A DNA stretch of 35,890 bases from Alphaproteobacteria bacterium (GTDB taxonomy: Bacteria > Pseudomonadota > Alphaproteobacteria > Acetobacterales > Acetobacteraceae). The notes beneath the pieces were generated by a model that saw only the letters and a program-made list of their open reading frames with translations, made no database searches and had not been told where the DNA came from. Below, in pieces: positions 1 to 35,890 of the stretch (position 1 is its first letter; each line of letters begins with the position of its first letter). Both the position numbers and the translations under genes were made by a program. The stretch lies in assembly GCA_026400815.1 (NCBI GenBank), contig JAPLOI010000045.1, positions 1 to 35,890 on the forward strand, written 5' to 3'.

Positions 1-211
1 CAGTTCCTGGGCAATGCCTTCGGCTTGCCGAGCGATCCCACCAACCATCCAGAACCCGCTCCGAATAAGGGCGGACTCCTTGAATCACGCGCCGATTCGG
101 GGCGTCAATCCGCAGTTACAAAAAACTGATGGGTGCTGAGCTGCGGGTCACTCGGCGGCGGTGCTGTCGGCGAGAGAAACAATAGCAACATTGTTGCGTC
201 GATAACGACCA

Positions 212-961
212 TTAGCACTGCACCTCTTCGTCGGCACGAAGTTCCTGCAAAACGAGCCATGGATCAGCGATCTGATTCCAGTCATTATTGGGAACGTTCC
301 GCAAAAAAGACACGCTCTCCTGAAGTGTTTCATCATCGAGAATTATAAAACGTTGAATCAGAAAGCGCGAAAGAACCCAAGTGCCATGCGGATTCATGGT
401 CCAGTTTGCTAAACCGAAAAACCGGAGTTCTGCGCCAAAAAGGTGTGGCGCTAGTGTTCTAGCAACAGAACGACTCGAAGTTCCGCTGAAAGTGCGACCT
501 TCACGATTTTCAAAATGAATAGGTACGTCTTCTTTTTTTCCTCCAAGCCTCACTAGGAACCCGTCTAAGGAATCCATCTGTATCGCATGACCCTCGAACG
601 CGGCAGGTTCTTCGCGCTTCCCGGGGAACTCGATTATTTCGGCGCCACCTTTCTCGATAATCCTTCCATCCCCGCCATCGTCGGCGAGCTTTCGGTTTAT
701 CCGAGAGATTGCGCTAATTGCCTCCTTTGGTCCCTGTCCAATTCTCGCGTTGTGCACCCGGTCAGTGACCTTGGGGATGGCTTCAGCATCCACGATGTAA
801 GCTAGGCGGGCGCTTCCCGCGGTTAGTTCAACAAAATGAACGTTATGATCGCTCCCGAGCAGTTGTGCCAAATCGGCCATGTACTCGGCCAGACGGCTCA
901 TCGGCATCGTGTCCGGCGCGAAGGGCGTAATCTCGAAAACATAGCTCTTTCCGTTGTCCAT
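212..961 (-). CDS. Hypothetical protein, lower-GC region
   Basis: I do not recognise this 249-residue protein. The start is the ATG at 961, chosen because GGAGGG lies 6 bases upstream; the frame stays open further upstream without another good ribosome site. The product is soluble, has no signal peptide or membrane segment, and mixes acidic and hydrophobic stretches. The N-terminal part (MDNGKSYVFEITPF) looks like beta strand and the C-terminal half contains a Trp-rich piece (FGLANWTMNPHGTW). Base composition is clearly less GC-rich than the genes to the right, which suggests acquired DNA. It sits alone, next to an apparently decayed gene. No function can be proposed. Confidence 0.6.
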   Translation of the reverse strand: MDNGKSYVFEITPFAPDTMPMSRLAEYMADLAQLLGSDHNVHFVELTAGSARLAYIVDAEAIPKVTDRVHNARIGQGPKEAISAISRINRKLADDGGDGRIIEKGGAEIIEFPGKREEPAAFEGHAIQMDSLDGFLVRLGGKKEDVPIHFENREGRTFSGTSSRSVARTLAPHLFGAELRFFGLANWTMNPHGTWVLSRFLIQRFIILDDETLQESVSFLRNVPNNDWNQIADPWLVLQELRADEEVQC

Positions 962-987
962 TACGCCCTCCCTCGCGCACACAAATC

Positions 988-1225
988 CTATAACAAACCC
1001 CGACAACTGAGCACTCTATCCAACTTGCCACCAAGAGCGCCCCTGGTACGGTGCATATCGGCAAATTCCAGATGCGCGCAGTTGTGTTGGCGGATGTCCA
1101 GCTCGACGATGTAGCGGTTCAGACCGCGTCGCCTATCCTCATAAAACGTGATCAGCTCGTTGCCATTGACAGTGGCGGGAAATCGGGTCGTGCACCAGCG
1201 GGATCACCGTCGTGTGCACTGCCAT
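988..1225 (-). pseudogene. Frameshifted small gene, family unknown
   Basis: Two reading frames join into one coherent protein-like sequence. From the ATG at 1225 the first frame gives MAVHTTVIPLVHDP and then soon hits a stop. The next frame picks up at the same place with RFPATVNGNELITFYEDRR, then GLNRYIVELDIRQHNCAHLE, and ends at TAG (988-990). The composition looks coding in both halves, so a small indel near 1185 probably broke a gene of about 80 residues. A sequencing error or chance is not excluded. I do not recognise the family. The fragment ends 26 bases before the ATG of the next gene on the same strand. Confidence 0.35.
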
Positions 1226-1388
1226 CCTATCGACAACGGAAGAGAATGAGAGGCCGGGCATCGACGCAGCTCCAGATGATGGGCAGCCTGATCTGCCCCT
1301 GCCGCGATTGTTATATGTTTATTGACCAAGCGAAAGGGGTCTGTGCCCTTAGGCCCCGATGGGCCCACGGCAGAGCCCTGGCCTTGCG

Positions 1389-1820
1389 TCAGCCCGGCGT
1401 CTCCCGGTTCAGCAGCATCACCTGCCCCAGCGTGTCGCGCCTTGCCTCGCGGCTGGCACGCTCCGCATCCTGCCGCTCCATCAGCAGGTCGAATCCCTTG
1501 GCGGTGCGCGCCGTCTCGGCCAGCACGTCCCGCGCCAGGTCGCAGGCGCCCTCGGCCCGCAGCGTCTCGCGCCGTGCCGCTTCCTTGCGCATGGCCGCCG
1601 CCTCGCGCCAGGCCGCGTCCAGTGTCCCGAACAACGCCGTATCGTCGCGGCGCGCGGCGGTGAATGCCCGCTCGCGCACCATCTCCTCGGCCAGAAGCAG
1701 CTCGGCCGCCTCGCGCTCCGCCCGCATCTGGTCTGCCGCGGCCACGCCCGCGCGCCCCACCGCCTCGCGCTGCTTCAGCGCCCGCGCAATCAGGGCCCGT
1801 GTCGCCGGTGCCATCGCCAT
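1389..1820 (-). CDS. Small helical coiled-coil protein, FliJ-like at best
   Basis: This 143-residue protein is almost entirely predicted helix, rich in Ala, Arg and Glu with heptad-like spacing (for example AEREAAELLLAEEMVRERAF and LLMERQDAERASREARRD). It has no signal peptide. The start at 1820 is preceded by GGAGGG with a 7-base spacer; a second in-frame ATG lies two codons later. Length and character resemble the flagellar export chaperone FliJ or type III secretion YscO-like proteins, but no flagellar gene is nearby, so that name is a guess. The AT-rich stretch at 1910-1965 separates it from the gene on the other strand and may hold promoters for both. Confidence 0.6.
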   Translation of the reverse strand: MAMAPATRALIARALKQREAVGRAGVAAADQMRAEREAAELLLAEEMVRERAFTAARRDDTALFGTLDAAWREAAAMRKEAARRETLRAEGACDLARDVLAETARTAKGFDLLMERQDAERASREARRDTLGQVMLLNRETPG

Positions 1821-1968
1821 CCCGCATCCCTCCGCCACACCCAGGCAGCCTGCCCCGGCAAGCCTGAACACCGGATGAATCCCGCCGCCCGGCAAGGCCG
1901 CTCACATTTTCTGCGACTCAAAGATATTTTTCCTTGCCATCCATCGACGTCAGTTATAAAAACAACCC

Positions 1969-2448
1969 ATGCAGAGAACCCCGGTCACCGCAGCGCCTGC
2001 CAAACCCGCCCGAAAGGCGGCTGGAAACGCGCGCCCGGATTCTGCCGCCATCGATGCCTTCCTTGCCGCCCTGGCCTTCCTCCTCGCCGCCCTGCTGCGC
2101 GCCTGGGCCCGGCCGCGCGCCGGCGCCGCCACCCCCGCCCAGCACCGCCGCGCCCTGCGGGACCTCCGCGCCCTGCGCCCGGTCCACGCCCTCCCCCCGC
2201 GCCAGAACCCCTTCCGCCCCTCCCGTCAGGCCCGTCGCCGTGCGGCCGAATGCTGGCGCATGCTCACGGCCCCTCCGCGCCGCCGCGCCACCCATCCCCG
2301 CCCCACCTCCACGCGCCGCCCCATTGCCGCGCACCCGCGCCGGTTCCGCCAGCCCCCCCATGCCCGCGCCGGCCCACGCGCCCCGCCAATTTCAACCCTC
2401 CCGCCCGCATCGCCTCCGCACGCCCTATTTGTTCCGATATCAAAATAA
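1969..2448 (+). CDS. Hypothetical protein with one membrane segment
   Basis: This is a 159-residue frame beginning after an AT-rich stretch. The codon pattern (strong G/C in third position) fits a real gene in the first two thirds. A hydrophobic helix (about residues 28-45, AAIDAFLAALAFLLAALLRA) is followed by a very Arg/Pro-rich tail. No Shine-Dalgarno sequence is visible before the ATG. The tail could be non-coding readthrough in GC-rich DNA, since several frames are open here. It is not recognised. Its stop lies 77 bases before the alpha/beta hydrolase start, so the two could be co-transcribed. Confidence 0.4.
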   Translation: MQRTPVTAAPAKPARKAAGNARPDSAAIDAFLAALAFLLAALLRAWARPRAGAATPAQHRRALRDLRALRPVHALPPRQNPFRPSRQARRRAAECWRMLTAPPRRRATHPRPTSTRRPIAAHPRRFRQPPHARAGPRAPPISTLPPASPPHALFVPISK

Positions 2449-2525
2449 CAATCACGCCACCCCGCCTTGCACCCCACCGCCCGCACCGCCAAATCCAACA
2501 GCCTCGCCCAACCAGGAGAGAAGAC

Positions 2526-3470
2526 CTGCGCCCCCGTCGCACCATCCTGCTCGGCCTCGCCACCGCCCTCGCCACCCGCCCCGCCCACGCCGCCGACCGG
2601 CTGGAAACCTGGACCGACCCAGCCCGCCGCCGCGCCTTGCCCATCCGCCTGCGCCTGCCCCATGCCGACAGCGCCCGCGCCCCCCTCGTCATCCTCTCCC
2701 ACGGCCTCGGCGGCTCGCGCGACGGCTTGGCCTATCTCGGCATCGCCCTGGCCGAAGCAGGCTTCGCCGCCCTGCACCTCCAGCACCCGGGCACCGACAG
2801 CACGGTCTGGCGCAACATGGCCGACCCCTCCATCGGCATGGCCGCCGCCGTGCTCGATCTCCGCCGCGCCATCGACCGCCTGCAGGATATCGCCTTCGCG
2901 CTGGACCAACTGCCCCGCCAACCCGGGCTGCAGGGCCGTATCGACCCCGCCCGCATCGCCATCGCCGGCCATTCCTTCGGCGCCTGGACCGTCACCCACA
3001 TGCTCGGCCAGCGCCTCCCCGGCGGCATCTTCGTGGAACAGCAACTCGGCATCACCCTGCCAGACCCCCGCCTGCGCGCCGGCATCGCCCTCTCCCCGGT
3101 CCCGCCCATGGGCATCGCGGCGATGGAAGCCTACGACCGCATCCGCACCCCCATCCTGCACATCACCGGCACCCAGGATCGCGGCACCATAGAGGCCGCC
3201 ACGCCGCAGGATCGCGAAACCCCGTTCCGCGCCATCGCCGCCCCCGGCGTGCTCGCCGTGCTGAACGGCGCCACCCACGCCGCCTTCGCCGGCGAACCCG
3301 GCGCCGGCCCGCGCTGGAACGATCCGCAATTCCACGGCCGCACCGCCCGCCTCGCCGTGCTGTTCCTGCGCGCCACCCTCCAGGGCGATGCCGCCGCCGC
3401 CGCCCTGCTCCTGCGCGGCGCCGGCCTCAGCCCCGGGGACCGGCTGGAACACAAGGGCAGCCTGGCCTGA
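2526..3470 (+). CDS. Secreted alpha/beta hydrolase, dienelactone hydrolase-like
   Basis: The product (314 residues) has the fold signatures of predicted dienelactone hydrolase/acetylhydrolase proteins: an oxyanion-loop strand VILSHGLGGSRDG (about residues 58-70), the nucleophile elbow GHSFGAW with catalytic Ser, and a late His in NGATHAAFAG. The N-terminus is a signal peptide with a twin-Arg-like start (RPRRTILLGLATALATRPA, cut after AHA), so it should act in the periplasm or outside. There is no ATG, GTG or TTG in frame near the signal peptide. The only suitable codon is CTG at 2526, placed 6 bases after AGGAGA, so initiation at CTG is inferred. The next ATG lies well inside the hydrolase domain. 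The substrate is unknown; an ester or lactone is likely from the family. Confidence 0.85.
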   Translation: MRPRRTILLGLATALATRPAHAADRLETWTDPARRRALPIRLRLPHADSARAPLVILSHGLGGSRDGLAYLGIALAEAGFAALHLQHPGTDSTVWRNMADPSIGMAAAVLDLRRAIDRLQDIAFALDQLPRQPGLQGRIDPARIAIAGHSFGAWTVTHMLGQRLPGGIFVEQQLGITLPDPRLRAGIALSPVPPMGIAAMEAYDRIRTPILHITGTQDRGTIEAATPQDRETPFRAIAAPGVLAVLNGATHAAFAGEPGAGPRWNDPQFHGRTARLAVLFLRATLQGDAAAAALLLRGAGLSPGDRLEHKGSLA

Positions 3471-3525
3471 CATCCGTTCCTTGCGCACATGGCGCCGGGC
3501 CCGTCTCCCTGATAAGGTCGCCGCC

Positions 3526-5265
3526 ATGCACCCGACCCGCCCTCTCCGGCGTTCGCTCCTGCTGCTGCTGTCCCTGCTGACAGCGTGCGGCGCGGCCCAA
3601 TCGCCCCCGGCCGCCGCCACCGGCAGCGATGCCACGGTGTCCACCGCGCAGGCCGCCCCGCCGCCCGCGCCGCGCCGCCGCGCACCGATCCCGCCCGGCT
3701 CCGCCGCCATGCTCACCGGCCGCTTCGCCAGCAGCCAGGGCGACCTAGATACCGCCGCCCTGGCCTTCCAGCGTGCCCTGGCCGCCGACATGGACAATGA
3801 GGAACTGCGCCAGAAGGCCTTCCTCACCAGCCTCATGGCCGGCCGCCCGGAAGCCGAACGCCTCGCCGGCCTGCTCGGCCGCAACCAGGCCGCCCAGCTC
3901 CTCCTCGCCGGGCGCGACGCCAAGGCCGGCGCCTGGGCCCAGGCCGAAGCCCGCTTCGCCTCCCTCCCGCGCGAGGGTGCTGCCGAAATCATGCGGCCCA
4001 TGCTCATCGCCTGGGCCCAGCTCGGCCGCGGCCAGCCCGATGCCGCCCTGGCCACGCTGCAACCGCTGATCGACAACCGCGCCTTCCGCGCCTTCTACGC
4101 CCTGCACGGCGCCCTGATCGCCGACCTGTCAGACCGCAAGGGCCTCGCCGCCCGCCTCTACCGCACCGCCCAGACCGAGTTCGGCGGCACCGCCCACCTC
4201 CAGCTCGGCCGCGCCATCGCCAGCTGGGAAGCCCGCCAGGGCAACGCCGCGGAAGCCGAAGCCGCCCTGCGCGCGGTGGCGGAGGGCAACGACGACATCA
4301 TGATGGCGCTGCCCCGCCTGCAGGCCGATGCCGCCACCCTGCCCGTGCGCAACGCGCTCGATGGCCTGGCCGAAACCTATGTCGTCCTCGCCAGCATGCT
4401 CCGCGGGCAGGATACCAGCGACTTCGCCCTGGCCCTGGTCCGCCTCGCCTTGCAGCTGCGCCCAGACCACGCCACCGCCCGCCTCATCGCCTCCGACATC
4501 CTGGGGGCGGGCAAGCGCCCGGAACTGGCGCTGGACCTGCTCGCCGGCATCCGCGCCGACGATCCGCTGCACGCCACCGTGCAGATGCGCCGCGCCCGCA
4601 TGCTGCAGCGCCTGGAACGCAGCGACGAAGCGCTCTCCCTGCTGGAGGAGATCGCGCGCGACTACCCCTCCCGCCCGGAGCCGCTCGGCCTCACCGGCGA
4701 CATCCTGCGCATCAAGCGCCGCTTTGCGGAGGCCGTCGTGGCCTACGATCGCGCCATCGCCCTGGCCGGCCCGCCGCACCCCGGCCACTGGCCGCTCTAC
4801 TACGACCGCGGCATCGCCCTGGAACGCTCCCACCAATGGGAAAAGGCGGAGGCTGATTTCCTCCAGGCCCTGCGCTTCGCGCCCGACCAGCCGCATGTGC
4901 TGAACTATCTCGGCTATTCCTGGACCGAGCAGGGCCGCAACCTGCAGCAGGCCAAGGAGATGATCGAAAAGGCCGTCCAGCAGCGCCCCAACGACGGCGC
5001 CATGGTCGATAGCCTCGGCTGGGTCGCCATGCGCATGGGCAATATCCCCGAAGCCGTGCGCCTGCTGGAACGCGCCGTGGAACTGGAACCCGGCGACGCC
5101 ACCATCAACGGCCATCTCGGCCATGCCTACTGGGAAGCCGGGCGCCGCCTGGAAGCCATCTACCAGTGGCGCCGCGCGCTGAACCTCAAGCCCGAAGCCG
5201 ATGAGAAGGAACGCCTCGAAAACCGGCTGCGCCCCGCCGAGCAGCAACTCGGCATCACGCCCTGA
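3526..5265 (+). CDS. TPR-repeat outer-membrane-type lipoprotein
   Basis: A 579-residue protein with a lipoprotein signal peptide: [20 protein letters not shown] followed by Cys21 in the lipobox LTAC. After a Pro/Ala-rich linker the rest is helical repeats. Clear tetratricopeptide repeats lie in the C-terminal half (about residues 340-575), for example [40 protein letters not shown] and [18 protein letters not shown]. It probably scaffolds protein interactions at the envelope. Its stop is 10 bases before ispE, so the two are likely one transcript. The ATG at 3526 is chosen because it directly precedes the signal peptide; the frame extends upstream only as GC-rich readthrough over the hydrolase gene. 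The ribosome site is weak (AAGG). Confidence 0.92.
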
Positions 5266-5275
5266 CGCCTCCCCG

Positions 5276-6133
5276 ATGAGTGCCGCGCCGGCCGAGACCG
5301 CCCACGCCAAGGTCAACCTTCACCTCCACGTCACCGGCCGCCGCGCCGACGGCTACCACCTGCTGGACAGCCTCGTCGTGTTCCCCGCGGTGGCGGACCG
5401 CCTCTCTGCCACCCCAGCCGAAACCCTCTCCCTGTCTGTCGAAGGCCCCTTCGCCGCCGCCCTGGCCGGGGAACAGGACAACCTCGTCCTGCGCGCCGCC
5501 CACCGCCTGGCCGAAGCCCACGGCCTGCGCGCCGGCGCCCGCCTCGTGCTGCACAAGGTGCTGCCGATCGCCAGCGGCATCGGTGGCGGCAGTGCCGATG
5601 CCGCCGCCGCCCTGCGCCTGCTCGCCCGCCTCTGGAACGTACCCATCCCCGAAGGCCTCGCCCTCGCCCTGGGTGCGGACGTGCCGGTCTGCCTCGCCCA
5701 ATCCCCCGCCCGCATGCAGGGTGTGGGCGAGATCCTGGTGCCCGCCCCGCGCCTGCCCGGTTTCGGCATGGTACTCGCCAATCCCGGCCTTGCCGTGCCC
5801 ACCCCCGCCGTCTTCCGCCAGCGCGCCGCCACCGGCGCCGGCTTCACGCCCCCTGCCATCTTTCCTGATGCCTGGCCGACCGCCGCCGCCATGGCCACCG
5901 ACCTCGCCGCCACCACCAACGACCTCGCCGAGCCCGCCATCGCCCTCTGCCCCGTGATCGCCGAGGTGCTCGCCGCCCTGGCCGCCCTGCCGGGCTGCCG
6001 CCTCGCCCGCATGAGCGGCAGCGGCGCCACCTGCTTCGCCTTGTTCGACACCCCGGCCACCGCCACCGAAGCCGCCGCCCGCCTCAATCAACCGGGTTGG
6101 TGGATATGGGGCGGCGCCGGCCACGAAGGGTGA
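5276..6133 (+). CDS. ispE: 4-diphosphocytidyl-2-C-methyl-D-erythritol kinase
   Basis: IspE phosphorylates the 2-hydroxyl of CDP-methylerythritol with ATP in the cytosolic MEP route to isoprenoids. The 285-residue length is normal for the family. GHMP-kinase signatures are all present: the N-terminal [20 protein letters not shown] (substrate loop with the catalytic Lys at residue 12), the glycine-rich ATP loop [15 protein letters not shown] (about residues 98-112), the LGADVPVCL segment with the catalytic Asp, and the C-terminal [12 protein letters not shown]. It follows the TPR lipoprotein gene by 10 bases and is followed by tRNA-Gln. It is the only MEP-pathway gene in the window. Confidence 0.97.
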
Positions 6134-6172
6134 TTTCCTTGCCGGCCGCTTTGCTCTAATACCGCGCCGGAT

Positions 6173-6247
6173 TGGGGCGTCGCCAAGCGGTAAGGCAGCG
6201 GATTTTGATTCCGCCATGCGGAGGTTCGATCCCTCCCGCCCCAGCCA
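6173..6247 (+). tRNA. tRNA-Gln (anticodon TTG)
   Basis: A full cloverleaf can be drawn. The acceptor stem TGGGGCG pairs with CGCCCCA, with discriminator G and an encoded CCA end. The D-arm contains AAGCGGTAAGGC. The anticodon stem GCGGA/TCCGC encloses loop TTTTGAT, with anticodon TTG reading CAA (Gln). The T-arm is GGAGG-TTCGATC-CCTCC. It lies 39 bases downstream of ispE on the same strand. Confidence 0.97.
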
Positions 6248-6255
6248 ATACCTCA

Positions 6256-6271
6256 GGATCGCCGCCGATCC
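6256..6271. terminator. Short hairpin between convergent tRNA-Gln and exporter gene
   Basis: GGATCG and CGATCC form a 6-bp stem around a 4-base loop, 8 bases after the tRNA and just before the stop of the opposite-strand exporter gene. There is no T-run on either side, so it would be a weak or factor-dependent terminator. Confidence 0.3.
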
Positions 6272-6272
6272 C

Positions 6273-7118
6273 TCATACCAGCATGCCCAACCCCGCAGCG
6301 ATCAGCAGGATGTTCACGGCCTGCCCGAACTGGTGGTCGGTCAAGCCCCGGAACAGGCGCAGCCCGCACGCAGCCCCGATCAACGCGGCCGGAACATAGG
6401 CCAGCTGGGCCAGGTCAGGCAGTGAACCCAGGGCACCGCCGGGCGCCATGGCGGCGATCACGCCGAGCAGCGCGATCTGCATGACAAGGATGTAGGCCTG
6501 GGTCACCGCGCGCTGCCGTTCCTTGGGCCAATCGCGCAAGCCGCACCACGCGGCGACGACCGCCCCCGGAAACGCCGCCAGGCCCCCGGTCATGCCCCCC
6601 GTGGCACCGATCAGCACGGTGGCCCAACACCCCGGGCGCGGCCTGCGCGGGATGGTCGGGCGGAGCAGCGCCCATGCGCCGTAGCCTGCGACCAGAACCC
6701 CCACGGGGGCGCCATATCCGCCGCTCGGCAGCTGCGTCAGCACGGCAACGCCGGCCGGAAGCGCGCAGAGCCCACCGGCCAGCAACGGTGCCAGCGCGGC
6801 AAGGTCGATGTCCCGCCGCGCCATCCACACGCTCCAGCCCTGGATCGCGATGCTGCACAGCGCCATGGTCTGAACCATCCTGACCGGCGCCATGTCCAGC
6901 TGCGCCAGAAGCGGCGCGCACAGCGCCGAGAAGGCGAAGCCGCCGATGCTGGAAAGGGTCGCCGCGGCGAAAACGCTCATCGCACCGAGCGCCGAGACGT
7001 CGAGCGCCCGCGCCGCCAAGGCGGCATAGCTCGTCACTGCCAATGCGGCCACGAGGGCCATGACGGCTACGCGGACGGCCTGTCGCCTCGGCCGTGGGCG
7101 CATGACGCCGGCTGCCAT
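6273..7118 (-). CDS. TauE/SafE-type membrane exporter (sulfite or organosulfonate family)
   Basis: A 281-residue polytopic membrane protein with about eight hydrophobic segments arranged as two similar halves. The family signature is visible as GAMSVFAAATLSSIGGFAFS in the first half and GATGGMTGGLAAFPGAVVAA in the second. TauE/SafE proteins move small anions such as sulfite or sulfoacetate across the inner membrane; the substrate here cannot be read from sequence. The start is uncertain: ATGs at 7118 and 7103 both precede the first membrane helix and neither has a clear ribosome site. It is divergent from the winged-helix/TPR gene, across about 300 bases. Confidence 0.85.
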   Translation of the reverse strand: MAAGVMRPRPRRQAVRVAVMALVAALAVTSYAALAARALDVSALGAMSVFAAATLSSIGGFAFSALCAPLLAQLDMAPVRMVQTMALCSIAIQGWSVWMARRDIDLAALAPLLAGGLCALPAGVAVLTQLPSGGYGAPVGVLVAGYGAWALLRPTIPRRPRPGCWATVLIGATGGMTGGLAAFPGAVVAAWCGLRDWPKERQRAVTQAYILVMQIALLGVIAAMAPGGALGSLPDLAQLAYVPAALIGAACGLRLFRGLTDHQFGQAVNILLIAAGLGMLV

Positions 7119-7298
7119 GGCCGTCACGGCACCCGCCACGGCAGGCGCGGTGCGATAAGCCGCACGAGGCCGCCAGCCCTGATCGCGAAGCCGCGGCCTA
7201 CGACCGGTGCGCGCGTGAGATGACCCAGCACCGCGATGGTTCCAGTGTTCTGTGAACCGCAACCCTGCCCCGCACGGGGTGCGCGTGCCTGAAGCCGA

Positions 7299-7331
7299 GG
7301 TGAAATCGAGATGATGCCGCGGTGAAATTCA
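7299..7331 (+). promoter_or_regulatory. Candidate operator of 11-bp direct repeats
   Basis: GGTGAAATCGA at 7299 and GGTGAAATTCA at 7321 are direct repeats exactly 22 bases apart, with GATGATGCCGC between them. Thus three 11-base units sit in a row. OmpR/PhoB-type winged helices commonly bind 11-bp direct repeats, and the gene 94 bases downstream encodes such a domain, so autoregulation is possible. This is the only structure I see in the 306-base gap 7119-7424. Confidence 0.3.
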
Positions 7332-7424
7332 CAGCCGCGACAGGTCGTCCACAACCTCCTGCGGCCAGTGCCGGTCGTGCTATGAACCAGGCAGCAGAGA
7401 GCCTTTGCATCGGAAGGGCGGCGC

Positions 7425-8975
7425 GTGAGGGGTTCGGGCTACGCCATCGGGGAGTGGAGTTTCGAACCGCGCAGCGGCGTCCTGCGCGGGCCGGGCGGGG
7501 CGGAGGTGGAGCTTCGCCCGAAGGCGGCGCAGGTGTTGTCGCACCTGGCCGAGCGGGGCGGGCAGGTGGTTGCGCGCGAGGAACTGATCGAGGCCGTCTG
7601 GCCCGGCGTCTACGTCACCGAGAACGGCCTGACGCAATGCGTGGCGGAGATCCGCCGTGCCCTCGGCCCGGACGAGGCGCTGCTTCGCACCCTGCCGCGC
7701 CGTGGCTACCTGCTCGACATCGCGCCGCCCGATGCCGCCGCGCTGCCCGCCGAGCTGCCTGCCGCCCCTGGGGCCCAGCGCGGCACCCCGGTGCTCGCCA
7801 TGATGCCGCTCCGGCTGCCGCACGGCGATGACCGCGCCTTGGGCGAATTCGCCGATATCCTGCTCGATGCGGTGGTCGGCGCCCTGGCCGGGCTGCGCGA
7901 GCCCATCGTGATCTCCGCCAACTCCACCCGGAACCTGGCCGGTTCGGCCGAGCCGGTGCCGGCGCTCGCCCGCCGGGTGGGCGCGGACTACCTTGCCTCC
8001 GGCAGCATGCGGCGCCTTGGCCCGCACGTGCGCCTGTCGCTCGAAGTGGCGGAAGCGTCACAGGGCGCCGTGATCTGGCACCGTGGCTTCGACCTCGCGG
8101 TGGATGGCTTGCTGGGGGCGCCGGACGAACTGGCGACGACCATCGCCTATGCCGTGTTGCCGCGGCTGCGCGATGCGGAACTGCGCACCGCGCTCCGTCG
8201 GCAGCACGATCTCGGCGCCTATCACCTGATGCTGGAAGGCCAGCGCTGGATGTACCGGCTCGAACGCGCCAGCTTCGACCGGGCGGGCGACATGCTGCGC
8301 CAGGCCGCGGCGCTGGACCCAGGCTTCGCCGCGCCGCATGCGGCCTTGGCCAACTGGCACAGCCTGCGCATCGGCCAACGCTGGTCAGACGATCCGGCCG
8401 CAGAGGCGCGGGCCCTGGAGGCCGCGGTGCGCCGTGCGCTGGAACTGGATGGCAACCATGCCCGCGCCCTGGCGCTGCTCGGCCACAACTGCGCCATCCT
8501 GCACCGGGACTATGCGCGGGCGCAGGACCTGCTGGACCGCGCCCAGGACATGGCGCCGAACGACGCCGAGACCAGCCTCTGGGCCAGCCCGACCCTGGCC
8601 TATACCGGCCGGGCAGAGGAGGCGGTGCGCGGCGCCGAGCGGGCCATCCGCCTTTCGCCCGAGGACCCGCTGCTGTTCCGCTACCAGCATTTCCTGGGTA
8701 TCGCGCACTACGCACGCGGCGCCTGGGATGAGGCGGCCGAGTGGGGCATGCGGTCGATGCGGAGCAACGGCGACTACACGTCGAACCTCGTAATGACGGC
8801 CGCCGCGCTGGCGGCGGCGGGCCGCACGGAGGAGGCGCGGTTGGCCGTGTCGCGCCTGGTGGCGTTGGTGCCAAGCTTCCGCGTCGGCGTCACCGTAACG
8901 CGCGTGGCCTTCCGCGATGAGGGAATGCGGGCCCAGTACGGGCGCCACCTGATCGCGGCCGGTTCCCCCCCGTGA
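7425..8975 (+). CDS. Winged-helix (OmpR/CadC-type) regulator with TPR effector region
   Basis: A 516-residue one-component regulator. Residues about 8-100 form an OmpR-type winged helix (LRPKAAQVLSHLAERGGQVV, ELIEAVWPGVYVTENGLTQC, RRALG, LRTLPRRGYLL). Residues about 115-235 resemble the alpha/beta segment found in CadC-like and adenylate-cyclase-associated regulators (VGADYLASGSMRRLGPHVRL). Residues about 265-500 are TPR-like helices. No membrane helix is present, unlike CadC itself, so it should be cytosolic. The GTG start at 7425 has GGAAGGG 6 bases upstream. There is no phosphoacceptor domain, so the signal is probably a ligand or partner bound by the repeats. The targets are unknown; the divergent exporter is a candidate. 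Confidence 0.9.
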   Translation: MRGSGYAIGEWSFEPRSGVLRGPGGAEVELRPKAAQVLSHLAERGGQVVAREELIEAVWPGVYVTENGLTQCVAEIRRALGPDEALLRTLPRRGYLLDIAPPDAAALPAELPAAPGAQRGTPVLAMMPLRLPHGDDRALGEFADILLDAVVGALAGLREPIVISANSTRNLAGSAEPVPALARRVGADYLASGSMRRLGPHVRLSLEVAEASQGAVIWHRGFDLAVDGLLGAPDELATTIAYAVLPRLRDAELRTALRRQHDLGAYHLMLEGQRWMYRLERASFDRAGDMLRQAAALDPGFAAPHAALANWHSLRIGQRWSDDPAAEARALEAAVRRALELDGNHARALALLGHNCAILHRDYARAQDLLDRAQDMAPNDAETSLWASPTLAYTGRAEEAVRGAERAIRLSPEDPLLFRYQHFLGIAHYARGAWDEAAEWGMRSMRSNGDYTSNLVMTAAALAAAGRTEEARLAVSRLVALVPSFRVGVTVTRVAFRDEGMRAQYGRHLIAAGSPP

Positions 8976-9077
8976 TGCCCCGGCGTAAGCTGCGGCAAGG
9001 TCAATTTTCGCCCGGGTCCGAGTGGAGACTATCCCGCCCGAACCCCCTCACCCCAGCCACCGCCTTGGGAGGGCACC

Positions 9078-10112
9078 ATGAACACGCGCTACTGGACCCT
9101 CGCCAAACGGCCCCCTCCGCCCTGGCCCGATGACGGCACCTTCGCGCTGAAGGAAGCCCCGCTCCCGTCCCCCGGCCCCGGCCAGGCGCTGACCCGCACG
9201 ATCTACGTCTCGCTCGACCCCTACCAGTGGGGCTACAAGCGCCGCGGGGTGGAGCCGGAGGGGGTGCCCTGCCACGCCCGCACGGTGGCGCAGGTGGTGG
9301 AAAGCCGGATCGACGGCATCGTGCCCGGCGATTTTGTGTTCTGCACCAATGGCTGGGCCGAATACGGCCTGATGGGCGAAGGCGTCGCCCGGCCGTCCTA
9401 CATGATCCCGCGCAAGCTCGACCCGGCGCAGGGCCGGATCAGCCACGCCGTGGGCGTGCTCGGCATGCTCGGCCTCACCGCCTATGCCGGGCTGGTCCTG
9501 CAATGCGAGCCGAAACCCGGTGACACCGCCGTGGTCTCCGCTGCCTCCGGCGGTGTTGGCCAGATTGCCGGCCAGATCGCGCGGCTGAAGGGCTGCCGCG
9601 TGGTGGGCATCGCCGGGCACGAGGAGAAGTGCCGCTACGTGGTGGAGCAGCTCGGCTTCGACGCCTGCATCTCCCGCACCTCCCCCACCTTCGCCGAGGA
9701 GCTGAAGGCTGCCTGCCCGAACGGGATCGACGTCTATTTCGAGAATGTCGGCGGGCCCGTGTTCGACACCGTGCTGCCGCTGTTCAACCAAGGCGCGCGC
9801 ATGACGATCTGCGGCCTGATCGCCCATTACGGCGATGATCCCGCCGAGGATGCCCGGGCCGTGGTGCGTGCCCGCGCCGAAGCCCGCGGCGTGACCGTGC
9901 GCAACCTCTCCGTGGGCGAATACGTGGCCGAGTGGCACGACGCCTTCCTGGCCGAGATGGCCCCCTGGGTCGCCTCCGGCGAGGTCCGCTACCGCGAATA
10001 CATCCGCGAGGGCTTCGAGAACATTCCCGCCGCCTTCAGCGAGATGCTGACCGGCGAGAATTTCGGCAAGACCCTGGTCCGCGTGGCCCCGGACCCGACG
10101 CTACCGGCCTGA
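9078..10112 (+). CDS. curA: NADPH-dependent medium-chain reductase, CurA/prostaglandin reductase type
   Basis: The 344-residue length and sequence match the zinc-independent MDR group of leukotriene B4 dehydrogenase and curcumin reductase. The N-terminal catalytic domain carries VSLDPYQWGY, and the nucleotide-binding domain has VVSAASGGVGQIAGQIA (the AAxGxxG NADPH loop) and later DVYFENVGGPVFD. These enzymes reduce the double bond of enones with NADPH in the cytosol. The start ATG at 9078 follows GGGAGGG by 4 bases. It seems monocistronic; the next gene is on the opposite strand 5 bases after the stop. The symbol is given by family only and the physiological substrate is unknown. Confidence 0.88.
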   Translation: MNTRYWTLAKRPPPPWPDDGTFALKEAPLPSPGPGQALTRTIYVSLDPYQWGYKRRGVEPEGVPCHARTVAQVVESRIDGIVPGDFVFCTNGWAEYGLMGEGVARPSYMIPRKLDPAQGRISHAVGVLGMLGLTAYAGLVLQCEPKPGDTAVVSAASGGVGQIAGQIARLKGCRVVGIAGHEEKCRYVVEQLGFDACISRTSPTFAEELKAACPNGIDVYFENVGGPVFDTVLPLFNQGARMTICGLIAHYGDDPAEDARAVVRARAEARGVTVRNLSVGEYVAEWHDAFLAEMAPWVASGEVRYREYIREGFENIPAAFSEMLTGENFGKTLVRVAPDPTLPA

Positions 10113-10117
10113 CGCGG

Positions 10118-10744
10118 CTACATCGGCCGCCGGCCGCGGCGCGCCAGAAGGCGAAACGCGGCCGGCACGCGTGCGTCCAGCACCACCTTGCCGGTCGCCG
10201 CCAGCACCAGGGCGCAGAACACCGCTTTCGAGACCGGTTCCATCGTGCCGTCGATCAGCAGCGCATGAACGATGGTGGCCACCGCAATCACCACGGCCAG
10301 CCCGACATGGCCCAGTCGCCAGAGGCGCTGCCACCGGCGCAGGGCGGCGAGCAGCGCCGTTGCGAACACCGCCCACATTGCCACCACGCCCCAGACCGAA
10401 AACGGCGTCGGCGATCGGAACAGCAAGGCATCGATCACGTCGGGCGGGCTGGTCATCCAGAGTGCCGCGACATGCACCACCACAGCGACCACGAGCGCGC
10501 CCCCGACCCAGCCATGCACCCGCCGCCCCAGCCTCAGCCGCAGCCCCGGCAGATATCCACCGGCCAGCAGGGGTTGCACGAGCAGGAACGCCAGCGCGGC
10601 AACGCCGGCGAAGCAGCCGATGATGTAGATCGGATCGCGCCAGGCCAGCAGCGGGCTCGTCGCCGCCTCCAGCCCCGGGATGGCGATGGCGGCGACGACA
10701 GCCGCCCAGACCAGGGCAGGGCGCGCTCGCCCCAGGCCGGTCAC
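10118..10744 (-). CDS. Ferric reductase-like transmembrane haem protein
   Basis: A 208-residue protein with about six membrane helices. His pairs placed to bind haem across the membrane are visible: RRVHGWVGGALVVAVVVHVA and RLGHVGLAVVIAVATIVHAL. This fits the ferric reductase-like/cytochrome b domain (FRE/MsrQ-like) without any FAD or NADPH domain, so it needs an external electron donor. The GTG start at 10744 overlaps the stop of the upstream gene (GTGA), implying translational coupling with the dioxygenase-like secreted protein. The pair probably acts as an electron-transfer module across the inner membrane; this is inference from context. Confidence 0.82.
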   Translation of the reverse strand: MTGLGRARPALVWAAVVAAIAIPGLEAATSPLLAWRDPIYIIGCFAGVAALAFLLVQPLLAGGYLPGLRLRLGRRVHGWVGGALVVAVVVHVAALWMTSPPDVIDALLFRSPTPFSVWGVVAMWAVFATALLAALRRWQRLWRLGHVGLAVVIAVATIVHALLIDGTMEPVSKAVFCALVLAATGKVVLDARVPAAFRLLARRGRRPM

Positions 10745-11253
10745 GCCTTCTGCAGCACGAAATCCGCGCTCAGGCTCTTGTCTCGCGCGCTGCGCAGCAA
10801 GGGGCGGAGAAAGACCGTCTCGAAGCCGTTGCCATCGTGCTCCGGGTCATAGGCCAGATGCGCGTGCGCCTGCCCGAAGGCCGGCACGATCTGGGGCATG
10901 TCCATGCGGAACACACCGTTCGCGTCCGTCAGCGTGGCGCCGTGGCTGTGGGGATCGCGCTCGTGCCCCTCTGTCGTATGCGCCCACATCTGGATGCGGA
11001 TGCCGGGCAGCGGCGCGCCATCGCCGGCGCGGCGCACCGTGCCGGTGAGCCAGAACCCGCCACCGCCGATGCGCGGCACAATCGTGGCACCCGGCAGATA
11101 GTTGTTGGCGCCGCCGCGCGTCGTCGGCGTCGCGGCGAGGCCTTGGGCTTGCACGGGTGCGAGCAGACCGAAGGCACGGGTTGCGAGTGCGACGGCGGCC
11201 GTTGCGGCACCGGCGGTGAGAAGGGAGCGGCGAGCCTGAAGCGCTGGGGTCAT
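10741..11253 (-). CDS. Tat-exported intradiol dioxygenase-like protein
   Basis: A 170-residue protein with a twin-arginine signal (ARRSLLTAGAATAAVALATR) followed by a small beta-sandwich like the catalytic domain of intradiol ring-cleavage dioxygenases: GTVRRAGDGAPLPGIRIQMW, TLTDANGVFRMDMP and a metal-type HAH (residues 130-132). The two Tyr iron ligands of classical enzymes are not found in their usual places (Phe115 stands where GxYxF is expected), so catechol cleavage is doubtful. The ATG at 11253 has AGGAGAG 6 bases upstream. It overlaps the downstream haem membrane protein gene by GTGA. Function could be periplasmic redox or binding rather than ring cleavage. Confidence 0.8.
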   Translation of the reverse strand: MTPALQARRSLLTAGAATAAVALATRAFGLLAPVQAQGLAATPTTRGGANNYLPGATIVPRIGGGGFWLTGTVRRAGDGAPLPGIRIQMWAHTTEGHERDPHSHGATLTDANGVFRMDMPQIVPAFGQAHAHLAYDPEHDGNGFETVFLRPLLRSARDKSLSADFVLQKA

Positions 11254-11337
11254 CGTGGTCTCTCCTCTCATGCACATGCACCGCATGGGTGATGTGGTGC
11301 GGGCAAGCGCCCAGCCAAGTCGGGCCGGGCGTGCCGT

Positions 11338-12912
11338 TCAGGCGCGGCGCACGTTCCAGAACGCCACCTGGTTCGGCACCATGCCGACGAGGTCGGAGCG
11401 GTGGGCGGTGGAGGAGATCATCTGGCCCAGGGGAATGTAGGGGATCTCCTCGAAGGCCAGCGCCTGCATCTCTCGGGCGATGGCGAGCTGGCTCTCCTGG
11501 CTCGGTGCCGCGAGCCAGGTGTTCCTCAGTTCTTCCATGCGGGGGATGTCGGGCCAGCCCGGCGACGCCGCCTTGCCGTTGCCGCGCAGGAAGACATGGG
11601 TGGCCGGGGTGCCCTGGTCTGCGCCGGTCCAGTTGGTGTGGAAGACCGACCAGCCGCCCTTCTCCAGCGGGTCCTGCTTGGCACGGCGTTGCACCAGCGT
11701 GCCCCAGTCCATCGCCTGCAAGTCCACGTTGAAGCCGGTCCGCTTCAGCAGGTCGGCCGTCACCTCGGCGAGGATCTTGGCATAGGGCACGTCGCCTGGC
11801 GCCAGCAGCACCACGCGCTCGCCCTTGTAGCCGGCGGCCGCCAGATTGCGCCGGGCCGCCTCCAGGGAGCGCGGGCCGGTGAGCGCTTCGAGCCCGGCAT
11901 CGTTGGCCATCGGCATGCCCGGGCAGAAATAGCCGACATTGTCGCGCCAGCGGGTGCGGTCGTCGCCGTTCATCGCTGTCATGTAGTCTGCCTGGATGAT
12001 CGCCGGCAGCACGGCGCGGCGGATCTCGGCCCGGTCGAACGGCGGTTGCAGCCAGTTGAAGCGCAGGCAGGAGACGGAGCCGAGCGGGAATGCGACGCGC
12101 ACCGTAACGCCGGGGGATTTGCGCAGGGAATCCACCAGGTCGGCATTCGGTGTCAGCAGCCAGTCGATCTCGCCGCGCTGCAGGGCGGCCACCGCGGTGG
12201 TGGGATCGGGCAGGATGTTCCACTCCACCCGTTCGAAATGCGCCACCTTGGGCCCCGCGGTGCCGCCGAGCGGGCCATCCTTGCGCGGCACGTAGCGCGG
12301 GTTACGGGCATAGACCACCCGCGCGCCGGCGATGCGCTCATCGGCCTTGTAGATGTAGGGGCCGGAGCCCGTGGTGTCTGTCACCTGCGTGAACGGGTCG
12401 GTCTTGGCCAGGCGCTCCGGCATGATCACGCAGGGCACGCCGGAATTGCGCGCGAGCGCAGCCAGGACCGGGAAGCGGGATTTCAGGCGCAGCACGATCG
12501 TGCGGTCATCGGGCGCGGCCAGATCATCCGTGGCCGCGGCGAGGGCCTGGCCGAACGGGTCGCGCGCCATCCAGCGGCGCAAGGAGGCCACGCAATCCCG
12601 CGCCAGCACGCGCTCGCCATCGTGGAAGGCCAGGCCCTCGCGCAGCTGCATCACCCAGCGGCGGCCATCCTCCTCCACGGTGTAGCCTTCCAGCATTTGC
12701 AGCTGTGGCTTGTACTCGGCGTCCTGGCCGAACAGCGTGTCGTAGACCAGGGCGGCGTGCTGCGCGGATTGGGAGGCGGTGGTCCAGACGGGATCGAGCA
12801 CCGCGAGGTCGGCTTCCGGCGTGAAGCGGATGGTGGTGGTGCTGGCGGCCCGCGCAAGGCTGGGCGCGGCGGCGATGGCGGCGGCACTGGCGAGGAAGGA
12901 TCGGCGGCGCAT
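11338..12912 (-). CDS. ABC transporter substrate-binding protein, family 5 (peptide/nickel type)
   Basis: A 524-residue periplasmic binding protein with a Tat-like signal (MRRRSFLASAAAIAAAPSLA, cut after ARA). Family 5 features run throughout: an N-terminal strand TTIRFTPEADLAVLDPVWTT, the YTVEEDGRRWVMQLREGLAF block typical of oligopeptide/dipeptide binders, GSGPYIYKADE, and RAVLPAIIQADY. It should capture a peptide or similar solute. No permease or ATPase gene of the Opp/Dpp type is adjacent, so it is an orphan binder here. It starts 81 bases after leuD on the same strand, with GGGAG upstream of the ATG, so it may or may not belong to the same transcript. A decayed paralogue fragment lies at 31808-31935. 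Confidence 0.92.
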   Translation of the reverse strand: MRRRSFLASAAAIAAAPSLARAASTTTIRFTPEADLAVLDPVWTTASQSAQHAALVYDTLFGQDAEYKPQLQMLEGYTVEEDGRRWVMQLREGLAFHDGERVLARDCVASLRRWMARDPFGQALAAATDDLAAPDDRTIVLRLKSRFPVLAALARNSGVPCVIMPERLAKTDPFTQVTDTTGSGPYIYKADERIAGARVVYARNPRYVPRKDGPLGGTAGPKVAHFERVEWNILPDPTTAVAALQRGEIDWLLTPNADLVDSLRKSPGVTVRVAFPLGSVSCLRFNWLQPPFDRAEIRRAVLPAIIQADYMTAMNGDDRTRWRDNVGYFCPGMPMANDAGLEALTGPRSLEAARRNLAAAGYKGERVVLLAPGDVPYAKILAEVTADLLKRTGFNVDLQAMDWGTLVQRRAKQDPLEKGGWSVFHTNWTGADQGTPATHVFLRGNGKAASPGWPDIPRMEELRNTWLAAPSQESQLAIAREMQALAFEEIPYIPLGQMISSTAHRSDLVGMVPNQVAFWNVRRA

Positions 12913-12993
12913 GGCGTGGCTCCCGGTGCTGCGGCACTCAACGCCGCCACTGTCGGCAAGCCGGGCTGCTTGTGCAAGCGAAGCCGAAGCTGG

Positions 12994-13614
12994 TCAGGCG
13001 GCGGGCGGGGCGATCGCCCAGGGTTCGGCCTGCGCGCGCGCGGTGCGGAAGCTGGCGATGGCGGCGGCGCGTTCGCGGGTGAGGTCGATATCGTCCCAGC
13101 CGTTGAGCAGCTGGGTGCGGCGGACCGGGTCGATGCTGAACGGGATGGTCTGGCCGCCGGCGGTGATGGTGCAGGCTTCGAGATCCACCTGGAGCTGCGT
13201 GTCGTTGGCGGAGTCCAGCCAGGCCAGCAGCGTGGCGGCATCCTCCTCGCTGACGCGGGCGGGAAGCAGGCCGTTCTTGACGGCGTTGGAGGCGAAGATG
13301 TCGCCGAAGCTGGGAGCGATCACGCAGCGTATGCCGTAATCCCACAGCGCATACACGGCGGCTTCGCGGGAGGAGCCGGAGCCGAAGTTGCGGCCGCCCA
13401 CCAGCACCTTTGCGCCGGCATGGCGCGGGGTGTTGAGGACGAAATCCGGGCGTGGGGCGCCGGCCTCGTCGAAGCGCAGATCGTGCAGCAGTACCGGCCC
13501 GTAGCCCTCGGCGCGCGAGCGCTTCATGAAGCGGGCGGGGATGATCTGGTCGGTATCAACATTGTCGAGCGCCAGCGGGGCGGCGGGGGCGGAGAGGGTG
13601 GTGAAGCGGTCCAT
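12994..13614 (-). CDS. leuD: Aconitase-family hydratase, small (LeuD-type) subunit
   Basis: A 206-residue swivel-domain protein with LeuD marks: NVDTDQIIPARFMKRS near the N-terminus and GGRNFGSGSSREAAVYAL (residues 73-90) followed by DYGIRCVIAPSFGDIFASNA. With LeuC it forms a 4Fe-4S hydro-lyase. The loop normally reading SSREHA has Ala in place of His, unlike the leucine-pathway enzyme as I know it, which hints at another substrate. The gene starts 3 bases after leuC stops. No leuA or leuB is near; it closes a catabolic operon with a C-C lyase and HyuAB, so a role in hydrating a maleate-type diacid is more likely than leucine synthesis (inference). Confidence 0.88.
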   Translation of the reverse strand: MDRFTTLSAPAAPLALDNVDTDQIIPARFMKRSRAEGYGPVLLHDLRFDEAGAPRPDFVLNTPRHAGAKVLVGGRNFGSGSSREAAVYALWDYGIRCVIAPSFGDIFASNAVKNGLLPARVSEEDAATLLAWLDSANDTQLQVDLEACTITAGGQTIPFSIDPVRRTQLLNGWDDIDLTRERAAAIASFRTARAQAEPWAIAPPAA

Positions 13615-13617
13615 GGC

Positions 13618-14997
13618 TCAGCGCTCCAGCGGGGGGTAGTCGCGCACATCGGCGAGATGGCCGGCGATGGCGGCGGCGGCGGCCATGGCGGGGGACATGA
13701 GATGGGTGCGCGCGCCCTGGCCCTGCCGGCCGCGGAAGTTGCGGTTGGTGGTGGAGGCGCAGCGCTGGCCGGAGGCGATGAGGTCGCCGTTCATGCCCAC
13801 GCACATGGAGCAGCCGGAATCCGCCCATTCCAGGCCCGCATCGAGAAAGACAGTGTGCAGGCCTTCGGCTTCGGCGGCCTGCTTGATCAGGGTGGAGCCC
13901 GGCGAGACCAGGCCCGGCACGGCGGCGCGGCGGCCGCGCAGCACGGCGGCGGCGGCGCGCAGATCCTCCAGCCTTCCGTTGGTGCAGGAGCCGATGAAGA
14001 CGCGATCCACGGGAATGCCGACCAGGCGCTGGCCCGGCGCGAGGCCCATATAGGCGAGCGCGTCGGCCAAAGCGGGTGCGTCCGGCACGCGGGCGGTGAT
14101 CGGCAGGGCGTCTTCCGGGCTGGTGCCGAAGGTGACGGTGGGGGCGATGGCGGCAGCGTCGATCGCCACCTCGCGGTCGAAGCTGGCACCTTCGTCCGTG
14201 GCCAGGCTGCGCCACAGGGCGATGGCGCGGTCGAGATCGGCGCCGCTTGGGGCGTGGGGCCGGCCGGCGAGATAGGCGAAGGTGGTGTCGTCTGGCGCCA
14301 CCAGCGCGCTGCGGGCGCCGGCCTCGATCGACATGTTGCAGAGCGTGAGCCGGGATTCCATCGATAGCGTGCGGATCGCCTCGCCCTGGTATTCCACGGC
14401 ATGGCCATGCGCGCCGTTGGCGCCGACGGTGGCGATCACGTGCAGTGCGAGATCCTTGGCGGTGACATGCGGGCCGAGCGGGCCGCGCACGGCGATGCGC
14501 ATGCGCTTCGGCTTCTTCTGCCACAGCGTCTGCGTCATCAGCACATGGGCCACCTCGGAGGCGCCGATACCGAAGGCCAGCGCGCCGAAGGCGCCATGGG
14601 TGGAGGTGTGGCTGTCGCCGCAGACCACGGACAGGCCCGGCAGGGTGAGGCCCTGTTCCGGCCCCACCACGTGCACGATGCCCTGGGCGGGATCATCGAG
14701 CCCGTAGAGGCGGAAGCCGTGGCGGGCGGTGTTGTCCGACAATTGCGTGACCATGCCTGCAATACCGGCATCGGCGATGGCGGGGCGGCCGCGCGTGGGC
14801 ACGTAGTGGTCGGCCACGCCGAAGGTGAGGCCGGGTTCGGCGAGCCCTGCGTTGCGGGCGGCCACGGCGCGGAAGGCGTGGTGGGAGCCCTCATGCACGA
14901 AGTGGCGGTCGATCCAGAGCAATGCCTCGCCATCCTCGCGCTCGGCGACGACGTGGCTGTCCCACAGCTTGTCGAACAGGGTGCGTGGCGTGCTCAT
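13618..14997 (-). CDS. leuC: Aconitase-family hydratase, large (LeuC-type) subunit
   Basis: A 459-residue protein, normal for LeuC. It opens with TLFDKLWDSHVV and carries VVCGDSHTSTHGAFGALAFG (about residues 124-143). The three 4Fe-4S ligands are Cys338 (GSCTNG), Cys396 and Cys399 (SGCSMCVG). The C-terminus has NRNFRGRQGQGARTHLMSPA. It catalyses stereospecific addition or removal of water on a 2- or 3-hydroxy di- or tricarboxylate in the cytosol. The ATG at 14997 overlaps the stop of the isochorismatase-fold gene (ATGA). Context, without leuA/leuB and beside an ICL/PEPM lyase, recalls dimethylmaleate hydratase (DmdAB) of nicotinate fermenters. The symbol reflects homology, not proven leucine biosynthesis. 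Confidence 0.9.
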   Translation of the reverse strand: MSTPRTLFDKLWDSHVVAEREDGEALLWIDRHFVHEGSHHAFRAVAARNAGLAEPGLTFGVADHYVPTRGRPAIADAGIAGMVTQLSDNTARHGFRLYGLDDPAQGIVHVVGPEQGLTLPGLSVVCGDSHTSTHGAFGALAFGIGASEVAHVLMTQTLWQKKPKRMRIAVRGPLGPHVTAKDLALHVIATVGANGAHGHAVEYQGEAIRTLSMESRLTLCNMSIEAGARSALVAPDDTTFAYLAGRPHAPSGADLDRAIALWRSLATDEGASFDREVAIDAAAIAPTVTFGTSPEDALPITARVPDAPALADALAYMGLAPGQRLVGIPVDRVFIGSCTNGRLEDLRAAAAVLRGRRAAVPGLVSPGSTLIKQAAEAEGLHTVFLDAGLEWADSGCSMCVGMNGDLIASGQRCASTTNRNFRGRQGQGARTHLMSPAMAAAAAIAGHLADVRDYPPLER

Positions 14998-15608
14998 GCC
15001 GCGTTCACCTCCGCCAGCATTTCCGCCACGGTGGCGACGCGGCCGACGGGGCGCAGCGCGTCGATGGCGGTGCGATGCACCTCCGGCGTGAAGGCGGCGC
15101 AGCCATCCTCCAGCACGATGGCATCGATGTCGCGCACATGGGCGTCGCGCACGGTGGAGGCAACGCCGCCATTGGTGACGATGCCGGCGACCAGAAGCCG
15201 GGTGATGCCGAGCTTGCGCAGCACCCATTCCAGCCGGCTCATGTAGAACGCCGAGTAGGCGACCTTTTCCACCATCACATCGATCGGCTGCAGCGCGTCC
15301 ACCGTGGCCTGGCCCCAGCTGCCGGGCGCGAAATCGCCGCTTGTGAGGAAGGGGCGGATGGCCTTGAGGTGCGGCGAGATGATGGGCTCGCCGCCGCGGC
15401 CCGGCACCAGGGTGAAGTGGGAGGCGACGACCGGCATGCCGCGGGCGCGCGCGGCCTGGGCGAGCGGGGCCAGCCGGGCGGGCAGGGCGGCGATTTCCGG
15501 CGTGCCGAGGCCGGCGCGGCCATAGGCGCCATCGGGGTGGATGAAGTCGTTCTGCAGGTCCGCCAGCAGCAGGGCGGTGGTGCCGAGGTCGAGTTTCGCT
15601 TGTGCCAT
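14994..15608 (-). CDS. Isochorismatase-fold hydrolase lacking the catalytic Cys
   Basis: A 204-residue protein of the cysteine hydrolase/isochorismatase superfamily, whose members include nicotinamidase, maleamate amidase, RutB and N-carbamoylsarcosine amidase. Asp17 (LLLADLQNDF) and Lys115 (EKVAYSAF) of the usual Asp-Lys-Cys triad are present. The nucleophile position reads GIVTNGGVAST, so Gly148 replaces Cys. The isochorismatase PhzD also lacks Cys, so hydrolysis of an enol ether or activation of water remains possible, but ordinary thioester-based amidase chemistry does not. The ATG at 15608 overlaps the hyuA stop (TGATG); a GTG one codon earlier is an alternative. It lies inside the catabolic operon between hyuA and leuC. 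Confidence 0.88.
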   Translation of the reverse strand: MAQAKLDLGTTALLLADLQNDFIHPDGAYGRAGLGTPEIAALPARLAPLAQAARARGMPVVASHFTLVPGRGGEPIISPHLKAIRPFLTSGDFAPGSWGQATVDALQPIDVMVEKVAYSAFYMSRLEWVLRKLGITRLLVAGIVTNGGVASTVRDAHVRDIDAIVLEDGCAAFTPEVHRTAIDALRPVGRVATVAEMLAEVNAA

Positions 15609-17665
15609 CACGCGCGCTCCACGATCAGGTTGCCGAGGGGATCGACGCGGCCGATGAGGCCCGGGTCGATGACGGTGGTGGCATCCGGCTGTTCCAGCAC
15701 GGCGGGGCCGGGGATGGCGGCGCCGACGGGCAGCAGCAGGCGGTCGTAGATTGCGCTGTCGTGCCAGGCGCCGTCGAAATACACCGGCCGGGTGCCGCGA
15801 TGCGCAGCGGCGAGCGAGGCTTCCGGCCCCGGAGCGAGGGCGGCGAGATCGAAATGCGGGCGGCGGCCGATCGCTGCGGTGCGCAGGTTGACGATGCGCA
15901 CGGGGATGCCGGGGAGCAGGCGGGAGAAGCTCTGGCGGTAGGCGGCCTCGAAGGCGGTGCGCACGGTGGGTGCGTCGATGCCGATGGTGCCGCCCTGCAG
16001 CGTGACCGGCAATGGCACCGAAACGGTGTGAGTCTGGCCCTCGTAGTGCATGTCCAGCTCGTAGGCGATCTCGATGCCATCGACCTGCAGGCCGGAGGCG
16101 GCGACGACGGCATGGGCGGCCTGGCCGGACTGGGCCATGCGGGCATCCAGGGCGGCGGCGTCCAGCCGGTCCAGCGAGAGGTTCACGGTGGCGACTTCGT
16201 CGTGGCGGATATCGGCGATGATGCAGCCGAGGGCGGAGGTGATGCCGGGGTAGCGCGGCACCAAAGCGGCGCGCAGGCCGACATCGCGCAGCAGGGCGCC
16301 CACGTGCAGCGCACCGCCGCCGCCGAAGGGCACGGCGGTGAAGCGGGCCGGGTCGTGGCCGCGCTCGATCGACACCAGGCGGATGGCGCCGGCCATGCGG
16401 GCATTGGCCACGCGCACGATGGCCTCCGCGGCGGCTTCCGGGGAAAGGCCGAGGGGTTTGCCGATGCGTTCGGCGATGGCCGTGCGGGCGGCCGCGATGT
16501 CCAGCCGTGCCAGCTTGCCGCCGATCGGGCGTTCCGCGTTGATGCGGCCGAGGACGAGGTTGGCATCTGTCAGCGTCGGGCGGTCATTGCCCTGGGCGTA
16601 GCAGACCGGGCCAGGGCGAGAGCCGGCGCTTTCGGGGCCCACGGCCAGCAGCCCGCCGGGGTCGACATGGGCGATGGAGCCGCCGCCGGCGCCGATGGTG
16701 GTGATCTCGATCATCGGCGTGCGCACGACCAGGCCGAAATCGATGGTGGTTTGCGCGGCCAACGCCGCCTTGCCGCCGGCCACCAGCGAGACATCGAAGG
16801 AGGTGCCGCCGAGATCGGCGGTGACGATATCGGCATAGCCCGCGGCGGATGCGATGGCCGCGGCGGCGATCACGCCCGCGGCGGGGCCGGAAAGCGCGGT
16901 GCGCACTGGCAGGCGGGCGGCGGTTTGCGTGCTCATCACGCCGCCATTGGATTGCACGATGTGGAAGGAGCCGACGAAACCGTGCTGCGCCAGGCCCGCT
17001 TCCAGCTTGCCGAGATAGCTGGCGACAACGGGCTGCAGATAGGCGTTGAGCACGGTGGTGCAGGTGCGCTCGAACTCACGGATTTCCGGCAGCACCTGGG
17101 CGGAATGGCCGAGATGGGCGTTGGGCCAGATTTCGCGCGCGGCCTCATGGGCGGCGCGTTCGTTGGTGGGGTTGGCGTAGGCGTTGATGAACACGATGGC
17201 CAGCGCCTCGCAGCCCATGTGCAGCAGGCGGGTGGCGGCTTCGCGCACCGCGGCGAGGTCCACCGCGGTGCGGATGATGCCGTCGGCCAGGGTTCGCTCC
17301 GGCACTTCCAGGCGCAGCTCGCGCGGGATGACGGGTTCGAAATCGCCCCACAGGCCCCAGGTATGCGGCCGGTCGCGGCGGCGCATCTCCAGCGCGTCGC
17401 GGAAGCCGGGGGTGGTGATGAGGCCGACGCGCGCGCCCTTGCGTTCCAGCAGCGCATTGGTGCCGACGGTGGTGCCATGGACGATGGCGCCCAGGGTGGC
17501 GATGGGGCCGAGGCGGGACAGGCCCTCGATGAAGCCCAGCGCCTCGTCGCCGCGGTTGGAGGGCGCCTTGGCGATGCGGAATTCGCGCGTGGCTTCGTCG
17601 AAGCAGGCGAGGTCGGTGAAGGTGCCGCCGACATCAACGCCCACCAGGATGCGGGCGGCGCTCAT
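15608..17665 (-). CDS. hyuA: Hydantoinase/oxoprolinase subunit A
   Basis: A 685-residue HyuA protein of the ASKHA ATPase fold, normal length. The phosphate-binding motif ILVGVDVGGTFTDLACFD is at the N-terminus, followed by HGTTVGTNALLERKGARVGL and a second nucleotide motif TADLGGTSFDVSLV. With HyuB it forms an ATP-dependent enzyme. Known members open hydantoins, 5-oxoproline or N-methylhydantoin rings, or carboxylate acetone or acetophenone. It overlaps hyuB by ATGA upstream and the isochorismatase-fold gene downstream. In this operon a ring-opening (lactam or imide) role fits best, but carboxylation is not excluded from sequence. No third, biotin or gamma-type subunit is seen, which slightly favours hydrolysis. 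Confidence 0.92.
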   Translation of the reverse strand: MSAARILVGVDVGGTFTDLACFDEATREFRIAKAPSNRGDEALGFIEGLSRLGPIATLGAIVHGTTVGTNALLERKGARVGLITTPGFRDALEMRRRDRPHTWGLWGDFEPVIPRELRLEVPERTLADGIIRTAVDLAAVREAATRLLHMGCEALAIVFINAYANPTNERAAHEAAREIWPNAHLGHSAQVLPEIREFERTCTTVLNAYLQPVVASYLGKLEAGLAQHGFVGSFHIVQSNGGVMSTQTAARLPVRTALSGPAAGVIAAAAIASAAGYADIVTADLGGTSFDVSLVAGGKAALAAQTTIDFGLVVRTPMIEITTIGAGGGSIAHVDPGGLLAVGPESAGSRPGPVCYAQGNDRPTLTDANLVLGRINAERPIGGKLARLDIAAARTAIAERIGKPLGLSPEAAAEAIVRVANARMAGAIRLVSIERGHDPARFTAVPFGGGGALHVGALLRDVGLRAALVPRYPGITSALGCIIADIRHDEVATVNLSLDRLDAAALDARMAQSGQAAHAVVAASGLQVDGIEIAYELDMHYEGQTHTVSVPLPVTLQGGTIGIDAPTVRTAFEAAYRQSFSRLLPGIPVRIVNLRTAAIGRRPHFDLAALAPGPEASLAAAHRGTRPVYFDGAWHDSAIYDRLLLPVGAAIPGPAVLEQPDATTVIDPGLIGRVDPLGNLIVERA

Positions 17666-19398
17666 GCCGTTGCTCCCGCGCGCAGGGCGGCGGTGGCGGC
17701 TGCGTCGATGGTGCCGTCGGTGGAGACCGCAACGGCGTAGTCGCGGGCGGCGGAGGCTGGTGAGACGAAGCCGCGCAGCACGTCGCGCGCCACCTGTGCG
17801 GGCGGGCGGGTGCGCGGGTTGCCATGGCCGCCGCCGCCGGGGGATTCCAGGCGCAGGCGCTCACCCTGGCGCAGGCGAACGCCGGTGATCTTGCTGGCCA
17901 TGGGCGGGGAGGCAGGGCCCTCAGGCGTGTCGTAGATGAAACGGTTGAGCGCCGCGGGGCCGCCGCCATCCACGCCGAACGGGGCGTAGCGGCCGCGTTC
18001 GCCCAGCAGGGACACGTCGGCGCCGCCGGGGGCGAGCACCTCCACCTCATACACCGCGCCGACGCCACCGCGGTGGCGGCCGGGGCCGGCGCTGTCTGGC
18101 CGCAGGGCCCATTGGGTGAACATGACGGGGTAGGAGGCTTCCAGGATTTCCGCCGGCGGAATGGTGGCGGTGGAGATAGGGTTGTTGGCGTGATTGAGGC
18201 CATCGGACTCCGGGCTCGCGCCCAGGCCGCCGCCGAAGAAGCAGAACATCACGAAGCGGTCGCCACTGGCGCGATGGCCCGCCACCGAAAGCGCGTTGAT
18301 GGTGCCGAAGGGGGCGGCGGTGGCGCGGGCCGGGTCCGCCTGGGCGATGGCGCCGAAGACCACGCCGATCATGCGCAGGATGGTCTCGGTATAGCCCGCC
18401 ACCGGGCGCGGGGCGCTGACGCCGAGGAAGGTGGTGCCGGAGATGACGAATTCGATCGGCGCCAGGCACCCGGCATTGGCCGGAACTTCGCTGAACACAT
18501 GCTTCAGCGCCACGTAGCAGCAGGCCACCGCGGTGGCGTGGGAGATGTTGACCGGGCCGAGGCAGGGTGGGGAGGTGCGGGAGAAATCCAGCACCATGCG
18601 GTCGCCTGCGATGATCATGTCGAGCGCGATGGTCAGGCGCTCATCCACGATGCCGTCATTGTCCAGGTAGTCCTCGAAGGAATAGGTGCCGTCTGGCAAC
18701 TTGGCGATGTTGGCGCGCATCAGCGCCTCGGCGCGGGCGGAGGCGGCCTGCAGGGCGGCGGCCACCACATCGTCACCGTATTCGTCGATCAGGGCGTGGA
18801 AGCGCCGCTCGCCTAGATCGAGCGCGTTGAGCTGGCCGTTGAGGTCGCCCCAGTTGCTGCGCGGCAGGCGGGAATTGGCGGCCAGGATATCCACTACATC
18901 CTGCTGCAGCACCCCGGCGCGCAGCAGCTTCACCGGCGGGATCAGCACGCCTTCCTGGAAGCTTTCGGTGGCGCGCGGGTTGTAGCCGCCCGGCACGTTG
19001 CCGCCGATATCCAGCCAGTGGCCCACCGAGGCGAGCCAGGCATAGACCCTTCCGCCGCGCATCAGCGGGCGCACCAGGCGGAAATCGTTCAGATGCGTGC
19101 CGCCGGCATAGGGATCGTTGAAGATGAAGGTGTCGCCTTCATCGATGCCATTGGCGCCCACCTTGTCGATCACCGCCTTCACCGCGAAGGCCATGGCGCC
19201 GACGAAGATCGGCAGGCCCTTGGAGCCCTGCACCAGCGTGGCCCCGGTGGTGGCGTGGTACAGGCCGTGGCAGGCGTCCCGCGCCTCCGCGATGATCGGG
19301 TTGAAGGCGGAACGGTAGAGCGTGGCGTCCATCTCGTCGGCGATCTGCTCCAGGCGGCCGGTGAGGATGGCGAAGGTGACGGGATCGAGCGCGCTCAT
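17662..19398 (-). CDS. hyuB: Hydantoinase/oxoprolinase subunit B
   Basis: A 578-residue HyuB protein. Family features: the N-terminal ALDPVTFAILTGRLEQIADE, the metal and substrate region RSAFNPIIAEARDACHGLYH, FNDPYAGGTHLNDFRLVRPL, VGHWLDIGGNVPGG, and the C-terminal glycine-rich ESPGGGGHGNP. It pairs with HyuA, whose start overlaps its stop (ATGA). Its own ATG overlaps the stop of the C-C lyase gene (ATGA). The order B then A is on the same strand as the transporter. Substrate specificity cannot be deduced; the linked importer of the amino-acid/amide class suggests a small polar cyclic amide. Confidence 0.92.
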   Translation of the reverse strand: MSALDPVTFAILTGRLEQIADEMDATLYRSAFNPIIAEARDACHGLYHATTGATLVQGSKGLPIFVGAMAFAVKAVIDKVGANGIDEGDTFIFNDPYAGGTHLNDFRLVRPLMRGGRVYAWLASVGHWLDIGGNVPGGYNPRATESFQEGVLIPPVKLLRAGVLQQDVVDILAANSRLPRSNWGDLNGQLNALDLGERRFHALIDEYGDDVVAAALQAASARAEALMRANIAKLPDGTYSFEDYLDNDGIVDERLTIALDMIIAGDRMVLDFSRTSPPCLGPVNISHATAVACCYVALKHVFSEVPANAGCLAPIEFVISGTTFLGVSAPRPVAGYTETILRMIGVVFGAIAQADPARATAAPFGTINALSVAGHRASGDRFVMFCFFGGGLGASPESDGLNHANNPISTATIPPAEILEASYPVMFTQWALRPDSAGPGRHRGGVGAVYEVEVLAPGGADVSLLGERGRYAPFGVDGGGPAALNRFIYDTPEGPASPPMASKITGVRLRQGERLRLESPGGGGHGNPRTRPPAQVARDVLRGFVSPASAARDYAVAVSTDGTIDAAATAALRAGATA

Positions 19399-20270
19399 TC
19401 GCTGCCCTCGTAGGATTTGCCGAGGGCGAGCATCTCGGGCGTACCGATCACCTCGTTCAGCGCATCGAAATCGAACATGCGGTTGCGGAAGGCGGCGGTG
19501 GAGCCATCCTGCACCAGGGTGGCGTAGAAATCCCGTGCGGCATGGGCGATGGCCCGGGCGATGCCGCCGGGGAAGATCACCAGGGCGTATCCGAGGGCCT
19601 CCAACTCCGGGGCGGAGAACACCGGCGTCTTGCCGCCCTCCACCATGTTGGCCATCAGCGGCAGCTTGCCGCCGAGGGCCGTGGCGACGGCCGAAAGTTG
19701 ATCGCGCGAGCCCGGCGCCTCCACGAACAGGACATCTGCACCAGCCTCGGCGTAGAGGTTGGCACGATCGAGCGCGGCGGCGAGGCCTTCCACCGCGATG
19801 GCATCGGTGCGGGCGATGATGAGGGTATCCTGGCTGGCGCGCGCATCGGTGGCGGCACGGATCTTGCCGGCCATCTCCGCTGCCGGGATCAGGCGCTTTT
19901 CCGACAAGTGGCCGCAGCGCTTGGGGTAGGACTGGTCTTCCACCTGCAGCGCGCCGGCGCCGGCGCGTTCGAACAGCCGCACGGTACGCTGCATGTTGAG
20001 CGCGTTGCCGTGGCCGTTATCGGCATCCACCACCAGCGGCAGCGCCACGCGATCGTGGATCAGCGCGATGGTCTCGGCCATCTCGGTCATCGAAACCAGG
20101 CCGATATCGGGCCGGCCCAGGCGGGTGTAGGCCACCGCGGCACCGGAGACATACAGCGCCTCCGCCCCAGCACCCTCGGCCAGGCGCGCGGTGAGCGGAT
20201 CATACACGCCCGGGGCCAGCAGGATCGGCCGGCGGTGCAGCCGTGCCTTCAGCGTCTCGTTCTCTTGCAT
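19395..20270 (-). CDS. Isocitrate lyase/PEP mutase-family C-C lyase
   Basis: A 291-residue TIM-barrel protein, the size of methylisocitrate lyase (PrpB) and 2,3-dimethylmalate lyase. Mg-binding acids are visible in LVVDADNGHGNALN (Asp82, Asp84). The mobile catalytic loop is YPKRCGHL with Cys119, a mark of true lyases; the oxaloacetate decarboxylase branch lacks it. The reaction expected is retro-Claisen cleavage of a 2-hydroxy-dicarboxylate to pyruvate or glyoxylate plus a carboxylic acid. It begins 11 bases after livF stops and overlaps hyuB (ATGA). Beside a LeuCD-type hydratase it forms a hydratase-lyase pair like dimethylmaleate hydratase/dimethylmalate lyase. PrpB activity is an alternative, but no prpC or prpD is near. 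Confidence 0.9.
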   Translation of the reverse strand: MQENETLKARLHRRPILLAPGVYDPLTARLAEGAGAEALYVSGAAVAYTRLGRPDIGLVSMTEMAETIALIHDRVALPLVVDADNGHGNALNMQRTVRLFERAGAGALQVEDQSYPKRCGHLSEKRLIPAAEMAGKIRAATDARASQDTLIIARTDAIAVEGLAAALDRANLYAEAGADVLFVEAPGSRDQLSAVATALGGKLPLMANMVEGGKTPVFSAPELEALGYALVIFPGGIARAIAHAARDFYATLVQDGSTAAFRNRMFDFDALNEVIGTPEMLALGKSYEGSE

Positions 20271-20281
20271 GGCCACGCCAC

Positions 20282-20998
20282 TCACAATCCCAGGTAGGTC
20301 GTCATCAAGGTCGGGTCGCGCCGCAGCGCCTCGGCGGGGCCGCTCATTGCCACCGCGCCGTTCTCCAGCACATAGGCACGGCCGGCGAGATCCAGCGACT
20401 GCACCACGTTCTGCTCCACCAGCATCACGGCCAGGCCCTCCGCGGCGATGCGGGCGATGAGGGTGAACATCTCCTCCACCAGCAAGGGGGAGAGGCCGAG
20501 CGACGGCTCGTCCATGATCAGCAGGCGGGGCTCCGCCATCAGGCCGCGGCCGATTGCCAGCATCTGCTGCTCCCCGCCGGAGAGGGTGCCGGCGAACTGG
20601 CGCTTGCGTTCGGCCAGGCGCGGAAAGATGGCGAACACACGGGCCAGGTTGGCGGCGCGGCGAGCCCGGGCGCGGCGATAGCTGCCCAGCTCCAGGTTCT
20701 CCTGCACGCTCATGTTGGGGAAGATGCGCCGGCCTTCCGGCACATGGATCAGGCCGGCAGCGACGATATCGGCGGCGTCGCGCCCCACAAGCTCGGTGCC
20801 CTCGAAGCGGATGGAGCCGGCGCCGGGGCGGATCAGGCCGGAGAGGCAACGGTTGAGCGTGGTCTTGCCGACGCCGTTGGCGCCAAGAACCGCCACCACC
20901 TCGCCGGCGGCGACATCCAGCGAGACGCCGCGCAGCACCGGCACGCCGCCATAGCCGGCCACGAGATCCCTTACCTCAAGCATGGGCACCTCAAGCAT
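20282..20998 (-). CDS. livF: Branched-chain amino acid-type ABC transporter ATPase LivF
   Basis: A 238-residue ABC ATPase of the LivF class. Walker A is GANGVGKTT, the signature LSGGEQQMLAIGRG, and Walker B LLIMDEPSLGLSP; HVPEGRRIFPNMSVQENL is typical of LivF. It powers the importer with LivG. The start is ambiguous because the beginning is duplicated (MLEVPMLEV): ATG at 20998 has GGAGG 5 bases upstream and overlaps the livG stop, while ATG at 20983 has its own GAGG. I chose 20998. A TTG at 21013 is also in frame. Confidence 0.92.
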   Translation of the reverse strand: MLEVPMLEVRDLVAGYGGVPVLRGVSLDVAAGEVVAVLGANGVGKTTLNRCLSGLIRPGAGSIRFEGTELVGRDAADIVAAGLIHVPEGRRIFPNMSVQENLELGSYRRARARRAANLARVFAIFPRLAERKRQFAGTLSGGEQQMLAIGRGLMAEPRLLIMDEPSLGLSPLLVEEMFTLIARIAAEGLAVMLVEQNVVQSLDLAGRAYVLENGAVAMSGPAEALRRDPTLMTTYLGL

Positions 20999-21740
20999 CG
21001 GCCCCTCCGGCAAGGCGGCGCGCGGCGCCGTGGCCGAGATAGGCTTCCACCACCTTCGGATCGCGCGCGATCTCGGCGGGCGTGCCGTGGGCGATCATGC
21101 GGCCCTGGGCGATGACGTGCACGGTGTCGCACAGGCTCATCACCGCCTGCATCACGTGCTCCACCATCAGGATGGTGACGCCGTCGTCGCGGATGCGGCG
21201 CACCACCGGCAGCATGTCGCGGATCTCCGACGGGTTCAGGCCGGCGAGCACCTCGTCCAGCAACAGAAGGCGCGGTTCCGTGGCCAGGGCGCGGGCCATT
21301 TCCAGCCGCTTGCGGCCCGCCACGGTCAGCGCGCCGGCCGGGCGATCGAGCAGCGGGCCGAGGCCCACCGCCTCCCCCACCGCAGTGGCGCGGGCCATGG
21401 CCTCGCCGCGGCTGGGGTGGCGCAGGAAGGCGCCGACGGCGATGTTCTCGCGCACGGAAAGGCCGGCGAAGGGTTGCACGATCTGGAAGGTGCGCGCGAT
21501 GCCGCGCAGGGCGCGCGTGTGGGCGGGCAGGGCGGTGACGTCCTCGCCGGCGAACGCAACGCTGCCGGCATTGGCGGTCTGGAATCCGGCGATCACGGTG
21601 AAGAGCGTGGTCTTGCCGGCGCCGTTCGGGCCGATCAGGCCGGTGATGGTGCCCGGCGCCACATCCAGCGCAGCGTCGTCCACGGCCACCAGGCCACCGA
21701 AGCGCATGGTCACGCCGCGCACCTGCAGCAGCGCGCTCAT
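20991..21740 (-). CDS. livG: Branched-chain amino acid-type ABC transporter ATPase LivG
   Basis: A 249-residue ABC ATPase of the LivG class: Walker A GPNGAGKTT, Q-loop region RTFQIVQPFAGLSVRENIAV, and Walker B LLLLDEVLAGLNPSE. The C-loop reads LTVAGRKRLEMARAL instead of the usual LSxGQ, and the Walker B ends DEV instead of DEP. I believe this variant occurs in a LivG subgroup, so the protein is probably active. The ATG at 21740 overlaps the livM stop (ATGA), and its end overlaps the livF start. The C-terminal AYLGHG is the usual LivG ending. Confidence 0.93.
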   Translation of the reverse strand: MSALLQVRGVTMRFGGLVAVDDAALDVAPGTITGLIGPNGAGKTTLFTVIAGFQTANAGSVAFAGEDVTALPAHTRALRGIARTFQIVQPFAGLSVRENIAVGAFLRHPSRGEAMARATAVGEAVGLGPLLDRPAGALTVAGRKRLEMARALATEPRLLLLDEVLAGLNPSEIRDMLPVVRRIRDDGVTILMVEHVMQAVMSLCDTVHVIAQGRMIAHGTPAEIARDPKVVEAYLGHGAARRLAGGADA

Positions 21741-22711
21741 ACCGGCCGCCGCAGCAGGCGGCGCACATTCGCGCCCAGGCCCAGCAGGCCGCGCGGCGCG
21801 AAGGCAACGCAGAGGATCAGCAGCACGCCGAACACCACGAGGTCCACGCCCGGCACCGCGCCGCCGAGTGCGTGGCCCAGGGCGATCTTGGTGGCCTCGC
21901 CCAGACCGAGCAGCACCAGCGCGCCCACCAGCGGGCCGAACACCGTGCCGAGCCCGCCGATGATCGGGGCCAGCAGCGCCTCCACCGAGATCCAGGAGCC
22001 ATAGGCGATGCCGGCATCGAGATAGAGAAACTTCTGCGCGTAGAGCCCGCCGGCCAGGGCGGTGATGCCGCTGGAGAGCGTGATGGCGCGCAGCTTCACC
22101 GCCAGGCTGTCCACGCCCAGCGCGCGCGCGGCCTCCTCGTTCTCGCGCACCGCCACCAGCCAGGCGCCGAAGCGGGCGCGCGCCATGGCCTGGGTGAGCA
22201 CCAGCCCGGCGGCTACGCAGGCGAGCACCAGCCAGTAGAAGGTGGCGCGGTCGGCAAACTGCATGTTTGCGGCCTCGATGCGCAGCGGCACCAGCACGCC
22301 GGCCGCACCCCCGGTAAAGCCCCAGGCATTGGCCAGGATGCGGAACACCTCGGCAAAGGCCAGTGTTACGAGCGCGAAATAGGACCCGCGCAGCCGGGCG
22401 CGGAAGCTCAACGCGCCGATTGCCGCACCCACCGCGGCGCCCATCAGCGTGGCCAGCGGCAGCGCCAGCCAGGGGTTGATCCCGAAGCGCACCTGCAGCA
22501 GCGCCATGCCATAGGCGCCGGTGCCGAAGAACGCGGCATGCCCGAAGGAGAACTGCCCGCCATAGCCGCCCAGGATGTTCCACCCCTGCGCCGCCAGCGC
22601 CACGATCAGCGCGAAGCTGAGGAAGTTGAGCGTGGTGTTGGAGGAGGTGCCGAGCGGCAGCACCGCCAGCACGGCGACCGCAATGGCGATGGGGAGATAG
22701 CTGCTTCTCAT
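21737..22711 (-). CDS. livM: Branched-chain amino acid-type ABC transporter permease LivM
   Basis: A 324-residue inner-membrane permease with many hydrophobic helices. LivM marks are present: GGYGGQFSFGHAAFFGTGAY near the N-terminus, the cytoplasmic coupling segment RARFGAWLVAVRENEEAARA followed by LGVDSLAVKL, and GGLGTVFGPLVGA in the last third. It pairs with LivH to form the channel. Start and stop both overlap neighbours (ATGA with livH upstream and livG downstream), so stoichiometric translation is likely. Confidence 0.94.
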   Translation of the reverse strand: MRSSYLPIAIAVAVLAVLPLGTSSNTTLNFLSFALIVALAAQGWNILGGYGGQFSFGHAAFFGTGAYGMALLQVRFGINPWLALPLATLMGAAVGAAIGALSFRARLRGSYFALVTLAFAEVFRILANAWGFTGGAAGVLVPLRIEAANMQFADRATFYWLVLACVAAGLVLTQAMARARFGAWLVAVRENEEAARALGVDSLAVKLRAITLSSGITALAGGLYAQKFLYLDAGIAYGSWISVEALLAPIIGGLGTVFGPLVGALVLLGLGEATKIALGHALGGAVPGVDLVVFGVLLILCVAFAPRGLLGLGANVRRLLRRPV

Positions 22712-23580
22712 GCGCGGGCCCCGAACAGGCCGGTGGGCCGGGCCAGCAGCACCAGGATGAAGATCAGGAAGATGCCGATCTGGCCGAGGCTTTCGCCGAG
22801 ATACAGGCCGGAAAGGCTCTCCACCACGCCCACGAACAGCCCCCCGATCAACGCGCCAGGGATGGAGCCCATGCCGCCGAGCACCACGATGGTGAAGGCC
22901 ACGAGCACGAAGGCGTTGCCGATGCGGGGGTTGACCAGGAAGGTGGGCATCAGCAGGCAGGCCGCCACGGCCAGGCACGCGGCGCCAAGGCCGAAGGTGA
23001 CGGCGTAGATGTGCTCCACCCGCACGCCCACCAGCGCCGCGCCGGTCTTCTCCTTCGCCACCGCGCGGATGGCCCGCCCGGTATCGGTGCGGGCCAGCAG
23101 CAGCCACAGCAGGGCTGCCACCACGAAGCTGCCGGCGAAGGCCACGAGCTTCGGCGTGGAGAGGAACAGGTTGCCGACTTCCACCACGGAGAAGCCGTAG
23201 GGCACGTCGATGGAGCGGGTGTCGGACCGGAAGCCGGCGAGCAGGGCGTTCTCCATGATGATGGAAAGCCCCAGCGTGACGAGCAGGATGTTGGAATCGT
23301 CGCCATGGCTGGCCGGGCCGATCACCCAGCGCTGCACCATGTAGCCCAGCGCGAAGAAGATCGCGGCGAGCCCCGGCAGGGCCAGGTAGGGATCGACCCC
23401 CAGCGCGGCGTGGGCCACGTACACGGCATACATTGCCGCCGTCAGCGTGGCGCCATGGGCGAAGTTGATGATGTGCAGCACGCCGTACACCAGCGTCAGC
23501 CCCAGCGCGACGAGGGCGTACACGGCGCCCATCATCAGGCCGTTGGCCATCGCCGAGAGGAAGATGTCGAGTGGCAGCAT
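22708..23580 (-). CDS. livH: Branched-chain amino acid-type ABC transporter permease LivH
   Basis: A 290-residue permease of the LivH class. Marks: ALGLTLVYGVLHIINFAHGA in the first third, TDTGRAIRAVAKEKTGAALV as the coupling helix, and VVLGGMGSIPGALIGGLFVG near the end. It follows the binding-protein gene after 40 bases that contain a strong hairpin; the Shine-Dalgarno-like GGGG of livH is part of the hairpin's 3' arm, so its translation may be lowered relative to the binding protein. The stop overlaps the livM start (ATGA). Confidence 0.94.
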   Translation of the reverse strand: MLPLDIFLSAMANGLMMGAVYALVALGLTLVYGVLHIINFAHGATLTAAMYAVYVAHAALGVDPYLALPGLAAIFFALGYMVQRWVIGPASHGDDSNILLVTLGLSIIMENALLAGFRSDTRSIDVPYGFSVVEVGNLFLSTPKLVAFAGSFVVAALLWLLLARTDTGRAIRAVAKEKTGAALVGVRVEHIYAVTFGLGAACLAVAACLLMPTFLVNPRIGNAFVLVAFTIVVLGGMGSIPGALIGGLFVGVVESLSGLYLGESLGQIGIFLIFILVLLARPTGLFGARA

Positions 23581-23587
23581 GATGCTT

Positions 23588-23612
23588 GCCCCGGGCCAGG
23601 GTGGCCCGGGGC
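23588..23612 (-). terminator. Perfect 11-bp hairpin between livK-type gene and livH
   Basis: GCCCCGGGCCA and TGGCCCGGGGC are perfect complements around a 3-base loop. No T-run follows in the direction of transcription, so full termination is unlikely. Such hairpins after a binding-protein gene usually protect the upstream mRNA from 3' decay and raise the ratio of binding protein to permease. The 3' arm contains the only GGGG-type ribosome site of livH. Confidence 0.65.
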
Positions 23613-23620
23613 GGATCCGA

Positions 23621-24826
23621 TCAGGTGGCCGGGAAGACGGGCTTGGCGTCGGCGAAGGCGTCGGGGAAGATCACCTTGATGTCGCCGCCCTGCACCTGGG
23701 TGTTCACCGGGGCTGCGCCCATGTTCTGGCCCTTCTCGAACCTGGTTGGCCCATACGGCATGATGTGCCCGGCGAAGCTGGAGCTGGCCAGCGCGGCGGT
23801 GATCTTGTCGCGGTCGGTGGAACCGGCGCGCTCGATCGCATCGGCGAGCAAGGCGACGCAGGAGTAGTTGAGCGGGGTGTTGTAGAGCCAGAAGCGCCCA
23901 CCGGCCTCGGCCTTGGCGCGCACCGCGGCGGTCTTGGGCTTGCGCGGGTCGGCCCAGTGGTTGCAGTCCATCACCAAATTGGCCGCATCCGCGAATTCCT
24001 TCACGAAGCGGAAGTTGGAGGCGGCGCCGTTCAGGATGGCATACACGCCCTTTGGCCGGATGCGCTGCTGCTGCATGGTGCGGGCGAGCAATACGAATTC
24101 GGAATAGTAGCTGGAGGGGATCACCAGGTCTGGGTTCAGCGCGCGGATGCGCAGCGCCACGTTGGACATGTCACGCGAGGGCGTGGGGTGCGCGATGGTT
24201 TCCAGCACCTGGAAGCCGCGCGGCGGCAGCTGGTCGTTCAGCAGCTTGGCCATGCCGGAGCCGAACAGCCCATCTTCATGCACGATCACCACGGTTTTCG
24301 CCGGCTTGCCCGCCGCGTCGTTCAGCTTCACCAGGTTTTCCAGCGCGGTGGAGGTGACGATGCCGAAGCCCGGCCCGAAGCGGAAGGTGTTGGCAAGGCC
24401 ACGCCCCACGATCGCGTCGGAAACGCCGACGTCGCAGATATACGGAATGTCGTAGCGCGACGCGGCCTGCGAGGCGGCGAGCACGATGGGCGAGGCGAAG
24501 CCGCCGACGATGGCGGCCACCTTTTCGCCCTGCATGCGCTCCACTTCCTGCGTGCCGCCCTCTGGCGTGGAGCGGGCGTCGCCGAACACCATCTCCAGCT
24601 TGGCGCCGCCGAGGGACTTGATGCCGCCGGCCGCGTTGATCTCATCCAGCGCGATCTGCGCGCCGAGGCGGCCATATTCGCCATCCTGGGCCAGCGCGCC
24701 GGTGACGGGCTGCAGGATGCCGATCTTCACGGCGGCGGGCTGGGCGCGCAGGATCGCGGGCATGGCGAGCACGCCACCCGCGGCGGCAGCGCCGCCCAGG
24801 AGGGTGCGGCGGGTCGACTGGCTCAT
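23621..24826 (-). CDS. ABC transporter substrate-binding protein, branched-chain amino acid/amide type
   Basis: A 401-residue periplasmic binding protein of the LivK/AmiC class (type I fold). The signal peptide is Tat-like (STRRTLLGGAAAAGGVLAMP, cut after LRA). The mature part begins with VKIGILQPVTGALAQDGEYG and has IALDEINAAGGI, typical of this class, then VGGFASPIVLAASQAASRYD (ligand pocket region). The start at 24826 has AAGGAGA 5 bases upstream and overlaps the stop of the GntR gene (ATGA). It should define what the operon imports; this class binds amino acids, short amides, urea and aromatic acids. Placement next to HyuAB supports an amide-like or small carboxylate solute. Confidence 0.93.
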   Translation of the reverse strand: MSQSTRRTLLGGAAAAGGVLAMPAILRAQPAAVKIGILQPVTGALAQDGEYGRLGAQIALDEINAAGGIKSLGGAKLEMVFGDARSTPEGGTQEVERMQGEKVAAIVGGFASPIVLAASQAASRYDIPYICDVGVSDAIVGRGLANTFRFGPGFGIVTSTALENLVKLNDAAGKPAKTVVIVHEDGLFGSGMAKLLNDQLPPRGFQVLETIAHPTPSRDMSNVALRIRALNPDLVIPSSYYSEFVLLARTMQQQRIRPKGVYAILNGAASNFRFVKEFADAANLVMDCNHWADPRKPKTAAVRAKAEAGGRFWLYNTPLNYSCVALLADAIERAGSTDRDKITAALASSSFAGHIMPYGPTRFEKGQNMGAAPVNTQVQGGDIKVIFPDAFADAKPVFPAT

Positions 24827-25644
24827 GGCTGTCTCCTTCGGGGTTTGGCCGGTGCGCCGGCCGCTTTCGGGGGTGGGATGGGCGCGGGCGAGCTCGGCTC
24901 CCACCGGCGGGCACTGCCACCGCCGGTGCGGGTGAGTTCCATGTGGAAGGCGTGCTTGTCGGGCCGGTACAGCGCGGCCAGGTGCTCGATGCCGCGGCCT
25001 TCCGCATCCAGCACCACGCGGGTCATGGACAGCAGGGCGGAGCCCACCTCCACGCCCAGCGCCTCGGCTGCCTCTGGCCCGGCCAGCGTGGCGCTGATGG
25101 TCTGGTCGGCCTTGTCCGCCGCCACGCCGGATTGCTCCAGCAGGGCCAGCAGCGGCCTTGTGGCCAGATCGGCCTCCGAATAGGTGACGCCGATGCGCTC
25201 CGGCACGTGTGTTGAGAGAAACGAGAACGGAACATCGTCCAGATAGCGCACGCGCAGCGAATGCTGCGTGCGTTCGCCCGGCGCCAGGCGCAGCGCGCGG
25301 GCCACCGGCGCGGGCGGCACGCCGTAGGAGAAGGCGAGCAGCCGCACCCGCGTATCGCGCCCCATCTGCACCAGATGCGCCAGAACGTTGGACAGGTCGG
25401 CCACCATCGGCGCCTGGGCGGCCACGGGAGCCACGAAAGTGCCGGCGCCGGCGGCGCGGGTGATCAACCCTTCCTGCGCCAGGCCATCCAGCGCCCGGCG
25501 TACCGTTACGCGCGAAAGCCCATACTGCGCGGCCAAAGCCGGTTCGCTCGGCAGCCTCTGGTCCGGCGCCACCGCCCCGCTGGTGATCCGTTCCTTCAGC
25601 AGCAGATACAGCAGATGGGTCTTGGAGGTTTCCGCCGCGTGCAA
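24823..25644 (-). CDS. GntR-family transcriptional regulator, HutC/UTRA type
   Basis: A 273-residue regulator. The N-terminal winged helix is clear (LLYLLLKERITSGAVAPDQR, LPSEPALAAQYGLSRVTVRR, ALDGLAQEGLITRAAGAGTF), followed by a UTRA ligand domain (LRVRYLDDVPFSFLSTHVPE, GVEVGSALLSMTRVVLD). The tail is Pro/Arg-rich and probably disordered. I chose TTG at 25644, which has GGAAGG just upstream. The only in-frame ATG (25734) leaves 12 bases to the divergent gene and lies upstream of the predicted promoter. Its stop overlaps the binding-protein start, so regulator and operon are transcribed together and probably autoregulated through the CTGTAT sites. The effector is probably the imported substrate or an intermediate. 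Confidence 0.9.
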   Translation of the reverse strand: MHAAETSKTHLLYLLLKERITSGAVAPDQRLPSEPALAAQYGLSRVTVRRALDGLAQEGLITRAAGAGTFVAPVAAQAPMVADLSNVLAHLVQMGRDTRVRLLAFSYGVPPAPVARALRLAPGERTQHSLRVRYLDDVPFSFLSTHVPERIGVTYSEADLATRPLLALLEQSGVAADKADQTISATLAGPEAAEALGVEVGSALLSMTRVVLDAEGRGIEHLAALYRPDKHAFHMELTRTGGGSARRWEPSSPAPIPPPKAAGAPAKPRRRQP

Positions 25645-25694
25645 AGGCGCCTTCCCGGATTCGGTCCGGGGCGCGATTGCCCCACCCGACGATG

Positions 25695-25738
25695 CTGTAT
25701 TAAATGTATGCAGAATTCCGATCGTCAAGAACATACAG
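25695..25738. promoter_or_regulatory. Shared divergent promoter with candidate GntR operators
   Basis: CTGTAT at 25695 faces ATGCAG at 25708 (CTGyAT-N7-ATrCAG), and ATACAG at 25733 is a third half-site in inverted orientation. On the minus strand TTGACG (25728-25723) with a 17-18 base spacer leads to ATTTAA/TTTAAT. On the plus strand TTGCCC (25677) with 17 bases leads to TTAAAT (25700). The half-sites overlap both -10 regions, as expected for a repressor controlling the operon and the divergent FAD gene together. Promoter calls are by eye. Confidence 0.5.
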
Positions 25739-25746
25739 GTGGGCCC

Positions 25747-27180
25747 ATGCCACGCGTCGAGCCGGCCGAGGGGATCTCCTTCGAGGCCCATGCGCCCGTG
25801 CTGGTGATCGGCGCCGGCGCGGCCGGGTTGGTGGCGGCGCTGCGGGTGCGCGCGCTGGGGGCGGAGGTGCTGGTGCTGGAGCGCGATGCGGTGCCGCGCG
25901 GCTCCACGGCGCTGTCGGCCGGATTGATCCCTGCCGGCGGCACGCGGTTCCAGCGCACGGCCGGGATCGAAGACAGCCCCGCCCTGTTCGCCGCCGACAT
26001 CATGGCCAAGGCGCATGGCGAGCCCGCCCCCGCCGCGGTGGCACGCGTGGCCGAGACGATCGGCCCGGCCCTGGAATGGCTGGCAGACACCCACGGCCTG
26101 CCATTCTCGGTGGTGGAGAACTTCACCTATCCCGGCCATTCCGCGCGGCGCATGCACGGCCTGCCGACCCGCTCCGGCGCGGAGCTGATCGACCGGTTGC
26201 GCCAGGCTGCCGAGGCCGCCGGGGTTGCGATCATCACCGAGGCGACCGCAACCACCCTGTTCGCCGCGGCAGATGGCCGCATCGCCGGCGTCGGCATCAC
26301 CCGGCCGGATGGTTCGACAGACCGCATCGGCTGCGACGCGCTCGTGCTGGCCTGCAACGGCTATGGCGGCAACAAGGCGCTGGTGGCGCAACACATCCCC
26401 GGCCTGGCCGATGCGCTGTATTTCGGCCATGCCGGCAACCAGGGCGAGGCCCTGCTCTGGGGCGAGGCGCTGGGTGCGGCCGCGCGCGATCTGCCGGGGC
26501 ACCAGGGGCATGGCTCCGTGGCGCACCCGCACGGCATCCTCATCACCTGGGCCACGATCACCGAAGGCGGCATCCAGGTGGATACCCAGGGCCGCCGCTT
26601 CCACAACGAAGCCCGCGGCTATTCCGAAGCCGCGGCAGAGGTGATCGCGGCGCCGGGCGGCATCGCCTGGACCATCTTCGATGCCCGGATTGCCGGGATC
26701 GCCCGCCAGTTCGAGGATTTCCGCGCCGCCGAGGCCGCCGGTGCGATCCTGGCCGCCGACACGGTCGAAGACCTCGCCACCCGCACGCGGCTGCCGGTGG
26801 AAGCCCTCGCCGCGTCGCTGGCCGAGGCCGATGCGCTGCGGGCCCATGCCGGGCGCGACCGTTTCGGCCGGGATTTCGCGGGGCTGCCGCCCTTGGCCCC
26901 GCCCTATGCCGCGGTGAAGGTCACCGGCGCGCTATTCCATACCCAGGGCGGCCTGGTTGTGGACGGGCAGGCGCGGGTGCTGCGGTGCGGCGGCACCGCC
27001 TTTCCCAACCTGCTGGCGGCGGGCGGGGCAGCCTGCGGCCTGTCGGGCGCGCGGGCGGAGGGCTACCTGTCCGGCAACGGGCTCCTTAACGCGGTGGCCT
27101 ACGGGTTCCTGGCAGGCGCAGTCGCGGCGGAACTGGCGGCAGAGCGGGCTTCGGCAGGGGAATCACCACGGCCAGCGTGA
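25747..27180 (+). CDS. FAD-dependent oxidoreductase, fumarate reductase/tricarballylate dehydrogenase type
   Basis: A 477-residue flavoprotein. The FAD-binding Rossmann motif is VLVIGAGAAGLVAALRVRAL with Glu45 (LERD) to bind ribose; the second FAD segment is FPNLLAAGGAACGLSG, then GYLSGNGLLNAVAYG. The middle has GHGSVAHPHGILITWATITE and QGRRFHNEARGYSEAA, as in fumarate reductase-type flavoproteins (KstD, TcuA, FrdA-like). Such enzymes add or remove hydrogens next to a carboxylate or carbonyl. No signal peptide or haem site is present, so it is cytosolic. It is divergent from the GntR gene across a shared control region and probably supplies or consumes the unsaturated diacid handled by the LeuCD-type hydratase. 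The start follows GGGCCC; the ribosome site is weak. Confidence 0.9.
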   Translation: MPRVEPAEGISFEAHAPVLVIGAGAAGLVAALRVRALGAEVLVLERDAVPRGSTALSAGLIPAGGTRFQRTAGIEDSPALFAADIMAKAHGEPAPAAVARVAETIGPALEWLADTHGLPFSVVENFTYPGHSARRMHGLPTRSGAELIDRLRQAAEAAGVAIITEATATTLFAAADGRIAGVGITRPDGSTDRIGCDALVLACNGYGGNKALVAQHIPGLADALYFGHAGNQGEALLWGEALGAAARDLPGHQGHGSVAHPHGILITWATITEGGIQVDTQGRRFHNEARGYSEAAAEVIAAPGGIAWTIFDARIAGIARQFEDFRAAEAAGAILAADTVEDLATRTRLPVEALAASLAEADALRAHAGRDRFGRDFAGLPPLAPPYAAVKVTGALFHTQGGLVVDGQARVLRCGGTAFPNLLAAGGAACGLSGARAEGYLSGNGLLNAVAYGFLAGAVAAELAAERASAGESPRPA

Positions 27181-27325
27181 CTGCCCCTGGCAATTGCTGC
27201 CTTGATCCCTCGGGCTGAGGCGCCTTCAGGCAGCGCTGTTCACGCTCCGCTAACCCTTTGTTGCCTCCATCGCATGATGGGGCTGCGCATCCGGCAACGC
27301 CCATTCACGGTGGTGGAGACGAACA

Positions 27326-29194
27326 CTGGCGCTCTTTCCGGCACCGCATCCGGGGATCACCATCATCCTGGGCATGGAGGGCAGCGGTACTGCGCTGTGC
27401 TCGCAGTTGCTCGCCCGCCTGGGCGTGGACATGACGGATGCCGCCCCAGGCAGCGTGGCGCGTGCGCCGATCGTGGCGCTGCACGATCGCGCCCTGCGGC
27501 AGCTCGGGCGGGATCCGCTGAACCCCGCCCCCCTGCCGTTGCCACCGGGCTGGTGGACCGGGCCGGCGCTCCGCGCGATCCGCGATGAGATCACCCACTG
27601 GGTCTGGCAGCGCCTGGCCGCGCCGCACCCCTTTGGGATCAACGATCCGAGAGCCGGCCAGTTGCTGCCGCTCTGGCGCGAAGCCCTGGCCCCGCTCGGC
27701 CTACGGGCCCGCTTCATCCTGTGTCTGCGCGACCCCGCGGCGGTGGTGCCCTTGCTGGAGCAGCACACCGCGCCAGGCGAGGCCGCCCAACGCTGGATTG
27801 CCACCCACAGCGACCTGGTGGAAGGGCTTGGAGCAGGCGAGGTGGTGCTGTTGCCGTACGAGGCGTGGCTGACCGATCCCACCGCGAACCTGGCGCGGCT
27901 CTCCGGGGCGAGCGATCCCGCCGACCCCAGGGTTCGGGACCTGCTGGGGGGCGCCTTGGCCGCCTCGCCGCCCGCCAATGCGTCCGCCAGCCCCCTGCCG
28001 CCGCTGGTCCGCGAGTTCCATGCGATGCGGATGCGCTGCCTGCCCCATGGTGGGTTCGACGCCATCACCCGCCACACCGCCCGCACGATCGCCGCCGCCG
28101 CGGCGCTGTTCCAGCCCCCCCTCGCGGAACCGGCCGCCGAGCTCGAAACCGTGCAGGCCGAGGCACAACAGGCCAAGGCCGAGTTGCTCGCCGTTCGGGA
28201 GGCCGAGCGCCGCGGACGATGGGATGCTGCCGCCGCCCTGGCCCGCGCGCTGGCGGAAAGGGACCACGCGCGCTCGGCGCTGGCCGCTCCATTGCCGGGC
28301 GCCCGGCCCACGCGCGGCCGCATCGCGTTCTCCTGTGTGCTGGATGACGCGCCAGCCCTTTCGGTGCAATGCGCGCTGTGGCTGAACTGCCTGCTGCGGC
28401 TGCACGGCATTCCACCCTCGGATGTGTTCATCCACGCGCCGGTGGGCTGCGCGGCGGATCTGCTGCCCAGGGCGGCGGCGCTGGGCGTCACCATCGTGCC
28501 GATCGTGCCGCCCGACCCACGCAACCCCCATTGCAACAAGATCGCCCAGCTTCAAACCTTCATGGGCGGCGGCTTCGACCACGTGGTGCTGATGGATTGC
28601 GACACCGCCTGGGTCGGCCCGATGGAATTGCCGCCCGCCGCCGCCGATCGCAGCGCCCTGGCCATGGCCAAGGTGGTTGACCATCCCAACCCGCCCGAGC
28701 CCGCCCTCGCCGCGCTGTTCGAAGCGGCCGGGCTGGGGGAGCCGGACTGGGTCACGGTGAGCTGCCCGCCCGGCGGCGAGCGCCGGACCGATCGCAACAA
28801 CTGCAATGGCGGGCTGTACATCCTGGATTGCACCATCCTTCCGGACCTGGCGCCGCGCTGGCGCAAATGGGCCCTGTGGTGCCTGGACCAGGGGGAGATC
28901 CTGGGCCGGCATGTGCGCAATGCCGATCAGCTGGGCTTTGCCCTGGCGCTGCGGGAGATGGGCCAGTCGGCCGCGTCGCTGCCGATCGAATGGAACTATC
29001 CCACGCACCTGCAAGCGGCCGAACTGTTGGATGTGGCGCCGCGCATCCTGCACTACCACAAGGCTATTGGCCCGGATCACCGGCTGCTGGAAACCGGCAT
29101 CGCCATGCCCGACGCGGCGATCCGCACGCTCAACGGCCAAATGGCGGCATTCAGCCGCCTCGCACCGCCGGACGGGCTCCGCGCAGCCGGATAG
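27326..29194 (+). CDS. Sulfotransferase-like/glycosyltransferase fusion protein
   Basis: The 622-residue product has an N-terminal region that begins like a sulfotransferase: GITIILGMEGSGTALCSQLL (residues 10-29), where EGSGT resembles the PAPS 5'-phosphosulfate loop. After a helical Ala/Glu-rich linker (about residues 270-320) comes a nucleotide-sugar-type glycosyltransferase region: IAFSCVLDDAPALSVQCALW, then a DxD motif DCDTAW (residues 424-426), NNCNGGLYILD and a late RILHYHKAIGPDH. The first ATG (27374) would cut off the P-loop strand. The only in-frame candidate before it is CTG at 27326, which has GGAG 7 bases upstream. It is probably involved in surface glycan modification (inference). 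It is convergent with the next gene, 12 bases apart. Confidence 0.82.
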   Translation: MALFPAPHPGITIILGMEGSGTALCSQLLARLGVDMTDAAPGSVARAPIVALHDRALRQLGRDPLNPAPLPLPPGWWTGPALRAIRDEITHWVWQRLAAPHPFGINDPRAGQLLPLWREALAPLGLRARFILCLRDPAAVVPLLEQHTAPGEAAQRWIATHSDLVEGLGAGEVVLLPYEAWLTDPTANLARLSGASDPADPRVRDLLGGALAASPPANASASPLPPLVREFHAMRMRCLPHGGFDAITRHTARTIAAAAALFQPPLAEPAAELETVQAEAQQAKAELLAVREAERRGRWDAAAALARALAERDHARSALAAPLPGARPTRGRIAFSCVLDDAPALSVQCALWLNCLLRLHGIPPSDVFIHAPVGCAADLLPRAAALGVTIVPIVPPDPRNPHCNKIAQLQTFMGGGFDHVVLMDCDTAWVGPMELPPAAADRSALAMAKVVDHPNPPEPALAALFEAAGLGEPDWVTVSCPPGGERRTDRNNCNGGLYILDCTILPDLAPRWRKWALWCLDQGEILGRHVRNADQLGFALALREMGQSAASLPIEWNYPTHLQAAELLDVAPRILHYHKAIGPDHRLLETGIAMPDAAIRTLNGQMAAFSRLAPPDGLRAAG

Positions 29195-29206
29195 CGCCGC
29201 CCGCCG

Positions 29207-30916
29207 TCAGCCGCCGAGGCGGCGGCTGCGCATCGTCAGGGCGGTTTCGTAGAGGCGCATGTCGGCTGCGTGAAACGCCTCGACGTCTCGCCGGAGCCCG
29301 CTATCCAGCGCCGCGGGGCGTTCGCGCTGCGGCGCGACGTTCAGCGTTTTCGGCGCAACGCTGGCGCCGAGACGGTCCTCCACGAAGAAGGCGTGGTCTT
29401 CCTCATAGTGCTCGACAATGCCGATGAAGGAGAAATACTCCAGCGGGAACGCCCACAGGAACTGGGCATAGACGTCGCGCAGCTCCTCGCTCAGGCAGAA
29501 CCGCTCCAGCGACCAATCCTGCGTGACAACGGTGCGATGCAACGGGCCGGCGGTGGCGGGATCGTATTGGCGTTTCCAGAATTCGTAGTGGGAGACCAGC
29601 CTGTCGACGGGATGGCGCAGCCAGGTGACGAATTCCAGGTTCAGCCGGTCCCGCAGCAGGAGGTATTTCATCGGCAGGAAATGCCCGTGGATGCAGGCGA
29701 CACCATCGAAGTTGCCGAGGAAGTTCGACACGGCGCCTTCGAGGCTGGCCAGGTTGCGCTCCGCGCCGCCCTTGTGCAGCGGCATGTCGTCGTAGTCGCT
29801 CTGCAGGGCGGCACCGAAATGGCCTTCGAGCGTGGCACGGAAGCTGGTGCCGGCGGTTTTCGGCAGATGGAGGGAGACCATCAGGGGTGCCGGTGCCTGC
29901 CGTTGCGCAGGCCGGTGGCGGGCGGGCTCGGGGGTGACGGCCGCCTCGAAGAACGCCAGTGGCTGGTTGAGGCAACTGCCCACCAGCAGGCGGCCGGAGG
30001 GGTGGATGTCCAGCCCCTTCAGCCCACCGACGAGGCCGCGGAGTTCCTCCGGCACGGACAGCTTGGTTTTCCAGAACGGCTCGTCGCCGATGCCCGGCAG
30101 GCAGAAGGCGCTGCTGTCCATGGCGGCATCCCAGCGCACGTCCGGCCGTGTGAACACATGGACCAGCTGCTCGCCGGCGTCGCTGACATAGAGCTTGCGC
30201 CCGGTGGGGTCGAAGCACAGGCCGTGCGGGGAGTGCAGGCGCGGATCTGTCAGCACCGATGCCTCCGCGCCGGTCTCGGCGTGGCACACCACGACCCGGT
30301 TGTTGCCGGCATCCGCCAGCGCGATCCAGTTGCCGTCGGCGCTGATGGCAAGACCGTCCAGGATGTGCAGGCCGCCCTGCGCCAGCAGCGATGCTTCGCC
30401 GGTGGTGATCACGCCGTCGCGCAGCGTGAAGGGATGGCGGGTGAGCGTGTTGGTGTGGTTGGCGCAGATGAACAGGTGGTCGCCGTGCCGGCGGACCGAG
30501 CCCGGGCCGCAGCGGACTGTCCGCCCGGTCTCGATGACCCGGGTGGCGCCCCTCGGCCCGAACCAGCGGCATCCCAGCTCGTGCATGGGCTCGATGGTCA
30601 TCAGCGCCTGCCAGGTGTCGGCGGCGGGCAGGCGGAAGAACGTGACCCATGCCTCACGGTTGGCGACCACGATGACGTCTTCCGCCAGGAACTCGACCCC
30701 ATGCGGGAAGGCGAGGCCCGGTGAGCGCAGCTCCGTCTGCCGGATCACGCGGACGGGCGTTTCGTGGGGCGCGATCTCGACGAGGTGGATGGCGTTCTGC
30801 ACCGCCACCGCCAGCAGCCTTCCGGATGGCGAGAAGCGCACGTCCTCGCTGCGAAGATAGGCGTTGGGCGGAACCCTGAAGCCGGTGTGGGGGCGGGAGG
30901 TGAGCATGCGCACCAT
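29207..30916 (-). CDS. Beta-propeller/sulfotransferase fusion protein
   Basis: A 569-residue protein with two parts. Residues about 10-330 look like NHL/SMP30-type beta-propeller blades, with repeats such as VRFSPSGRLLAVAVQNAIHL, DGLAISADGNWIALADAGNN, HGLCFDPTGRKLYVSDAGEQ and KGLDIHPSGRLLVGSCLNQP. From about residue 345 a sulfotransferase follows: SLHLPKTAGTSFRATLEGHF (PAPS 5'-loop), then WLRHPVDRLVSHYEFWKR (3'-phosphate loop, about residues 430-447). No signal peptide is seen. Both parts are in one uninterrupted frame. The start is uncertain (GTG 30928, ATG 30916, ATG 30907; none with a good ribosome site). The acceptor is unknown; the propeller might recognise a carbohydrate or protein partner. 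Confidence 0.85.
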   Translation of the reverse strand: MVRMLTSRPHTGFRVPPNAYLRSEDVRFSPSGRLLAVAVQNAIHLVEIAPHETPVRVIRQTELRSPGLAFPHGVEFLAEDVIVVANREAWVTFFRLPAADTWQALMTIEPMHELGCRWFGPRGATRVIETGRTVRCGPGSVRRHGDHLFICANHTNTLTRHPFTLRDGVITTGEASLLAQGGLHILDGLAISADGNWIALADAGNNRVVVCHAETGAEASVLTDPRLHSPHGLCFDPTGRKLYVSDAGEQLVHVFTRPDVRWDAAMDSSAFCLPGIGDEPFWKTKLSVPEELRGLVGGLKGLDIHPSGRLLVGSCLNQPLAFFEAAVTPEPARHRPAQRQAPAPLMVSLHLPKTAGTSFRATLEGHFGAALQSDYDDMPLHKGGAERNLASLEGAVSNFLGNFDGVACIHGHFLPMKYLLLRDRLNLEFVTWLRHPVDRLVSHYEFWKRQYDPATAGPLHRTVVTQDWSLERFCLSEELRDVYAQFLWAFPLEYFSFIGIVEHYEEDHAFFVEDRLGASVAPKTLNVAPQRERPAALDSGLRRDVEAFHAADMRLYETALTMRSRRLGG

Positions 30917-31009
30917 GTGCGCAACCACGCGTTAAGCGCCGGTTGCTGTGATGCGAGCGGGGCATCCAGGCAGGGAAATACCATTCGCGTGATCCCGGAC
31001 TACCCTATG

Positions 31010-31038
31010 TTGAGAGCAGTAGTATTTCGTGTTATTAT
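31010..31038 (+). promoter_or_regulatory. Strong sigma-70-like promoter in an AT-rich patch
   Basis: TTGAGA (31010-31015) and TATTAT (31033-31038) are separated by 17 bases, close to consensus, and lie in an AT-rich patch (about 31005-31075) unlike the rest of the window. The sulfotransferase ATG is 45 bases downstream of the -10. Confidence 0.6.
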
Positions 31039-31082
31039 TTGACGAAAGAACAAATTATTAACATCACCTTAAAGGTATCCTG

Positions 31083-31790
31083 ATGCCGCTTGCATTTGTG
31101 AATGGGGCACTACTGTATTTCGCTCATGTTCCCCGTGCCGCGGGAACCTCGATCGAACAGTATCTCGTTCAGCGCTTCGGCCCGCTGGCGTTCCTGGACC
31201 CTGCGTTCCTGGCCGTGCCCGAGGCGGAGCGCTGGTCCAGAACCTCGCCGCAGCACCTGACCGCGGCGGCGATGGCGCGGCTGGTTCCGGAAAGCTGGAT
31301 CCGGCATCGCTTCGCGGTGGTGCGGCACCCCGAGGATCGCATCGTGTCGGTGTTCCGCTTCCAGCGCGATATCGAGGGGAACATCCCGCAGGGGGTTTCG
31401 CTGGAGAACTGGCTCTGGTCGTTGCGGGCGCCGGTGATCCCGCATCAACTGGACAACCATGCCTGCGCCGCGACCCTGCTGGTGCCGGAGGGCGCCACGA
31501 TCTTCCGCCTGGAAGACGGCATCGATCGCCTGGTCACCTGGCTCGACGGGATCGAAGGCATCGCACGCGGGCCGCGGCAGATCGTGATGGAGAACGGGTA
31601 CCAGCAACGCCTGCAGGGCACCCGCATCCCGCCCGGCCCCGCGCCGGTGGTGACCCGCACCGCGCGCACATTAATCCTGGAGCTGTTCTGGAAGGATTTC
31701 GAACGCTTCGGCTATGAGCCGCGCTCCGGCAATGCGGACAATGCGCCGGCCGCCCAATGGCCCGCCGTGCGCGCGACCGAAATCGCCTGA
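31083..31790 (+). CDS. Sulfotransferase family protein
   Basis: A 235-residue single-domain sulfotransferase. The PAPS 5'-phosphosulfate loop is YFAHVPRAAGTSIEQYL (residues about 12-28) and the 3'-phosphate motif FAVVRHPEDRIVSVFRFQR (about 78-96). These resemble the family that sulfates carbohydrates. It has no signal peptide or membrane helix, so it is cytosolic. It has its own AT-rich promoter and an AAAGGT ribosome site before the ATG. It is the third sulfotransferase-like gene within 4.5 kb. A CCCCG-CA-CGGGG hairpin (31792-31803) follows the stop and could help end transcription. Confidence 0.88.
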   Translation: MPLAFVNGALLYFAHVPRAAGTSIEQYLVQRFGPLAFLDPAFLAVPEAERWSRTSPQHLTAAAMARLVPESWIRHRFAVVRHPEDRIVSVFRFQRDIEGNIPQGVSLENWLWSLRAPVIPHQLDNHACAATLLVPEGATIFRLEDGIDRLVTWLDGIEGIARGPRQIVMENGYQQRLQGTRIPPGPAPVVTRTARTLILELFWKDFERFGYEPRSGNADNAPAAQWPAVRATEIA

Positions 31791-31807
31791 ACCCCGCACG
31801 GGGCTGC

Positions 31808-31935
31808 GCCAGGCCCGACGGACGTTCCAGTACCCCACTCCGCCAGATCGGCAGCCGGCATAAGCAGCCAGTCAATCTCGATGGGCTGACGTGCGGCCAC
31901 CGCGGTGATGCGAGCGGGCAGGATGTTCCGCGCGA
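31808..31935 (-). pseudogene. Remnant of a second family 5 substrate-binding protein gene
   Basis: One frame reads RNILPARITAVAARQPIEID then WLLMPAADL, matching the intact binding protein encoded at 11338-12912 (WNILPDPTTAVAALQRGEID, WLLTPNADL). Immediately after, in another frame, VGYWNVRRAW matches that protein's last residues (VAFWNVRRA). So two pieces about 300 residues apart in the intact gene are fused here, with everything between and before them lost. The DNA of both blocks is also visibly similar. It lies between the sulfotransferase gene and the MFS gene. Confidence 0.75.
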
Positions 31936-32030
31936 ACCCTTTGCAACACAGCGTGGACCGCGCCGTTCCCGGCAGCGGGCTTCCGGGACCCGCCGGCTTC
32001 ATGCGAGGGTGGCGGCAGGAGAAACGCAAC

Positions 32031-33218
32031 GTGACACGACGAGACGCCGCGGCGCTGCCGTTGGGCCTGCTGGCGGTGGGTGGCGCCGGGATGTTCATGT
32101 CCAGCTCCATCGGCACCGGCCGGGCCCCCTTCCTGCTGCAGATGGCGGGCGACCTGAACGTGGACATCGTCGTGCTCTCGCACATGCTCGCCGGCTCCTC
32201 GGTGGCGGTGGGGGTGTCCTCGTTCTTCACCGGGCCGCTGGCCGGGCGGCTGGGGCGGCGCGGCCTGCTGGTGGGGGCGCTGGCCGTGATGGCGGCAATG
32301 ATGGCGGGCTCGGCGGCGGCCTGGGCCTATTGGCAGGTGCTGCTGGCCGCCGTGCTGGGTGGGCTCGCCAGCGGCATCTACATGGGCAGCATCTACGGCG
32401 AGGTCGGCGACAGGGTGGCCGACAGCCAGCGTGGCCGTGCGATGGGCTGGCTGATTGGCGGGCAATCGCTGGCGCTGCTGGTGGGCGTGCCGGTAGCGAG
32501 CTGGATCGGCGCCTATATCGGCTGGCGCGGGGTGAGCCTTGGGATCGGCGCCTGCACGGCGTTGGTGGGTGCTGCAACCGCGATTCTGGTGCAGGGCGGC
32601 GGCAAGGCGGCAGCCACCGGCGCCGCGCGGGGCGGCATGCGCGCAGCACTGGGCCCGCACACCCTCGCCCTGCTCGGCGCGAGCATCACGGAGCGCATCT
32701 GCTTCGGCACGCTGGCCACCTATTTCGCCACCTACCTGCAGATCGCGCATCACCTGACCCTGGTGCAGCTGCCCGTGCCGTTGATGCTGGTGGCCGGGTG
32801 CAACTTCCTGGGCAATCTGCTGGGCGGGCGCGTGACCGACCGGGTGGCCAACCGGCCGTTGCTCTACGCCCTGGCAGCATTGGCCACCGGGGCCGCAGCG
32901 GTAGCACTGTTCGTGCCGGCCTGGAGCCTTACCGGCGCTGTCGCCGTAGCCTGTGCCTTCATGCTGGTGAACGGGGCCAGCCGGCCGCCGCTGTTCGCCC
33001 TGCTGGGGGGCGTGCCGCCGCAGGTGCGTGCGACCGTGCTCGGCATCAACATCTCCTGCGCCTCCGTGGGCTGGATGGCCTCCGCGCTGCTGGGTGGCCT
33101 TCTGGTGGCCGCGGAGGCCTGGGCCGCCATGGGGTGGGTGGCGGCCGGGCTCAGCCTGACAGGGGCTGCGCTTGTCTGGTTGGGCCGAATCCGCCCAGGG
33201 GGGATAATCCCGGGCTGA
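32031..33218 (+). CDS. MFS transporter
   Basis: A 395-residue major facilitator with about twelve membrane helices. The first cytoplasmic loop between helices 2 and 3 has GPLAGRLGRRGLLVGAL, the usual MFS signature, and the mirrored loop between helices 8 and 9 has GGRVTDRVANRPLLYAL. The GTG start at 32031 is preceded by AGGAG 9 bases upstream; longer in-frame starts (31905) would extend into the binding-protein remnant and are less likely. The substrate is unknown; family resemblance is to the sugar/drug efflux branch. Its stop is 1 base from the stop of the opposite-strand GNAT gene. Confidence 0.9.
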   Translation: MTRRDAAALPLGLLAVGGAGMFMSSSIGTGRAPFLLQMAGDLNVDIVVLSHMLAGSSVAVGVSSFFTGPLAGRLGRRGLLVGALAVMAAMMAGSAAAWAYWQVLLAAVLGGLASGIYMGSIYGEVGDRVADSQRGRAMGWLIGGQSLALLVGVPVASWIGAYIGWRGVSLGIGACTALVGAATAILVQGGGKAAATGAARGGMRAALGPHTLALLGASITERICFGTLATYFATYLQIAHHLTLVQLPVPLMLVAGCNFLGNLLGGRVTDRVANRPLLYALAALATGAAAVALFVPAWSLTGAVAVACAFMLVNGASRPPLFALLGGVPPQVRATVLGINISCASVGWMASALLGGLLVAAEAWAAMGWVAAGLSLTGAALVWLGRIRPGGIIPG

Positions 33219-33219
33219 G

Positions 33220-33669
33220 CTACGTGCGTTTGCGCAGCGGGCGGATGAAGCGTTCGCCCGCGGGCTCGAACCCGGTGGCGGCACAGAAGGCGTGCAGCGA
33301 CGCATCACCCGGCGCCGCCATGATTTCCATGTCGCCGCACCCGGCCGTGCGGGCGGCCTGGGCGGCGGCCTTGAGCAGCATGCGGCCGATGCCGCGGCGC
33401 CGGTCCTCGGCGGCCACCAGCAACAGGCTGACCTGGGCCACGGGCCGCGGCGCGACCAGCGTTCGATACCAGTGGAGGATGACCAGCCCGCTGGGTGGCC
33501 CCCATTGCAGGGCCGCCAAAGCAACACCGCTGCCGCCTTGAAGGGCTGCCAGGCGTTCCGCGATGGCCGCGGCATCGATGGTGTGGCCGGCCTCGGCCAG
33601 CAGCGTTGCCAGGCCCGGCGCCTCGAACGCCGTCGCCGCACGGATTTCCAGCGCATAGCGCGACGCCAT
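33220..33669 (-). CDS. GNAT-family N-acetyltransferase
   Basis: A 149-residue protein with the GNAT core. Beta-4 (PVAQVSLLLVAAEDRRRGIG) leads into the acetyl-CoA pyrophosphate loop RRRGIGRMLL (motif A), followed by CGDMEIMAAPGDASLHAFCA and ATGFEPAGERFIRPL (motif B). It transfers acetyl from acetyl-CoA to an unknown amine. The ATG at 33669 has GGGGGA upstream; a GTG one codon earlier is also in frame. It is convergent with the MFS gene and divergent from the dimethylformamidase-like gene. Confidence 0.9.
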   Translation of the reverse strand: MASRYALEIRAATAFEAPGLATLLAEAGHTIDAAAIAERLAALQGGSGVALAALQWGPPSGLVILHWYRTLVAPRPVAQVSLLLVAAEDRRRGIGRMLLKAAAQAARTAGCGDMEIMAAPGDASLHAFCAATGFEPAGERFIRPLRKRT

Positions 33670-33795
33670 CACCGCATTCCCCCAAGCTGCCGGCCCAACT
33701 GGCGGTGATGGCCCCGCCGGGTCAAGGCATCCGCTTCACACCGGGCGGGATTGGCGCGATCCTGGCCGGAGCCGACCCCGACAAGGATTTCCTGC

Positions 33796-35469
33796 ATGGC
33801 GCTCTACGGCGACGACCCCACCGTCACCCCGCAAAGCCGGATGAATGTCGGCGCGAAAACCATCTACCCCACGCCCGGGGACCATAGCTGGCAGGAGCTG
33901 CGCCCCTACGAGGCGCCGCGCGAAGACCCCGCCTGGCCGGAAATCCACCTGTATTCCGATGCCATCTCCTATGCCCCCGGCGAGACGGTGCGGTTCCACG
34001 CCAGCACCAACGCGCCGCACTTCACGCTGACGGTGACCCGCGAGGGGGTGAAGCCTGAAACGATCCACAGCGCCGACGCCATTCCCGGTCGCTTCACGCC
34101 GATGCCGAAGGGGGCCTACCAAACCGGCTGCAACTGGCCGGCACTGCACAGCTTCACCCTGCCGACGGACCTGCGCTCCGGCTACTACCTGGTCGAATCC
34201 AGCGTGGCCCGCGCGGATGGCGGCCGCTTCGTGCAGCACCATTTCTTCGTCGTCCGCCCCACCGCCGCCACGAAGCGCGGCCGCATCCTGCACCTGCTGC
34301 CCACCTGCACCTGGACCGCCTACAACGATTTCGGCGGCGCCAATTCCTACTTTGGCACCCACGGCCCCAACAGCAACGAGATGGGCCCCGTCCTCTCCCT
34401 CCAGCGCCCCTGGACCCGCGGCCTGGTGAAGCTGCCCGAAGGCGCGCCGCGCATCACCGCCCCGATCCGCGAGCCAATGGCCGCCCCGCGCTACGAGTTC
34501 AAGGAATGGGCGGTGGCCAATGGCTACAGCTTCTTTTACGCCGCCGCCGGCTGGGCCCAATACGACCGCCACTTCGCCCACTGGGCCGAGCGCGAGGGCT
34601 ACGCCTTCGACACCATCACCCAGCACGACCTGCATCTGCGCCCGGAGATCCTGGATGGCTACGCCTGCGTTGTGGTCGTCGGCCATGACGAGTACTGGAC
34701 GCGGGAAATGCGCCTGGCCATCGAGGCCTTCGTGCAGCGCGGCGGCAACCTCGCCCGCTTCGGTGCCAACTACACCTGGCAGGTGCGGCTGGAACAGGAA
34801 GGCCAGGTCCAGGTCTGCTACAAAAGCAACGCGCCGGACCGCGACCCGGTGCGCGAGGACGGCGACCTGCGCACGCTCACCACCGCCTGGGAAGACCGCC
34901 ACGTGCGCTGGCCCGGCGCCACCACCGTCGGCGTGAACGGGTTGCAGGGCGTCTATGCCAATTGGGGCCGCTTCACCCCGCGCGGCAGCCGCGGCTTCAC
35001 CGTGTACCGGCCAGACCACTGGGCCTTCGCCAACACCGACCTCACCTATGGCGACATCTTCGGCGCCGAAGCTGGCATCTTCGGCTATGAGGTGGATGGC
35101 GTGGACTACACCTTCCGCCACGGCCTGCCCTACCCCACCGGGGCGGACGGCACGCCGGAGGATATCGAAATCCTCGCCATGACCCCGGCGGTGATGACCG
35201 AAACCGCCTTCGACACCTACGGCTACCGCACCTACGTGGGCGCGCATGACTGGATCGAGAAGGCCAGGATGATCCACGGCGCCACCGATCCGGAAACGCT
35301 GGAGAAGACCCGCCTCGGCTCCGGCATGATCGTCTCCTTCCGCCGCGGCGCGGGCGAGGTTCTCACGGCGGCAAGCTGCGAATGGGTGATGGGCCTGAAG
35401 CGCGGCTGCTTCCACACCCAGGAAATCACCCGCACCGTGCTGAACCGCTTCTCGGGTGATACCAAGTAG
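33796..35469 (+). CDS. N,N-dimethylformamidase large-subunit-like protein
   Basis: A 557-residue protein of the family represented by the large (beta) subunit of N,N-dimethylformamidase, an iron amidohydrolase. Visible features: an N-terminal beta domain (IHLYSDAISYAPGETVRFHA), the block CTWTAYNDFGGANSYFGTHG, then a glutamine-amidotransferase-like Rossmann part (YACVVVVGHDEYWTREMRLA) and the C-terminal RRGAGEVLTAASCEWVMGLK. The Tyr-rich and Glu-containing segments could hold the iron ligands, but I cannot assign them without an alignment. There is no signal peptide. The ATG at 33796 has AAGGA 8 bases upstream. No small subunit gene lies beside it. The substrate may be another amide. Confidence 0.85.
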   Translation: MALYGDDPTVTPQSRMNVGAKTIYPTPGDHSWQELRPYEAPREDPAWPEIHLYSDAISYAPGETVRFHASTNAPHFTLTVTREGVKPETIHSADAIPGRFTPMPKGAYQTGCNWPALHSFTLPTDLRSGYYLVESSVARADGGRFVQHHFFVVRPTAATKRGRILHLLPTCTWTAYNDFGGANSYFGTHGPNSNEMGPVLSLQRPWTRGLVKLPEGAPRITAPIREPMAAPRYEFKEWAVANGYSFFYAAAGWAQYDRHFAHWAEREGYAFDTITQHDLHLRPEILDGYACVVVVGHDEYWTREMRLAIEAFVQRGGNLARFGANYTWQVRLEQEGQVQVCYKSNAPDRDPVREDGDLRTLTTAWEDRHVRWPGATTVGVNGLQGVYANWGRFTPRGSRGFTVYRPDHWAFANTDLTYGDIFGAEAGIFGYEVDGVDYTFRHGLPYPTGADGTPEDIEILAMTPAVMTETAFDTYGYRTYVGAHDWIEKARMIHGATDPETLEKTRLGSGMIVSFRRGAGEVLTAASCEWVMGLKRGCFHTQEITRTVLNRFSGDTK

Positions 35470-35501
35470 CATCACCAAAGGCCCATCGAAGGCAAGTGCG
35501 A

Positions 35502-35635
35502 GGCTCTGCCTCGCGCTCCGCCAGGGGCCGAGCCCCTGGACCTCAACCCTTCATAAGGTATGGGCCCCAGACGCCGATTTATCTTCAATATGTTGAGGTC
35601 CAGGGGCTCGGCCCCTGGTGGGTCTGGGCAGAGCC
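35502..35635. repeat. Long inverted repeat (27-bp perfect arms plus outer arms)
   Basis: The 27 bases from 35521 to 35547 are the exact reverse complement of 35592-35618, with a 44-base loop. Further out, GGCTCTGCC (35502-35510) pairs with GGCAGAGCC (35627-35635). Each main arm also contains its own small palindrome (GGGGC-CGA-GCCCC). It follows the dimethylformamidase-like stop by 32 bases and could terminate transcription. It looks like an intergenic dispersed repeat. Confidence 0.8.
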
Positions 35636-35643
35636 CAGCCTTA

Positions 35644-35890
35644 GAGCCCATCCGGAAAGAAGTTGAATCGCCTGAATCGGATGTGATTCCCTGCCCGTTG
35701 GGACGATTCGTGGGGGTGAGGGATGGCATGGACAGCGGAACATCGACGCACGGCGGATCGGCGTGGGCTGCGCTACCCGTCTGACCTGACGGATGCCGAA
35801 TGGGCGCTTGTGGCGCCACTGATCCGTCCGGCAAAGCGCGGTGGCCGGCGACGCAGCGTGGACGTGCGCGAGGTGCTGAACGCCGTGTTC
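35644..35890 (+). mobile_element. Left end of an IS5-family (IS427/IS402-like) element, cut by window edge
   Basis: GAGCCCATCCGGAAAGAAG at 35644 resembles the terminal inverted repeat of IS427-group elements as I remember it, and is preceded by TTA, which would fit a 3-base TNA target duplication. A transposase start follows 79 bases in. The right end is outside the window, so completeness and the duplication cannot be checked. Confidence 0.7.
35723..35890 (+). CDS. IS5-family transposase, N-terminal part
   Basis: The frame opens at ATG 35723 after GAGGG and is still open at the window edge (56 codons). It reads RYPSDLTDAEWALVAPLI, then RPAKRGGRRRSVDVREVLNA, the very typical N-terminal domain (DUF4096-like, DNA binding) of IS402/IS427-type transposases. 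The DDE catalytic part lies beyond the window. Confidence 0.92.
   Translation, partial: MAWTAEHRRTADRRGLRYPSDLTDAEWALVAPLIRPAKRGGRRRSVDVREVLNAVF

Follow-up and report, generated by a model that had tools for sequence, protein, structure and literature searches.

Systems that share parts with the gene set reported here have been described in several catabolic pathways. Creatinine breakdown pairs HyuAB with a carbamoylase of the isochorismatase fold; the nic cluster contains the maleamate amidohydrolase NicF, which has this fold and carries a Cys, and the maleate isomerase NicE, and isomerises to fumarate. EntB, also of this group, hydrolyses a vinyl ether. In nicotinate fermentation, the aconitase-family 2,3-dimethylmaleate hydratase DmdAB is found with dimethylmalate lyase of the ICL/PEPM superfamily, whose KxCGH motif contains the catalytic Cys; this fermentation is not known to involve HyuAB, an isochorismatase-fold protein, a flavoprotein or Liv genes. 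The 2-methylcitrate cycle combines PrpD, AcnD and PrpB. For caprolactamase CapAB, ATP and metal motifs have been mapped (PMC8453981), and YecD of Escherichia coli is an isochorismatase-fold protein of unknown function (PMC4519933).

The window, i.e., the whole 35,890-nucleotide stretch of Acetobacteraceae DNA analysed (contig JAPLOI010000045.1), was found by Pfam domain matches to contain every gene named in the original prediction, each where it had been placed (Table 1). The order on the minus strand is GntR-LivKHMGF-PEPM/ICL-HyuB-HyuA-isochorismatase-fold (IsoC)-LeuC-LeuD, with a divergent fumarate-reductase-like flavoprotein gene. The twelve genes said to stand under one GntR regulator are indeed present on this strand, but the regulator itself is one of the twelve. 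Overlaps of about 4 bases were found at the joints GntR/LivK, LivH/LivM, LivM/LivG, PEPM/HyuB, HyuB/HyuA, HyuA/IsoC and IsoC/LeuC, and the likely starts of several genes lie downstream of the first ATG or GTG (LeuC, about 14997; lyase, about 20270; flavoprotein, about 25747).

Table 1. Genes of the operon and the divergent flavoprotein gene in the window, with predicted products.
Feature	Coordinates	Strand	Evidence
GntR/HutC-type regulator, UTRA domain	24823..25734	-	GntR 69 bits, UTRA 104 bits; start 25734 (ATG) or 25644 (TTG)
LivK-type binding protein	23621..24826	-	Peripla_BP_6 158 bits
LivH-type permease	22708..23580	-	BPD_transp_2 118 bits
LivM-type permease	21737..22711	-	BPD_transp_2 133 bits
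LivG-type ATPase	20991..21740	-	ABC_tran 89 bits, BCA_ABC_TP_C 48
LivF-type ATPase	20282..21013	-	ABC_tran 103 bits
ICL/PEPM-superfamily C-C lyase (putative), KRCGH motif	19395..20270	-	PEP_mutase 154 bits; prpB model 283 bits
HyuB, metal subunit, predicted ATP-dependent lactam/imide/hydantoin hydrolase	17662..19398	-	Hydantoinase_B 552 bits
HyuA, ATP-binding subunit	15608..17665	-	Hydantoinase_A 286 bits; DxGGT, DxGGT, GxxPGP
IsoC, isochorismatase-fold, Asp17-Lys115-Gly148, without catalytic Cys	14994..15611	-	Isochorismatase 138 bits; fold match
LeuC-type large subunit, putative catabolic hydratase	13618..14997	-	Aconitase 500 bits; own clade
LeuD-type small subunit	12994..13614	-	Aconitase_C 92 bits; TIGR00171 188 bits; loop difference
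Flavocytochrome-c/urocanate-reductase-like flavoprotein, putative diacid desaturase	25747..27180	+	FAD_binding_2 154 bits; start 25747 or 25708

Orthologues of IsoC were found in 59/299 genomes of the order and 26/385 of the class. Neighbourhoods were counted for 165 distinct loci around IsoC, ending at about 10 kb, so many are incomplete; HyuA was present in 148, PEPM in 114, the flavoprotein in 96 and LeuC in 55. Neither type of hydratase (LeuC or DmdA/HacA) was found in 94 loci, no desaturase in 66 and no PEPM in 51, many of these being incomplete, and three re-fetched loci did hold LeuCD, farther from IsoC than the first neighbourhood reached. A MmgE/PrpD gene, absent from the operon studied, occurred in 59/165 related loci, together with LeuC in 27. 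The core order was maintained across families, and hosts, many of them living in soil or in association with plants, include, by name, Azospirillum, Methylobacterium, Microvirga, Bosea and Rhodoplanes. The gene set is thus not confined to this strain; its recurrence across many Alphaproteobacteria families is far beyond chance and bears out the predicted single conserved catabolic system. No published account of the set was found in the literature searched.

The phosphate motifs (two DxGGT) and the adenosine motif (GxxPGP) are intact in HyuA, each position being conserved in 149–151 of 153 loci with the remainder outside alignment coverage. The HyuB metal tetrad D41, H102, D105 and H127 was present in 150/151 loci, one lying outside coverage. 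These intact motifs uphold the predicted reading of HyuAB and agree with those mapped in caprolactamase (PMC8453981). By its motifs HyuAB is of the ATP-dependent hydantoinase/oxoprolinase/lactamase type, and ring hydrolysis is predicted. The two-subunit structure, ATP motifs and metal tetrad are shared with CapAB, 5-oxoprolinase and N-methylhydantoinase, the last being the nearest PDB match of HyuA (415 bits). However, HyuAB scored only 507 and 298 bits compared to CapA/CapB cut-offs of 1000, and its neighbours differ.

In the lyase, RCGH was present in 118/118 loci, preceded by Lys in 117 and Arg in one; its KxCGH motif makes it a member of the ICL/PEPM superfamily with putative C-C cleavage activity. 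The nearest PDB entries were methylisocitrate lyase (186 bits) and petal death protein (184 bits). Assignment to methylisocitrate lyase PrpB was rejected, since 283 bits is below the equivalog cut-off of 354, and this distinguishes the operon from the 2-methylcitrate cycle, although MmgE/PrpD-, aconitase- and PrpB-like members occur in many loci.

The cluster LeuC sequences formed one clade (54/54 cluster copies, support 0.972) separate from the 16 further LeuC sequences taken from related genomes, in a tree whose rows were labelled by identity before tree building. The Fe-S Cys were found in 55/56 loci, one lying outside coverage. A second LeuC of the genome, at C49, adjoins LeuD and LeuB and is the canonical leucine enzyme. 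The window pair is therefore neither the only one in the genome nor grouped with leucine enzymes, and a leucine-biosynthesis role was rejected as the pair is not beside leuB and falls in a separate clade; it nonetheless scored above the leuC and leuD model cut-offs (617 > 560 and 188 > 116). Assignment to the DmdB type was not supported, the small subunit reaching 74.5 bits with TIGR02087 (cut-off 109), a model matched by the small subunits of loci L287 (169 bits) and L290 (155 bits). Among the 165 loci, LeuC was present in 55 and a DmdA/HacA-type large subunit in 16, both never together. The latter adjoined its small subunit in all 16 loci (14 families), and these pairs sit between LivF or GntR and PEPM, which is the place of MmgE elsewhere and not that of LeuCD. 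With MmgE co-occurring in only 1/16, they may replace MmgE, or both MmgE and LeuCD. The operon resembles nicotinate fermentation in combining an aconitase-family hydratase with an ICL/PEPM-family lyase, and these 16 loci hold DmdAB/HacAB-type pairs, whereas the operon's own pair belongs to the LeuCD type of bacteria. The predicted module of a hydratase with an ICL/PEPM-type lyase is supported. In 12 canonical LeuC loci used as control, a PEPM homologue was found in one, and Hyu, IsoC, flavoprotein and MmgE matches in none. The LeuC clade occurred without IsoC in 12/33 genomes; at L210 and L212, what looks like a module for using a diacid combines LeuCD-clade genes with Tct importer genes, GntR and a PEPM homologue.

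The flavoprotein was nearest to fumarate reductase (169 bits) and urocanate reductase (156 bits) in the PDB; it fell below the TIGR01813 cut-off (226 < 285 bits), and FAD_binding_2 was well above its own. An acyl-CoA dehydrogenase with a CaiB CoA-transferase was found between IsoC and LeuC in 3 of the 165 loci, never together with the flavoprotein (96 loci). This replacement lends weak support to the predicted diacid desaturase, limited to three genomes of one genus, and the flavoprotein could instead act as a reductase.

Position 148 of IsoC was Cys in 0/170 loci (167 Gly, 3 Ala; 5 of the 170 are repeats), with Asp of the triad in 168 (2 outside coverage) and Lys in all 170. IsoC was rejected as a Cys amidohydrolase of the NicF, RutB or N-carbamoylsarcosine amidohydrolase type, which has an Asp-Lys-Cys triad, and the operon as a member of the N-methylhydantoin (creatinine) pathway, which needs HyuAB and a Cys carbamoylsarcosine amidohydrolase. 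As NicF has the Cys, help from the substrate carboxylate does not explain its loss in IsoC. The nic cluster has the fold in common with the operon, and a maleate-isomerase-like partner occurs in 9/165 loci, but IsoC lacks the Cys and a hydratase and lyase stand where nic isomerises. Triuret, biuret and ureidoacrylate hydrolases are among the nearest PDB relatives of IsoC, whose scores place it nearer to YecD and the amide/ureide hydrolases than to EntB and PhzD. The Asp-Lys-Gly triad of IsoC is that of YecD and EntB, and wild-type YecD had no lactamase or amide activity among those tested (PMC12553813). The missing Cys conflicts with the nitrogen release originally proposed for IsoC (PMC12553813) and makes such a role doubtful. 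IsoC is like YecD in triad, sequence and fold matches, but matches at only about 70 bits, and HyuA is near IsoC in 148/165 loci.

From gene content, conservation, motifs (HyuA, HyuB, lyase and LeuC), the separate LeuCD clade, the Cys-free IsoC and the alternative genes elsewhere, we infer the reactions, their order and the substrate class as follows. Tentatively, the genes serve a single catabolic system whose substrate is a small N-heterocycle, most probably a substituted cyclic imide of the succinimide or maleimide type (probability about 0.38). Under control of GntR, LivKHMGF would import the heterocycle and HyuAB would open it to a half-amide at the expense of ATP; IsoC may help ammonia release, the half-amide carboxylate possibly replacing the cysteine, to give a substituted succinate. 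The flavoprotein would desaturate this to a maleate-type diacid, LeuCD hydrate it to a malate analogue, and the lyase cleave that to a 2-oxo acid and a short carboxylate. The outline of ring opening, diacid, desaturation, hydration and C-C cleavage is supported by the DmdAB/HacAB-type pairs and the acyl-CoA dehydrogenase/CoA-transferase found as alternatives. An imide fits better than a lactam, since no deaminase or aminotransferase was found among the thirteen genes. Co-occurrence of a monooxygenase (nearest to PnpA and HspB in two loci tested) with a maleate-isomerase-like protein in 7/165 loci was counted for the N-heterocycle side. Several results count against this reading: the cyclic imidases named in PMC9304392 have another fold, IsoC is Cys-free, a MmgE/PrpD gene with no assigned step occurs in related loci, hydratase, desaturase or PEPM was missing from many (often incomplete) loci, and the LeuC clade also exists in genomes without IsoC.

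The foremost alternative, though unlikely, is that a substituted hydantoin is ring-opened by HyuAB, yielding an N-carbamoyl amino acid that IsoC decarbamoylates like N-carbamoylsarcosine amidohydrolase before the carbon skeleton reaches hydratase and lyase. The N-methylhydantoinase match of HyuA, the triuret, biuret and ureidoacrylate hydrolases among the PDB relatives of IsoC and the pairing in creatinine breakdown favour it; the absence of the IsoC Cys in all 170 loci, the lack among the thirteen genes of the deaminase that an amino acid product would need, and the poor suitability of an amino acid for LeuCD- or DmdAB-type hydration speak against it. Next, and likewise unlikely, other enzymes would first oxidise a pyridine or pyrrole derivative, leaving a lactam, imide or half-amide for HyuAB/IsoC at a late step, in the way that nicotinate or nicotine is degraded aerobically. 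Varying combinations of PnpA/HspB-nearest monooxygenase, maleate-isomerase-like, XDH-like or LigB genes near IsoC (L054, L056, L057, L061, L063, L075, L120, L121, L179 and L295) agree with this, but the monooxygenase occurs in only 8/165 loci, and the scanned proteins of the window included none of these kinds. Ranking after it as an improbable route, HyuAB would open an unsaturated lactam to an enamine or imine, and IsoC hydrolyse this isochorismatase-style (Asp protonating C=C, water attacking) to ammonia and an oxo acid. The vinyl ether chemistry of EntB and oxygenase genes close to IsoC in some loci fit this, as does the triad shared with EntB (PMC12553813); IsoC nevertheless scores away from EntB/PhzD, and an oxo acid gives no obvious way to a maleate-type acid.

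That the genes are a loose assembly whose order has no single-pathway meaning is very unlikely: MmgE, XDH, monooxygenase, PEPM and flavoprotein are variably present, but the overlaps are tight, the core order is held across families and LeuC and DmdA are mutually exclusive. We regard it as least probable of all that the operon handles a ketone, with HyuAB acting as an ATP-dependent carboxylase like those for acetone and acetophenone. The superfamily is the same, and the ApcC and ApcA models match HyuA (293 and 168 bits), but these are far under their cut-offs, and the top scores are the lactamase model and the hydantoinase structure. In addition, HyuB shares Asp at metal residue 41 with CapB and acetophenone carboxylase, whereas acetone carboxylase has Glu there (PMC8453981).

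Returning to the cyclic-imide reading, a bolder version, which we hold to be quite doubtful, is that a widespread alphaproteobacterial pathway breaks down alkyl-succinimides or -maleimides, with which chlorophyll and haem degradation ends. ATP-dependent ring opening would be followed by a Cys-free half-amidase of the isochorismatase fold that uses the substrate carboxylate, then by desaturation, by hydration with a LeuCD- or DmdAB-type enzyme and by a lyase resembling petal death protein. If true, this pathway would provide a sink in nature for the final tetrapyrrole pieces that still contain nitrogen. The score-based labels leucine biosynthesis, hydantoinase and isochorismatase are probably misleading for these genes, and the Cys-free isochorismatase-fold partner offers a starting point for working out what proteins of the Asp-Lys-Gly (YecD-like) group do. 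For catabolism in soil and on leaves, a conserved alphaproteobacterial gene set with no described substrate means that part of the map is still blank.

The operon is compactly arranged, with neighbouring genes sharing about 4 bases at each of seven joints; the names Liv, Hyu and Leu are used here as family labels and imply no function. The window spans an entire 35,890-base contig of the genome, and the features discussed are listed in the table. The imperfect palindrome is a possible operator. When it was sought upstream of GntR in 38 loci, a correctly placed match was found only in the window's own copy, wrong stretches having been taken for many loci. A promoter and terminator scan gave a number of sites about equal to that in shuffled sequences or lower.

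Location and strand of features in the window and of an example from a related locus
Feature	Location	Strand	Remark
GntR, LivK, LivH, LivM, LivG, LivF, ICL/PEPM-family lyase, HyuB, HyuA, IsoC, LeuC, LeuD	window, 12994-25734	-	
Flavocytochrome-c-like flavoprotein	window, 25747-27180	+	divergent from minus-strand genes
AT-rich imperfect palindrome	window, ~25690-25710		between divergent GntR and flavoprotein starts
SBP_bac_5 family binding protein	window, 11338-12912	-	81 bases after LeuD, same strand
606-aa ORF	window, 27374-29194	+	adjoins flavoprotein gene; no match in Pfam
Protein carrying the N,N-dimethylformamidase beta-subunit C-terminal domain	window, 33751-35469	+	241 bits; MFS gene alongside
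MmgE/PrpD-family gene	e.g. L059:4602-5993		after LivF

The SBP_bac_5 protein may be part of the system; homologues (about 47%) were found near IsoC on the opposite strand in L055, L060, L069, L070, L072, and L078.

With IsoC, the isochorismatase-fold protein, as bait, the order sample gave 59 positives among 299 genomes, the class sample 26 among 385 and the phylum sample 8 among 398 (the window's genome included each time), and one phylum match, G672, lay outside the class. The neighbourhood set comprised 58 order loci, 32 class/phylum-sample loci and 80 named loci, the latter being the best 80 of at least 535 relatives and skewed toward close ones. Five contigs were present twice (L034/L112, L037/L150, L040/L148, L044/L175, L145/L296), so that gene counts refer to 165 distinct loci; motif counts alone refer to 170, with the five repeats included. 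HyuA was found in 148/165 loci, HyuB in 146, PEPM (the C-C lyase) in 114, LivH in 108, the flavoprotein in 96, MmgE in 59, LeuC type in 55, XDH-like genes in 21, DmdA type in 16, maleate-isomerase-like genes in 9 and a monooxygenase in 8, and since the loci extend only some 10 kb from IsoC or to the end of the contig, some absences are cuts only, as in L224, L225, and L226, where LeuCD was located on the far side of GntR in divergent orientation. Gene calling in the fetched loci relied on simple GC3 rules or on tblastn, with unlabelled ORFs scanned in part, and starts and small genes there are therefore unreliable. A near-identical relative (95-99%) was found in a Rhodospirillales MAG (L100).

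A second LeuC of the genome adjoins LeuD and an Iso_dh (LeuB) gene. In the tree, the window LeuC was placed in a 54-member clade of cluster copies (support 0.972), with 16 other LeuC outside, and the LeuD loop after DTDQIIP was GYG in most cluster proteins versus TGLG in most others. This LeuC clade is not tied to IsoC, as 12 of the 33 genomes with a close LeuC (among 200) were without IsoC in a by-eye comparison of the two genome lists. Of these 12, nine were fetched, and a PEPM homologue was near in three. L210 was shown to contain GntR, PEPM, TctC, a weak match to TctB, TctA and LeuCD; about 6 kb further on are homologues of HyuAB (31 and 43%). L212 contained GntR, PEPM, TctA and LeuCD. Around eight more copies of the clade, located in genomes that have IsoC, a PEPM homologue was found once and HyuAB homologues three times (HyuA 40-41%). 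Among 12 canonical LeuC loci used as control, PEPM homologues were present in one, and Hyu, IsoC, flavoprotein and MmgE homologues in none.

Half of the class/phylum loci (16/32, from 14 families) contained a HacA/DmdA-type aconitase-family large subunit beside its small subunit. Four large subunits scored 445, 459, 457, and 455 bits with TIGR02086 (cut-off 410), and two small subunits 169 and 155 bits with TIGR02087 (cut-off 109). LeuC type was found in 0/16 of these loci and MmgE in 1/16, and the mutual exclusion of LeuC and DmdA speaks for a needed hydration step. The DmdA-type pair follows LivF (9), GntR (3) or the edge of the visible stretch (4). MmgE follows LivF in all 59 loci that have it, whereas LeuC comes after IsoC, the flavoprotein or CaiB, or lies divergently. 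Thus, the DmdA-type pair occupies MmgE's position, and a one-for-one swap with LeuCD is not supported by position. The idea that MmgE/PrpD simply substitutes for LeuCD was rejected because the two co-occur in 27/165 loci. The nearest solved proteins to MmgE/PrpD were B. subtilis IRG1, IDS epimerase and cis-aconitate decarboxylase; the window operon is without MmgE/PrpD, and three such genes lie elsewhere in the genome.

HyuAB retains the ATP motifs as well as the Asp-His-Asp-His metal tetrad, both reported for caprolactamase (PMC8453981). The nearest solved structure to HyuA was N-methylhydantoinase, followed by 5-oxoprolinase. HyuAB likely opens a ring with ATP; a carboxylase reading was set aside on the basis of scores and the metal residue. 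The lyase RCGH motif was present in 118/118 loci. Its nearest solved proteins were methylisocitrate lyase (186 bits) and petal death protein (184 bits), which prefers 2-ethyl-3-methylmalate, followed by more methylisocitrate lyases and dimethylmalate lyase (156 bits). A phosphonate role for the lyase was set aside in view of its KRCGH motif and its prpB-like scores.

In IsoC the catalytic Cys, whose absence was first noticed in 59 sequences, is replaced by Gly in 167/170 and by Ala in 3/170 loci; Lys was present in 170/170 and Asp in 168/170, the remaining two being outside coverage. Nearest by sequence and fold were triuret and ureidoacrylate hydrolases, a putative isochorismatase (3kl2) and YecD. 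The predicted IsoC model was of modest confidence (mean pLDDT 78.6, nine sequences) and gave TM-scores near 0.7, and the structure therefore adds little beyond sequence. EntB acts on an enol ether, and by analogy IsoC may act on an enamine, which is one of two ways out. The other is that Cys may be dispensable, since the substrate's own carboxylate assists hydrolysis of maleic-type half-amides, as described for N-alkylmaleamic acids in PMC3913492. The same Asp-Lys-Gly set is found in E. coli YecD and EntB, and according to PMC12553813, wild-type YecD was without the lactamase and amide activities assayed, with some in the G145C variant. Being without Cys, as YecD is, IsoC has a family name that is no guide to the deamidation step.

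An IsoC homologue in which the motif reads TNTAV, with Ala at the Cys position, ends a 2-aminoethylphosphonate-type cluster in L089 and L090; the scan of L089 showed a class-V aminotransferase, a phosphodiesterase-family hydrolase, ALDH and a PhnV-like permease. An HpcH/HpaI-like gene adjoins IsoC in L049, with a sarcosine oxidase alpha-like gene near, and L051 has the gene order of L049, where domains were scanned.

In three loci of one genus (L280, L283, L302), the flavoprotein is absent and an acyl-CoA dehydrogenase and a CaiB CoA-transferase lie between IsoC and LeuC, its place in other loci; L289 has the CoA-transferase only. The L280 CaiB scored 537 bits with the succinate-glutarate CoA-transferase model (cut-off 750). 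The two genes hint, rather thinly, at a second route to diacid desaturation. A minority of loci points to N-heterocycles and maleate-type acids. L120, L121, and L179 each contain an NMT1-type binding protein, a flavin monooxygenase and a maleate-isomerase-like protein, IsoC being accompanied by PEPM, GntR and LeuCD in L120 and L179 and by LeuCD in L121; close HyuAB was found in none of the three, and distant homologues in L120. Besides, a Liv-IsoC group with an isomerase-like gene (L054, L056, L057, L061, L063, L075) contains a monooxygenase in 4/6 and an XDH-like molybdoprotein in 5/6.

A ring-opening catabolic operon that ends in a hydratase-lyase module is a probable reading of the gene set. 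In the full pathway, the substrate would be imported and its ring opened with ATP to a half-amide, and ammonia release, desaturation, hydration and C-C cleavage would follow. A cyclic imide is preferred because the pathway has to shed its nitrogen with no deaminase available and to arrive at a diacid. We give this imide route with all its steps a probability of about 0.38, lowered because the acyl-CoA dehydrogenase swap is confined to one genus and DmdAB stands in MmgE's place. A search of the open-access literature found no description of the gene set and no paper naming four of the five families together. PMC7318184 cites reports of maleimides and hematinic acid in senescent leaves and lake sediments; in that study's own samples, hematinic acid was found and maleimides were not. 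Natural substrates of such a kind therefore exist, and for the operon they are candidates only.
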